This document shows positions 1 to 64,000 of a DNA stretch of 64,000 bases, in pieces. Positions within the stretch are counted from its first letter, which is position 1. The number at the start of each line of letters is the position of its first letter. A program made the position numbers and the translations under genes. Source of the stretch: Allacma fusca (taxonomy: Eukaryota > Arthropoda > Collembola > Symphypleona > Sminthuridae); contig OX359250.1 in the NCBI GenBank assembly GCA_947179485.1, forward strand, positions 43,036,600 through 43,100,599, given 5' to 3'. The notes under the pieces were generated by a model, which was not told the DNA's origin, did not search any database, and was given only the letters and a program-made list of their open reading frames with translations.

Positions 1-250
1 TTAAAGCGCTTGCACATACGGTGTGCGATAAAACGGTTGTGGATAAACTCATCTACGTATTGTAGTAATTTCTCCTCAGATGAACCGGAACTAAGCGGGT
101 CAAATCGGAGGTTTTTAAGTTTTTGGCCTTTAACAGCTTATTTATTAAAAATTAAAAGAATAAAACTAAAAACAAAAGATTTTGGTCATTTTCTGCATAC
201 ATATAATATGGGTATTGTGCCGTTTTGATTTTTTGTTCAATCTGTCACAG

Positions 251-863
251 TCAAACATGGGCCTTTGTATAACCGCAGCCTACATCCTGCCCAGATTCAA
301 AAATCATCGGCGGCCCCACCTCATAGCTTATTAGCAGAGCTTGTACAATTAAATCATCCCCCATTTACGGCATCCAATAGCGCTTAGCCTACCCATAATG
401 GTGTATAGGAAAGGCATTCAAGCGAACCCTTGCCTAGAAGGCAGTCCCTCGCCCTCAATCTTTCCTACACATAAGCCTGTATTCGTACCCTTCATATATA
501 TACATGATAAGCATAATACCTTTATTTGTCCATTTGTTAATCCATCTTCAATGGATGTGCAAACTGCAAACGTAAAACTTGCATTTTAATACCGGCGTGC
601 AGAGCAAGCTGTAGATCCGTTAGTATGCGTGCGCCATATATGCTAGCCAATCTATATTCCGTCTAGGCAGTTTAGTTTCTGTTTGGCCTAGCCTACTCTA
701 AAGCCCATAATGTTCCATTATTTGGCAACTTCCCTATATCTTCCCTGTACGCCCATCACTTTTTGGAGCCCATCCTAGACGCTAGCCTAAATTTTAACTC
801 CATTGTAAGCCAGCCTAGCATTTGTGCCTAGATTCCATCCTAGATCTAGGCTGGGGGCCCATC
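251..863. mobile_element. 613-bp insertion with 8-bp TSD TGTCACAG
   Basis: TGTCACAG stands on both sides (243-250 and 864-871). The right duplicate lacks the insert and reads TGTCACAG followed by GTCACAG (62398-62412), which is both target copies minus one base, as expected of DNA-transposon excision. The ends are only weakly inverted (CATGGGCC near the left, GATGGGCC reading in from the right). The interior is rich in CCTAGC/GCTAGG-type words. No transposase is encoded; the 63-aa reading frame inside looks like noise. Confidence 0.75.
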
Positions 864-1058
864 TGTCACAGTACCATAAAGTTGCGTATCAGTGAGTTTC
901 GACATATTATATATTAGGGAGCGGGCACAAATGATGTCATACAAAATAGAGACTTTTTATGACTCACTAAGAAATCATTCACTGTCATATCCAGTAATGA
1001 CTGATTGTATATGACATCATTCGTATGTACCAACGTAAGACGAAGTTGGCGTTCTCTG

Positions 1059-1858
1059 CAAGGATGGGAATCGGAATCGGTATCGGAATTATATTCGAAA
1101 ATTTGAGGATTTTAATTCATATTGGAATTCCAAATAATCCCCAGGAAGTATTTTAATTCAAAATCGCATTCAAAAAATTTTTTGGAATCGGAATTGGTAT
1201 TCAAATATTTTTTAATGAATTCCGATTAAAATAAAGTATTGTTTTCAATAGTATATTTCATCAAATGTGCATACTCAAATATAAATTGTCACAATTTTTT
1301 ACTTGCAGCATAGAGTTAATCAAAGAGCATTGGCGAACGTTTTCTTCATCCGAAATTAACGTGCTTCCGCATTATACGTAAAATAGTCGACTTATTAGCA
1401 CTTGTCAGAGGCTTTTAACGGTTGTGCTCAAAACTATTGTTTGTCCTACAGGTTAATTACTCAAGTAATTTAAATCGTTGACACTAAAATTTTTATAGGT
1501 AACTAAAAATGGGCCAAAGAAAATTAGTAACGTTGGAGTTCAAATATCAGTTTACCGTGTTTTTTCCCCTAAATTTATACTTAATGACCTGCGGGGGAAA
1601 CTAGCTTCCCAAAACATTGATGATATCATGTTTTTAAGGTTGAACGTTTTCCGTAATTAATTCTTTGTATTTTCAGTATACTAGAAGTATTCAAATAAAT
1701 ATTCAAATCGGAATTCATAACGAACGAATACTTGAGGATATTTATATCCGTATTAGAATTCATATTTTTCAGTATTGCTATAGGTATTTTAAATCGTTCT
1801 TCGCCTTGAATATTTTAATTCGAATTAGAATTCATATTTTTCCGATTTCCCATCCTTG
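1059..1858. mobile_element. hAT-like non-autonomous element, GGAATC word family
   Basis: Starts CAAGGATGGGAATCGG and ends with the inverted form CCGATTTCCCATCCTTG; GTTCTCTG flanks both sides (1051-1058, 1859-1866). It is 800 bp. Both subterminal regions consist of GGAATC/GATTCC-type words in inverted orientation, with a unique AT-rich centre. It encodes no protein. The identical insertion is at 62604-63403, and a larger relative by word content is at 36140-38422. Confidence 0.85.
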
Positions 1859-3052
1859 GTTCTCTGCCAACATCCAAAAAATTTAATCGTTTGCGATTGT
1901 ATGCGTCATCGTTGGTCGAGTCTGTTTTGTATTAAAGCGGACCAGTGAAAGTAACTATTTTATGAAGCACTTTTATACGACCTATCTCAATTATATTGTC
2001 TAATTAGACACTACATTCTTGATTTTTTTACGCATTGTAGAATCAAAATTTCGGATTTTTTAAAAATTACATGCACATTTTTAAAATTATGGAAATACTT
2101 TTGACTGCCGGCAGACTCAAATATGCACTTTTAAAAACATTTAAACTCAAGGAAAGCATAAAGACTACATTGTAAAATTTTGAAAAAGTGCATATTTGAG
2201 TCTGCCGGCAGTCAAATTGGGGAAAATCCTAAACGGGTAATTTATATACACACCGCCAGGATGCAAGCATTGCTTGCTCTCTGCGAACGTAATACACGTG
2301 CAGCGCCTTCGTTGTACACAGAAAGCCCTACCCTACTAGCACAAGAAAGTAGGCCCAGCGCATTTTCCATGCCCGGGGTGTCGGAAACGTGCACGGGCAG
2401 GAAGCGATACACATAACCAGCGCATGTTATTCGCACAAATATTTGCGCCAATTATCATGACATCGTTTTGCATCAATATAGCGCCGGTTTTACAGCTCAT
2501 TTACACAAGAGGGTAAAATAACGCAAAATCGGCGCATATTCTGCAAACAAACTTTCGGCATTAGTCACGTGATGAGAAGTCATGCGCACAAACTGAACTG
2601 TCAGCACGGAGGGATATATAACATCCAGTAGTTTCCAGTTACATGCAAAGATGCAAATGTTAGCACTAGAAAGGTAGCCCGCTTCGCTGGTCAATGTAAT
2701 ACTCTCTTCTAATTTGAAAGAGTGGGCCCGGAGGACCGATTACGTCTTGGAATAATACGGATTTGATATTCAAATTTATTCAGTTAATCAACGCGGCTTA
2801 GATACAACCAAGACAATACCGCTGCACACCCAGCGATTGCATGGAATTATTTACTACCTTCCCAATTTTCATTTGCTTTGCTGAGCCAGCAATTGGTGGC
2901 TGTGCAGTGCTCTAGTATAAGAGAATTATTCCAGTAGTACAACTCATTTCAAATAGTTTACATTACATCACACCAAAAAATCATGGTTGATCGCTCTTGA
3001 CAAATTTCCAAAGGCCCTGGCCATGCCCAATGTTTTATCTATAGATAGGTAG

Positions 3053-3698
3053 TTATAGCTCATTATTGAGTGATTACCTTGCGGAACCGTACTCGAACTC
3101 GTACTCGAAATCGAAGCATCGAGTATGAACTCCAATCCAAGGTACTCGTACTCGCCACATATACGAGTACTCAGGAAAATACTTGAAATAAGCGACCGAG
3201 TTCCAGTTCAGAACCCGAACTTGTTTCATACTCGCGAGTACGGAACTGTAAATACCGAAATCCCGTACTCGTACTCGTGCCGTGACTCGAGTCTTCATAC
3301 TCGAGTATTTAATAATAACAAGACCACAATTGAACAGTGATTTTTCTCCAGCCATGGATATTCTCTTAGGATCCAATAAGTCATTTTAATTTAATTTCAT
3401 ATTAGCGCCTTCGTCTCTTTACTGGAAATTCAAAAGTTTGCAATACTTGTGTGCACGTGTACGCGTACTCGTATATTGAGCATGTGGTACTCGAACTCGA
3501 ACTCGATAACCCTTATGAGTATTTTTATTGAACTCGTACTCGTTTGATACTTGTACTCGTGAGTATGTGAAAAATCGTTACCCGTACTCGAAACCCATTT
3601 CAAGTATCGAGTATTCACAAAAATTTGACCGTACTCGACTCGAACTCGTACTCGTACTCGATACTCGCCGGTATACTCGAACTCGATAAGGAGCTATA
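3053..3698. mobile_element. hAT-like non-autonomous element, CGAGTA word family
   Basis: Begins TATAGCTCATTATTGAGTG and ends GATAAGGAGCTATA. The flanks TAGGTAGT and GAGGTAGT differ at one base of eight. Arms are made of GTACTCGA/TCGAGTAC words. A longer copy (840 bp) in reverse orientation sits inside the Gypsy pol at 41051-41890; this copy lacks roughly 200 bp of its centre. Reading frames here are by-products of the repeated words. Confidence 0.8.
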
Positions 3699-3702
3699 GA
3701 GG

Positions 3703-4197
3703 TAGTGTTTCTGAACGGTCCAAAAACATGGACTCGAACCGACTCGTTTTCCCGAACCGAAAAAAATCCCTTTGCTGTTCCCGAAACCGGAACCGATATG
3801 TTCGAGTCCGGGACATTTTTGCCTTCCCGGAACCGATCCGGAAAATAAAATCGGTTCCCGGACCGGTTCCCGTTCCTTCCCGAACAGGCAGAAAATGCAT
3901 AGGATTCATTTTCATGGAAGTCAAAATTGTGTCGCGTTTTCAAATTATAGTTGACAAATGCTTGGCAAATGCATGTTTTGCGTTTTCATCCAAAAAGGCA
4001 GCTTTAACAAACGCTTCCCGAAAACTTTCGGTTTTGATTTTTGTACCCGAAACCGGACCGAAAGTAACGGTTCTTTAAACCGTTGACCCGAAACCGGACC
4101 GAAATTTAACGGTTCTTTAAATCGTTGACCCGGAACCGTACCGGAACCGAAACCGAACCGGAACCTCGGGAATTCCCGATACCGAACAGAAACACTA
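3703..4197. mobile_element. hAT-like non-autonomous element, CGGTTCC word family
   Basis: Starts TAGTGTTTCTGAACGG and ends CCGAACAGAAACACTA, with TATAGAGG on both sides (3695-3702 and 4198-4205). The 495-bp interior is almost entirely GGAACCG/CGGTTCC words. It inserted into the target duplication at the right edge of the 3053-3698 element, so it is the younger of the two. Confidence 0.85.
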
Positions 4198-4205
4198 TAT
4201 AGAGG

Positions 4206-5206
4206 TAGTATGTTATAGAGTTATTTCCGCATGAAGTTAATTCATTTAACTTAACCGCTGAAAACCTTAAAATAACGTTGGTAGTAAATATTGAGTTACT
4301 CTCCTCAATTAATTTACCTTGCTGGTCGGTATCAGCAATTTTGAAATTTATTTTTCCCGACGTATGTAGCTCCAGAAATTGCCACATACAACTAACAATG
4401 TGTGAAAACTGGTGATGAAAAACAAATTCCAAGTCGATCAAATTTTTGTCCCTGACTTTTATTAACTGGCATCACAAAACTGTTTTGGAGCAGCTTCAAA
4501 TTTGTTGTTTATATGACATGTTTTTGGGTTTCTATTTCTCCAGCAGAAAATTCCGTCCGATTCCGAAATCCTTGGAGCAAAAAAAATTTCCCGCAGGATA
4601 TTCCGCCCAGTTCCGAAAACCTTGGAAGAACTATGTGTATTTGTCCCGCAGATGATTCCCGAAAAACAAATTAGTTTGTCCCGATCATGACCTGAAATAA
4701 CTCGGGGCAAAAATATTTGTCCCGATCACGTCCTGAAATATTTCGAGGCACAAATCTTTTTTTGCCGATCCCGACTTGAATTAACTGGGGGCAAAAGTAT
4801 TTGTCCCATCCAGTCCTGCAATAACTTGGCAAATTGTGGGATTAATATTTGTTCCGAAATTATCCCGTCCCCTGCATGTTTCCAACTTAAGCACATAAAG
4901 ATCACTTAGTTTGCCCTTACACAATCACATTCATACTTATTGGCTACTGTACAGAGTTCAGTACTCGTCGTAGTTATGGTAGGAATACGAACGCAAAGAG
5001 AGACACGTCGGTTTGGAATTAATAGAGGAGATTGAAGTAGGGAAGTGCATTGAAAGCCTATAGTAGTACCGCTTGAACTCTGCTGCGTATAATCAAATGA
5101 TTTATGGTCTGGAGGATAGTTTTTTATCAGTAGTTTATTATTACATTACAATAGAAAACTACAGTTAATTTTTGGAGAGATTTTGTGAGATTGGGAACTA
5201 CACTAA
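4206..5206. other. Unassigned sequence with a degenerate TTTGTCCCGATC array
   Basis: No gene is supported. Between about 4655 and 4860 a unit of about 60 bp recurs three to four times (TTTGTCCCGATC, then CTGAAATAACTCGGGGC). From 4540 to 4630 related words occur (TTCCGCCCAGTTCCG). This looks like half of another word-array element whose ends I cannot define. 4206-4440 and 4870-5206 show no recognisable structure. Confidence 0.5.
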
Positions 5207-5640
5207 GGGGGCATGCATAAATTATATAACGCTTAGACGGTCGGTGGTGGTTTTTCTTAACGTTACGCTAACGTTACGCACAGTAGGTAGTACCTGTGTA
5301 CTCTTTTACGTAACGCAATATTTGATTAGACCCGATTTTAACGCGTAGGCATTCTTGCAATATTTAGTGAAAATATTTGGGAGCGAGGTTTAAATTTTAA
5401 GAATATATGCCCTTTCACAGAATAACGTAACTATATTGGAATAAAAGTTGGATTAACACAATAAGGTTAATGGGAGTATTCCGATATAATTTTAGCACTA
5501 ATTATTTAAGTTATGCATAAATTAGTTATCATTGCGTTATGTATGATAGTGGGGGTTAGATGACAGCGTTACGTATGCGTTACTCGGGGTCGGAGGTGGT
5601 CAAAAATGTGGCAAAATAGCGTTATATATTTCATGCATGC
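5207..5640. mobile_element. 434-bp MITE with CACTAA flanks
   Basis: Inverted termini contain GCATGCATAAATTATATAAC on the left and the inverse of GCATGCATGAAATATATAAC on the right. CACTAA occurs directly on both sides (5201-5206, 5641-5646). The 6-bp duplication and the terminus differ from the 8-bp-TSD elements, so this belongs to another superfamily, not identified. The interior repeats CGTTACG words (near 5260-5275, 5568-5582). No coding capacity. Confidence 0.65.
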
Positions 5641-6441
5641 CACTAACAATGAGCAGTACGTTATCAACTACACCTTAAGCGTACGGTTAGGATTGCGCCA
5701 TTGAGAGTCATAAACTCTATGCTATCTCTTATAACTGGTGTGATATGGTGTGATTAATAAATTGGCTAGTGGCTTGTATGGTGCAGTTTAGCAAGGCATA
5801 GACATAGGGCATGTCGCTATCTCGTTTAGTCTTAATACGCCGGCGTCAGACAGAAACCCCATGGCCTAGACAGCATTGAGTTACTTGCACTGTATGATGA
5901 TTCGAGCGGGTAGTTTCAAATGTGTACAGACAGGATTGGATTTGATAAAGGAAGATCTTTTATCTTAAGTCCTAGTGCTTAAAATAATTGTGAAGGTCTA
6001 CAAAAACAATACTTAAATACCCGGAAAAAAAGGTTTCAGACTGTTCCGCATTCTTTCGTAAACGCTGAAGGTAATTCGTTTCAATAACCTACTATATGGA
6101 TAATCGCTATTCGGAACAAAATAGCAGAACTTTCCTAGTCAATTCCAAGTGGCCGTTTTACTCAGCTAAAGTTTGGAGTCAATGCGGTAATGTTCGTTCA
6201 CATGAAAAAATTAATAGTATTATCAATAGGATTAAAAGGGATAGCGAAATTATATATTTAACATTTATATACTGAATTGCGATTTGGTTAGATCATGACA
6301 TCAATGTAAGGACCTCAGATACATATGATGTTGCCCTTGGGGAAATGTGAACACGTGTTTTAGTATCTTGCTGTAGTCCCTATTTAATAGTTCTCAATAT
6401 TTTGATTGGTTTAGAGTTCCAGCAGATTGGGATCATCAAAC
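5641..6441. other. No recognisable feature
   Basis: About 800 bp of AT-rich sequence within the 5.58-kb element. I find no credible exon, inverted termini or tandem repeat on either strand. Confidence 0.5.
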
Positions 6442-7355
6442 CAGAGCTTCTGCCGGGGACGGGACGTCGGGACACTGGACGTCCCCGGGGACAAAATAAT
6501 TGTCCCCATGTCGTAATCGGGACGGGACGGGGACAAAAAAATTGTCCCAATTATATTCGGGACGGGACGGGGACAAAAAAAATTGTCCCCATTATATCAG
6601 GGACGGGACGGGGACAAAACAAATTGTCCCCACTATATTCGGGACGGCACGGGGACAAAACAAATTGTCCCCACTATATTCGGGACGGGACGGGGACAAA
6701 ACAAATTGTCCCCACTATATTCGGGACGGGACGGGGACAAAACAAATTGTCCCCACTATATTCGGGACGGGACGGGGACAAAAACAATTGTACCCATTAT
6801 TTTCGCGACATGCTGTTTGGTCGTGTATATAACGTGACGGGACGAGCAAGCATAGCAGAACAAGGATAACGTTTCAGCTTTAATGCTCGTGAGTGATTGA
6901 TGAACACTATTTCACCGAATGTAAGACATTCGATTTCAGGTTGTAGAAAATGAGGCTTGTTGTTTAAAAAATTCAGGAAGAATCTTGAAGCCACGATTCT
7001 ATAAATGTGTTTTTATGTGTTTGGTATAAATATTGTTTGTACGAAATTTTCCTCATGTTCCGATTTTTCGGTATGAGAATGTCAACAACTGTTTTTAGTA
7101 ATTATCGGGACGGTACAGGAATTCTGTTCACATGCCACGATTTTCCGGACCGGGGACAATATTTTTTTTAATTTTGGGGACGGGACGGGGACAACGTTTT
7201 TTAAAATTTTGGGGACGGGACGGGGACAAGATTTTCGTCCCCATGTCCCGACTTTCGGGACCGGGGACAACGTTTTTAAAATTTTTTGGGGACGGGACGG
7301 GGACATGGCTTTTGTCCCCGTGTCTCCATTGACGGGACGGGACTGGGGACAAAGG
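6442..7355. repeat. GGGACGGGAC array element, with 41-bp tandem repeats
   Basis: Starts with a hAT-like terminus CAGAGCTTCTGCCGGGGAC. From about 6518 to 6800 a 41-bp unit (GGGACGGGACGGGGACAAAA followed by an ATTGTCCCC half) is repeated about seven times. Each unit can fold because GGGGACA faces TGTCCCC. After a unique centre, 7150-7350 repeats a related, longer-spaced unit. No right terminus or target duplication was found. A short relative ending AGAAGCCCTAC is at 46602-46750. Confidence 0.7.
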
Positions 7356-7910
7356 TTTTTAAAAACTAATTTTTATCGAAGACACTAGAGAGGATCTGAA
7401 AAAACTTAAGATTTTTCAGCGAGTATTCTCAAGCAAAGACAAATCAGGGATTCCAGACTTTCCACTGCGAATAACAACATAAACAAGTTTGAAAATTGGC
7501 AACAATCACGTCGCCAATTTCATCCATCGTCCAGAACCAAGAAATTAATTCAAGTGTTTATGTACACCTCATTATTATAAACAGGCATTAATGATTTTTT
7601 GTAAATTCTTGGTGTGCGCCCAATAGTTAATCATAAATAATTAATTTACAATATTTCTAGTGGAACTTTTATTTCCACTATCATCAGTCATAAATTCGGC
7701 CCTAATTATGCATATAGCCACCGCACATTTTCTGCACCGTATTTACGCTGGTTTATGTGCGCATTTGGAATGCACATTTACGGGCGCAAAATCAGCGTGA
7801 CAACTTATGCGCATTATAATAATCGGGAAACTTGGCCAAACCGTGCGTCTGACAAGCGCAAACCACTTGCGTCGATCCCGCGCCTTCCCGAGTCAGTTGT
7901 GCTAGTAGGG

Positions 7911-8038
7911 TATCACGCTCCATTCCTTCGGACCGCGCCGCAGCTCAACTAGTCCCAAATTATTTTTTTAATCATTTGGGATTGGTTGATTGTAGCCTAA
8001 TAATATTTGGCCTCAATATTAACCACGCTATTTAAAAT
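7911..8038. repeat. Segmental duplication, left copy resumes
   Basis: Matches 63876-64000 apart from a small offset, starting at TATCACGCTCC. It shows that the 5.58-kb block separates two halves of one ancestral locus. From here to 8188 I see only AT-rich unassigned sequence. Confidence 0.9.
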
Positions 8039-8196
8039 GTATGTATGTACATTACATGTGCATAGCCCAAAAAAATGCTTCACTATGGGAATTGCTGTTT
8101 TTAAAAAAACAGACTTTGCTAGTATTTAAAGTATATGGTAGTATTAAGTATTAAATCATCATTATTAAAATGAACCTATATACGTGTGTCTGAGAG

Positions 8197-10110
8197 CAGG
8201 GTTGGCCAATTGAAAATGCCATGGCATTTTGGGCATGAATTGAAAATGCCCAAAATGCCCGGGCATTTTCGGCATCTATGGCATTTTGGGCATTTTTGGC
8301 ATAATCCGCGTAGGGCAGGCATTTTGGGCATATTCAATCATTTCTTGGGTTACTTCTGCCTGGACGCTATCTATTATTTTTTAGCAAGGTAAATTTCGAT
8401 ACATGTTTTGTTTGAACTAATGCAAATATCTTTATAATTGCATACCTGAAATTTCATTAACTGCAGCATGTCTTGATTCACTATACTAAAATTTTTATTA
8501 TCATTATTTTAAATCTCATTCCATTTTTTAATTTTAACTTGATATTTAATCCCGATACCTCGAATCAATGACAATATTCAGCTTCATTGTTCAGACATTG
8601 GTAAAAATAAAATGTGTAATTACTTTCCTAACAAGCGGTTGGATTATACCATAAACTGGCGTGCTCGCACGAAAGTTTAAAAGCCCCAGTGGAGGTAAAC
8701 CGGGAATTATCCAAATGTAGTACCAAAACGTGTATTGCTCTCGACAACGATGTGACCAAAGAAATAGCTTTAAGTTCACAAGAATCAGCGTTGGTCAAAT
8801 CATTCTCAACAAAGCCAGAACCGAGTTCATCAAAACAAATTAGACATGATTATCATGTGTTTAAAATATCACTGTAATCCTCGAGCTGGAAAAAAATATT
8901 TTAGATGACGACGAAAATTATTATAGTTTTACTTTTCACGAGTCCGAAGGTGAGTTGATGTTGAGGATATTGTTTAATTAGATTAATAATTCACAGGGGA
9001 AGAAACGATGTAGGAAAACTAACAGTTTACAAATTGCTATGCTTTAGATTAATTCATTCTGTAAAATGCATATTTTAAAATGAAGTTTGGCATTTAAAAA
9101 AATCTTTAAACAAGAGCGGTAAATAATGATTATTTACAAAAGAATCGAAAATGCCCAAAATGCCTGCCCAAAATGCCGGGCATTTTGAAAGTTGGGCATT
9201 TTCGGCATTTTCAGGGCATTTTCAACCGGGCACAGAGGTGTCCATCCTTCGAAGGATTTCCTTCAGAGAAGGCTTCTTTGAACGAATGAAGCGTTATCTT
9301 TGGCAATTATGAAGGGAAGGGAAGGAAGGCTGGAAAGGAAACGAAGGCTGAACGAAGGCTTCTGCTCATTGCAGATATAATGGAATGTGAAGGAACATAT
9401 TGTTTTTACGCCTTCGAACGCCGCTGGAACTTGCAATTCCATCTACTATATTTTAGGCAAAATTCTTCCGTAACGTAAGTTCATGTACGTACGTACACCG
9501 TTACTCAACTGAAAACTATTTTTCTGGCGGGTCTGCTTAACGTTATTCTGAAATATTTATATCACAAAGGCAGCATGATACCCGAAGTAAGTATTTTATA
9601 CCCTTCTTTGTACATAAGTACATACTGATAATAATTAATATATAACATAATAATTGCTGGAGCTTTGATTCGTGCAAGAAGAGCTACACTTTCTATTAAT
9701 ACTGTTTCAAAAATGATTCAATATCGCGAATATCGCCTTTCTAGCTTAAAATGGAAGCAGTGATCTTACAATCAGTGCATCTTCCAACATGAATCGTTTT
9801 GTTTACAAAAGCTCTGATTTTGTCACTTGTGTTAAAAGATTTGCGATAAATAAATGAACATGGATCGACGGTAACGCATGAAGGTCATTTAAATAATTTT
9901 TGAAGGCTGAAGGAAGGATTATAGCATGGTTTTGAATGAAGGAAGGGCGAAGGAAGGGTAAACATTCAGAAGGCTTCATTTTACGGAATGATGAAGGAAC
10001 GGGTAATTGTAAACGGTTCCCCTTCTGAAGGATGAACGAACGTGTTTTCAAATGGACACCTCTGACCGGGCAGGCATAAAACCGAGGGCATTTTCATTTG
10101 GCCAACCCTG
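8197..10110. mobile_element. hAT-like element, AAATGCCC word family
   Basis: Starts CAGGGTTGGCCAATTG and ends with the inverse form TTTGGCCAACCCTG. TCTGAGAG flanks both ends (8189-8196, 10111-10118). Subterminal parts are dense in AAAATGCCC/GGGCATTTT. A second complete element (9233-10064) sits inside the right arm. Word-related fragments occur at 12833-13245, 16446-16510 and 48160-48250. No transposase is present. Confidence 0.85.
9233..10064. mobile_element. hAT-like element, GAAGG word family, nested
   Basis: Starts CAGAGGTGTCCATCCTTC and ends ATGGACACCTCTG, flanked by ACCGGGCA on both sides (9225-9232, 10065-10072). It is 832 bp, and both arms are built of GAAGG/CCTTC words. A truncated relative is inside the intron of the gene at 18.7-20.2 kb (19411-19951). 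It inserted into the right arm of the AAATGCCC element. Confidence 0.85.
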
Positions 10111-10464
10111 TCTGAGAGTACAAATAATGTGAGGACGTAAAAGAGGGCCTAAAATGAATGAGGTCAGTTTGGTGTAACAAGACTGACTCAGTCTGTCATT
10201 CGGCGTCGTACAATTGAGCAGAGCTGCGTTCAAGTCAAGTTATTTTAGACAACTTGACTTGAACTTGACTTGAACTTGAAAAATTGTCTAAACAAGGTAT
10301 CCGTACTTGTACTTGACGAATCAAGTTTTTCAAGCAACTTGAGTATTCAAGTACACGCTTTTCAAGTACATTTTATAGAACTTGAACTTGATAATAACTT
10401 GACGTTCAAGTTGCATACATAACTTGACTTGAACTTGAACTTAAACTTGATTGTTCAAGTATTT

Positions 10465-11362
10465 TTTACGAAGATGCTTTTTTACTGACTCGCAAAAAAT
10501 AGAATTTTCAACTTTTGAAAAATTCGTTGCTGAAAAAAACGCAAAGCGTAGATATGCACTTACCCCCCCCTGAAAAAAAAGATTTGAGGATAATTTCTAC
10601 ACCCTTTGATCAAATTCGAATATTAAGGGCTTAAAGTCAATGACAGAATTTGTACAAGGTACATTGCTTAACTCACCTCTTCAGCATGTATACTTTACGA
10701 GATCTGAAGCTGTTTATACCTAAGTTTTCCCTTGAGTCTACGGAATTGCCTATGCTAATACATTGCAATTTTTTTAAAGGCCTTCCCCCCCAACGATTTT
10801 GATAAAAATTTGCACGCATGTCTGCCTGATTATTATATGCTAGTGTGCAAAATCTTATGATGTGATCACAAGGGCTTGGGCCCTTAAAAATTAATTACTT
10901 AAAAATGCGAATTATGGTTGTCATAATCATAACGTTCAATATTCGAGACGTAACTTGAAATCTTTCCAATATTAACAACTAATTAAATTATTTGAGCTTC
11001 ATGACAATTTTAATAATGAATTACTATTATATGGACTCATTAAGTCAAGAAAATTTTGAAAACAATTGAATAAAAAATGAGGTTTTAAAAAAACCAAAAC
11101 GAAGATGCTTTTACGACTCTAAAAAGGGAAAAACTAGCATTATTTGGTGTGGGAGGAATTAGAGCAATAATGAACGAAACAAAGCATCTCGGGTGCAAAC
11201 ACATACGTATACATAATATATTATTCGGTAGCACCCGATATGCTTTGTTTCGTTCATTATTGCTCTAATTCCTCCCACACCAAATAATGCTAGTTTTTCA
11301 CTTTTTAGAGTCGTAAAAGCATCTTCGTTTTGGTTTTTTTAAAACCTCATTTTTTATTTGTG
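10465..11362. mobile_element. Insertion inside the CAAGTT element
   Basis: The 61-kb copy runs from ...AGTATTTTTTCG directly to sequence matching about 11363, so roughly 900 bp was inserted here. The left edge reads TACGAAGATGCTTTTTTAC, and ACGAAGATGCTTTT recurs inside in both orientations (about 11094 and 11320). Its first ~170 bp recur, inverted, at 15330-15520. The target duplication could not be fixed. Confidence 0.55.
11069..11358. repeat. Near-perfect 128-bp-arm hairpin
   Basis: The left arm 11069-11196 and right arm 11230-11358 are reverse complements with only a few mismatches, separated by a loop of about 33 bp. The arms contain AAAACGAAGATGCTTTTACG and TTTGGTGTGGGAGGAATTAG. A transcript would form a long dsRNA stem. 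Confidence 0.85.
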
Positions 11363-11730
11363 CATGAATATACAATGCTAGAAATTTTGTTCGCAATTGT
11401 TATAGCTAATAATGGTTAGGCCGTAATTAGGATAAACTAAACGGCATGCGGATGATATTCTTTACTTTAAAATTGCTAGAAAGTTTAAAATACTTGATCA
11501 AATAATTGCAGAAATTGTGTTTTAATTTACTAATGCCCACAATTTAAAGGTAGCAATCGTATTATTGGCCTGTTCACATTAGTGTTGCACTGATCTGGTG
11601 AGTGTAACCAGCAGTTATATTCATGAATATTTGTCGTCGTTAATTTTGCTTAACCAATATTCATTTATAAGATTGTTTGCTGTTCATCTGTTCTGCCATG
11701 TTTAATATTAGCAGAACTGATTCTTACAGG

Positions 11731-11895
11731 CAGATGTGGATTATTAAAATAATTTTTACCCTGGCCCAACCCTCAAAATAGTGTGAGCTTTTACATATGT
11801 AATGTGAGGGCCTTAGTCAACATTTTGTTTTACCCTGGCACTAAATGTTTTAACCTGGCCGGGCCAGGGTGGGCCACCCCGTAAATCCACCCCTG
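11731..11895. mobile_element. 165-bp hAT-like MITE with empty site
   Basis: Starts CAGATGTGGATTATT and ends AAATCCACCCCTG, with CTTACAGG on both sides (11723-11730, 11896-11903). The 61-kb copy of the host element has the empty site (ATTCTTACATGG near 61392). The same family, inverted, is at 49066-49219. The interior carries CCAGGGTGGGCC-type palindromes. Confidence 0.9.
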
Positions 11896-12832
11896 CTTAC
11901 AGGGAATCATAAATTGCTCTTAAACTTCTTCTTAGCTTCAGAACAGGTGAAGAGAACAATAACTTCATTTTTATAATGGAACAAGAACCTCGAACCTCGA
12001 CTATCACGAACATCCTCATAAAACAATAAGTCGGGACTTGTAATTATTCAAAGTATGCAAACAGGACACCAGAATTATTCTCGATGTGGACCACTGGGCA
12101 TCGTGGAGGAGAATTTTTATCTCGGTGGAATAAAAACAAACAAATATGTCATTATTATAATGATTGACGCCCAATATTATTTTTAGTTGGATGCAGGAGA
12201 TAAGCTTGATTTCAGTGACAAAAACTCAAATTATACCCAAGTTTTATTCAAGTACTTCCATTCAGTGTACTGGAACTTGTCTTGATTTTGAAATCAAGTA
12301 ATAAATTATTAACTTTATTGAACGTGAACTTGAAAATTCAAGTTAAAATTATAAATTTACTTGAACTTGATGTTCAAGTTTCAAGTTACAAAATTGTCTG
12401 CACTTGACTTGACTTGAACTCGATACGCACTTGAACTATTCAAGTTGAACTTGAACGCAGCTCTGCAATTGAGTAACTGACTGACTGCCTTAACAGATGA
12501 CATCATTTGTGTCCACTCCCTTACTACAGCTTCTACTGGGGACGACTGTTTTGTCCCACAGATACAGATGACTGTCTCGTTCGGAAATCCAGGTACAAAA
12601 GTAAGTATCCTGATCCCGTCCCGTATCCCAAAAATAAACCAACACATCGCATAAAAAAACATCCCAACATTAATCTTTGTTAAAGAGTACCGTTTTGAAA
12701 GTGACAAAATGTGACTGTAATGTTATGATTCTGTACGGAGAGATATCCACATTTGTTTAAACGGAATATTCCCAATTTGCAAATAGTGTTTCTGTCCCAA
12801 CATACTCGACCATATACATATATACCTATCCA

Positions 12833-13245
12833 CAGGGTTGCACAACTGAAAATGCCCTGGGTTTTATGCCTGCCCACCTGAAAATGTCCTGAAAATGTCA
12901 AAAATGACCAGAGCTGCGCTCAAGTTCAAGTAGTACTTGACAAGTATCAAGTCAGGTCAAGTTCGGATCAAGTTCGGGATCATGAACGTTTCTACTTGGT
13001 TGAATCGGGTCAAGTTCAAGTATTTGCTGGATCCGAACTTGGAACTTCAAGTCGGTTCTGGTTAGGGTATGTCGATTGAAAATGCCCTGCAGTATTTGCC
13101 CGCCCAGCTGAAAATGCCCAAAATGCCTGCCCACATGCCCAAAAATTGGGCATGTGCGCAGCTTTTGAAAATGCCCTGATTTTGGGCATTTTGGGCAGGG
13201 CAAGTTGGTAATTTTGGGCATTTTCACGGCACCAAAATTGGATTA
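12833..13245. repeat. Degenerate AAATGCCC-family fragment with nested CAAGTT fragment
   Basis: Begins CAGGGTTGCACAACTG and contains many AAAATGCCC/GGGCATTTT words. A fragment starting CAGAGCTGCGCTCAAG with CAAGTT words lies at about 12909-13070. No matching right terminus or target duplication is visible. 13130-13240 is similar to 48160-48245. 12474-12832 shows no recognisable feature. Confidence 0.55.
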
Positions 13246-13347
13246 CTAGCATATATTCAGAATATTCATCCAAATGCATGAAAGTGCAGCCAAGGAAATG
13301 TTACAAATGTGAATGTCTTGTTATCCGCTTGTTCGTAATATATTATA

Positions 13348-14390
13348 ACTAGCGGTACAGCCACCGCCTGCGTCGGTGGTTTGCAGGGTTTCTCTTAAAA
13401 AGAGTACGACGCATGCTAGTGGCTTTACCGCTAGTATTAATAAAATTCTTGCTTGGAAATGTTTTCAAATTGAACTCTCGTGAGATATTCCTCATGATTT
13501 TGAATACATTGTATTTTTATTAAAAATGTAACGTCACACGTTACAAAAGTTCACCAAATACAATTGCTGATGTATGTTCCTTCACCTTTGCCCATCATTT
13601 CGCCTTGTTCTGCCATATCCGTTACAACTACCTTTATATTTTCTTTTGAATTACTCCTGGACTTTCTCAAAACTTTGTCCATGAAATTTGTTAACGGTCA
13701 TAGCAAAGTTTGCTCTAATAGGAAACTCCCTTCGCTTTAATACAAATGAGTAGTCACCATCACTTGAGGCTTGAGGTAAGCGCGATCCGGGGAATATATA
13801 ATGCTTCTCCTGCAGCTCTGGCTGTCAGAACAGTCGCGAAAATTAAATTTTGTTGTAGTTGGGTAATAATTAGACGGGTTCCATTCCATCAACCCCGCGT
13901 TGTACTAAGGTTTAGTAATAGCATTACAATTGCGCTTACTTCAAAGTTTCAAAATATGATTCGGTAGTTCTGCCGGTTTTATTGTATTTAGATATAGCGG
14001 TATATCCACCACCTGCCTCCACTCGGTGGTAGAGACGGTTTCTCTTAAAAATAATACAACGCAGGCTAGTGGCTTTACACCTAGTAATAAAAACTTCGTG
14101 CTTGGAAATTTTTTTATAATTGAACTCTCGTTATATTCCTCATGATTTTGAAAACATTTTTTTATTATTAAAAATGTAACGTTACAACACTTCCTTAAAT
14201 ACACAATTACTTGTGTAAGTACGTACCTTCACCTATACCTATAATTTTACATTGTTCTGCCATGTCCGTTACAATAACCTTCATATTTTCTTTTGGCTTA
14301 TCAATATTACAATTGTGCCGAACTTAAGTTTCAAAATATGATTGGGCATTCCAGCTGGTGTTATTAAATTTAGATATTCAATAGGATGAT
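13348..14390. repeat. Diverged tandem duplication (~650 bp) headed by small hairpins
   Basis: 13348-13435 is an ~88-bp hairpin-like block (ACTAGCGGTA...TACCGCTAGT, with inner AGCCAC/GTGGCT). A related block is at 13994-14095. The following sequence (CTTGGAAAT..., AATTGAACTCTCG, CTCATGATTTTGAA, TGTTCTGCCAT) recurs in the same order about 650 bp downstream. No coding content is supported. Confidence 0.65.
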
Positions 14391-14537
14391 AGCTGGAATC
14401 ATCCCGGGTTGCACACGCACAGTCAATGCGCATTTGTAAACTGTTCCGACACTCGGAAGTAATTAAACGGTAATCTATACTCTAAATGAGCATACAGTAT
14501 ATGAGCCATGCTGTCTTTACTTTACTGCAATTTGTAC

Positions 14538-14970
14538 TCCTGAACCTATAGCGCGCGTTAGGAGCGAGAGCGTTTTGAGCCTGCCACATATGAACCTACA
14601 ACATATAAAGCTACCACATATGAGGCTACCGCATATGTGCCTTTATGGCAATGTGTACTCACAATCCTAAAAAGCGCGTTTAGGAGAGCAAAGTTTCCGC
14701 TCGCTGAGCCGAGTTTATGACAGACAACGCTCAGCTGAGGTTGGACGCGCTGAGCTTCCACCCGCTGAGCTTCGGCCAGCTGAGCTTCGGCCCAGTCGAT
14801 GAATAATAAAATTCTTTAAAAAAAATTATAATTATTAGAAAATTATAATTAGAAAATTTAAAAAACTCTATTTCCCTATAGTCAAATTATTGTAAAGAGA
14901 TTTTTTTTTATTTTTTTATTTTTGCAAAGTACTCGCAAACCTAAAAAGCGCGTTTAGGAGAGAGCGAAGA
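14538..14970. repeat. Three spaced copies of a GCGCG-centred motif
   Basis: Around 14538-14571, 14661-14691 and 14939-14970 a shared ~45-bp block reads GTACTC, a few bases, CCTAAAAAGCGCGTTTAGGA (the first copy variant) and GAGAG. The core CTAAA...TTTAG is a short palindrome. Between the copies are short CATATG and GCTGAGCTTC repeats. The function is unknown. Confidence 0.5.
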
Positions 14971-15329
14971 TTTAAAAAATTCTTTTGCCACGGTCAAATT
15001 ATGGTATAAGATGGCAAAAACAGCCAAGTCAATTTAATTTCATTGACATGAAGTGATAACATTTATCACTCCTATGAAAATAAATTTCTATGTAAACAAT
15101 AATATGAAATAAATTTACATTTGCGTCACTGACGGGCGGGCAGAAATATCATTATACTTGCAGATGTATCCATATGTAAAAAATACTAATTGTAAAAGAA
15201 ATAAACTTAGCAAAAAAGCTTAAAGTAAAGTTGCTTTTTCGCCCTTAAAAGTAATAAACAAGTTATGGTACAATAATTATTTTATAGTACAAAAATATGC
15301 AGGAACAATGAAATTATTTATTACATAAT

Positions 15330-15520
15330 ACAAAGACTTTAAGCCCTTAATATTCGAATTTAGTCAAAGGGTGTAGAAGTTATCCTCAAATCCTTTTTTT
15401 TCAGGGGGCAGTAAGTGCATATCTATGCTTTGCGTTTTTTACGAAAACGAATTTTTTTCAAAAGTTGAAAATTCTAATTTTTGCGAATCAGTAAAAAATC
15501 ATCTTCGTTAAAATAAATAA
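15330..15520 (-). repeat. Inverted copy of the 10.47-10.64 kb repeat
   Basis: Reads as the reverse complement of 10467-10640, including AAGCCCTTAATATTCG and CATATCTATGCTTTGCG. The two are dispersed members of one repeat. 15018-15150 also resembles 48345-48480 (GACAGCCAA, TTTATCACTC, TTTC(T/C)ATGTAAA). Other parts of 14971-15605 are unassigned AT-rich DNA. Confidence 0.7.
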
Positions 15521-15605
15521 TTATCTGTGTTTCATAAAAATTTCTATGTAAACATACTGCTTAGTTTTGTTGTATTCAAAATTATTAGATAGCTAAAGCT
15601 CATAT

Positions 15606-16429
15606 TAGGCATGATATTAACGATCTAACGATACGATATTCTCGTTAATATCGTACATTTTTGACGAACGATGTTGAACGATAATTCTCGTTTTTTTCAA
15701 ACGATATATCGTCACAATAAGGTATCGCACAATCTAGCGATAATCGCTGAAACTGTATGTCCACAGCCAAAATGCCCTGGATCATAGCGCTGGAACCATT
15801 AAAAACTCACTATTACACTCTTTCGTTGCTCGGTACTTTATTTAAGAACAGCAACAACAATTAGCAAACCGTAAGACGCCATCAACCCATCTTTTTTATG
15901 AATCAAATTTACTATTTTATTAAATTTGCAAGACATACATATCTGCATTACTCCTGACACATTTAAAAAAACTTATAAAATGCCGAAACGAATTCGTCCA
16001 ATAATTATTGAGATAATTTATTAATAATAATAAATAATAATAGAGGATGAGGAGATAAAAGTGAGACGATTGCTGAGAAAATTGTAAGCGAGGACAGTGA
16101 CGGGGTCGCAAGTGGATTTTGTATATTTGAATGACAACTGTTAATATCAATTGATTTTAGGTATTTTTATCATAACAGTAAATTTTGGTTTCCGAATAAT
16201 ATTTCTGAAATGTACACCAAAAAAATAATTTCACGTCAATTGTACATATAACAGGTACCTGGAACAACTTTAAGAAACTCACTTGCATTGTTTTTTATAG
16301 TACCGACCATGCTTTTACGGTGTAAAAGTTTATCGTTTATATCGTTCTTCAAATTCCATATCGGAAATTTTTGTATAAACGATAACGATATTAACGAGAG
16401 TTTAAAAATGAACGATAATATCATGCCTA
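15606..16429. mobile_element. hAT-like element, AACGATAT word family
   Basis: Starts TAGGCATGATATTAACG and ends with the inverse form ATAATATCATGCCTA, flanked by GCTCATAT (15598-15605 and 16430-16437). Its 824 bp carry AACGATAT/ATATCGTT words at both ends, with a unique centre. No protein is encoded. Confidence 0.85.
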
Positions 16430-16437
16430 GCTCATAT

Positions 16438-17103
16438 TGAAACAATCGTGGAGAAAATGCCAAAAATGCCATAAAATGAAAATGTCCAAAACTCTGGCAT
16501 TTTGGGCAAGCTTCTAACCATACATACCATAGTGCATTCGAATGCCATAGAATACAGTCGTTTAATTGGAATTTCCACAAGATTTTTTTCTCCAAAACTA
16601 CCTCACAAACTCAGCCAAATGCAAAATCAATACTAATATTATACAATTAACATCCAAAAATCGTTTGTTCGAAATTGGAAGAATTTTTTAAAATTGTATT
16701 CTCAAAAACTATCCGGCTGATTTCAACCAAATGTTACAAACCTGACTGAATTTACTATTAACACAAATACATTCCACAGAAAGTTTCAATGAAATCGGTG
16801 CTTTAGTGCATGACATATCTTGTGGAGCGATACACGGACGTACGGACAAAATCCCTAAAAATGGTGTGTAAAGATTGACCGTGTCCAAAGATACAGTCGT
16901 CTGTCTATAACGAAACCCCAACATCCGCTTGAAATCTAGTGTCGTTACAGTAGAGTTTCTCTATAACGACTCTCTCCTTAGCAATCCCCTGTTACTGTGT
17001 ATTGATATAACGCCACATAATATTTGCAAAATCACACGTTTACAGTGGCACGTCCCTTATAACGATACAAAATTTCACACCGATGGGATGGTATGGTGCA
17101 GAG
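16438..17103. other. Unassigned; possible pogo-like terminus near 16958
   Basis: 16446-16510 is an AAATGCC-word fragment. 16950-16990 contains CAGTAGAGTTTCTCTATAAC preceded by TA, which resembles Tc1/mariner (pogo/Tigger-type) termini, but I could not find a matching opposite end. The hAT-like element at 17104 interrupts this region. No exon is supported. Confidence 0.3.
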
Positions 17104-18060
17104 CAGTGGTCGGACTTTGATTCATCAATACAATACTCTAGTGCTATTTTTGTACAGGTACCTTTTCCTGTACTGTGCTTTACTATAGTCTGGATATGAT
17201 AATTGTTTCAATACAATGCTTTACTTTTAAAAGCACATCGAAATATGTTTCAATACACTGCTTTACTACACTAGTTATGCAAAAATATTCATCAATATTC
17301 TGCTTTACTCTACTAGTTTTACATAAATAGTTGTCAATACTGTGCTTTACCCATAGCAGTACGTATATAATCCTCAATACTGTATTATTGACTAGCAACA
17401 TTCGACTAATATTTTGCAATAGAAGCTGTTTCTGTATTTACTTTTTCCGTGTCAAGTTTCTAACGTATTGTCTTCAGCAAGTTTGTTATGTAGTTTCTGT
17501 AGATGCTCCTAGTGCACAATAAATTAATTTGTCAATAGCTTATTTTGGAAGGTATTATTGAAGTAATATGGATTTAAATTACTTGGTAACATTTATTATG
17601 CCTTTTTAATAGATTTGCCCTCCATTACTTGGGAATTAATAGCTTAAAACTTATTTATGGCTGAATATTCCGCACGGAGTTTCTCAGATTCTTTCAGAAT
17701 TACAACAATAATCGCAAATATCGTACGTTCATGCTGTTTTCGTTTGTCGTTTTAATGTCGTATGCCAAAGGTCTGACGTAAGTATTTCTCCCATAAATTT
17801 ACTAGATGGGGTCCTTTGCGTGTATGAATAATTTGCTGTACTTTATATGAATTTGTATTGTTTAAAACAATACGTTGCTTTGCTTTACTTGTTTTTATTG
17901 TTATTGCGGCTTTTCAATACTGTGCCAATAGTTCATGTTATGAATAGATGTAGATACTGTACTCTGCTTTATTTACGAAACATAATGATCATGCGTTACT
18001 GTAACAATGCTGTACTTTTATCAATACTGTACTAAAAAGTACAGTACAGTCCGACCACTG
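17104..18060. mobile_element. hAT-like element, AATACTGTGC word family
   Basis: 13-bp inverted termini CAGTGGTCGGACT / AGTCCGACCACTG, with GTGCAGAG on each side (17096-17103, 18061-18068). The 957-bp interior repeats CAATACTGTGCTTTAC-like words. The terminus (AGTGGTCGGA) is shared with the element at 26421 although the internal words differ completely. No transposase is encoded. Confidence 0.9.
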
Positions 18061-18068
18061 GTGCAGAG

Positions 18069-18681
18069 CATACAACAGGAAGAGTTTCGTTATGGGTTGT
18101 CATTTCGCACATGTATACCTGTACATACAGTTGAGAAAATATTGGTGTAACGTTACGTAGGGGAATTGTTGATACAGTGAGAGCTGTTATTTGGAGAATT
18201 GACAGCCTGATTGAAAACGGTGGTTTAGTTTGGGAAATGAACCTGCGTCCTTTCACAATATTGCATGTTAAAAGAGATCTTAAAAGGTATTTGTTTCTTA
18301 CAACAAATTCAGCTTGCATTTAATGCAGCCGTGGAATTATTGCTACCATCATATCATGAGAAAGTTGATTCAGAGATTTCGTGATCCTGCTCCTGTTCTG
18401 ATGTGGTGCTAGCATACTGAAGGCGAAAAAATTATTACCGATTAAAACCTATACCAGAAAAACAATTAGGAAAACATTACACGGTAGCGAATCACATTTT
18501 GGTTGACATCTACCAAAGATTTGTTGGTAGTTTTAAAAGACTGGGTATTTTAAGACACCTACTCACACTTATTGTCAGAAGCTTCAAATTGAAAAATTCG
18601 AATCAAATTGAATCGATCCGACCACTAATCCCACGTTCCACTTGTCGACAGGAATTTTTAAATGCAACTTTAGCAACTTAC
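18069..18681. other. Intronic or intergenic sequence, nothing recognised
   Basis: Lies after the exon-2 donor of the minus-strand gene, so it is probably the start of its second intron. No exon, repeat or regulatory site is supported. Confidence 0.4.
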
Positions 18682-20244
18682 CATTAGTGCTGTATCTATT
18701 GCCATAAAAACGAAATTCCAGGGGTCTATTCGAATGTACTATGGCACACTCCGGGAAGTCCCTTCGGAAGTTTAACTTGATCCATGAGACACCGTTGGTG
18801 TTTTTAAGGACGAAAGCGTTTGATGTGGTAGGTGATGGATCTGATACAAAGTAGCAAGGGGATAAATGTTCTTTTGGCATACTCCTGTTGTTAATCATTT
18901 CTTTCAGCTCAGGCCTAAAACGGGTAGAGAGAATCTCTCCATTTACGAGATTATCATAGGTGGTCTTGATGAACGGCTGAATAACCATAACATGAAGTGG
19001 ATTCCCAATAGTGAGGTCGATATGTAACCAACCTAGTAGAAAGTTGTCCTCACCCTGGTCAAGTAACATGTCCGTGGAGTTATATGTAATGTAATGCGGA
19101 GTCCATTTATTACTGGCTTCTACAATAAAGCAACCTGAAATTCAGAAGATCAATTTTCTTAATAGTTTTGCCTCTAAGAAATCACTATTAATCATGTATA
19201 CTGTTAGGTGCCATCAAACCCTCCAAATTAACGAAGCTTAACAGTATTTCCTGCGTAATACAAAAGACGAAATATTTACATGTATGCAATATTATTAGTA
19301 ATATTAGTGTAGATTTGTAGATACTATTCGCTACGGTCTACGGTATACTATTGTTTCACATCCGAAATCTCGTGTCACCCTCACGCTAAGGTTCTCAACG
19401 AGTCGGATAAATTGATCTTGCAATCCCATCTATATCTTAGGTAAAATCCTTCCGTAACTAAAGTACATGTAAGTACGTACACCATTACTCAACTGAAAGC
19501 ATTTTTGTGTCGGGTCTGCTTAACGTTATTCTAGAAACATTTATTTCACAATGGCCACTTGGTATTCGGAGGATGTAAACATTTTATCCCCTTCACTGTA
19601 CATAAGTACGTACTGATAATCTGCAATAATTGCAATTATTTGCAAACTAATTATTAGTTTTTCAGCGGTAAGCAGTTTGAAGTTTAAAGCTCTGATTTTG
19701 TCCCTTGTGTTAAAAGATTTGCGCTAAATAAATGAACATGGAAGGAAGGTAACGCATGAAGAGCATTTAAATATTTTTTGAAGTCTGAAGGAAGGATTAT
19801 AGCAGGATTTGTGCGGGGAGGGGCGAAGGAAGGGCGAAGGAAGGGTAAATATTCAGAAGGCTTCATTTTACGGAACGATAAAGGAAAGGGTAACTGGAAA
19901 CGGTCCCCCTTCCGATTGATGAACGAAGGTGATTTCAAATGGACACCTCTGGCACGAACTACTGTTATTTTTACAATAAAGCCGTTGAATACATTCAACG
20001 TATATACAAGTATTGACGAACGAGAATAACATCGCTTACCGAAGTCGTTATTAGCTGCTTCTGATAGAGCGTCCTTTTGGTAATACATATTTTGTGATCC
20101 AATACTGCAACTGTATTTCTTCGTATCTCCACCTTTGAAACCAACGCAAAGATTTAAGTGGTAACACTGGACGTCAGGGAAAAAAACATTTACTGTAAGC
20201 ACTACGGCAAACAAAGAAGCTACCGAGGTATGATTCTTCACCAT
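18682..20244 (-). CDS. Secreted/membrane protein gene, first two exons (partial)
   Basis: Exon 1 (20244-20040) starts at an ATG and encodes a signal peptide (hydrophobic core SLFAVVLTVNVFF, cleavage probably near Cys27), then a short Cys-containing stretch, and ends at donor G|GTAAGC after residue 68. Exon 2 (19134-18682) follows acceptor TTTCAG and ends at the perfect donor G|GTAAGT. Both splice phases are 1, so the frame joins cleanly and gives 219 residues plus one base. Mature cysteines are at 33, 46, 70, 162 and 198, with an N-glycosylation sequon near 87 (NST). The CAIVHSN segment faintly recalls Reeler domains, but I do not recognise the family. No later exon was found down to position 1. 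The intron contains a truncated transposon. By position and phase it may be the 5' part of a gene like the b561 gene at 58.6 kb. Confidence 0.6.
19411..19951. mobile_element. Truncated GAAGG-family element in an intron
   Basis: Ends ATGGACACCTCTG like 9233-10064 and shares its right half (GAAGG words, GGGTCTGCTTAACGTTATTC). The left terminus is missing and no target duplication was found. It lies in the 905-bp intron of the minus-strand gene; exon-1 coding frames that read into it are artefacts. Confidence 0.75.
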
Positions 20245-21534
20245 ATTTTAGACGATTTGATCTTCCGAAATTTGGGACTGAAATCAAACGCTGCCCGTGC
20301 GATTGTGTTTGCTTTGAAATGAACCTACAGTCCAATCACACTTTACTCCCAATAGTCCCAAGTTTTTAGCAACAATTTAGAGTCCAAATCAATCTGACCT
20401 CCACTTGTCGAATGTGTCCGGGTGAAACTGGTAGAATCACGCCTTCCACCAGTTAGCGTTGAAAATATGAGAGTAGGGCACAATCGCACCACCGCACCGT
20501 ACACACAGACAGGAACATAATCCAGTTACCATATTATTATTAGCATTTAGAAAATTCTGTTTTGTAGTGAAATTGCTCTACTTGAGAAATCTTAAAGTTC
20601 TTAGTTTATTAACATTAAAAGCTATAATTTTTATTTCCAAAGACTTGCATTTATACAATAAAAACAACTCGCAGCTTATTATTGTTTGTTAATCATCTGG
20701 TCGGGTGACCAAATGGACTAGTAACCAGAGTAACATGATTTTATTAGTGCAATGCTCCAGTCTTCCAGTTGCACACTCATAGTTTCGCATATACCATTTG
20801 AGGATTAGGTAAAGGATCGATGATCAAGTTTCGTAGTTCCGAGGGGTCAAATGTCAGGTTAAAGCTCATGCTGTTCCTTCACTAGTGTTGGTCATCCCCG
20901 TTACTGACTTAGCACGTAGTGATAATCACAGGCGATTTTTAGAGGTGAAACAAAGCTGATAGTCCCTACTGTGGATTCCGCTGTGTAATGGTTGTCTGCC
21001 CTTACGATATCTGCGGAACCAATGAAACAGCGTAAATTCAAAATTTTTCCGAGATAAATTAAGGAAAAAGTAAGACGCTTATTGTATTTTAAGAAAATCA
21101 TTTAATCTCAGAAAATTAAATGTCATTCACAAACACCATTAAATATAGGGAGATCAATCACCTTTGTACCCCTAAGCTCTTCAATATCTAACTAATTGGA
21201 AGCTACACAGCTAAGCAAGTATTTTCTTGTACAGAATTACATTGTTTTTGAGTTTTTGGGGAGAAGTTTTTGACAACAGGAATTTTCAAATTTGTTGACC
21301 CTTTTCTTATATCTGTAGGAACTCGGAAAACTTGAAATTCCTCACAGTAAGATCAGATTTAACAGAGAAAATCAAAAATTATCTGCCAAAATGATTTACA
21401 AATATCCGACACCTGATACTTTCATCTAATAAATTACAACTGGACTGATACATCCCTTATGAGAATGTTTTGTAATTTTTGACAGCTAATTTACAATTTA
21501 ATACGAGTTTAAAGCTGACCATAATTATAATAGC
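20245..21534. other. Upstream of the minus-strand gene; no clear feature
   Basis: Should contain the promoter and 5' UTR of the gene starting at 20244, but no convincing core promoter element is visible. 21230-21300 contains TTTTTGACAACAGGAATTTT-type words related to 49.4-49.5 kb. Otherwise it is unassigned. Confidence 0.4.
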
Positions 21535-21806
21535 TTAGCTATATATTAGCCATATATATCTATATATTTATATATATATATACTATATATACTATATATA
21601 TATATACTATATATACTATATATATATATACTATATATACTATATATCTATATATATACTATATATATATACTATATATATATACTATATATACTATATA
21701 TCTATATATATACTATATATACTATATATCTATATATATACTATATATACTATATATCTATATATATACTATATATACTATATATCTATATATCTATCTA
21801 TATATA
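21535..21806. repeat. (TA)n microsatellite with TATATACTATA units
   Basis: About 270 bp of TA-rich low-complexity sequence with irregular TATATACTATATATC units. It directly abuts the gag-only LTR element; the other flank of that element is also (TA)n (25211-25262). The element therefore landed in, or seeded, a TA tract. Confidence 0.95.
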
Positions 21807-22085
21807 TGTAAAAACACTAAAAATGTGTAATGTAAGGTTAGCGATAGTGTAGGGTGACTCACTGGCGTAGCACAAAGATAGGTCAAGCTATGTCAAGAGT
21901 GAAGCCTGGAATGACCTCCCTTAATTTATTCAACAGAATAGATGGTAGTCGTTTAGTTAGGTAAGCATAGTGTAGTAAGCATTGGTTAATATCTTTCGTA
22001 ATATTATAATTCATTATTTCTAAAACTAGTAATAATTGTTTGACTCAAAAATAACAACTATGGTTATTCTAATAATGTCGTAACA
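21807..22085 (-). repeat. 3' LTR of the gag-only element
   Basis: 279 bp, matching 24931-25209 base for base as far as I could compare; outer edge against the (TA)n tract. Confidence 0.85.
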
Positions 22086-22097
22086 CTTCTCCTTCCC
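22086..22097 (-). promoter_or_regulatory. Polypurine tract of the gag-only element
   Basis: On the minus strand GGGAAGGAGAAG stands immediately before the LTR start TGTTACG, as expected for plus-strand priming. Confidence 0.7.
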
Positions 22098-22202
22098 GGG
22101 GTGGGGTGTTTTGAGACTGGTACATCTCTCCGTCATGGGAGTGTTACAGGTCAAGCACTCATTATTGTCGGCTGTTGGTCACATCAATGAATTGGAAATT
22201 AA

Positions 22203-22865
22203 CTAAGTGTCATTTATTCTTGGTAGTACTCCTGGTGTTCTTGCCTGAATTGTTATCCATTGTCTGAAGGTATAGCAGTCACTTAATTTGTGATTGCCAG
22301 TATTACAGAAGGGACACGGTGGTGGTACTGTTGTGGTTGTGGAGGTTCGTAGAGTGTGGGTAGGGTGATTGTTGTCCTCTGGGTAATGGTTTTTTAAGCG
22401 TCTTCGTTGCTGTAAGTCATTTTTTGAAAAGATGTCATGTCTTGTATTCGAGTTGTTCTCACGTTGGTATTTATGTTGGTGATTCCATTTCTGTCGTTTG
22501 TTTAGTTCCGTGAAATTATTTGTTTTAGAAAAACTGTATAAATTATTGGGACCTGAAGAGGGATTAATTATTTTTCTTATGGATTTAGCATTATTGAATG
22601 TTGTAGGGGGTGTGTGAATCTTTATCACGCGTTGGGGTAGATCTTCTAGACGAGGTAGGGATTGTTTGGCGCTTGGATATTGGGAGTTAGAGATGTTTGT
22701 TATTAGTGGAATGAAATCGATGATGTCGTAGGTCAGATCCTTGTCGTGGGAAGAAACGGGGATAATCTGGGGTATGGGGAGCGTTATTGAATGTTTTGGG
22801 AATAAGGGATAACGACGGCGGATGTTTTCGTGTTTGTGGGGGCGTCGGAGGACCATCAAATACAA
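22203..22865 (-). CDS. Gag-like ORF with C-terminal zinc knuckle
   Basis: 220 aa, basic and rich in Pro, Asn and Ser, with a C-terminal CX2CX4HX4C knuckle (CPFCNTGNHKLSDC) followed by YTFRQWI. The same knuckle-plus-YSFKRWI arrangement ends the recognisable part of the upstream ORF at 22977-23942, so the element carries two copies of this module. A third frame (22687-22992) overlaps the junction, which suggests a frameshift between ORFs, either damage or programmed. The role inferred is nucleic-acid binding in a Gag particle. Confidence 0.6.
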   Translation of the reverse strand: MYLMVLRRPHKHENIRRRYPLFPKHSITLPIPQIIPVSSHDKDLTYDIIDFIPLITNISNSQYPSAKQSLPRLEDLPQRVIKIHTPPTTFNNAKSIRKIINPSSGPNNLYSFSKTNNFTELNKRQKWNHQHKYQRENNSNTRHDIFSKNDLQQRRRLKNHYPEDNNHPTHTLRTSTTTTVPPPCPFCNTGNHKLSDCYTFRQWITIQARTPGVLPRINDT

Positions 22866-22976
22866 TTGACATCAATGGAATGAGCTTTGGTTCGGTTCTA
22901 GAATTGTTGATACGGTGGGAGGTTTCCGTGATAACTTGCTGTGTGGCCTGATGATCTCCCTTCTTCATCAGGCTGT

Positions 22977-23942
22977 TTAGTTTCCCGAACACCAGTTTTG
23001 ATCCTGGCTTGAGGGGTATTGTTTATTGTTTGAATCGTAGAATGTATTGACATGATTGAGTTGATATGTGTTGTGGTCAGGAACTTGCTGGTTGAGTTGT
23101 CTAAATTGTTGCTGAGTTGGAGTGTTGTTTCTTTCTTGGTAGTTGTTATTTGGGTTGGTGTTAAAGTTGTTCATTTCATTTATCCATCGTTTGAAACTAT
23201 AGCAGTGACGTAGCTGATGGGTATTTGTATTGCAGAATGAACAAGTGTGGGATGTAGTTGCAGTTGTTTGGGGAAGTTGAACTGGTATCTGGTCTGTCGT
23301 TATAGGCATAGTTGGAGATAGTGGTTGAATTGTGTTTCTTATTGGACATTCATAAAGTTTCGAAATGTCTGTTGTAGGTTTTTGTAGAAGTGGAGCGTTG
23401 TGGGCTTGGAATTTAGATGTGTAGAATTCTAGTTGTTTTTGGAATTGGGTAATTGTTCCATCAGCACCAAGCTTTAGTTGAATGTTCCAGGTTAGGTCTT
23501 GTGGTAGTCCCTGGTAGAGGTAATCAAGTTTGCAGGAGTCAGTCATTGTGGGGTCCATCCGTTTAAAGATACTTAGTTTTTTATAGATATATTCGCGAAC
23601 GTTATCTGTTTCAGCACGGAATATAGTAGCCAAATTCTCTGCTTTAGCGATTGCTTTATCGTCCTTTTCTGAAAAAGCATTCTGGATTTGTTCTTCGAAT
23701 TCTTTAAAGCGTTGTTGGCAATTAGCAATATTCAAATTCTCGAGAAAAGAATCATTGGAGAAGTTCCACCAATGCAGAGCAGGTCCTGTAAGTAGTGAGT
23801 CCATATTTTCGAATTTCCATTTGTCAGTTAATTTGAAGTGAGCACATCTGTAGTTAAACGACTTCAGCCAAGCAATACATGATGAACGTCCATCATAGAT
23901 TGGAATATTAGAGAAAATCTCGTTAGATAGGAATGAAGTCAT
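22977..23942 (-). CDS. Ty3/Gypsy-type Gag (capsid plus zinc knuckle)
   Basis: 321 aa. Residues about 14-180 have the retrotransposon gag pattern: IPIYDG, AWLKSF, LLTGPALHWW, then QQRFKEFEEQIQNAF and a LDYLYQGLP segment. A CX2CX4HX4C knuckle (CSFCNTNTHQLRHC) lies around residue 235, followed by an Asn/Gln-rich tail. The ATG is four bases past the stop of the preceding 123-aa ORF. Function: structural protein of retrotransposon particles. No pol follows, unlike a complete Gypsy element. Confidence 0.75.
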   Translation of the reverse strand: MTSFLSNEIFSNIPIYDGRSSCIAWLKSFNYRCAHFKLTDKWKFENMDSLLTGPALHWWNFSNDSFLENLNIANCQQRFKEFEEQIQNAFSEKDDKAIAKAENLATIFRAETDNVREYIYKKLSIFKRMDPTMTDSCKLDYLYQGLPQDLTWNIQLKLGADGTITQFQKQLEFYTSKFQAHNAPLLQKPTTDISKLYECPIRNTIQPLSPTMPITTDQIPVQLPQTTATTSHTCSFCNTNTHQLRHCYSFKRWINEMNNFNTNPNNNYQERNNTPTQQQFRQLNQQVPDHNTYQLNHVNTFYDSNNKQYPSSQDQNWCSGN

Positions 23943-23945
23943 GAT

Positions 23946-24317
23946 TTAGTATCGGTGCATCCACTCTAAACCGTCAGGATCAGTTAATTCGATATTTGGT
24001 AGTATTGGATTATTAATGAAATCTTGAATGGTGTGTTGTTGATAGGTAACAGAAATGTTTGTCAATTGTTCGTAAGCGGAAGAGGTATTGATAGCTAATA
24101 GAATGGTAACAATATTTTCTTCGTAATTTGAGTAATAAATAGTGTTGGTAATGGGTACGTGAATATTGATTTCTAAAGATGGATCAGTTGGTAAGTTGTA
24201 TTGCTTTAGTAGTAAATCAGAATAATGATATTCGTCTGGTGAAATGTAAGCGATAATGTTAATAAGAACCATGGGGTAAACTCGGCAGTGAGATAACCAG
24301 GTCGCAGCGACTTCCAC
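23946..24317 (-). CDS. 123-aa ORF upstream of gag in the LTR element
   Basis: Begins MEVAATWLSHCRVYPM, is acidic to neutral with several Tyr/Asn-rich stretches, and ends GLEWMHRY just before the gag ATG. I recognise no domain. Its position and tight spacing suggest it is the N-terminal part of gag or a small accessory ORF translated before it. It could be non-functional. Confidence 0.4.
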   Translation of the reverse strand: MEVAATWLSHCRVYPMVLINIIAYISPDEYHYSDLLLKQYNLPTDPSLEINIHVPITNTIYYSNYEENIVTILLAINTSSAYEQLTNISVTYQQHTIQDFINNPILPNIELTDPDGLEWMHRY

Positions 24318-24339
24318 ACTATTTTTCTAAGTTTCTACA

Positions 24340-24640
24340 ATTTTAGAAAAAATTGGGCAGGGGTTCCCCCTAAATTTGCACTTTGATCTAAATTATTCGA
24401 AGTCTTTAGAATTTTAAAAAAATTTGGGCAGGGGTTCCCCCTAAATTTGCACTTTCTCAGATTCCGGTAGTGCTATTACTAGCAAACTGTAGTCTTGACT
24501 AATACTTCGGTAGTGCTATTACTAGCAAACCGTAGTCTTGACTAATACTTCGGTAGTGCTATTACTAGCAAACCTTTGTATTTCACAGTATTACTCCGGT
24601 AGTGGTGTTTAAACCAAACCGTAGAGTTAATTATAGATAT
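24340..24640. repeat. Tandem repeats in the leader of the gag-only element
   Basis: Two copies of an ~80-bp unit (GGGCAGGGGTTCCCCCTAAA, at about 24355 and 24427), then three copies at 43-bp spacing of GGTAGTGCTATTACTAGCAA (24466, 24509, 24552) and a decayed fourth. They lie between the 5' LTR and gag, where packaging or translation signals are usual. Confidence 0.85.
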
Positions 24641-24930
24641 GAAAGTGAATAAAAAACACTCGTTGTTGCCCGTGATAAAATGTATCGCCCGTGTTACTGT
24701 GTAATTGCAATTAATTAATTGCCACTTGAATGTGTTTGTGTGAGTATAGCTCGGTAGGATATAAATATCAACCGTTGCTATAAAGAGCAAAGAAATGTGT
24801 AAAAAACTGGATAGAATAGTCTCTCCGTGGGTGAGGAGGAGGTGGGGATCACTGTGTAAGAACTAAAAAAGCACTGTAAAAATTGAGCACAATTACCAAA
24901 ATGAGAGGATCAGTCACGAACTCGGCGCCT

Positions 24931-25207
24931 TCTAAAAACACTAAAAATGTGTAATGTAAGGTTAGCGATAGTGTAGGGTGACTCACTGGCGTAGCACAAA
25001 GATAGGTCAAGCTATGTCAAGAGTGAAGCCTGGAATGACCTCCCTTAATTTATTCAACAGAATAGATGGTAGTCGTTTAGTTAGGTAAGCATAGTGTAGT
25101 AAGCATTGGTTAATATCTTTCGTAATATTATAATTCATTATTTCTAAAACTAGTAATAATTGTTTGACTCAAAAATAACAACTATGGTTATTCTAATAAT
25201 GTCGTAA

Positions 25208-25209
<2 letters not shown>
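24931..25209 (-). repeat. 5' LTR of the gag-only element
   Basis: 279 bp, matching 21807-22085. On the minus strand it starts TGTTACGACATT and is followed by AGGCGCCGAGTTCGTG. Confidence 0.85.

Positions 25210-25262
<53 letters not shown>
25210..25262. repeat. (TA)n microsatellite
   Basis: About 50 bp of pure TA, directly beyond the gag-only LTR element; the counterpart of the tract at 21535-21806. Confidence 0.97.
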
Positions 25263-25266
<4 letters not shown>

Positions 25267-25305
25267 CGATTAGTAGAAACGATTTGCTGAAGCATAATTT
25301 TTAAG

Positions 25306-26330
25306 CAGAGCTATGCAAAGTACTTGGTCATTGTATTTGGATACTGCGCATCATAAAACCATACACAATGTCGAAGACATAATCACGCTTAGGAGTGGGA
25401 CTGTTCCGGAAGTTTCCAGGATTTTTTGGAATGGTCTGGTCCTTGAGCCTGGACCAGACCATTTGATCTGTTCTCAGTGTAGGACTAGGCCCATAAGTTC
25501 TTTTAGACTGTAGGACCGGAACCATCTGGTCCGTACAAATTGCTGGAACAGGAACATATGTTATGTTCATAATACGATTACAACAAGCAAGCATCTGGCA
25601 ATTTACATAATGTTTTGAATAATTTATTTGATTATTTGAAACAAAGCGTAAAATTGTCAGCAAAACGATAATAAATGAAGCCCCGTAAATTTTAATAATT
25701 ATAATTATATGAATGTGTATATGATTAACAGTTATATATATTATTAATATTATATATATTAATAATGATAATTTTAAAATATTTTCTATTATTTTTACAA
25801 CAGGAATTCTTACAAATGTTACTAACCAATACTAATTATTATTAACGTCTCTTTGTTATTCATCCAGCATGTAGCGTATCGTCTCTCGATCGTACTATCA
25901 CGCTGTACAATCTATTCTACTCGCGGGAATTGGAAATACTTAAAATGGTCATCTATCGAATCTGGTCCGACCATTTGAAATGTTTGCTGGAACGTTCCAA
26001 ATGGTCTGGGCCAAACCAAGGACCAAACATTCTGGTCTGTTCTTTGAGCTGGACCAGGTTTAATTGTTCTATCAAGGTTCTTGGACCAGATACATTTGGT
26101 CCTTTCGTAACCAGGGAACCGATCGGAACAGACCAGAACGGACCAAAATTTCTGGTCCGGACCAGAACAGTCCCATTCCTAAATTCACGCTGGTGAAAAA
26201 TATTTTGAGCCTTGAAAATATTTTGAACACTTCATTTTGAATGTTCTTACATATGCTTGAAAGTAAGTAAATGCCAAATACATTTGTACTAACATGCTTT
26301 AAATATACTATCAAGTAACCCTCGCCCCAT
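25306..26330. mobile_element. Truncated AAAATAC-family hAT-like element
   Basis: Starts CAGAGCTATGCAAAGTAC like 47141-48050 and, after an 794-bp insertion, continues at about 26191-26320 with sequence matching 47836-47930 (GTAAGTAAATGCCAAATAC). The right terminus is lost. Confidence 0.65.
25389..26182. mobile_element. hAT-like element, TGGTCC word family, nested
   Basis: Starts TTAGGAGTGGGACTGTTC and ends GAACAGTCCCATTCCTAA. The flanks AATCACGC and ATTCACGC match at seven of eight bases. Arms consist of TCTGGTCC/GGACCAGA words. It is inserted in the AAAATAC-family fragment. Confidence 0.8.
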
Positions 26331-26420
26331 GCCCACTCGGGATAGGAATGAAAATTTGCGGGAGCTGAGGTACCTGGCCCAATGTCCCAGCGAGACCAAA
26401 AGTATGCCATCTCGCCCTGG

Positions 26421-28158
26421 TAGTGGTCGGATCGGTTCAGTTCAAAACTGAATATTTTCAGTTCAGTTCAGTTCAGTTTGGTTCATGCAATTTCGGTTCA
26501 GTTCAAGCTGTAAATCAAACAAATCGGTTCAGTTCAGCTACCGAACCGAACTGAACTGAAACGAGTGAACTGATTTTTACTGGTTCACAGAAGCTCGCTG
26601 TTCCACAGAAGTACAACGCGTCATTTCAAACTTTCATTACTACATTTTGTTAAAACCAACGGTCAGCCTATGCACACGGGTCCATGATCTTTATCGTCAC
26701 CATTTGAGTTCTCTCTTACTAATAGTAAAGCACATTCACGTTACCATTTCGTATCCATTCTTGAAGAATACGACTGACCTAGCTACACAGTTTTTACCAT
26801 CCAGTTCAATACACATTATTTACGGGGATACGAAGTATTGTTTACCCCAGACCCAGACGATGGTACGTTTTTAATCACAAAACTATTTTTTATGTTTTTA
26901 CTTGTTCCAGTCAAGTTCTTGGTTATTGTGATGCTTAGCGGGATATGATGAATTGTACCCGCTTGAATCTACTGAAAACATTTATGATAAATAAATCATT
27001 ATTTTCATAATCGAAATTTTATTTTAATTAAGGCTGACAGCATGCTTGCAACAAGTTCATTCAGTGAACTAGTTCCTGAACTGAACTTTTCAAAATATTA
27101 TATACGTTTTGAGTGAACATGAATGAACGGAAATATATTAATAGAGTACATGCCTGAACGTGAACTGAATTATTTTCCCCTTTGAATGAACTTGAATTAT
27201 TAACGATAAGTTTAGCAAATCGCTGAACTGAACTTAGTTGAACTTCAGGAAATATTAGAACATGTAGTAATAGATATTTTATTTGACATATTGACTCCAT
27301 ATTTCCACCTGCAAATACCACGAAATCATCGTGTTTTTTGTCTCAGATGTGCTTTTATTATGTGTACTAAGCGATTCGTCTTGGAAATCCCAAGTGCATG
27401 AACTAGACAGGTATAATTGCTGCAAAGTGAATGTCCAAGAAAATCCCACCTCAAAGTGATTTGTGATGAAATCCGAATTTTATCAAAACTAGTGTTTAAA
27501 AATGGGGCAGTAAATTATATTCTGTGTTTAGTTTACCTAAGAATATAAACTAAAAGTATACCAGACAAGGAATTTATTTTTTCTGCAATGCCGAAACTGG
27601 GATTTGTTATCCCTTAATATTCGTAAATACTCGATTAAATATTAGCTATATTATATATAAATTATTGGCTTAAATACAGAATTTATTACATCATTATTAA
27701 AATGAGCTGAACTGAACGAATAACTGGTTTACCTGAACTTGAATTGAACTGATATAATTGCAAAATTAATTTGAACTGAACTGAATGAGCGGTAAAAATA
27801 ATAGTAACGAACTTGAGAGAACGTCATATTTGTATTTGTACAGTGAACTGAGTTGGAATGAATGTGTTTGTAATCCATGGAGTATTGAGTTGAACTTGAA
27901 TTGAATTTTACCACGAAGTTGCAAGCATGGCTGACAGTATATTTTAATTCCTCCATACATATTCCAACCCAACCATTGTAGTTCCAATGGCGCCGTGAAC
28001 CATTTTATAATCAGTTCAGTTCAGTTTGCAGAGGAAACCAAACTGAACGGAACTGATACGCTGCAAATTGAACTGAAAATTTCAGTTTCGATTCAATTCA
28101 CTTTGTGAACCAAACCAAACTGAAATGTGTGAACCAAACTGAACCGATCCGACCACTA
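26421..28158. mobile_element. hAT-like element, CAGTT word family (copy 1)
   Basis: Starts TAGTGGTCGGATCGGTTCAG and ends with its inverse CCGATCCGACCACTA, flanked by CGCCCTGG (26413-26420 and 28159-28166). The arms are GTTCAGTTCA/TGAACTGAAC arrays around a unique 1.4-kb centre without coding signal. It shares AGTGGTCGGA ends with 17104-18060. Confidence 0.9.
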
Positions 28159-28160
28159 CG

Positions 28161-28392
28161 CCCTGGTTTGCGCGGGGAAATCCCACAGAAGTTTTAAATT
28201 CTAATTTGTGAACAAAGGGTCCCCCAAAATGTGTAATTCATAGTAAATAAATAAAATAGGATCGACTTTCGAAAACGAAAATTTCTTATGGGATTTAACA
28301 TTGGAAAATTTAGGTGGGACCCTTTGCTCGTAAATTTAGAATTACAGCGCAGAGTTTAAAACTTCTGTGCGATTTCCCAGCCCAAACCACGG
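28161..28392. mobile_element. Palindromic ~230-bp MITE (copy 1)
   Basis: Inverted arms: CCCTGGTTTG...GGGAAATCCCACAGAAGTT on the left and the reverse of AACTTCTGTGCGATTTCCCA...CAAACCACGG on the right. The CAGTT element inserted at its left edge. The target duplication is not resolved. Confidence 0.65.
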
Positions 28393-28583
28393 CAGTGTGA
28401 AGCTGAAGTAATTTTCCAGTTAATTATAACAAAAAACGAGTCATTCCCATTTAACAAGCAGCTGTGAAAGACAGTCGGAAATGCAAAGGAATCAACCCCA
28501 GTCCGAGGATGCGACTATTTGCAATGCATGTGGTTGAATTTCACTTGTGTTTTCAGTCGGCCTACAATCCCATCACAGTATAA

Positions 28584-29464
28584 CGTGTTCGGAGAAAACT
28601 CCGCCGGGGATTTTTACGCCGGGATTTGTACGCCGTGAAAACTTCGCGGGAGTTATTTACACCAGGGTGGAGATTATTACGCGGAGAAAATTCCGCCGGA
28701 GATTTTTACGCCACGTGAGAGAAATTTACCCAGAGAAAATTACTTCGGAGATTATTACGCTGCATTTTAAACTACATCCGGGAAAAACAATATAACTGTC
28801 AAGGGTAATATTTTCAGTAGAATATTGTTAGACACTGCCAGTACAAATCGTGCTAGCGAATTCTGAAATTCCAAGTGAGAGGAAATTCTGATGGAGATTT
28901 TTACGCGGAGTAATTATTAGTTGGATGTCATGAATTTTATTGTTATACAAATGTGTTTTCGAAACAGTAGTCATAAAATGCACTTGGTAGCATACAACCA
29001 AACGTATGATGCCAGCATCGATAAACGAGTACAGTAACGAGTCGATAAATATAAATGTAATCCTGGGCTTAAATTTAATTGTTGAAGTCATCTCATCTTT
29101 GACCATCTCATCTTTTATATTTTTATTTATATTTATATATTTATTATATATCAACATTTATTTATTGTGGTACCCAATCATTATGGTTGGTATTATGAAT
29201 TTAAAGAATTCGCTAGCACAATTAGTACTGGCAGTGTCTCACTATATTCTATTGAAAATATTAACCTTGGCAGTTAAATTGTTTTTTCCGGATGTAATTT
29301 AAAATGCAGCGTAATAATCTCCGGCGGAATTTTCTCCGCGAAAGAATCTCCGCGAAAGAATCTCCGCGTAATAATCTCCACCCTGGTGTAATAATCTCCC
29401 GCGTAGTTTTCTCTGCGTAAATGACTCCGCGTAAAAATCCCCAGCGGAGTTTCCTCGTAACTCC
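28584..29464. mobile_element. 8-bp-TSD foldback element, CTCCGC words (copy 1)
   Basis: CAGTATAA on both sides (28576-28583, 29465-29472). The ends read CGTGTTCGGAGAAAACTCCG and, inward from the right, GGAGTTACGAGGAAACTCCG. Arms carry GGAGATTTTTACGC/GCGTAATAATCTCC words. A second inner inverted repeat pairs 28801-28867 with 29208-29272. Termini resemble those of 55174-55838. Confidence 0.85.
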
Positions 29465-29797
29465 CAGTATAAAGTATAGTTACTTTATAAGAGCATCTCA
29501 TTTCGTCGCTTTAGTAAATTACTCTTAAACTGGATGTTGTGCCAAAGGACAGGGAATGCTAACTTTTTGTCATGTATAAAGAGAGCAGTACAGTTTCAAG
29601 CAGTGATGCTGGAAGTATAATATATAGATATACAGAATGTACATTACACCGTCCAACAACATCTCGCTAAGCGTGAAAGTTAAACTTTTAATATTTAACA
29701 GTGTTATTATATAGAGCTGGCACTGTAAATTCAAAGCATACAACTATATTTGACAATCACCGTGAATTAGATGCCCACGTTAAAATGTCATACACTT

Positions 29798-29972
29798 TGA
29801 AACGATGATGTTTTAAGTCCTTTAATTACTTCTATAATTAGGTGATGCACTAATGTCTCTTAATGATAATTATGAATGTTTGTGGGGTGAGAGCACTCAC
29901 TCTCGGCTATGAGAGGTTGACTCGTGAGAGTCTTACGGGTTGGGGATTTAGCAACTAAAACCAACACTCAGC
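29798..29972 (-). mobile_element. Fragment of the Gypsy LTR at the duplication junction
   Basis: Matches the first 174 plus-strand bases of the LTR at 33417, starting TGAAACGATGATG and stopping after CAACACTCAG. It is a product of the tandem duplication, not of a separate insertion. Confidence 0.95.
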
Positions 29973-30039
29973 ATTTGCGGGAGCTGAGGTACCTGGCCCA
30001 ATGTCCCAGCGAGACCAAAAGTATGCCATCTCGCCCTGG

Positions 30040-31777
30040 TAGTGGTCGGATCGGTTCAGTTCAAAACTGAATATTTTCAGTTCAGTTCAGTTCAGTTTGG
30101 TTCATGCAATTTCGGTTCAGTTCAAGCTGTAAATCAAACAAATCGGTTCAGTTCAGCTACCGAACCGAACTGAACTGAAACGAGTGAACTGATTTTTACT
30201 GGTTCACAGAAGCTCGCTGTTCCACAGAAGTACAACGCGTCATTTCAAACTTTCATTACTACATTTTGTTAAAACCAACGGTCAGCCTATGCACACGGGT
30301 CCATGATCTTTATCGTCACCATTTGAGTTCTCTCTTACTAATAGTAAAGCACATTCACGTTACCATTTCGTATCCATTCTTGAAGAATACGACTGACCTA
30401 GCTACACAGTTTTTACCATCCAGTTCAATACACATTATTTACGGGGATACGAAGTATTGTTTACCCCAGACCCAGACGATGGTACGTTTTTAATCACAAA
30501 ACTATTTTTTATGTTTTTACTTGTTCCAGTCAAGTTCTTGGTTATTGTGATGCTTAGCGGGATATGATGAATTGTACCCGCTTGAATCTACTGAAAACAT
30601 TTATGATAAATAAATCATTATTTTCATAATCGAAATTTTATTTTAATTAAGGCTGACAGCATGCTTGCAACAAGTTCATTCAGTGAACTAGTTCCTGAAC
30701 TGAACTTTTCAAAATATTATATACGTTTTGAGTGAACATGAATGAACGGAAATATATTAATAGAGTACATGCCTGAACGTGAACTGAATTATTTTCCCCT
30801 TTGAATGAACTTGAATTATTAACGATAAGTTTAGCAAATCGCTGAACTGAACTTAGTTGAACTTCAGGAAATATTAGAACATGTAGTAATAGATATTTTA
30901 TTTGACATATTGACTCCATATTTCCACCTGCAAATACCACGAAATCATCGTGTTTTTTGTCTCAGATGTGCTTTTATTATGTGTACTAAGCGATTCGTCT
31001 TGGAAATCCCAAGTGCATGAACTAGACAGGTATAATTGCTGCAAAGTGAATGTCCAAGAAAATCCCACCTCAAAGTGATTTGTGATGAAATCCGAATTTT
31101 ATCAAAACTAGTGTTTAAAAATGGGGCAGTAAATTATATTCTGTGTTTAGTTTACCTAAGAATATAAACTAAAAGTATACCAGACAAGGAATTTATTTTT
31201 TCTGCAATGCCGAAACTGGGATTTGTTATCCCTTAATATTCGTAAATACTCGATTAAATATTAGCTATATTATATATAAATTATTGGCTTAAATACAGAA
31301 TTTATTACATCATTATTAAAATGAGCTGAACTGAACGAATAACTGGTTTACCTGAACTTGAATTGAACTGATATAATTGCAAAATTAATTTGAACTGAAC
31401 TGAATGAGCGGTAAAAATAATAGTAACGAACTTGAGAGAACGTCATATTTGTATTTGTACAGTGAACTGAGTTGGAATGAATGTGTTTGTAATCCATGGA
31501 GTATTGAGTTGAACTTGAATTGAATTTTACCACGAAGTTGCAAGCATGGCTGACAGTATATTTTAATTCCTCCATACATATTCCAACCCAACCATTGTAG
31601 TTCCAATGGCGCCGTGAACCATTTTATAATCAGTTCAGTTCAGTTTGCAGAGGAAACCAAACTGAACGGAACTGATACGCTGCAAATTGAACTGAAAATT
31701 TCAGTTTCGATTCAATTCACTTTGTGAACCAAACCAAACTGAAATGTGTGAACCAAACTGAACCGATCCGACCACTA
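30040..31777. mobile_element. hAT-like element, CAGTT word family (copy 2)
   Basis: Same element and target duplication (CGCCCTGG at 30032-30039 and 31778-31785) as 26421-28158, copied by the tandem duplication. Confidence 0.9.
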
Positions 31778-31779
31778 CG

Positions 31780-32011
31780 CCCTGGTTTGCGCGGGGAAAT
31801 CCCACAGAAGTTTTAAATTCTAATTTGTGAACAAAGGGTCCCCCAAAATGTGTAATTCATAGTAAATAAATAAAATAGGATCGACTTTCGAAAACGAAAA
31901 TTTCTTATGGGATTTAACATTGGAAAATTTAGGTGGGACCCTTTGCTCGTAAATTTAGAATTACAGCGCAGAGTTTAAAACTTCTGTGCGATTTCCCAGC
32001 CCAAACCACGG
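31780..32011. mobile_element. Palindromic ~230-bp MITE (copy 2)
   Basis: Copy of 28161-28392 within duplication unit 2. Confidence 0.65.
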
Positions 32012-32202
32012 CAGTGTGAAGCTGAAGTAATTTTCCAGTTAATTATAACAAAAAACGAGTCATTCCCATTTAACAAGCAGCTGTGAAAGACAGTCGGAAA
32101 TGCAAAGGAATCAACCCCAGTCCGAGGATGCGACTATTTGCAATGCATGTGGTTGAATTTCACTTGTGTTTTCAGTCGGCCTACAATCCCATCACAGTAT
32201 AA

Positions 32203-33083
32203 CGTGTTCGGAGAAAACTCCGCCGGGGATTTTTACGCCGGGATTTGTACGCCGTGAAAACTTCGCGGGAGTTATTTACACCAGGGTGGAGATTATTACG
32301 CGGAGAAAATTCCGCCGGAGATTTTTACGCCACGTGAGAGAAATTTACCCAGAGAAAATTACTTCGGAGATTATTACGCTGCATTTTAAACTACATCCGG
32401 GAAAAACAATATAACTGTCAAGGGTAATATTTTCAGTAGAATATTGTTAGACACTGCCAGTACAAATCGTGCTAGCGAATTCTGAAATTCCAAGTGAGAG
32501 GAAATTCTGATGGAGATTTTTACGCGGAGTAATTATTAGTTGGATGTCATGAATTTTATTGTTATACAAATGTGTTTTCGAAACAGTAGTCATAAAATGC
32601 ACTTGGTAGCATACAACCAAACGTATGATGCCAGCATCGATAAACGAGTACAGTAACGAGTCGATAAATATAAATGTAATCCTGGGCTTAAATTTAATTG
32701 TTGAAGTCATCTCATCTTTGACCATCTCATCTTTTATATTTTTATTTATATTTATATATTTATTATATATCAACATTTATTTATTGTGGTACCCAATCAT
32801 TATGGTTGGTATTATGAATTTAAAGAATTCGCTAGCACAATTAGTACTGGCAGTGTCTCACTATATTCTATTGAAAATATTAACCTTGGCAGTTAAATTG
32901 TTTTTTCCGGATGTAATTTAAAATGCAGCGTAATAATCTCCGGCGGAATTTTCTCCGCGAAAGAATCTCCGCGAAAGAATCTCCGCGTAATAATCTCCAC
33001 CCTGGTGTAATAATCTCCCGCGTAGTTTTCTCTGCGTAAATGACTCCGCGTAAAAATCCCCAGCGGAGTTTCCTCGTAACTCC
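32203..33083. mobile_element. 8-bp-TSD foldback element, CTCCGC words (copy 2)
   Basis: Copy of 28584-29464 within duplication unit 2, with the same CAGTATAA flanks. Confidence 0.85.
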
Positions 33084-33416
33084 CAGTATAAAGTATAGTT
33101 ACTTTATAAGAGCATCTCATTTCGTCGCTTTAGTAAATTACTCTTAAACTGGATGTTGTGCCAAAGGACAGGGAATGCTAACTTTTTGTCATGTATAAAG
33201 AGAGCAGTACAGTTTCAAGCAGTGATGCTGGAAGTATAATATATAGATATACAGAATGTACATTACACCGTCCAACAACATCTCGCTAAGCGTGAAAGTT
33301 AAACTTTTAATATTTAACAGTGTTATTATATAGAGCTGGCACTGTAAATTCAAAGCATACAACTATATTTGACAATCACCGTGAATTAGATGCCCACGTT
33401 AAAATGTCATACACTT

Positions 33417-34002
33417 TGAAACGATGATGTTTTAAGTCCTTTAATTACTTCTATAATTAGGTGATGCACTAATGTCTCTTAATGATAATTATGAATGTTT
33501 GTGGGGTGAGAGCACTCACTCTCGGCTATGAGAGGTTGACTCGTGAGAGTCTTACGGGTTGGGGATTTAGCAACTAAAACCAACACTCAGTATTTGTTCT
33601 TATGTAACTATTTAGGAGATGAATAAATCAGTCCAATCTCTGAGTAGATCACTTGTCCCTTTTACACAACTTTATTTATAAGTTTATCCAATAAAAAAAT
33701 ACATTTTAATTGTCCTTATTAATAATATTCTATAATTAAACTCTCAACCTATTCCTATTTCTCTTAGTCCTTTTCCTAAAAATCCGCTCACTTCCTGAGA
33801 CACTTCCTTCCTCTTTCGTAGCCTATTCCTGTGTCTCCCGAGTCTTAATCCTAACTACTGCTTCCTCATTCTCTCGCTCGTGCCGTCTCTTTTAACGGTC
33901 ACTCGCTCCTTATCTTATCTCTGCTTGCCCCATTCCGGACTCACTCTCATTTTCTAATTCTTACTCTATGATTTTATTTCTATTCTATTTTTATATCTTT
34001 CA
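33417..34002 (-). repeat. 3' LTR of the Gypsy element
   Basis: 586 bp, TG...CA ends. On the minus strand it begins TGAAAGATATAAAAATAG, so a TATA-like sequence lies near the start. Its first 175 plus-strand bases are also part of the tandem duplication. Confidence 0.95.
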
Positions 34003-34005
34003 ATA

Positions 34006-34016
34006 CCCCCTTTCTC
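34006..34016 (-). promoter_or_regulatory. Polypurine tract of the Gypsy element
   Basis: GAGAAAGGGGG on the minus strand, three bases before the 3' LTR start. Confidence 0.7.
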
Positions 34017-34295
34017 AAAGGAAATTTGTCCTCAAATTTCATTTTCAACTCTAAATTAAGTTCATATTACATAAGTAAATTATTTTGAAAATAAAAAAAA
34101 TATTTAGATAGCTTAACAACATATGCCTATTTTAAAGGGCTTATTAAATAAGTCACTGTTACCTAATTTAAGACATTAAATTCATCATCTTTAAATATTA
34201 GGACAGAATGCATAACAATTCATAAAACGATAATTCATAGCTTAGAAAACAATCATCACTAAAATTTACAACTGTACACTCTTACTACATTACTT

Positions 34296-35654
34296 TCACT
34301 TTGTAACATTATTAGCACTGATATCCAACTGGATCATCTTAAAATAACAACAGGTACCATGCTCTTTCTTCCAGCAACTCATACAGTACTTTCCCTGCTT
34401 GATCTCTTTTACCATTGAGCAATCCAGATCCAAAATGTTAGTCACTTCCTCCGGCATAGAAAAATCTGGGATTTTCTTAGCCATCAATTTGAGACCTTCA
34501 TATGTATTTCGTCTCCACTCTTCAATTTTGTTAGGTTGATCCATCCATTCTTTGATCACCATCATGGCTGATATAATGTCAATTTTCATCCCTTGGATGG
34601 TAACTCCTCTAATGACTGGAGATTTTGGAATGTATCTTGACCAAGTAATTTTGAGATTTAATTCCTGTTGCAGAAATTGTTCTCTGATCTTCTCTAATCC
34701 CTTCATTGGTCCAAAAGCTTCGTAAGGTCCATACCACTGAACAGTGATTTCTCTGATAGCTTCTGCTCGGTCCAACTCATTTTCAGGTAACTTGGGAATG
34801 TATTTTCTGCTGAAGGGTAACTGATATACTTTGCGTTGATGTGTTGCAGTTAAAAGTTCCTTTTGGCCTTTTGCTTCTTGAGGCAACTGATAATGAGATT
34901 TTACTTCACAAGATGAATGAAATTTGCGTTTCTTTAACGGTCTTTCCTTGTCCTCCTCTGTAGAACTGTTCTTCCAATAATCATCCAAATCTTGGTCCAA
35001 ACCCTTACGAATTGTGTCAGTTTTTTCATTGACCTTAGCAATGTTTTGCGATTGCACTTCTGGTTTGATATCCTCCTCCTCGGAACTCACAACAATAGTT
35101 GGTTGTGGTACCCTATTTGGATATGCCACCCCTTTCTTATTGGAGCCTTTGGAATCGGATGTGTCCAACTTATCAGAAGATGACGGTTTTGGTCCTTGCG
35201 AAGTTGAAGTAATGACGGGTTGTGTTCCACTCGTGGATGGTTCACTCTCTTGACTTTCATAACCCAAGGAATTATTTATGACCTTAGTTTCAGGTCTGTT
35301 CATTCGCTGTTGTACGCTGGGTCTAATGTTGGGCCTATAACCCATAACCACGTTTCTTTCCTCAATCTGAATCTTTCTTATTATGTCCATTTCAAGATTC
35401 CACTCTCTCATGTTTCGTCTGATCTCGTCAGTCTGGTAGGGTTCCAGAATTAATAATTTGTCATAGGTCGATGGAATCCTTGAGTTCCATTCTTGGGTCA
35501 TCTGAGCGATATGATTTATCTTTATAAGTTGAATACTGACAGCCATAGCTGTTCTTTCCGGCTTATTAGCAAAATCCAAAGTGGCGGAGATCAATTCCAT
35601 CTTGGACCTCTGAATTTCCAACTTCAACAAATCAGTCACTACGAATGTGTACAA
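34296..35654 (-). CDS. ORF3 of the Gypsy element, 452 aa, env position
   Basis: Open for 452 codons between pol and the 3' LTR, where other Gypsy elements may carry env, but it has no signal peptide, membrane anchor or furin-like site, so it is not an envelope. Residues 1-110 look helical. A Ser/Thr/Pro-rich linker spans about 125-200. TIVVSSEEED (about 191-200) has the form of a SUMO-interacting motif, with IKPE (sumoylation consensus) directly after. PLKKRKF (about 240) is a likely nuclear signal. A C-terminal CMSCWKKEHGTCC resembles a zinc-binding Cys/His cluster. It is fully open while pol is broken. The function is unknown; a nuclear, chromatin- or RNA-associated role is inference. Confidence 0.65.
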   Translation of the reverse strand: MYTFVVTDLLKLEIQRSKMELISATLDFANKPERTAMAVSIQLIKINHIAQMTQEWNSRIPSTYDKLLILEPYQTDEIRRNMREWNLEMDIIRKIQIEERNVVMGYRPNIRPSVQQRMNRPETKVINNSLGYESQESEPSTSGTQPVITSTSQGPKPSSSDKLDTSDSKGSNKKGVAYPNRVPQPTIVVSSEEEDIKPEVQSQNIAKVNEKTDTIRKGLDQDLDDYWKNSSTEEDKERPLKKRKFHSSCEVKSHYQLPQEAKGQKELLTATHQRKVYQLPFSRKYIPKLPENELDRAEAIREITVQWYGPYEAFGPMKGLEKIREQFLQQELNLKITWSRYIPKSPVIRGVTIQGMKIDIISAMMVIKEWMDQPNKIEEWRRNTYEGLKLMAKKIPDFSMPEEVTNILDLDCSMVKEIKQGKYCMSCWKKEHGTCCYFKMIQLDISANNVTK

Positions 35655-36139
35655 TGGAAAGAATTAGTTCTTGTGTCTCTAATATTAAAATCATTTCCCC
35701 TTAACCTTAAAATATAAATTACTGTCTTATTTTCGTGTGGATTATTTACAATAATTATTAAAAAATTCTTATGTATATATATATCCCTATCGAATATATA
35801 TATATTTCCTCTTTCTATGATTTATTTTTCTCACTAATCATTAATCATGAATTTGACTGAATTGAATAAAATACTGGCGACTACTTAGAAAATAATTTGA
35901 AAAAAAACCTACCAATTAATTACAACTTAATTCCCAAAAATTAAAAAAACTATACTTACTTGTAAATTCCTGGGTATTTACTTATCCTGAATAATAATTA
36001 TCAAATTTCTATACTGTATTTTAAAATTGTAAATCTTTTCAAAATTTGAAATAAAAAATTGAAACTGATATTTTAGCTGTTTCCTTTCCAAACGCACTGA
36101 CACTACTGCTACTAAGTCTCCAAGCGTATTTCCTAACAC

Positions 36140-38422
36140 CAGGGTTGAAAATTGGAATCGGAATTGGAATCGGAATCGGAAAAGAATCCGAAAATTTCAA
36201 GTATTAGAATCGGAATCGGAATTAAAAATACTGTAAAATTAGGTACTGGAATTCTAATCGGAATTGGAAAGTAAGTATCGGTATTGGTATTCGAATTTAA
36301 TGATATTCCAATGAATTCCGATTCCATTTCTGATATGGCATTACACAGCCATACATTATATACATTATATCATACCTTTATGACCTTTTATATAGTACCT
36401 TTACATTTTACACTTCTACATGGTTTATTTGGTTTGGCTATATGGTTTATTTTTTCTACATGGGCCCGGATGCGGGTTTTTGGATTCGGGCCGGCCCGAA
36501 CCCGGCCCGGCAGGGTTTTTGGCCGGGTTCGGGCTGTAAATACGAACTTACGTCGGGTTCCGACCGTGTTCGGGCTGCACTAAAACATTGAAACCGGGTT
36601 AAGATCGGGCTTGGACCTCTATTTATTTTCAGTTCGGGTTTCGGGCGGGCCAAAAATTACACAAATGACCCGACAATCCTACTAGAATAGAATTTAGTAC
36701 AGATAGATGGCGTACATATTTGACGTTGCGCAGAGTTCAATCATTGCTTTCACGTATGTATATTTATGATAAATAATAGTTCATTGTATTTTATACGTAC
36801 ACATGCTTAAGCATTTTGAAACGATCCCTTCCGCTTGATAGTTTATGTTGAAAAATTTTCAGAGCCAAAAATGAGTTTTGCTCCTTAAGTGCTCGTGCTC
36901 GCATATTGAATGTGTTGAGTAGGAATGGATAGTGTATGTATAATGTAAATATCCTCTCTTCTAAGTTGAAAGAGTTGATAGTGACCGTGATGGTAAGAAT
37001 CAAATTTTCGCGCTCGCTAGATGTATCGCGTATCGACGACCATAGCGCTGTGCAGCTAGCTTTTGCATACAACTACTTACTGCCTTCGCTATTTACATTT
37101 GCCTTTCTGAGCCAGCAAATGCTGGCTGTGTAGTGCTCGTAATAAAATCTGTAAACAAATGTTTCACATCGGATTCAATTGTTACTAAAAATCCGGGTTT
37201 TCATCGGGTTTTAAAACCGTTTAAAGATCGGGTTTTAGAGGGTTCGGGTTGTAAAAAAATTTGGAGACCGGGTTTTAGAGGGTTCGGGTTGTAAAAAATT
37301 TTGGAGACCGGGTTTTTAGCGGGTTCGGGCTTCACAAAATTTAAGGTGCATAAAATGGGCCGGGTTGAATATCACATATTTAGCCCGTTGGCGGGCCGGG
37401 TCGGGCTAATAGAGTATTTGTTTGGGTTTCTTCCGGGTTCGGGCCTGAAGTCAAGCCCGAATCCCACCTCTAGCATATATGTAGGCTATTGAAACATGTC
37501 ATCTTCATTTAATGGCATATTGAATGGACAAAATTAAAATTAAAGAATAATCCGCACCCGGTACTTGCAGATTGTGTTATAGGGGGGTTCAAGTGTAAAA
37601 AATACGTGCTATCTTGCCTTGATATGTGCTGAAACCTCAGTGAAATTAAAACTTCTAAATATTCGGTAAAGTGGGAACTTAAGGAAATCTTAAGTGCGAC
37701 ATCCCTTTTGACCAATGTTAAAATTTTGGAACTATTTCCGGCGTAAACCAAATTAATATTCATATTATTTTGCTCTTAGGGCTTTGGCCAAGGTGACTAA
37801 ACTTAAACTATTTTATTTCAACCCAATTTACTTGAAAAAGGATTTTTAATTTATTAGAGTAGAATGCTCTTAAAAAGTCTGTCAGTTACGAAAAGTACAT
37901 AAGATTTAGGAATGGTGTAGAATTCTTTGATCTAATTTGTCAGTGTAGGCTAATATGTAGGCTTGGTGGTCCCCATATAGGAAGTTTGTAGGATAGGCTG
38001 ATCTATTCGGCGGTTAAAATGTATTCATATATGTAGGCTCGGTTCAAATTTTATAAATATGAAGGATATAGGATAGGCTGAGTCATTTGGACACCTTTGG
38101 TGGGAAGACTTTTCTCTGCATTACGTTTAATTTAAAACTATAACCTAGGTCGACTATCCGAGTAATCCCTGCAAAACGTTGTTTGTTCGAGTAAACAAAC
38201 AGTTTAAACATTAAATGACGTGGTCGAATGACATAAATTATAGGTTAAATGAATAGAATCGGAATTGGAATCGGAATTATTTGAAAGTATTTGAATTAAT
38301 TGGTATCGGAATTCAAAATTAATTATTTGGATACATCGGAATCGGAATCCAAATCGGAAATATATTTTAGCAGGTATTGTAATTGGAATCGGAATTTTTA
38401 TTTTTCCGACATTTCATCCCTG
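36140..38422. mobile_element. hAT-like element, GGAATC family, inside the Gypsy element
   Basis: Starts CAGGGTTGAAAATTGG and ends with the inverse form TTTCATCCCTG, flanked by CCTAACAC (36132-36139 and 38423-38430). The arms are GGAATCGG arrays. A CGGGTT-word block (about 36455-37485) interrupts the centre. It lies between the pol tail and ORF3 of the retrotransposon and is younger than that insertion or was carried with it. Confidence 0.9.
36455..37485. mobile_element. CGGGTT-word element nested in the GGAATC element
   Basis: The left edge near GGGCCCGGATGCGGGTT and the right edge (inverse) TAGAGGTGGGATTCGGGC bound a block dense in CGGGTTCGGGC words with a unique centre. The right terminus fits the hAT-like YAGAGGTG form, but the left terminus is degenerate and no target duplication was found. 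Its centre resembles 2.70-2.92 kb. Confidence 0.6.
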
Positions 38423-38551
38423 CCTAACACACGCCGCTTACCTAAAATTATGATTCCCCATAATTTATCCATAACTTATTATCTAGATATTTGATGTAAC
38501 TATCCTATAATTAAAATGTAAAATTTCGGTTCGCTCTTGCGAAAATAGATG

Positions 38552-39239
38552 TCACGGGTATTTCTCTTCCCCCTTTAGTAGTCTCTCAGTTAATCTTCCT
38601 CCATTGATGATTCCAATGCCCTTGGAAAGATGAAAATCCTTTTTCTCCTTAGGCTGGATCAAGTGTTTCTGTCTGCTCCACATCAGAAAGAATTCCCGGT
38701 AGTAACACAACTTCCGCACTGACTGAATTAGGTCTTGTTTCTCCACTTTCAGTGTCACCAATTAATTCTGTAATAGCTGATGAGATACTAGTCCTCCTGT
38801 TATTGTCCTTAGGCTGTGAATTAGTATTGAAATTAATTAAAGGTTCAACAAAATTGTTCACATTTACTGCACTTATTGTTTTAGCACTTGTGTGATGTCC
38901 TTTAGTATGTATACCACTTATAGTTTTGTCATTAGTAATTACATGTCTATTTTTCTCACTGTGAGTATTATTGTTTTGTTCTACACAACTATAATTATTA
39001 TTAATCTCTCTGGTACTTTGTGTCCATTTTTGTACATTTTGCTTACAAGCATTCAAATTAGTATTACTCTCACTGGTAGTTACGACTGGATCATTATTTC
39101 TACAAAATTCATTAACATTTTGTTTACTATTATTCACAAACTTTTTCTTATTTCCAGTGTTTGCATATCTATTAGTTCCAAAAAAATTGTTTATTAATGT
39201 TCCTTCTATTTTTAAACATGTTTTTGTTCCCATGTCCAA
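38552..39239 (-). CDS. Pol tail continuation (Asn/Ser-rich ORFs)
   Basis: An ORF of 196 aa (39239-38649), rich in Asn, Thr and Ser, overlaps the end of the 477-aa ORF upstream in another frame; a further short frame reaches 38552. No domain is recognised. The frame change suggests one indel in a formerly longer pol tail, or a separate small ORF. It lies next to the hAT-like insertion at 38422. Confidence 0.4.
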
Positions 39240-40809
39240 TGTTTACATATCTGTTATTTTTCAATACTTTATTTCTGTCTCTCCAATTCTGAGATTCTTT
39301 GACTTGTTTTTCATACATATTGGCATTACTTCTGTTATAAGTATTTATTTGAAATCTGGTTCTACACTGTCGTTGTGGACCAATTATTTCTTCTCTCCAC
39401 TGAGCCAAAATTCTATCATGCTCTTCTTTATCTCTTTTCCTTTGATTCTCCCAATTTTCCATAGCTCTTCTTTCAGCTGTAAATTTTCCAGGTAATCTGT
39501 TATCTTGAACCTTTTCATTTCTTGAATTAAAATTATTACCGTTATTTGCATTCGAATTTAACTTCTCTCTTTTTGAACTAATCCAATGTGTATTTTGATT
39601 CTCATTTCTTTTCCTTTTTGAATTATAATTAGAGTAGTGTTGTCCATAATGATTTTTAAATATTGTATCATTGACGCACTTATTAACTATAAAAGTTCTG
39701 TTTGGTTCTAAATAGTTTACATTCACAGGATTATAACAATTTGTTCCAAGTGAAATAAAATAATTATTGTCATTAAAAGGTTCCCCCATTTTATAATTAT
39801 GTATGGGTTCTGGCACTAATTTATTTTTAAATCTAGGTGGTATCTCATATGTAGTATTTCCCTTTTGAAAATTCATCCTCACTTCCGGATGTAAGTTTGA
39901 ATTTTGTTGAGTTTCATATCTTGCACGTAGTCTCGTGTTGTAAGGGTGAGTAGGAACATAATCATTTTGAATAGGAATAGCTCTTGAGATATTTGAATTT
40001 GTTGATGAACTCAGACTGTCAATGTCTGACCTGGAAAAATTATGCAAAGATGACACAGGTTCAGGTTCATGACTCCTTTTCCTGTTGGTTTTCTTTGGTA
40101 TAACTTTTTGAGTATTTTGTATAGGTTGTTGAGGTGATGGTCTTGGTAGAACACAAACATTTTCACACTGTTTGTTTACGTCTAGGTAACCATAGTCTCG
40201 GCACCATGGATCAGCTGGATGCCAACGTTTTACGTTGTGAATGTGGGCTCTTTTAACTTTTTCTCTCGCTTTAGGGTTGAGGTCCTCTAATTTTAGTTCC
40301 ATTTGTCCAATTAGTTCAAGAATTTTGAGTGGGTTACTCCATCTGGGTTGTAATCCATGTTGATTGGTTTTAATTACAACATATTCTCCAATTTGGTATG
40401 AGTGTGCACTTCTCCCCAAATTAGTGTTTATGTTTCTTTTATCCTGTTGTCTTCCCATGTGATTTACAGCATTACCAACTGCCTGCAGATGATTTCTCTG
40501 TTCCTCTTCTGGGTCTAGCGGATAAGTCCTTTCCAATACTGGAGTTTTTAAATCACTTCTCAAAATAGGTTGTCTCTGCATAAATAGATAAAATGGACTG
40601 GTCATTAAAGACTGATGGTATTGAACATTGTGAGAAAAAGCGACCTGGTTACATAACAGGTCCCAATCAGTTTTTCTTTCTGAGAGATATTTTCGGATGG
40701 TGTTTTTAATATCCCTGTTGCTCCTTTCGACAACTCCATTTGATTGTGGTGAGTACGGTGGTACTATTATGTGCTTGATATTATTTATTTTCAGAAATTG
40801 TTGAAAAAA
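39172..40809 (-). pseudogene. pol: Gypsy integrase C-terminal part and long tail
   Basis: Directly after the in-frame TAA at 40810-40812 the same frame continues to 39172. It includes the last catalytic acidic residue region (SPQSNGVVERSNRDI), then FYLFMQRQPILR, and a basic C-terminal region (YQIGEYVVIK, AHIHNVKRWHPADP) typical of Gypsy integrases. From about residue 150 of the 477-aa ORF the protein becomes a low-complexity Asn/Ser/Arg-rich extension unusual for Gypsy pol. No chromodomain is visible. Confidence 0.7.
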
Positions 40810-41050
40810 TTACGCAGTAAAATGTGTTCCCCCATCTGAAACTATTTCAGGTGTCATTCCGGCAAAATAAAATAACTGCCATAATATTCTCACTGAGTCT
40901 GAAGCTCTTGCATTTGGTGTAGGGATGACAAATAAAAATCTTGATGTATAATCTATGACTACGAGAGCATATTCGTTGCCTCTGGATGTTTTTTCTAAAG
41001 GTCCAATGAAATCAATAGCTACTCTCTGCCATATTTTTGTTGGTGGAGGG
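40810..41050 (-). pseudogene. pol: Gypsy integrase catalytic core, first half
   Basis: Carries VAIDFIGPL (first catalytic Asp), VVIDYTSRFLF and IVSDGGTHFTA (second catalytic Asp), then an in-frame TAA. The 5' side is cut by the 840-bp hAT-like insertion at 41051. The N-terminal residues of the apparent ORF (to 41124) come from that insertion and are not integrase. Confidence 0.85.
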
Positions 41051-41890
41051 TATAGCTCCTTATCGAGTTCGAGTATACCGGCGAGTATCGAGTACGAGTA
41101 CGAGTTCGAGTCGAGTACGGTCAAATTTTTGTGAATACTCGATACTTGAAATGGGTTTCGAGTACGGGTAACGATTTTTCACATACTTACGAGTACGAGT
41201 ATCAAACGAGTACGAGTCCAATAAAAATACTCATAAGGGTTATCGAGTTCGAGTTCGAGTACCACATGCTCAATATACGAGTACGCGTACACACAAGTGT
41301 TGCAAACTTTTGAATTTCCAGTAAAGAGACGAAGGCGCTAATATGAAATTGTCACAAAAAATCGTTGTATCCACCAGTCACGACTCTCTCAGGTTTCAAA
41401 GTATAATCTCTCTCCATTTAGTACATTACTATTGAAGTTAAAACAAATAATTAGTTAATTCTAATGGCTGAACATATTAACACAAACTCTTCGACAGGCG
41501 TAGTTGAATTGATTGAAAATTTACAGAGACACTTTACCAACTGCATGTTCAATTTAAAATGTTGGGGGAATTATTTGTGAGAAATTAAATGAATCTAAAA
41601 AAATCACTGTTCAATTGTGGTCTTGTTATTATTAAATACTCGAGTATGAAGACTCGAGTCACGGCACGAGTACGAGTACGGGATTTCGGTATTTACAGTT
41701 CCGTACTCGCGAGTATGAAACAAGTTCGGGTTCTGAACTGGAACTCGGTCGCTTATTTCAAGTATTTTCCTGAGTACTCGTATATGTGGCGAGTACGAGT
41801 ACCTTGGATTGGAGTCCATACTCGATGCTTCGATTTCTAGTACGAGTTCGAGTACGGTTCCGCAAGGTAATCACTCAATAAGGAGCTATA
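41051..41890. mobile_element. hAT-like element, CGAGTA family, inside pol
   Basis: Starts TATAGCTCCTTATCGAG and ends CAATAAGGAGCTATA, with GTGGAGGG on both sides (41043-41050 and 41891-41898). The 840-bp arms consist of GAGTACGAGT words. It separates the integrase zinc finger from the catalytic core. It is the longer relative of 3053-3698, inverted. Confidence 0.95.
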
Positions 41891-41898
41891 GTGGAGGG

Positions 41899-42704
41899 TA
41901 CGTTACCCTTAGGCCTTCCCCCTTCTTATTCAATGGATTTTCCCTTTGACATTCCTCGCATTCCTTGACGTAGGTAAAAATATCCTTAACCATTTTGTCC
42001 CAATAATACCTTCTTCTGGTAAGTAAGTAAGTACGATAAAATCCTCCATGACCTGCGGTAGGGTCGTCATGGGTGAGTCTTAGAACATCTGCTCTTAATT
42101 TCATGGGTACAATTAACCTCCAAGGAGTACCACTAGCATTCTTATTAATTTTGAATAATAAATTTTGAATTAAGGCATAATTTTTGCCAATGATTTGTGA
42201 TGTTGATTTTTCTGCCGCTTTGCTCTGCAATAATGAATTGATGATTTTGTTCAATTTAGGTTCTTCCCGTTGATGTTGTGCAAACAATTCGCTATTTGCC
42301 CCTGTGATTTTGAATAATGGTTCCTCATCTTCGAATTCCTTTTTGTTAGCTCGAATTAAAGTTACATTTAATTTTCTGACAGGTAATCTTGATAAGCAAT
42401 CAACATGTTGCATTCGAGTTCCCTTCCTGTGTATAACATCCAATTGGTGATTTGCTAATTCGACTGCCCATCTTGCAAATTTTCCATGTAGGTCTTTAGT
42501 GTTTTTGATATATTTTAAAGCTTCGTGATCTGTCCTGACCACAAATTTTCTTCCAAAAATGTACGGTCTGAATTTCTGTAGACAATGTAAAATAGCTAGG
42601 GCTTCTTTTTGGGTAGTGTCCATCTGTCTTTCTCGTTCTGTAAGCATTCTAGAGGTGTATTCAACAACATGGTAATTTTTTCCATCTGTAGATTGTAATA
42701 ACAT
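41899..42704 (-). pseudogene. pol: Gypsy RNase H and integrase zinc finger
   Basis: Begins after the in-frame TGA at 42705-42707 that splits RNase H. It shows RTDHEALKYI and HVDCLSRLP (RNase H), then the HHCC integrase finger (H...H in DDPTAGHGGF, CEECQ). The retrotransposon sequence ends at the hAT-like insertion; the last ORF residues before 41886 belong to the insert. Confidence 0.85.
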
Positions 42705-43415
42705 TCATCCAAGTCCAATATTACTACAATCTGTATCAATCATGATGTTAGCTAATGGATTGTAATATTGTAGCTGTGGTGTGGTAGTTAAAGCTTCTTT
42801 TAATTTATGGAAAGCATTTTCTTGGTCTTCGTTCCATTCGAATTTTCCCATAAATTCTTTTCTGTTGAGTCTATTTAATGGTTCTGAAATGTCGGCGTAA
42901 TTTTTGATGTATTTTCTAAAGAAATCTGTCATGCCAATAAAAGATCTGACATCCTTAAGTTTTTGAGGTCTTGGAAATTTGACTATTGATTGAATTTTCT
43001 CCGGATTAATTCTTCTCCCATTAGGTCCAATGACGTCTCCCAAATAAATGAGTTCGTTGAAAGCAAATTTACATTTCTTTAAATTAAATTTTAAATTAAA
43101 TTTTTGACAACGTTCCATAATAATTATAAATCTTCTAATTAATTCTTGAAAAGTTCCAGCGAACACTAAAATATCGTCAACATAGACTAATACTAATTTA
43201 TATTTAAGATTTCCTAAGATGTCATCCATCATCATTTGAAATTCAGCTGGGCTGTTAATAAATCCATAGGGTAGCCTGGTATATTGCAATTTTCCTCCTG
43301 ATGGTATTGTAAAGCTGGTTTTCTGCCTTGACTCCTTGTCGAGTTCCCGTTGTAAAAATCCTTGCATACAATCCAAGGTAATAAACCAACATGCTCCATG
43401 TAAGTTTGATGACAT
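42705..43415 (-). pseudogene. pol: Gypsy reverse transcriptase, catalytic part
   Basis: 236 aa open between two in-frame stops (TAA 43416-43418 and TGA 42705-42707). It contains motif A TLDCMQGF (Asp15), motif B-like RLPYGFINSPAEFQ, the YVDD catalytic box (78-81), then the connection region (SFIGMTDFFRKYIKNYA) and the beginning of RNase H (MIDTDCSNIGLG). All catalytic residues are present, so only the stops disable it. Confidence 0.9.
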
Positions 43416-44957
43416 TTAATTTATTTTGGGTAAAAAATAGGTGTTTTGTACAACTTGTTTGTTGAGTTCACGTAAATCCAAGCATAGTCTCAGGGTTCCA
43501 GTTTGCTTTTTCACAAGTAAAACAGGGCTGTTATAAGGTGACGTACTGTGTTCAATTATTCCCAACGCTAATAATTGATCTGTTTGTCTCTTCAACTCTT
43601 CCCTTTCCATGTGTGATGCTGGCCATTGTGGTCTATAGATGGGTGGTTCGTTTCCAGTGTTGATGTGAACTGGTCTGTAGTTTAATTTTTCTAACTCATT
43701 CTCGTTTAATGCAAATAAATGTCTATAAGAATTAACTGCTTGTAACAAAATTTTCTTCTGGTCTGCATCCAAATTATTAGCTGTATTTAGGTCTTCAAAA
43801 TTAAATGGATTCCGGTTAATAGTAATTTTTGGTAGTCTGGTTTGCAATTCATCTGCTTCAGCCTGAATAGCTTCACGTTGAATTTGTTCATAAGTACCTA
43901 AGTACCTAACTTTTGGTAAGTGAATGACTCTTCGAGTAGGGTTTAAAATCCAAGTTCGGGCTGTTCCATCTTGAATTGTAACTAATAGTTTCCCCATTAA
44001 TAAGCCTGGTGGGATGTGCTTACGGTCAAAATTAATAAAAGAATTATTTTGATTTTTGACATTGGCACAAGTAAATTCAATTAATTCAAAAGATCTTGGC
44101 ATAATTTCATAAGGTGTATTAGTAGAAATGTAATTAGCAGTTCGAATTGGTGGTTCTGGTTTAAAGTTATTGTGAATAAATTTGTTGGAAATAGTTTCTG
44201 CATTGTCCTCTTCATTAACAGATGTGTCAAAAATCGATTCTAAATTTTCAGCTAGCCTTACAAAATTTTCAATCTGTGGTGGTAATTTCTTTCCTCCATC
44301 TCTTTCAGTTTTGAGGGTAACTTGCTCCAATTCAGTATCTATTTTTCCTAGATGTTTCTTCACAAAATTAATTCCACAAATTAAAATAGTGTTCATATTT
44401 TTAATGATTGCAAAGTCTTGAAATTGCTTCTTGCCACTGATTAAGTAAAATAATCTTGCTGTTTTTGTATAGGAAGATCCATGTCCTTCTACAAATTGTC
44501 CATATCTCTTAGGTCGATGTTTTCTTATTTCAATTGATATCGGGCTCTTCTTTTGGATATAATAAGCACACGCAGGTGACATACATGACATTTGAGCACC
44601 TGTATCTACAACAGTTTCCACTTTTACCTTATTTAATAAAGTCAAGTTAATTATTATGTCTTGTGATCCTAAAATTCTACCTTTTAGTCTATCATGTTCA
44701 TTTTGTAAATTAGATTCAGTGTCACTAAAATTATCAGGTATAAATCTAAGTTGTTTTTCAAAATTGTCCTCTGAATCTGAATGTTCAAAATCTGAAGATT
44801 CTAAATCACTATCACTGTGTTGCTGATTTGAATAATCTTGCGGATTCTTCCATTCATTTTGTACATCCTGTAGGTCCTCCAAGTTACAAATTTGTACGGG
44901 CGGTAATTTATTACTTGGTAATAATTCTGCTTTAGGTGCTAATTGTTGATGACTCAA
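43416..44957 (-). pseudogene. pol: Gypsy protease and N-terminal reverse transcriptase
   Basis: 513 aa. Acidic N-terminal stretch (about 48-70), an aspartic protease motif VVDTGAQMSC at about 116-125, and a spacer. RT fingers follow: PVHINTGNEPPIYRPQW and LVKKQTGTLRLCLDLRELN, ending FLPKIN before a TAA that is in frame with the next segment. The stop falls in the RT palm. Confidence 0.85.
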
Positions 44958-44999
44958 TTGTTGAATTAAATTGTATTGAGGCTCGGTAGTCTTTCTTTC

Positions 45000-45509
45000 C
45001 CGTAGAGAAAGACCAATTAGTTTCCCTGTTGGGGTTGTTGTTGAGTTTGAGGTGGATAAGCGATTCCCGGATACGGAACACTTGGCATCGACGGGTATGG
45101 AATGTAATTAATTCATGGTTGAGGTGCATAATTAGTTACTGGTCTTGGTGGTCTCTCGGTTTCTGATTTCTTGTCGAATTTTTCTGTCAGGTCTTCGATA
45201 AGGTTCCTAACCGACTTAAAATTCTCGTTATTGTTATTATTAACGAAATTTGGGTTACCTCGAAAGTTCCTGAAACCTTGCCCCCGAAAATTTCCTGAGA
45301 GTGTCGTACTGATCCTCTAATTCCATATCTTCATAAAAATCTGAATATTCACCCTGATACGGATCATTATTGTGACCAACAGATATTTCTTTTTCTGTTC
45401 TTGAATTTTCCAAATTTTGTCTCATTTCCATATTCTCTATCCTCATTTCCTCATTAATTCTTCTCATTTCAGCTAATTCAGCTATTAAATCCTCCATAGT
45501 AACGGCCAT
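45000..45509 (-). pseudogene. gag: Gag remnant lacking capsid
   Basis: The ATG ORF (45509-45255) encodes 84 aa with a coiled-coil-like N-terminus (repeating MRxxNEEMR) and an acidic Tyr-rich part. In another frame the following ~200 bp read as an Asn/Gln/Pro-rich Gag tail (NNNNNENFKSVRNLIEDL, PPQTQQQPQQGN) with one stop. No capsid or zinc knuckle is present, so several hundred bases appear deleted. Confidence 0.65.
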
Positions 45510-45851
45510 TTTTGTAAATTAAACCAAATAACTCTATAGTGACTAATGCCTCCAAAAAAATGCCACTAATAACGGATAAAGTTATGACACAGAATTAACG
45601 GACAAAAGATTTTGCTTCTCTGTGATCCATAAAGTTCAATTGAGTGGTGAGGTCAGCCATCTTAGAATAGTCCTCACAGCATGCCTCCAAACTTCAGCCT
45701 CTGAAGTCTTCGGTTAACGAGATGAATGAACGCTAGGTCCTCACTGGTCTCAACGGACAATATTTTAACGGACATCCTCTCCATCTTGGGTTCACCATGC
45801 ACTGACTTTTAATTAATGTTTTACGAAGTAAATTCTCCCCAAAAAAATCGT

Positions 45852-45869
45852 CCGGCTAAACTTCCACCA
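45852..45869 (-). promoter_or_regulatory. Primer binding site of the Gypsy element
   Basis: TGGTGGAAGTTTAGCCGG on the minus strand directly after the 5' LTR; starts TGG, as required to pair with a tRNA CCA end. The tRNA is not identified. Confidence 0.6.
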
Positions 45870-46455
45870 TGAAACGATGATGTTTTAAGTCCTTTAATTA
45901 CTTCTATAATTAGGTGATGCACTAATGTCTCTTAATGATAATTATGAATGTTTGTGGGGTGAGAGCACTCACTCTCGGCTATGAGAGGTTGACTCGTGAG
46001 AGTCTTACGGGTTGGGGATTTAGCAACTAAAACCAACACTCAGTATTTGTTCTTATGTAACTATTTAGGAGATGAATAAATCAGTCCAATCTCTGAGTAG
46101 ATCACTTGTCCCTTTTACACAACTTTATTTATAAGTTTATCCAATAAAAAAATACATTTTAATTGTCCTTATTAATAATATTCTATAATTAAACTCTCAA
46201 CCTATTCCTATTTCTCTTAGTCCTTTTCCTAAAAATCCGCTCACTTCCTGAGACACTTCCTTCCTCTTTCGTAGCCTATTCCTGTGTCTCCCGAGTCTTA
46301 ATCCTAACTACTGCTTCCTCATTCTCTCGCTCGTGCCGTCTCTTTTAACGGTCACTCGCTCCTTATCTTATCTCTGCTTGCCCCATTCCGGACTCACTCT
46401 CATTTTCTAATTCTTACTCTATGATTTTATTTCTATTCTATTTTTATATCTTTCA
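45870..46455 (-). repeat. 5' LTR of the Gypsy element
   Basis: 586 bp, indistinguishable by eye from 33417-34002; TG...CA ends, followed by target duplication ACTT. Confidence 0.95.
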
Positions 46456-46601
46456 ACTTGTATTACAGGTTTTCGTGGAAAGAACAATTCGTCAGAGAAT
46501 TTGAATGTCAATAAAAGCTAAGTCAATCGGAAGTGATTTGAACCTCATTTCTGTAAATCATATCATCAATACAAGAGCTAAATTGCTGTAAATCTACAGG
46601 G

Positions 46602-46750
46602 GACAAGCTTTTTCCGTCCCGTCCCGAATTCTTTGGGACAAAATAGTTCGTCAAGATTCCGTCCTAAAAGAACATTGAGACCAAATTTTTGTAATCAAAC
46701 TGTCCCTTCCCGAAAACATGGGGAAGTCCCATCCCGGAATAGAAGCCCTA
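46602..46750. mobile_element. Short GGGACGGGAC-family fragment
   Basis: Runs from GGGGACAAGCTTTTTCCGTC to CGGAATAGAAGCCCTAC, related to the 6442 element in words and in the AGnGCTTCT terminus. 46460-46601 and 46751-47132 show nothing else recognisable. Confidence 0.5.
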
Positions 46751-47140
46751 CATACATTACACCTAAATTGAAACAAATCCTTTACACACAAAAAATGACA
46801 GTTAGTTATTGTCAAACGCTACAAGTACAAATCTTTTACAGGACCAGATCGTTATAGACCCATTCGCCGGACTATATGTATGTCCATCGTACGACTGAGA
46901 CATAACATGTACATGTAATTACTTTGCACCCACATCCTGGTTTTTATATAGAGACAGGACGCCCCTCAAAAACATCCAGAAAGCTATGCGGGGTGAGCTG
47001 GAGTTAAGGCCAACTTGACATGCTACACCACCGATTCGCCAGGAAAATGTAATTTGGTATATGTACATTTGTTTATGAAGGAGTAAGTCTTAAACACCTG
47101 ATTCCTTCAAGGTTGTCTGCGCTTTGCGGGTACTTATTTC

Positions 47141-48050
47141 CAGAGCTATGCAAAATACTTGGTCTTCGATGCCAAAATACAAAATAAAATACCTGAATTA
47201 AAATATGGAAAATACAAAGTAAAATACCTCAGGTTACATTGCTAAAATACAAATAAAAATACAATACTTGGTAGAAAATTTAAAATACTCAAATACAAAA
47301 TACTGTATTTTAAATACAATACTTTTCTTAAAATACCCACCTAATCCTCACTATTTTCGATTTTTACAACGAACATTTTAAAACAGTCACTTCAAAGACT
47401 GCATATAAGACATGTGTAGTAACAAATTGTTCAACGGTTGCCGAATTGGTCAGTCAATTAGAATTGTATTTTAAGTCGTTTTGACTGTTTACGAAGTGAC
47501 AGATTAATATGAAATTTTTATTTATTAGTAAATAAATGTATTTTCGGATTTATTATAATAAGGGGCTAGTAACTGAAAATTAAATCGAGTAGGTATTCGT
47601 CTTCGGCGTATCTTAAATATTGTTGTTGAAGAGGCAAAATGGTCTGCGCTGTAAAAACCATGCGCACGTAGACAATTTCGCCTCTTTAACGACGATGTAC
47701 AGTATCGAGAATCTGAACATGTTTGATGTAGACAAGGGATTCATGTCAACGTATGTTATTCCAATGTGTAAAATGGAATTTTCAGACATTGCACATCGTA
47801 TAAGCTACATACAATGTCAAAATCAGAAATAATACCAGCGAAAAGTATTTTGAGCAAAATACTTTATTTGAATTACATTTCATATTTCATTGAGAGTAAG
47901 TAAATACCAAATACTTTTGTACTTCCTGGCTCTCAAAATACTAAGTACAAAATACTTGCTTACTGCTTGCAAATTTTGAAATACAAAATACTTTGTGGTC
48001 TGAAAATACGTATTTTAAAATACTGTATTTGAAAATACTGCATAGCTCTG
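47141..48050. mobile_element. hAT-like element, AAAATAC word family
   Basis: Starts CAGAGCTATGCAAAATAC and ends ATACTGCATAGCTCTG, with CTTATTTC on both sides (47133-47140, 48051-48058). 910 bp, arms of AAAATAC/GTATTTT words. Relative at 25306. Confidence 0.9.
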
Positions 48051-48058
48051 CTTATTTC

Positions 48059-48832
48059 GTAGGATAACTCCAGCCACGGGGTTGCCTTACAGTCCACTTA
48101 ATCGTCCTGAAGTATTGCCATACTTCAGGACGAACATTGCCATACTCTCGTGTCCAATTGTGGGGCATGTGGGCAGCTTTTGAAAATGCCCTGATTTTGG
48201 ACATTTGAGGCAAGGCAAGTTGGGCATTTTCGGGGCACCAAAATTGAATCCCTACAGCTTATTTTTAGATTCAGAATATTTAACTGTATAGGAGAGCAGA
48301 CTGGTTATTGGCTTGTTGGTTAATACGTTGTAAAAGCAGAAACATTGACAGCCAAATCAATTCAACTTCAATAATATGAGATGTTTATAATTTATCACTC
48401 ACATAAATTTCCATGTAAATTATTATTTCAAATATATTTAGTTACATATGCATCACTGAAGGGTGGTCCGAAACACTATTTTCTTTTGAAGTTTGGGCAG
48501 TACAGTAAAGATCTGAGGCTAAGAGATCAGCCGAAATTTCAATGGGTGATGTAGTTGAATTTGATGTTCAACTTATTCCACATCTTCTCCAGCTTTCAAC
48601 AAAGCATGATTGATAAGCAAAATAAAAATATAATCGACCCTAATTTCTGAAAAAATGGTTTGAGTAAAACCCAATGCGAATGCATCCTCCACAGAGGTTC
48701 CCCAAACATTGTTTCTTGTCGCTTTCCTGTGTAGAGAAAAAATTACCCGTCGGTAATATAAATACATGTATATGGGTATAAGATGTCACAAATCTATTAT
48801 AAAATGTACTAAAAGCAGTACCTATTTCAGAC
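48059..48832. repeat. Dispersed repeat fragments
   Basis: 48160-48250 matches 13130-13240 (AAATGCCC-family right part). 48345-48480 resembles 15018-15150. The rest (48481-48832) has no supported feature. Confidence 0.5.
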
Positions 48833-50307
48833 CAGAGCTGCTTGCAAGTATCAGGTAGTACCTGAAAAATACCGGTCGGGTCGGGTTCGGGTCGGGTTCG
48901 GGTTAGTTAAAATAAAGTACCCGATTCTCGGGTCGAGTGCGGGTAGTTGCAAGATCCGCACCTGAAAATTCAGGTCGGGTTACCGTCAAGTTCGGGTAAA
49001 AATAAAATACCTGAACAATTTATCGGGTTCAAGTTCGGGTCTCAGTATATGAAATACCTGAACCCCAGGGGTGGATTTACGGGGTGGCCCACCCTGGCCC
49101 GGCCAGGGTAAAAAAAAGTTTACTAAGGCCCTCAGATTGCAGATATCATGTGTATAGGCCCACAAATCTATTTTGAAGGTTAGGGCCAGGGTAAAAATTA
49201 TTTTATTAATCCACCCCTGCTGAACCCGAACTTGACATTTCAGGTAATTTGCAGGTATTTATTTCCGTGAATAAAATTCAAACTTCACGTGAATGAAACC
49301 TTCCATTCTGCATGCAATATTTCTAAGGGCACTTAGTTGGGAAAAATAGGGTGGTAGGGGTCGGATTTTTGTGGGAAGATGGGAATATTCTTGGCAGGGA
49401 AAAATATTTGTGAACAAAAATCTCAAAAGGAAGGGATTATTTTGAGAACAGGGATTTTTAAATTCGTTGACTTTATTTTGGCAGGGATTTTCTAATTTGT
49501 TGGCTTGTTTTAGGAAAATTTGTTGTAAAAACGGATTTTTAGATTTGGTTAAACTTATTTGACGGATTTGACGCCTTGTAGGGATATTATTTTTGCCAAC
49601 AGTGATTTTTTAAATCGTTGCGGACCTTCCTGCAGTGACATAAGATTCAGCAGGAAAGTTCAGAAAGGATCTTACAGGAAGATTTACGAAAATCCAATCC
49701 CTGCAGTGAGGTCAAATACCGAAGTGTTTAGTAAACCGTCAACCAGGCTTGTGTGGTAATTATCGATGAGAGTTCAACGGTTTTTTATTTAATGGTTAGA
49801 AGCAAGTAATAATTTAAATGTAATTATCATGAACTTTAAGTGTTTAAATGGAAACTAAGTTTCCAAAATGAGTGAAGAAGTAGCCGAAGCCATTAAAGAT
49901 TTAAATCAAAGTCAAGATGACTGAAGACACGACCACAAGCCAGTAAAGAAATCAGCAGCGTACAGCCATTTCACTTACTGTGGTGAGACTGATAAATTCA
50001 CCTGCATTTTTAGTCCGTTTACTCAAACTTTTAGAGCTATCAATAATATTAAAATTCAATCGCTTGAAATACCTGAAAGTCAAGTGCGGGTTCAGGTTCG
50101 GGTCGGGTTTACATCAGGTCCGAACTTCAGGTAATTTTTCAGGTCCGGGTATTCTAGTTATACCCGACGAAAAATACCTGACAAGTAAAGTATTTGCCCG
50201 GATCCGACTGAACAAGTTCGGGTCGAAGAAAATTTTTACCTGAAATTTCAGGTACGGGTCGGGTTCAGGTGCGGATCCTGATTTTTTGATACCTGAAAGC
50301 AGCTCTG
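48833..50307. mobile_element. hAT-like element, CGGGTT/CAGGTA word family
   Basis: Starts CAGAGCTGCTTGCAAG and ends GAAAGCAGCTCTG. The arms (48850-49260, 50070-50290) carry CGGGTTCGGGT and ACCTGAA words in opposite orientation. No exact target duplication was found. It contains the 154-bp MITE and an AGGGATTTTTAAATTTGTTG-type word block at about 49340-49710. Confidence 0.75.
49066..49219. mobile_element. 154-bp hAT-like MITE, nested
   Basis: CAGGGGTGGAT...ATCCACCCCTG termini, CTGAACCC on both sides (49058-49065 and 49220-49227). Same family as 11731-11895, opposite orientation. Confidence 0.95.
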
Positions 50308-51324
50308 ATTTCCCCTTAAGATTATTTTTGAAATTCCCTGCAGGAAAAAATTTTAACAGATATCGAAATTCTTGTTGCTAATAAATTTTCCCTATCAGAA
50401 GTCAAATCCCGGCTGAAAAAGTTTAACAAATTTAAAAATCCCTGTTGACTATATTTTCCCTACCAGAATCTTCCTATGTCCCCCCGAAAAGCTGACCCCT
50501 GCCGTTACTCAGAAAATTAAATCTGTTTACTCATTAATGTAGATACATGTAATGGAATAACTACGAAAACTGTAAATAATTACTCTTACTCTGTGCTTCA
50601 TCACCTCAGAAATGTGACAGAAAGTAGTGAACATAACGCTGGTATATTCAATGAAGAGCATGGAACAGGAGATGGAAGAACTGGAGAAACTTAACTCTGG
50701 GAGTATGAGAAAGGAAGTAATGTGTCTGCTCCACCTTTTTGAAACCCTGCTGTCACCCACATTTGCTTTCTTCAATTTCTGTTGGGTATAATAACTTATT
50801 ATTTATAAGAGAGATTTATTATTATATGATGCTATTCCAATTCTATTTCAAATTAATTGACATGAATTTATGCGTACTGCGTCAGGTATACACTTTAATT
50901 CCGCACTTCATTTGCCTCCAATGTAATTCAATGCTTGGATGACCCTAGCGAAAACACATGTCATAAAACAGAGTTATGAGACTTGGACCAGTTTGAAATC
51001 TCATACACATGTATAATTTGGCTTACCCTGACTGCTGGAACCCTGTTCTATTTCATTGTATCTGGAGCTTTGATTGCAAATGAGATATGTATGGGCTTAG
51101 ATGCTTTGCAAGGCTTGTTGTGGAAAATTATTTATTTTCTTTGTTCCTTAGGTTCCTTTCTAGCAACAGTCGCAATTTACTTCCAGGAGCAACAAATTAT
51201 CAAGTTATCAAATTATCGAGTCGTAGAGAGAAAGACTTTATTGACACTGCTTCTCAATAGAAGTAGCCCTTATGGACTCAGTATACTATTAACAATTTTC
51301 AATTAAGTAACTAATTAGTATAAT
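50308..51324 (+). other. Repeat tail plus possible membrane-protein coding fragments
   Basis: 50308-50502 carries the inverse of the AATTTGTTGAC words and a GACCCCTGCC edge, so it is half of another element. On the plus strand, 50652-50790 (MKSMEQEMEELEKLNSGSMR...) and 50983-51306 (107 aa with about three hydrophobic helices, ending LLTIFN) read as protein-like. The second has no ATG and a stop just upstream. They might be remnants of a multi-pass membrane protein such as a chemoreceptor, but this is speculative and no splice sites are convincing. Confidence 0.2.
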
Positions 51325-54042
51325 TTATGACTTATAAAGATGATTATTACAAATTAATGCACTGTTCTTAAGAACTAAAGATACTATTTCTTCAATAACT
51401 TTCATTGGTATCCTAAATCGTTTTAGGAATGATACAAAAAAATTTGAAATTGTTCCTCGTGCCCCAATGTACAGTCCAATTGTTTCCACTTCTTTTAGAT
51501 TGAATTTTGATTGAAAGTAGGGGATGCATGGATCATAAATTGATTTCTTTTCTTGATTCACTTTTTCAGGCTGGTGAATATCTTGTTCCATTCTTATTGT
51601 TGGATCTAAAATGTATCCTTTTTTAGATTTTGGTTCAATAGCAAGAATGTCAACTCTTCTACTTGTCCCATTTTTATCTTCACAATATACTTCTTCTTGA
51701 ACTATATATTTATTTTCTTTAAATTTTGTAGCTAACAATGAGCGAATGCTGTGATGACGATTATTACGTAATAATTCACCTCTGGGGCATTTACCAAGGA
51801 TATGTCCTAAGGTTTCAAACTCATTGCAATATCGACAATGGCTATTACCTTGGCTGTAACCCGGATTTGATTTATTAGGCTATACGTTTCCATTCATTTT
51901 GATTGCATTTATCCATTCGGATGTTGATAATCCAAATTTATTAGTTATCCATTTGTTAGCAGTGGGACATTCGGAAAATTGTGCGACACCTTGTCCTTTA
52001 CTTGGAAGCTTTCTCCAGTTTTCATATTCTATCTTTTGCAATTCATTCCTAATAAGTTTACATTTCTTTAACTTTTTTGGTTGTTGTTTGTCGGTGTTAT
52101 TCATTGATTCTTCTCTATTACTTTCTGAAGTATCTTCATCTTGATATATGTCTACAAGGGATGATTTGAATTCTTCGGTCATGTTTAGATTATCCAAGCA
52201 TTTATTTTTTTCATTGTCAAAATTTCTTATTATATTCAGAACTTCAATACCACTATTTTGTAGATTGTCACATGCATTATAATTTTGAATGTTTGCTTCC
52301 CATGATGGTTTAATAATTCCCAATCCTTTTACCTTTCTACTAGAATAAATCATAGCGTCAGGGGTTGATGTTGGTATTTGCAAAATTTCTTTAACTGCAC
52401 TTTTAAGGATTTTATCCACTTTATCAAAGAATGAAGGCGAAATTTTATTTAAGGGAATATGTTGTAGAGGGAAAATTAAAATCGGCCAGATAAATTCATT
52501 AATGATATTCAATTTTTGGTCTGGATTAAGGAATGGAGTTGCAACTATTCTTTCAATTTGGCCTCGAAATTTATGGAGTAATTTTTCTTCATGACATACT
52601 ATTTCATCATTAAAATTCATACCAAGATACTTCACCATTTCATTAGTTCCAATGCACTTGATCCGAGTATTTTCATTGAGAATCAGATCATCTGTACATA
52701 ATTCTCCTTTTACCAGACTAATACATTGGGATTTTCTGGAATTAATTTGAAGTCCTAATTCATTATAAAGTCCAATAAATGTTTGGTTGAGAATGATGGA
52801 AGATGTACGAGAGTTCGCAGAAATGTCTGAATCATCAGCGAAATTTTGGAGAGTTTCATTTGGGAAATCAGGGTGAAGCTGGAAGCCATACATACTTTTT
52901 ACAGATGGTTCATTTAATTCCATAATCTCATCATCAACTGCGTTGTTATAAATCCATGGAGATTGTGGTGCCCCCTGCATTACTCCACATTTGAAAAATA
53001 TTTTTTGAGATTTTCCTTTAATTGTATTGATCCGTGTGTAGTTCTCAATCATGAAATTAATGGTAAGGTTTTTTAGTGCTGTTGGTGCTCTTCTAGCTTG
53101 AATCCTATTTGAAGCATGTAAGTGGCCTATCTTATCAAAAGCTTGAGTAACATCAAAGAATGTATTACTGTAGTCCAATTTTTCAATTTTAGCCTTTTGA
53201 AGACATTCTTGTAATAAAGTCGTATTTATAAGAGTACCATGTTTGTTAGTAAAACCACGCTGTTGATCACAAAACGGAACATAGAATCTCATTCTAGAAT
53301 CAAGGACCTTTTCCACTGCTCTTCTTAAAACAGAACATACTGTAATTGGTCTGAAATTTTTGGGATCACTCTCGTCTCCTCCCTTTGATATCAGTATTGT
53401 TCGGGCTTCACGCATAAATTTAGGAACAAAATTGTGTTTAAGCATGTACGTGATCATTACAGCCAATATCTTTGAAGATTCAGAATTTGTAGCTTTCAAC
53501 CATCTTGGAAGAATGCCGTCTTCTCCTGCACTTGAGTTTAATCTGTATATTTGTCTTGCTGTATCTTTTGGTGATATATTAATATCAAAAGATGCATCTA
53601 AAAGTTTCTGTTCTTCTTTAGTAACTGGATTCAGTGCAGGACGTGTTTTATTATTAGGTGTCTCCCATCGGTTTGAGAATTCTTTGTATAATTCATTTAA
53701 TTCTATTGTACAACCTTGATCTTTCACATCTTTGATTATAACATTCATTGCTTTTTTTCTTTGATTAAAGTAAAGCCATTGTGTTTTCTCTCTTTGATAT
53801 TTAGCTCTTCTCTTATTTCTGTTTCTTTTAGTCGCACGTTGTGGATTGGTGGAGGTCTGATAATTACCATCAATATTTTGAAATCCTCCTGATTTTCGTA
53901 ATCTATAAAATTTTTTGGCTGGGTGTTCTGGGCCAGACAGTTCCTTTTCACATTTATGTAAGCATTGTTGGTATTCAGAAATAATAACTTCAAATGTATC
54001 ATGAAAAATTAAATGAGGATTACTGCTCGCTAAAACGTAATT
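51325..54042 (-). pseudogene. R2-like (RLE-type) LINE ORF with one amber stop
   Basis: One frame of 906 codons runs from 54042 (after TGA) to 51325, interrupted only by TAG at 51880-51882. Order: basic helical segment (NKRRAKYQREKTQWLYF), then RT with FFDVTQAFD (motif A), GVMQGAPQSP (motif B) and FADD (motif C). After the TAG come a CX2CX7HX4C knuckle (CRYCNEFETLGHILGKC), RHHSIR, and an endonuclease of the PD-(D/E)XK type (RRVDILAIEP, ILDPTIRME). Knuckle plus C-terminal restriction-like nuclease identifies the R2/R4/NeSL group. The N-terminal DNA-binding fingers are absent, so it is probably 5'-truncated. The flanks are not 28S rDNA. Confidence 0.85.
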
Positions 54043-54469
54043 TCAACTTTCATGACACTTACGTTAGTAAGGAACCTCGAAAGCACTTCCAAGTTTCCTT
54101 ATTCTACAGACAATTAATAATATATTAATAAGTATCAGAACTTATTATTAAACAGATTCAAAAGTAGATTAGACTTTTAAATATGGCCTTATGATTAATT
54201 GTATAATAAGTGCGCTTCAAACCTGTGGTTTCTTGTGACTAAAATGTGAATAATGTACATATGTTGAAGGTCATCATGTCGGACCATTATTAAGCCCAAT
54301 TTCTATGAAATGATTTTTTGGTTGTCAGGAATTATTTGTACAACATAGAGGTACAGTAAAGTCTAACGTGGAATCAACTATGTGTATACGTTTACGTTTT
54401 GATTGATTATAGCATGCATTCATTACAGATTCACTGGAACCGGGTGTGTCGTGAACGTGTTCGAAAGAG

Positions 54470-54870
54470 ATGAATTTGCAGTTTCCTGTCGCCAAAAGTG
54501 GGATCCTTTATACGGGAATTTTCTCGGCAGGAGATGCGCAACATAATATGCACATTCGTATTGAACACAACGTTAGTTTCTCAGATTATCCAGAAATGGA
54601 CTTATATGATTATATAACTTCATTTCATTTACATAGTGTAACCTATGTATATTAGTGTATAAGTGTTAACGTACCTGAATGCTAAAATGTATACTGACCC
54701 TTTGTACGACACTTGCAGGGCTCTGTTACTCATCCAACTAACCGGAGGTACGCTGTACTAACAATAAATGGCACATGTGTTTCGCCTCCTGTGACTTTTA
54801 TAATTGGAATTTTGCAAGAATCTCTGTGCAATTTATTATTTCCGAGGCGTAGTCTATTCAACATTCAAAG
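54470..54870 (+). CDS. Hypothetical two-exon gene fragment
   Basis: A possible exon 54470-54571 (ATG, 34 codons, donor C|GTTAGT) and a second 54719-54870 (acceptor TTGCAG, donor AAAG|GTCAGT) join in phase 0. The joined product has a Cys- and Thr-containing, extracellular-looking sequence (YAVLTINGTCV). No family is recognised. An alternative frame over the first exon (VCR/ERDEFAVSCR-type, ending in TAA at about 54546) also looks protein-like, which lowers confidence. Flanking 54060-54469 and 54871-55165 hold nothing else recognised. Confidence 0.2.
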
Positions 54871-55173
54871 GTCAGTAAGTCATATGCTTAGAAATATTAC
54901 ATTGGTATGTAAACGTTTGAGACAATATGATGTGCAATTGGTATCATTGAAGTTATCTCAATACATATTTTAACCACTTTGTTCGAAACTTTCTGTAAAC
55001 TAGATGGCCGTGGGCATACTGCAGTGTGCACATACATGTACAAGGCGTGTTTTCCAAGGGGGGTCAAAATCCAAAAAAAAAGAAATTTCAGTGGGGTGTT
55101 CAACTGCATTTCACGGAGGGTTAATTTTAGCTACTTACTGTCTTACTCTTACTTACTCTCATGCAATAATTAT

Positions 55174-55838
55174 GGAGTTAGGATATATTCCCTCCGACAC
55201 AATCCCTCCGGTTATATTCCCTCCGGATATATTCCGTCCGACCACAACCCCTCCCTGTTTGGAAATAATCCCTCGCACAAATATTTGCCACTCATATATG
55301 CAGAAGTGTTCGTCACTATGCCAGCAAAGCAAACGCAATGCATGCGGATCGTATGGTGACTCGGCTCAACAAATAACTTATGCGCCAGTTGGCATAGTAA
55401 CAATTCGTTGACGAAAACTCGCGTCCAGAACTCATCAAGGAAGACGATTTTTTACGGAAATGTTATTAACAAATGCGAAACCATGCGTTACAGCAACTTG
55501 ATTTGTCTGGTCATTAGTTTAGTCATTGGTTGGTGCAATCAGTTCAATCTTCATTATTTCATTCAAGAGTAATTATGTAGCTATACTTGTAGATATTGTG
55601 AGGCCTGAGATTTCACTTGATGTAGCTTCTTTTTAAAAAGGAATTTGGACAATTCCAACTGTACTTAATTATTTGAGGATTGTTAAATTTTGTTGCCATA
55701 GTGAGCGTAAATTTATTGGGTGTTTATACAAACAGTCCGAGGGAATATCTCCTCTCAAGGAGGGAATATGTTCAGAGGGAATGTGTTCGAGGGAATATAA
55801 CCCGAGGGATTGTGCCGGAGGGAATATATCCGAACACG
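55174..55838. mobile_element. 8-bp-TSD foldback element, GAGGGAATAT words
   Basis: ATAATTAT on both sides (55166-55173, 55839-55846). The left end is GGAGTTAGGATATATTCCC and the right end, inward, CGTGTTCGGATATATTCCC. Arms repeat TATATTCCCTCCG. The two half-termini (GGAGTTA.GA and CGTGTTCGGA) recur in the 28584 element despite different inner words. Confidence 0.85.
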
Positions 55839-56085
55839 ATAATTATATGTCTCGGAAACATTTTTTCTTCTTCTAAAATAAGGTTTTGTAATGCCTGCCA
55901 TATTTTGAATGAATTTCAGGTTTTTTAGCTTTACAAATTTTCAAACTACCGTTTAGCCTACTTTATTCCACATAACTTTAACGTACAAGGTCATGACATT
56001 GAGTCCGGGCCGGGGGGTCAAAATTTTCCGATTTTTCCAAGGGGGGTCAAAGATTTGGTATGTCCTTTGTACATGTATGAATATA

Positions 56086-56955
56086 ACCCCGTGATACCCG
56101 TACCCGGCGGGTTTATGCCTATTTTCAAATTCTTGCACCCATACCTAGACCTAGTGGTGTAATATTGTTCGCGTTTTGTTTGTTCTTTTGTTCAGTTCTT
56201 GTTTTTTGAACAAAACAAAACAAACCAAATCAGTTTTCAAAAAAACAAAACTAGAACAAAACAAAACCGCGATAAGGTAAAACAAAACTATAACAAACAA
56301 ACCACCACGACAGCGGGTAATAACCTTTTCAAACTTTGAGTTTGGAGAAGTGCCCAAAAGCACTTGAGTGAGTTACAAATAGCAACATGACCTCAAATTG
56401 ACCTGAGTGAACACTCATAGAAACTATCAACAAAAGGTTTAATGATTGTATTAAATAAGAGTTGTAAAGCATATTCGCCTAAAATTAGTTAAAGCCCATT
56501 TTTTTTATTTTAACGTCCTTTGTGCACGGACCAAATTTACACCAATCAACTTCTATATGCACTATTACTAATATACAACAATCAATTTCACAAATTTCTA
56601 ACATCTTCTACATCCGTAGAACAAAACAATATGGATTGTTTTTTGAACAATACCGATTGTTTTTTGAACAATACCGATTGTTTTTTGAACAATACCGATT
56701 GTTCAAAAAACAAAACTAAACTAAACTCGGTGAACAAAACAAAACTCAAATTGTTCTACTTTTGTTCATTTCCGAAGTGAACAAAACAAAACAAAACGAA
56801 CAAATTACAGCACTACCTAGACCCATACTCGTACCCGAAATTACGAGCCGACCGAAGTGTATCCGGGTAGTACCAGAAATCGTTCGGGTACACTAAATCG
56901 GCACCCGGGTAGTACCCGTACCTGTTTACCTGAGTAATATCTATACCCATGCCGA
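56086..56955. repeat. GGGTACCCG-word element split by an insertion
   Basis: 56086-56151 and 56816-56955 contain CCCGTACCCGG and CGGGTAGTACCCG words. The 56152-56815 element separates the halves. No termini are assigned. 56956-57270 is unassigned. Confidence 0.5.
56152..56815. mobile_element. hAT-like element, AACAAAAC word family
   Basis: Starts TAGTGGTGTAATATTG and ends AAATTACAGCACTA, flanked by CCTAGACC (56144-56151 and 56816-56823). 664 bp with GAACAAAACAAAAC/GTTTTGTTC arms. 56638-56705 repeats a 21-bp palindromic unit (ATTGTTTTTTGAACAATACC) three to four times. Confidence 0.9.
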
Positions 56956-57286
56956 GCACTGCTCACAATCAGTGGTATAACGTAAAGGTATATGTCAATT
57001 ACTGTTGCTTCTGTAGAACTGAAGGGTGCAAGGTACGACGTAAAGGTTACTGTTGCCGCTTGCCACGCCACAGTACGGCTCATGGACGCTTTGGAAGTGT
57101 CCCAAAATCAGTGATGGCCAATAAAATCCACATCAAATAAAAACCGGTTGTTACCATTTCTTGCCACTGGATTGGCCTTTATTGATAAAAGCCGGTTTTT
57201 TTCCAACCCTGCTCATCCAGCAATCTGGCAGATCCCGAATTATATCTCCTCATCCAGACCTCTCTCATTTTACTCATGAACTTCTG

Positions 57287-57543
57287 AGTCCAAGATCAGG
57301 ATCAGGGCATTCCCTCGTCCATTACATTCGATCAATTCGGTTTTTTTAGTTTTAGTCTTGAATAGGAATGGACTAGGAATTGACTAGGAGTAGACTAGGA
57401 GTTTTAAGAAAATGTGCGAATAGGACTAGACTAGACTAGTGCAAGGAAAATCGTACTGTATAAGAATAGACTAGAATTGAATAGGCACGGACAATCCTCC
57501 GAAAAAATAGAATAGACTAGACTAGTCAAGCTCGTGGGCACCA
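57287..57543. repeat. GACTAG-word block between direct repeats
   Basis: Flanked by ATGAACTTCTG at 57276-57286 and 57544-57554. The interior is rich in GACTAGACTAG/GAATAGACTAG words. This could be a decayed word-array element, though no inverted termini are visible. Confidence 0.45.
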
Positions 57544-57623
57544 ATGAACTTCTGCTCTTGGACAGTATATGTATAACCCCTTGTGGGTTTACTAATACCG
57601 TGTGTATGATCTGAAATTATCAG

Positions 57624-57820
57624 CTTCCACTCACCGGAGGACCCAATGGAAAGAGGATGGCGATGCTTCAATGATTCTATTGAAACCCGTTTCACACTTG
57701 CCTCCGAGAGTCACTCCGTATGAGTGGCAAACTCTTCGAGAAAAGGACTACGACAAGGAACTGTTTCAACAGGAATTTAGCTTGTTAACAGAAGGGATGA
57801 GATGGTTGCCTCGTCGATAA
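57624..57820 (+). CDS. Terminal coding exon of an unidentified plus-strand gene
   Basis: Follows acceptor ATTATCAG and encodes 64 complete codons to TAA (frame requires one base from the preceding exon). The product is hydrophilic: KEDGDASMILLKPVSHLPPR, then YEWQTLREKDYDKELFQQEF and a C-terminal MRWLPRR. Codon use and composition differ from the repeats around it, and a poly(A) signal follows 100 bp on. I do not recognise the family. Upstream exons were not found; the preceding 2 kb is mostly mobile DNA. It converges with the b561 gene. Confidence 0.5.
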
Positions 57821-57918
57821 ATGGGCTAGAGGGGAGGGAGCTGTTGGGCAATTTAATTATCAGACAGTAATTTATATAATATAGAAAGAACATTTAATAA
57901 TATTGCAATTTTTGAAAC

Positions 57919-57924
57919 AATAAA
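57919..57924 (+). terminator. Poly(A) signal AATAAA
   Basis: Canonical AATAAA 98 bp after the stop codon of the plus-strand exon. Confidence 0.45.
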
Positions 57925-58614
57925 TTTTACTTCAAAATCTTAAGTTCTGAGACTGCAAATTTTGACTGGGAAAATGATATGCGAAATATTAGCAAGATTG
58001 TGGTTGAGAATGTTTAATGGAAACAGGATTGCTGAAAGTTTCATAATATGTAATGAGTAAAATAACAATTTATTGTAGGCTAATTTTTAAAAAGTGCCAT
58101 TAAAAAATTCATTTCAAATAGAGACGTTTTTGATGCTTGCAAATCTTTATAATTTTCTAGACACTATTTGATGCACGGCAAATGCATATGTGTAGTGAGA
58201 CGTTACTGTAGTAGTAGAAGATTTCATGTTCTGTGAGGAGTGACGATAGGCAACAACGGGGAACATGGGTCAAAAAATTACATTTTTAGTGACGTCATTT
58301 GTGGATTCTGTCCGTTCTCTTGACTTGTAGAGGCTTTAACACGTGTGACTGAATGTACGATGACTTTGGTAAACTCTCAACTGTACTCTAAAATAAATTA
58401 CAGTGAATCACAAAAGCAACAACTATAACCTTTAATAATAAATACACTTTTGATAGTATGATGAAATTAGCTACTTCCATAAAATTTTCACACGTGTCTT
58501 CAATCAATTAACAATAGTCACACTGAAATACTTGAAAATACACTGGTACAAGCATAATGAAATAATTAGTCTAAAATAGCCTCAGGCTATACTGTCACAA
58601 TTAGTAGCGTAATT
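57925..58614. other. Intergenic, convergent 3' ends
   Basis: Presumed 3' UTR space of the b561 gene (minus) and downstream region of the plus-strand exon. No repeat, hairpin or clear minus-strand AATAAA is visible. Confidence 0.4.
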
Positions 58615-59891
58615 TTAATCATAATAATTGCCCTTCATAAGCATATTCAATTTCCCTGAGTCCTTGTGCGTGTACCACATGGGTCCAAAATAACGACGTT
58701 GTGGGTTGCTCCAGCATATTAGAGTTGTTAGAATCAAAGCACATAGGAAACAAACCGAAGTGTGCACTGCTAACAGCATTTTTCGCCTGGGTGCGCCAGG
58801 AAGATCTTGTTGAACGTGCGGACGAATGAGTGGGATCGGAACAGCCATGACGTAAGTTCTGGTTTTGTTTACTGCTTTATCCGTTCTCTTCAAAAAGACC
58901 ATAAGGATGACATTTATAACCACATCTACAATCAACCAGATAACCACAATCAAGGCGTTAAATTCAAAGGTGAATCCAGACACTTGAATGTCATTTCTGC
59001 CGGAGGGTGACCCAGGGACGTAGAAAGATGTTAGAAGACATAATAACCAAAGAACTCGGGCTACTGTCGCAACCAGGAAGTGTGCAAATATTGTCATTTG
59101 ACGTATTTTCTTTTTGAAGGCTCGAAATGGACTTGGAAATAGAGCGAGCAAAAAGGCGAGTAAAGAAATGTAGCCCAGAATCCAGTGTACGTACCCCAGA
59201 GGGTGTCTCGCAAATCCGAAGAATAAGCGACCAATAAACGCAGATAGCCAACCGCCGAACAGACCTACAAATGCGGTTAAGGCAGTGCTTATGTGTATAC
59301 CATGCCATACGTGGACGTTTATGAATCGCATATTCATGAGAGTCTCTTTGTAGTAACGGGATGTCAAGGTACCAAGTGGGATAACTAGCATAGTTGTCAT
59401 AACCATTGCCATTCCGTGTGTGGTTCGAAGGCCCCAAATTATTTTGCCAATTTCACTGTTGGCAGAAATTCCTTTTGTCCTGGTGTTATTTCTGGCTGCC
59501 TCGCAACCGCCGCAAGTGCCGCCAGCAGGAAATTGTGGTACATGTGGTACATACTCAGGCCCAACACGGTGGTGAGTTTCGGCGCATCGGAGCCTGTTAT
59601 TCGGTCCGCTGCTCCAGTGACCATGTATGGTTTGAATGCACCGTCCTACAAATCTCTTATAATCGGTACCCACTGACTTCGACTGACATTCGGAGTTTTT
59701 AAATGCTGGTTGTCTTTCATAGCCAACCAAATACGTGAATTCGTAGGCCGTGACCCAGGTATTGTTAGGGAGGCTTGGTCCTAAAGCAATAACTTCGATT
59801 GGCGCATCTCTCGGTGGTTCGGGGTCATAAGATCCGTAGGTAGACCTCTTCACATAAAGTACATTAAAATCGGCCGTAATCATATTCTTAC
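58615..59891 (-). CDS. Cytochrome b561 domain protein (FRRS1/DOMON-b561-like), 3' exon
   Basis: Encodes 422 aa from the first Met to TAA at 58615; as an exon it most simply starts at 59891 after acceptor CCCCAG, taking one base from the previous exon. Residues 1-150 are an extracellular Cys-containing region (C65, C82, C100, CGGC at 124-127). Then six hydrophobic helices: 154-174 (THGMAM, H156), 190-212 (WHGIH, H194/H197), 227-249 (HPLGYVHW, H227/H233), 264-288 (H268), 306-331 and 369-391. Histidines in four successive helices are the haem ligands of b561 proteins, which move electrons across membranes, often for ferric reduction. The DOMON or Reeler part would be in upstream exons. The tail is short and cytosolic. 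Confidence 0.8.
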
Positions 59892-59946
59892 CTGGGGTTT
59901 AAAATAAACAAAAGCAAGTTAATAAAGTGATAACAACATTACGCAC

Positions 59947-60173
59947 CTTAATCTGAAGTATAAATTATGGCTTTGTGTTTCTAGCATAAGAATTTCATCA
60001 GACAAGGAGCGGTAACTATAAAAACTAATGCTACTTGTGGGTCTCACTAATTTGAGGTCGGGAAAACTGACTATTTTGCGGGAGTCCTGAAAGTCTGGAG
60101 GTGGGGGTGGGGGAGGCGTGAAGTTCAGTATGTAATTAACAGGAGTTTGGAACAGCATGGGTGACTTCGACTT
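59947..60173 (-). CDS. Possible upstream exon of the b561 gene
   Basis: An open minus-strand segment of 75 codons ending at donor AAG|GTGCGT, with a weak acceptor (ATGCTTAG) at its start. It contains a seven-proline run and reads SFYSYRSLSDEILMLETQSH near the end. Its splice phase is 2, which does not fit the acceptor before 59891 but fits a weaker one at 59846 (GAAGAG|G). Either the b561 exon starts at 59845 or this is not an exon. Confidence 0.3.
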
Positions 60174-60804
60174 CTAAGCATTTTTGTTATTAAGTAATTA
60201 GTACTGGCAGGTTTCAATTCAGTTTGGTTTCGAAATACTATTATGTCCAGGGCGAGATTCACACAGTAATAAGATTTCAAGATTTGCATATGTAGTTTCG
60301 TGTCTTTCCATCCAAATAAATTATTGAAATTATAAGTCAACGTTTTGATCTGAAATTGATTTCACTTCCTTCTTGCATGTATCAGTATTTACTATTAATA
60401 ATAATAATACATTCGCACGTTTCAAATTGAACTTTGTCACACGAATCCTTAGCAACATGTAGCTAGAATAAATAGAATATTCATTTTCTAAGAAACGGGG
60501 ATGTGTCCAACCACCATTTTAATTTATAAGGGTTGTAAGAACATGTATGTCAAGTGGATGGATGATTAAATATTTTTTTAAACCAATAATCAAGCTATCT
60601 TTTAGCTTTTTTTATATTAAACGTCATGACAACAACAAGGGGCCCACAAGGACGCATTTTATTCTTGCACTTGAGAGTATTCATCATGCCATACACAATT
60701 TTTCTAACTTGTGAAGTTACAACTGAGAAGCTTATACCGGCTCTCCACCAGAGCTGCGTTCACCCTGAACATATGATTCCCAACCCTCTATAAGCCATGG
60801 AGAG
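60174..60804. other. Unassigned, with an orphan transposon end
   Basis: At 60749 CAGAGCTGCGTTCA, the CAAGTT-family terminus, appears 56 bp before the real element and without arrays behind it. Otherwise there is no supported feature. Confidence 0.45.
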
Positions 60805-61937
60805 CAGGGCTGCGTTCAAGTCAAGTTATTTTAGACAACTTGACTTGAACTTGAAAAAATTGTCTAAACGAGGTATCCGCACTTGCACTTGATTAATCAA
60901 GTTTCTCGAGCAACTTGAGTATTCAAGTACACTTGATATAAATTCATTTAATATATCTTGAACTTGATCATAACTTGACGTTCAAGTTGGACACATAACT
61001 TGACTTGAACGTGAACTTGAACTTGATTATTGAAGTATTTTTTCGTAAATGAATAAACAATACTAAAAATTTGGTCCACAATTATTATGGTTAGGTCGTA
61101 ATTAGGCTAAACTAAACGGCATGCGGAAGATATTCTTTACTTTATATTGCTAAAACGTTTAACATACTTGATCGAATAACTAAACATTGTAATCTAATTT
61201 CCTAATTTCCATTATTAAGAGACTAGCAATCATATTATTGGCCTGTTATTAGTGTCGCACTCAACTGGTGAGTGCAACCAGCAGTTATATTCATAAATAT
61301 TTGTCGTTAATTATGCTCAACAGCTTAGCAAATATTGATTTAGAAGATTGGTGTTGTTCATCTGCGCCATCATGTTTAATAGCAGCAAAAAATATTCTTA
61401 CATGGAATAATAAATTGGTCTTATACTTCTTAGCTTCAGAACAGGTGTAGTGAACAATCACATCATTTTTATAATGGAACAAGAACCCCGAGTATCAAGG
61501 ACATCCTTATAAAGCAATTAGTCGGAAATTTTAATTATTCAATTCAAAGTATAGAAACATTGCACAAGAATTATTCTCGACCACTGGACATCAGGCGACT
61601 TTAACGTCGATGGAATAAAAACAAACACAAAGATGTCATTATAATGATAATTGACTCCTAATATAATTTTTGTAGTAACATGCGATGATGCCACTATTTA
61701 GGCAATGCTTACATTGCTTTTCAGTGACAAAAACACAAGTTATACCCAAGTTTTATTGAAGTACTTCCATTCAGTGTACTTGAACTTGACTTGATTATGC
61801 AATCAAGTAATAAATTATTAACTTGAACTTGATTGAACGTGAACTTGAAAATTCAAGTTTAAAATTGCCTACACTTGACTTGAACTTGATACGCACTTGA
61901 ACTTTTCAAGTTATACTTGAACTTGAACGCAGCTCTG
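60805..61937. mobile_element. hAT-like element, CAAGTT word family, short copy
   Basis: Starts CAGGGCTGCGTTCAAG and ends CTTGAACGCAGCTCTG; 1,133 bp. It shares arms and core with 10219-12465 but lacks the two nested insertions. The flanks ATGGAGAG and GCTCAGAC do not match, so the target duplication has been lost. Confidence 0.85.
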
Positions 61938-62155
61938 GCTCAGACTAGCGAGGCAGTAGCGCTTCGCTTCTGTTGCAATCGATGAATCTATTGCAGGTTT
62001 GGATTTTTTAATATTTATCTATGTCGTCCATTCTTAACACATATTGTAAACGTAGTGCTATGATGTAACACCATGAACTAGTATCAACCTATACGTTTCC
62101 CTATAAATACCTTAAAACAGTTGTATACATGCCAGTGAGTGTTCCCTATTCAAGA
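61938..62155. other. Unassigned spacer before the right duplicate
   Basis: No feature recognised. Its counterpart in the left copy lies outside the window, so it may or may not belong to the duplicated unit. Confidence 0.4.
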
Positions 62156-64000
62156 TTAAAGCGCTTGTACATACGGTGTGCGATAAAACGGTTGTGGATA
62201 AACTCATCTACGTATTGTAGTAATTTCTCCTCAGATGAACCGGAACTAAGCGGGTCAAATCGGAGGTTTTTAAGTTTTTGGCCTTTAACAGCTTATTTAT
62301 TAAAAATTAAAAGAATAAAACTAAAAACAAAAGATTTTGGTCATTTTCTGCATACATATAATATGGGTATTGTGCCGTTTTGATTTTTTGTTCAATCTGT
62401 CACAGGTCACAGTACCATAAAGTTGCGTATCAGTGAGTTTCGACATATTATATATTAGGGAGCGTGCACAAATGACGTCATACAAAATAGAGACTTTTTA
62501 TGACTCACTGACTAAGAAATCATTCACTGTCATATCCAGTAATGACTGATTGTATATGACATCATTCGTATGTACCAACGTAAGACGAAGTTGGCGTTCT
62601 CTGCAAGGATGGGAATCGGAATCGGTATCGGAATTATATTCGAAAATTTGAGGATTTTAATTCATATTGGAATTCCAAATAATCCCCAGGAAGTATTTTA
62701 ATTCAAAATCGCATTCAAAAAATTTTTTGGAATCGGAATTGGTATTCAAATATTTTTTAATGAATTCCGATTAAAATAAAGTATTGTTTTCAATAGTATA
62801 TTTCATCAAATGTGCATACTCAAATATAAATTGTCACAATTTTTTACTTGCAGCATAGAGTTAATCAAAGAGCATTGGCGAACGTTTTCTTCATCCGAAA
62901 TTAACGTGCTTCCGCATTATACGTAAAATAGTCGACTTATTAGCACTTGTCAGAGGCTTTTAACGGTTGTGCTCAAAACTATTGTTTGTCCTACAGGTTA
63001 ATTACTCAAGTAATTTAAATCGTTGACACTAAAATTTTTATAGGTAGCTAAAAATGGGCCAAAGAAAATTAGTAACGTTGGAGTTCAAATATCAGTTTAC
63101 CGTGTTTTTTCCCCTAAATTTATACTTAATGACCTGCGGGGGAAACTAGCTTCCCAAAACATTGATGATATCATGTTTTTAAGGTTGAACGTTTTCCGTA
63201 ATTAATTCTTTGTATTTTCAGTATACTAGAAGTATTCAAATAAATATTCAAATCGGAATTCATAACGAACGAATACTTGAGGATATTTATATCCGTATTA
63301 GAATTCATATTTTTCAGTATTGCTATAGGTATTTTAAATCGTTCTTCGCCTTGAATATTTTAATTCGAATTAGAATTCATATTTTTCCGATTTCCCATCC
63401 TTGGTTCTCTGCCAACATCCAAAAAATTTAATCGTTTGCGATTGTATGCGTCATCGTTGGTCGAGTCTGTTTTGTATTAAAGCGGACCAGTGAAAGTAAC
63501 TATTTTATGAAGCACTTTTATACGACCTATCTCAATTATATTGTCTAATTAGACACTACATTCTTGATTTTTTTACGCATTGTAGAATCAAAATTTCGGA
63601 TTTTTTAAAAATTACATGCACATTTTTAAAATTATGGAAATACTTTTGACTGCCGGCAGACTCAAATATGCACTTTTAAAAACATTTAAACTCAAGGAAA
63701 GCATAAAGACTACATTGTAAAATTTTGAAAAAGTGCATATTTGAGTCTGCCGGCAGTCAAATTGGGGAAAATCCTAAACGGGTAATTTATATACACACCG
63801 CCAGGATGCAAGCATTGCTTGCTCTCTGCGAACGTAATACACGTGCAGCGCCTTCGTTGTACACAGAAAGCCCTATATCACGCTCCATTCCTTCGGACCG
63901 CGCCGCAGCTCAACTAGTCCCAAATTATTTTTTTAATCATTTGGGATTGGTTGATTGTAGCCTAATAATATTTGGCCTCAATATTAACCACGCTATTTAA
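62156..64000. repeat. Segmental duplication, right copy
   Basis: Nearly identical to 1-2330 joined to 7911-8038. It lacks the 613-bp insert, leaving TGTCACAG+GTCACAG at 62398-62412. It also lacks the 5.58-kb TIR element, with the junction CCCTA|TATCACG at 63875/63876. It continues past the window end. Confidence 0.9.
62604..63403. mobile_element. hAT-like element, GGAATC family (duplicate insertion)
   Basis: Same 800-bp element and same GTTCTCTG flanks (62596-62603, 63404-63411) as 1059-1858; it was present before the segmental duplication. Confidence 0.9.

What the first reader, a model, noticed from the sequence alone, without database searches (positions are those of the whole stretch)
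1..64000. One terminal grammar, many private repeat words: a diversified set of non-autonomous hAT-like foldback elements
Seen: at least 17 independent insertions with exact 8-bp target duplications. Most termini fit YAGRG(G/C/T)TG (CAGAGCTG, CAGAGGTG, CAGGGTTG, CAGTGGTC, TAGTGGTG). Inside these ends each family is built from its own 5-8-bp word repeated in both arms, in opposite orientation: GGAATC, CGAGTA, CGGTTCC, AAATGCCC, GAAGG, CAAGTT, AACGATAT, AATACTGTGC, TGGTCC, CAGTT, CGGGTT, AAAATAC, AACAAAAC. Known: hAT transposases such as Ac bind short subterminal repeats (AAACGG) scattered in both ends. Inference: these words are multiplied transposase-binding sites, and the families record repeated shifts of binding specificity on a conserved cleavage end, or an amplification process that fills the arms.
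Basis: partly seen in the sequence, partly recalled or inferred. Interest (0 to 1): 0.88.

Follow-up and report, generated by a model that had tools for sequence, protein, structure and literature searches.

The report
Jumping genes with private address words
This stretch of a eukaryote's genome is packed with small hAT-type jumping genes whose ends each carry many copies of their own short DNA word, most likely docking sites for that family's transposase; transposase-bearing relatives in the same genome have the same design, so this is a rich example of a known principle with one unexpected twist: the words mostly face the same way at both ends.

Summary
The pattern is real. Fifteen independent insertions have exact 8-bp duplications and YA-type tips, 2 more have one mismatch, and 2 (X, Y) have other tips. 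Family words lie within about 250 bp of the ends and are rare elsewhere. The unnamed host genome holds many hAT transposase domains. In 20 of 31 regions that I fetched around them, the domain is bracketed by tips and an 8-bp duplication (19 exact), and the arms hold element-specific words. Window family E (9233-10064) is a 95-97% identical internal-deletion derivative of one of them, L017; L and Q share tips with L042 and L038, which carry BED fingers.

One claim fails: words are not inverted between arms. They lie on the same strand in both arms in 14 of 16 transposase-bearing and 9 of 15 window elements, so these are not foldback elements. BED-finger binding sites are the best reading, with published precedent. 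Identical tips occur with unrelated words (L029/L031). Whether finger residues track the word beyond ancestry is open. Known in kind, unusually clear, with a polarity I did not find in print.

The parts
1059..1858 (.). A: non-autonomous hAT-like element, tip CAAGGATGGGAA, word GGAATCGG (weak, not above shuffles); copy at 62604-63403
   Evidence: exact TSD GTTCTCTG
3054..3698 (.). B: tip TATAGCTC, word CGAGTA; same family as N
   Evidence: TSD with 1 mismatch; 97-99% identical to N over the two arm parts, inverted
3703..4197 (.). C: tip TAGTGTTTCTG, word GGAACCG/CGGTTCC, inserted at the end of B
   Evidence: exact TSD TATAGAGG
8197..10110 (.). D: tip CAGGGTTGGCCAA, word AAAATGCC, host of nested E
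   Evidence: exact TSD TCTGAGAG
9233..10064 (+). E: tip CAGAGGTGTCCAT, word GAAGG; internal-deletion derivative of the transposase-bearing L017
   Evidence: exact TSD ACCGGGCA; 94.9, 95.6 and 97.0% identity to parts of L017
10219..12465 (.). F: tip CAGAGCTGCGTTCAAG, word CAAGTT; second copy 60805-61937 without matching TSD
   Evidence: exact TSD CAATTGAG; arms 39/432 vs interior 126/644 differences between the copies
11731..11895 (.). G: short element, tip CAGGGGTGGATT at one end, no word arrays; same family as P
   Evidence: exact TSD CTTACAGG; absent from the second copy of F
15606..16429 (.). H: tip TAGGCATGATATTA, word AACGATA
   Evidence: exact TSD GCTCATAT
17104..18060 (.). I: tip CAGTGGTCGGACT, word AATACTGTGCTTTAC
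   Evidence: exact TSD GTGCAGAG
25389..26182 (.). J: tip TTAGGARTGGGACTG, word TCTGGTCC
   Evidence: TSD with 1 mismatch
26421..28158 (.). K: tip TAGTGGTCGGATCGG, word TTCAGTT; copy 30040-31777
   Evidence: exact TSD CGCCCTGG
27041..27929 (.). L: tip CATGCTTGCAAC, word TGAACTGA, nested in K; copy 30660-31548
   Evidence: exact TSD GCTGACAG; tip (10 of 12) and word as in transposase-bearing L042
36140..38422 (.). M: tip CAGGGWTGAAA, word GGAATCGG, inside the gypsy element, with a nested CGGGTT array
   Evidence: exact TSD CCTAACAC
41051..41890 (.). N: tip TATAGCTCCTTAT, word CGAGTA, inserted in gypsy pol
   Evidence: exact TSD GTGGAGGG
47141..48050 (.). O: tip CAGAGCTATGCA, word AAAATAC
   Evidence: exact TSD CTTATTTC; 93% identical partial copy in L012
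48833..50307 (.). R: tip CAGAGCTGCTT, word CGGGT; host of nested P; no TSD seen
   Evidence: related sequence in L043, L036, L034
49066..49219 (.). P: short element, tip CAGGGGTGGATT, no word arrays
   Evidence: exact TSD CTGAACCC
56152..56815 (.). Q: tip TAGTGSTGTAAT, word GAACAAAAC
   Evidence: exact TSD CCTAGACC; tip as in transposase-bearing L038

Best explanation
These are non-autonomous hAT transposons of many families. Each end has two address layers. The first is a 12-17 bp tip, cut by the conserved catalytic core, which also prefers targets whose duplicated 8 bp begin and end in G or C. The second is an arm of about 250 bp; the two arms together hold roughly 7 to 38 copies of a family-specific 5-8 bp word (A has 3), read by the BED zinc finger of that family's transposase. 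Many weak sites recruit a multi-finger transposase assembly and tell one family from another although tips and targets are shared. As transposase lineages diverge, finger and word change while tip and core change more slowly, so one genome holds many private words on similar tips. Non-autonomous copies arise by internal deletion that keeps both arms (seen for E). Words are gained by local tandem duplication (seen in L017) and kept because copies with a working arm are the ones that move. The same-strand polarity of the words makes the two ends non-equivalent. SHOWN: duplications, tips, arm-limited words, hAT domains inside elements of the same design, E as a derivative of L017, polarity, shared target preference, slower change of the F arms. 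INFERRED: the words are bound by the finger; word turnover follows finger turnover; polarity marks the ends.
For: 8-bp duplication signal at offset 0. PF05699 in 14 of 14 distinct C-terminal ORFs scanned from domain-bearing elements. zf-BED above cut-off in L042 (2.7e-7) and L038 (2e-6), just below it in L032 (20.4 vs 20.6 bits). Four residues (C, C, H, L) invariant in nine aligned finger segments. 20 of 31 regions bracketed. Words in 16 non-redundant domain-bearing elements: arms 21-81/kb, middle 0-4.6/kb. E versus L017: 94.9, 95.6 and 97.0% over 430, 295 and 166 aligned bp, with about 2.8 kb missing. F arms 39/432 differences, interior 126/644. Outer TSD bases G/C in 25 of 30 in the window set and 24 of 38 in the domain-bearing set. 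Published: Hermes BED binds subterminal repeats (PMC10368747, passages and section 7); Ac and Tgf2 repeats (PMC3260210, PMC4890040, passages); fingers of hAT-derived proteins have diverse measured motifs, and those of four hAT proteins match subterminal regions of their elements (PMC8097297, passages).
Against: No binding was measured. Within arms, word letters are not better conserved than spacers between copies (25/436 vs 43/778). Finger-word covariation is not separable from overall relatedness (n=11: word~dimer domain r=0.55, word~helix 0.41; partial word~helix 0.24, nominal p 0.07). Of ten finger ORFs scanned, eight gave no zf-BED match and L019 only E 0.076; the finger profile found no BED structure in the PDB. 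G and P have moved without word arrays; some maize Ds1 elements also move without the hexamers, and Ds-l elements that have them did not move (PMC3260210, passages). Transposase-bearing partners were found for 3 of about 15 window families, two of them by tip (for L also word) only. 11 of 31 regions showed no element that I accept; the transposase genes were not checked for being intact. T at 2 / A at 7 of the duplication (the hAT pattern as recalled) is seen in 21 of 38 of the domain-bearing set but only 12 of 30 in the window set. In Hermes the finger needs exact phasing, which the variable spacing here does not show.
Confidence: 0.8

Rival explanations
1. The words are by-products of replication slippage and gap-repair template switching that fill the ends with tandem copies; they need not bind anything.
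For: L017 has about six copies of a 29-bp unit in one arm; indels between the copies of F include 5, 6, 10 and 44 bp pieces of the array; tandem structure in K, M, D, Q; words no better kept than spacers.
Against: In B, E, H, L and O the information falls to about 0-0.3 bits within three bases of the core; the same word fills both arms but not the middle; arms change half as fast as the interior in F (for E 27/250 vs 29/202, weaker); published work reports a need for the repeats in Ac and reduced Tol2 excision when they are mutated.
Confidence: 0.15
2. One or a few transposases move all families through the shared tip; the words are family history only.
For: Shared target preference; identical tips with different words (L029/L031); G and P lack arrays.
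Against: Different words sit on elements with their own, different transposases and fingers; E matches L017 in tip and word together.
Confidence: 0.12
3. Foldback elements: arms pair into hairpins and this structure is the function.
For: X and Y have inverted arms, 82-91% complementary.
Against: 9 of 15 window elements have words on the same strand in both arms and 1 of 15 opposite; 14 of 16 and 0 of 16 in the domain-bearing set.
Confidence: 0.03

Closest known systems
Ac/Ds of maize (hAT)
   Same: 8-bp duplications, 11-bp TIR, many AAACGG subterminal hexamers bound by transposase within about 200 bp, deletion derivatives and filler-bearing relatives (PMC3260210, passages)
   Different: Here many families with different words coexist in one genome and in 64 kb; partners shown for few
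Tol2/Tgf2 and Hermes (hAT)
   Same: 17 and 18 subterminal repeats at the Tgf2 ends, called a defining feature of hAT (PMC4890040, passages); Hermes BED helix contacts AAGT repeats (PMC10368747, section 7)
   Different: Repeats there are described as haphazardly present (Tgf2 paper) or as strictly phased (Hermes left end); here they are unphased but mostly strand-polar across the whole element
CGGBP/BED domestications from hAT (PMC8097297, passages)
   Same: Related hAT fingers with different measured motifs, at least eight in one genome (coelacanth); motifs of four hAT proteins match subterminal regions of their elements
   Different: That work measured proteins on arrays; here the element arms themselves show a series of words
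Galileo and Foldback elements (Galileo: PMC3688188, passages)
   Same: Long repetitive ends proposed to supply many transposase sites
   Different: There the long repeats are inverted; here mostly direct. Galileo belongs to the P superfamily

Membership tests
hAT superfamily | 8-bp target site duplication | tested here: met
   15 exact and 2 with one mismatch in the window; 19 exact and 1 mismatched among 20 domain-bearing elements
hAT superfamily | short TIR with YA start (consensus YARNG, recalled) | tested here: met
   16 of 17 start YA (not J); 12 of 17 fit YARNG at one end or both; B, N, H, J, L do not
hAT superfamily | transposase with hAT dimerisation domain in the same family | tested here: met
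   For E by sequence (L017); for L and Q by tip (L042, L038). Not found for the other families; intactness not assessed
hAT superfamily | subterminal repeats in both ends | tested here: met
   16 of 19 elements above shuffles; not met for the short G and P, weak for A
hAT superfamily | N-terminal BED finger | tested here: inconclusive
   Above cut-off in L042 and L038, not in the ten ORFs; C, C, H, L pattern in nine aligned segments
Foldback elements | long inverted arms made of repeats | tested here: not met
   except X and Y
X/Y class | transposase of any superfamily | not tested
   no partner sought

The most novel reading that the evidence does not exclude
The strand polarity of the words is an end-identity code. 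Because the words mostly point the same way across the element, sites face inward at one end and outward at the other, so a ring of fingers can tell left from right even though the tips are near-identical. Together with tips that stay put while words drift with the finger, hAT-rich genomes would hold a readable dictionary of BED-finger specificity. The X/Y class would obey the same rule in mirror form: inverted words but unlike tips (CGTGTTCGGA at one end, GGAGTTASGGA-like at the other).
Probability: 0.3. Interest if true: 0.75.

Novelty: new member of a known kind. Interest (0 to 1): 0.5.

Why it matters
How BED fingers choose DNA is not well understood, although human regulators such as the ZBED proteins and CGGBP1 carry them (PMC8097297, passages). 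A genome with many hAT families, each displaying its word in many copies beside the gene for the finger that should read it, would let that recognition be decoded largely from sequence and then checked on arrays. The polarity, if functional, would explain how nearly symmetrical hAT ends are told apart; Hermes with two left ends was reported inactive (PMC10368747, passages).

Tried and rejected
Foldback reading: rejected by word orientation. A first k-mer version of the orientation test was weaker: 12 of 14 families direct, but ordinary window pairs also lean direct (400 pairs, mean 0.30, 64% above zero; Mann-Whitney p=0.04). In one search I wrote each word in its majority strand, several elements are relatives, and some pass the 0.1 threshold narrowly (L036 0.11, L041 0.14, L030 0.16, L018 0.17), so its sign p values (1.2e-4; 0.02) are too optimistic.

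Purifying selection on word letters: not found. An earlier cut of the same alignments looked favourable because it included diverged ends; I dropped it.

Finger-word covariation: suggestive but confounded.

Not counted as bracketed elements: a 1791-bp candidate in L012 with tips starting TGTCT and a self-complementary duplication, and weaker candidates (8-10 of 12 tip bases) in L015, L021, L024-L028 and L043. L014 and L016 were counted with 9 of 12 because their arms carry word arrays.

Relatives in viral contigs: two patterns gave three loci, which read as unrelated phage-like sequence. Rfam (gathering threshold) and tRNA scans of the window: nothing. Window ORFs: no hAT domain in 19 distinct ORFs scanned of the 33 listed. 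Ten paper searches listed no title on word polarity or on a one-genome series of words; Urasaki 2006 and Liu 2001 were not held and are known to me only through other papers.

Full report
WHAT WAS CHECKED. The window is eukaryotic in content, about 36% GC, and lies at C9:43036600-43100599 of a 392.7 Mb assembly in 91 contigs. It is a nest of transposons: a 13-kb gypsy element (33417-46456) whose two 587-bp LTRs are identical, a small element with identical 279-bp repeats at its ends (21809-25211), a reverse-transcriptase ORF at 51.9-54.0 kb (LINE type by my reading) and many short elements with inverted tips.

THE INSERTIONS. I listed inverted pairs 60-4000 bp apart and asked where exact 8-bp duplications fall. 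With 12/12 matching tips, 16 of 673 pairs have the duplication exactly outside the tips; offsets +1 and -1 have none and all 36 other offsets have 19 together. Fifteen independent insertions with YA-type tips have exact duplications, two more have one mismatch, and three exact ones (30040, 30660, 62604) recur in duplicated segments (26354-29977 = 29973-33596; 865-2330 = 62406-63875). Several are nested: E in D, L in K, G in F, P in R, C at the end of B. A second copy of F lacks G and shows the empty site. M and N sit inside the gypsy element, so they moved after it did.

THE WORDS. Each family has its own short word within about 250 bp of each end. Across 17 elements the own word occurs 14.6 times per 500 bp of arm and the words of other families 0.40 times; the largest exceptions are K and F, which contain L's word (11 and 10). 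A and M share a word. In 40,708 bases outside elements the words occur 0.17 to 2.1 times per kb. The top 6-mer beats all shuffles in 16 of 19 elements, not in A, G and P. In B, E, H, L and O the information drops to 0-0.3 bits within three bases of a 5-8 bp core and the spacing varies, as expected of sites rather than of a microsatellite; K, M, D and Q are more tandem.

ORIENTATION. The statement that the words are inverted between arms is wrong for most families. On the element's + strand the counts left+/left-/right+/right- are for example L 8/0/7/0, M 6/1/5/0, Q 6/1/7/0, O 11/1/9/3, E 9/2/11/1. Nine of 15 window elements have the same strand in both arms, 1 the opposite (F, weakly), 5 neither (C, D, H, J, K). 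X and Y are inverted.

TRANSPOSASE-BEARING RELATIVES. The genome search answered once: 150 scored matches to the hAT dimerisation domain among 860 candidates. I fetched 31 usable regions around matches chosen by score, reading-frame length and variety, not at random (one further stretch of 101 bases was not used). In 20 of 31 the domain is bracketed by tips and an 8-bp duplication, exact in 19. Leaving out four near-copies (L016, L020, L034, L035), 16 elements were scored. Their words are GAAGG (L017, L018, L031), AAGGC (L019), TAGGC (L013), GAGGG (L022), GTAGAG (L014), GTAAC (L029), AGACT (L032), ATAAC (L036, L037), CGGAT(A) (L030, L039), CGGTT (L041), ACAAC (L038, chosen by eye), TGAACT (L042); arms 21-81 per kb, middle 0-4.6. 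Fourteen of 16 are same-strand, none opposite, 2 neither (L037, L039). Several are relatives, so this is fewer than 16 independent cases.

LINKS TO THE WINDOW. E is L017 with about 2.8 kb of its interior missing: the left 425 bp at 94.9%, the right part at 95.6 and 97.0%. L shares 10 of 12 tip bases and the word with L042. Q shares 12 of 12 tip bases, at the closer pair of ends, with L038, whose word is ACAACAA rather than GAACAAAAC. Both L042 and L038 carry a BED finger above Pfam's cut-off. L026 holds a diverged domain-bearing relative of L without a clear duplication.

TIP VERSUS WORD. L029 and L031 have identical 12-bp tips, unrelated arms (cosine 0.00) and 45% identical dimer segments; L013 and L014 share 11 of 12 tip bases with unrelated words (best pair of ends). 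In the window, I and K share AGTGGTCGGA, and F, R and O share CAGAGCT, with different words. The target preference is shared: outer duplication bases are G or C in 25 of 30 in the window set and 24 of 38 in the domain-bearing set, which also has T at 2 / A at 7 in 21 of 38 (12 of 30 in the window set).

FINGERS. Nine finger segments align with invariant C, C, H, L, but eight of ten finger ORFs gave no Pfam zf-BED match and one only a weak one. In Hermes, side chains at -7, -5, -4 and -1 relative to the zinc histidine H71 (Q64, S66, N67, R70) touch the bases (PMC10368747 section 7). Here -4 is N in 14 of 15 (A in L013). Position -1 is R in the GAAGG trio and the GAGGG, AGACT and TGAACT elements, N for AAGGC, E for TAGGC, K for GTAGAG and GTAAC, T or S for ATAAC, D for ACAAC, Y or N for CGGAT. 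The trio with the same word shares GWxNHERHL; the equally close pair L013/L019 (77% of the dimer segment, against 73-80% in the trio) differs in helix and word. Over 15 elements arm similarity correlates with helix identity (Mantel r=0.22, p=0.013). Over the 11 with a dimer segment, helix gives 0.41 and dimer identity 0.55; the partial correlation is 0.24 for the helix and 0.41 for the dimer. So covariation is consistent with the idea but not shown beyond ancestry.

CONSTRAINT AND AMPLIFICATION. Between the two copies of F the arms differ at 39 of 432 sites and the interior at 126 of 644; for E and its partial copy the figures are 27/250 and 29/202, same direction, weaker. Word letters are not better kept than spacers (25/436 vs 43/778 over five arm pairs), as expected if most change postdates insertion, or if spacers matter too. 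One arm of L017 has about six copies of a 29-bp unit, so arrays can grow by tandem duplication.

COMPARISON. Subterminal repeats are called a defining feature of hAT, with 17 and 18 copies in Tgf2 (PMC4890040, passages). Ac transposase binds AAACGG repeats cooperatively (PMC3260210, passages). Array measurements show hAT-derived fingers with diverse motifs, those of four hAT proteins matching subterminal regions of their elements (PMC8097297, passages). The kind is therefore known. What the ten paper searches did not list is the polarity and the in-genome series of words on shared tips.

VERDICT. Real, hAT, known in kind, unusually clear in display; the foldback reading is wrong; the binding-site reading is likely; the covariation claim is open.

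Noticed in passing
28584-29464 (copy in the tandem duplicate, from 32203) and 55174-55838: Second class (X, Y): 8-bp duplications CAGTATAA and ATAATTAT, one tip CGTGTTCGGA and the other GGAGTTA-like, inverted word arms (GGAGATTTTTACGC; GAGGGAATATA). Superfamily unknown.
   Followed up: partly
251-864 versus 62405: 614-bp stretch absent from the 99.5% identical copy, where a partial double of the flanking repeat (GTCACAG) remains, like an excision footprint.
   Followed up: partly
2331-7910 versus 63875: 5.6-kb insertion with ends CCCTACTAGCACAA, flanked by TA; the paralogous site reads TATA. It carries B, C and a GGGGAC repeat block.
   Followed up: no
26354-33596: 3.6-kb tandem duplication, 99.97% identical, ending inside an LTR fragment; real or an assembly artefact.
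   Followed up: no
11069-11358: 290-bp near-perfect palindrome inside F, absent from F's second copy; its arm occurs alone next to the element in L030 (3763-3842).
   Followed up: partly
33417-46456: Gypsy element with identical 587-bp LTRs but two hAT insertions (M, N) inside, suggesting recent hAT activity.
   Followed up: no
6442-7340: GGGGAC/CGGGAC array with a CAGAGCTTCTGCC tip on the left only; perhaps a decayed word-arm element.
   Followed up: no
18584-18630: Solo right end reading TAGTGGTCGGATCG inward with a further word (ATTCAA), same tip as K.
   Followed up: no
L017:3110-3289: About six near-perfect copies of a 29-bp unit holding GAAGG in one arm of the transposase-bearing element.
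   Followed up: partly
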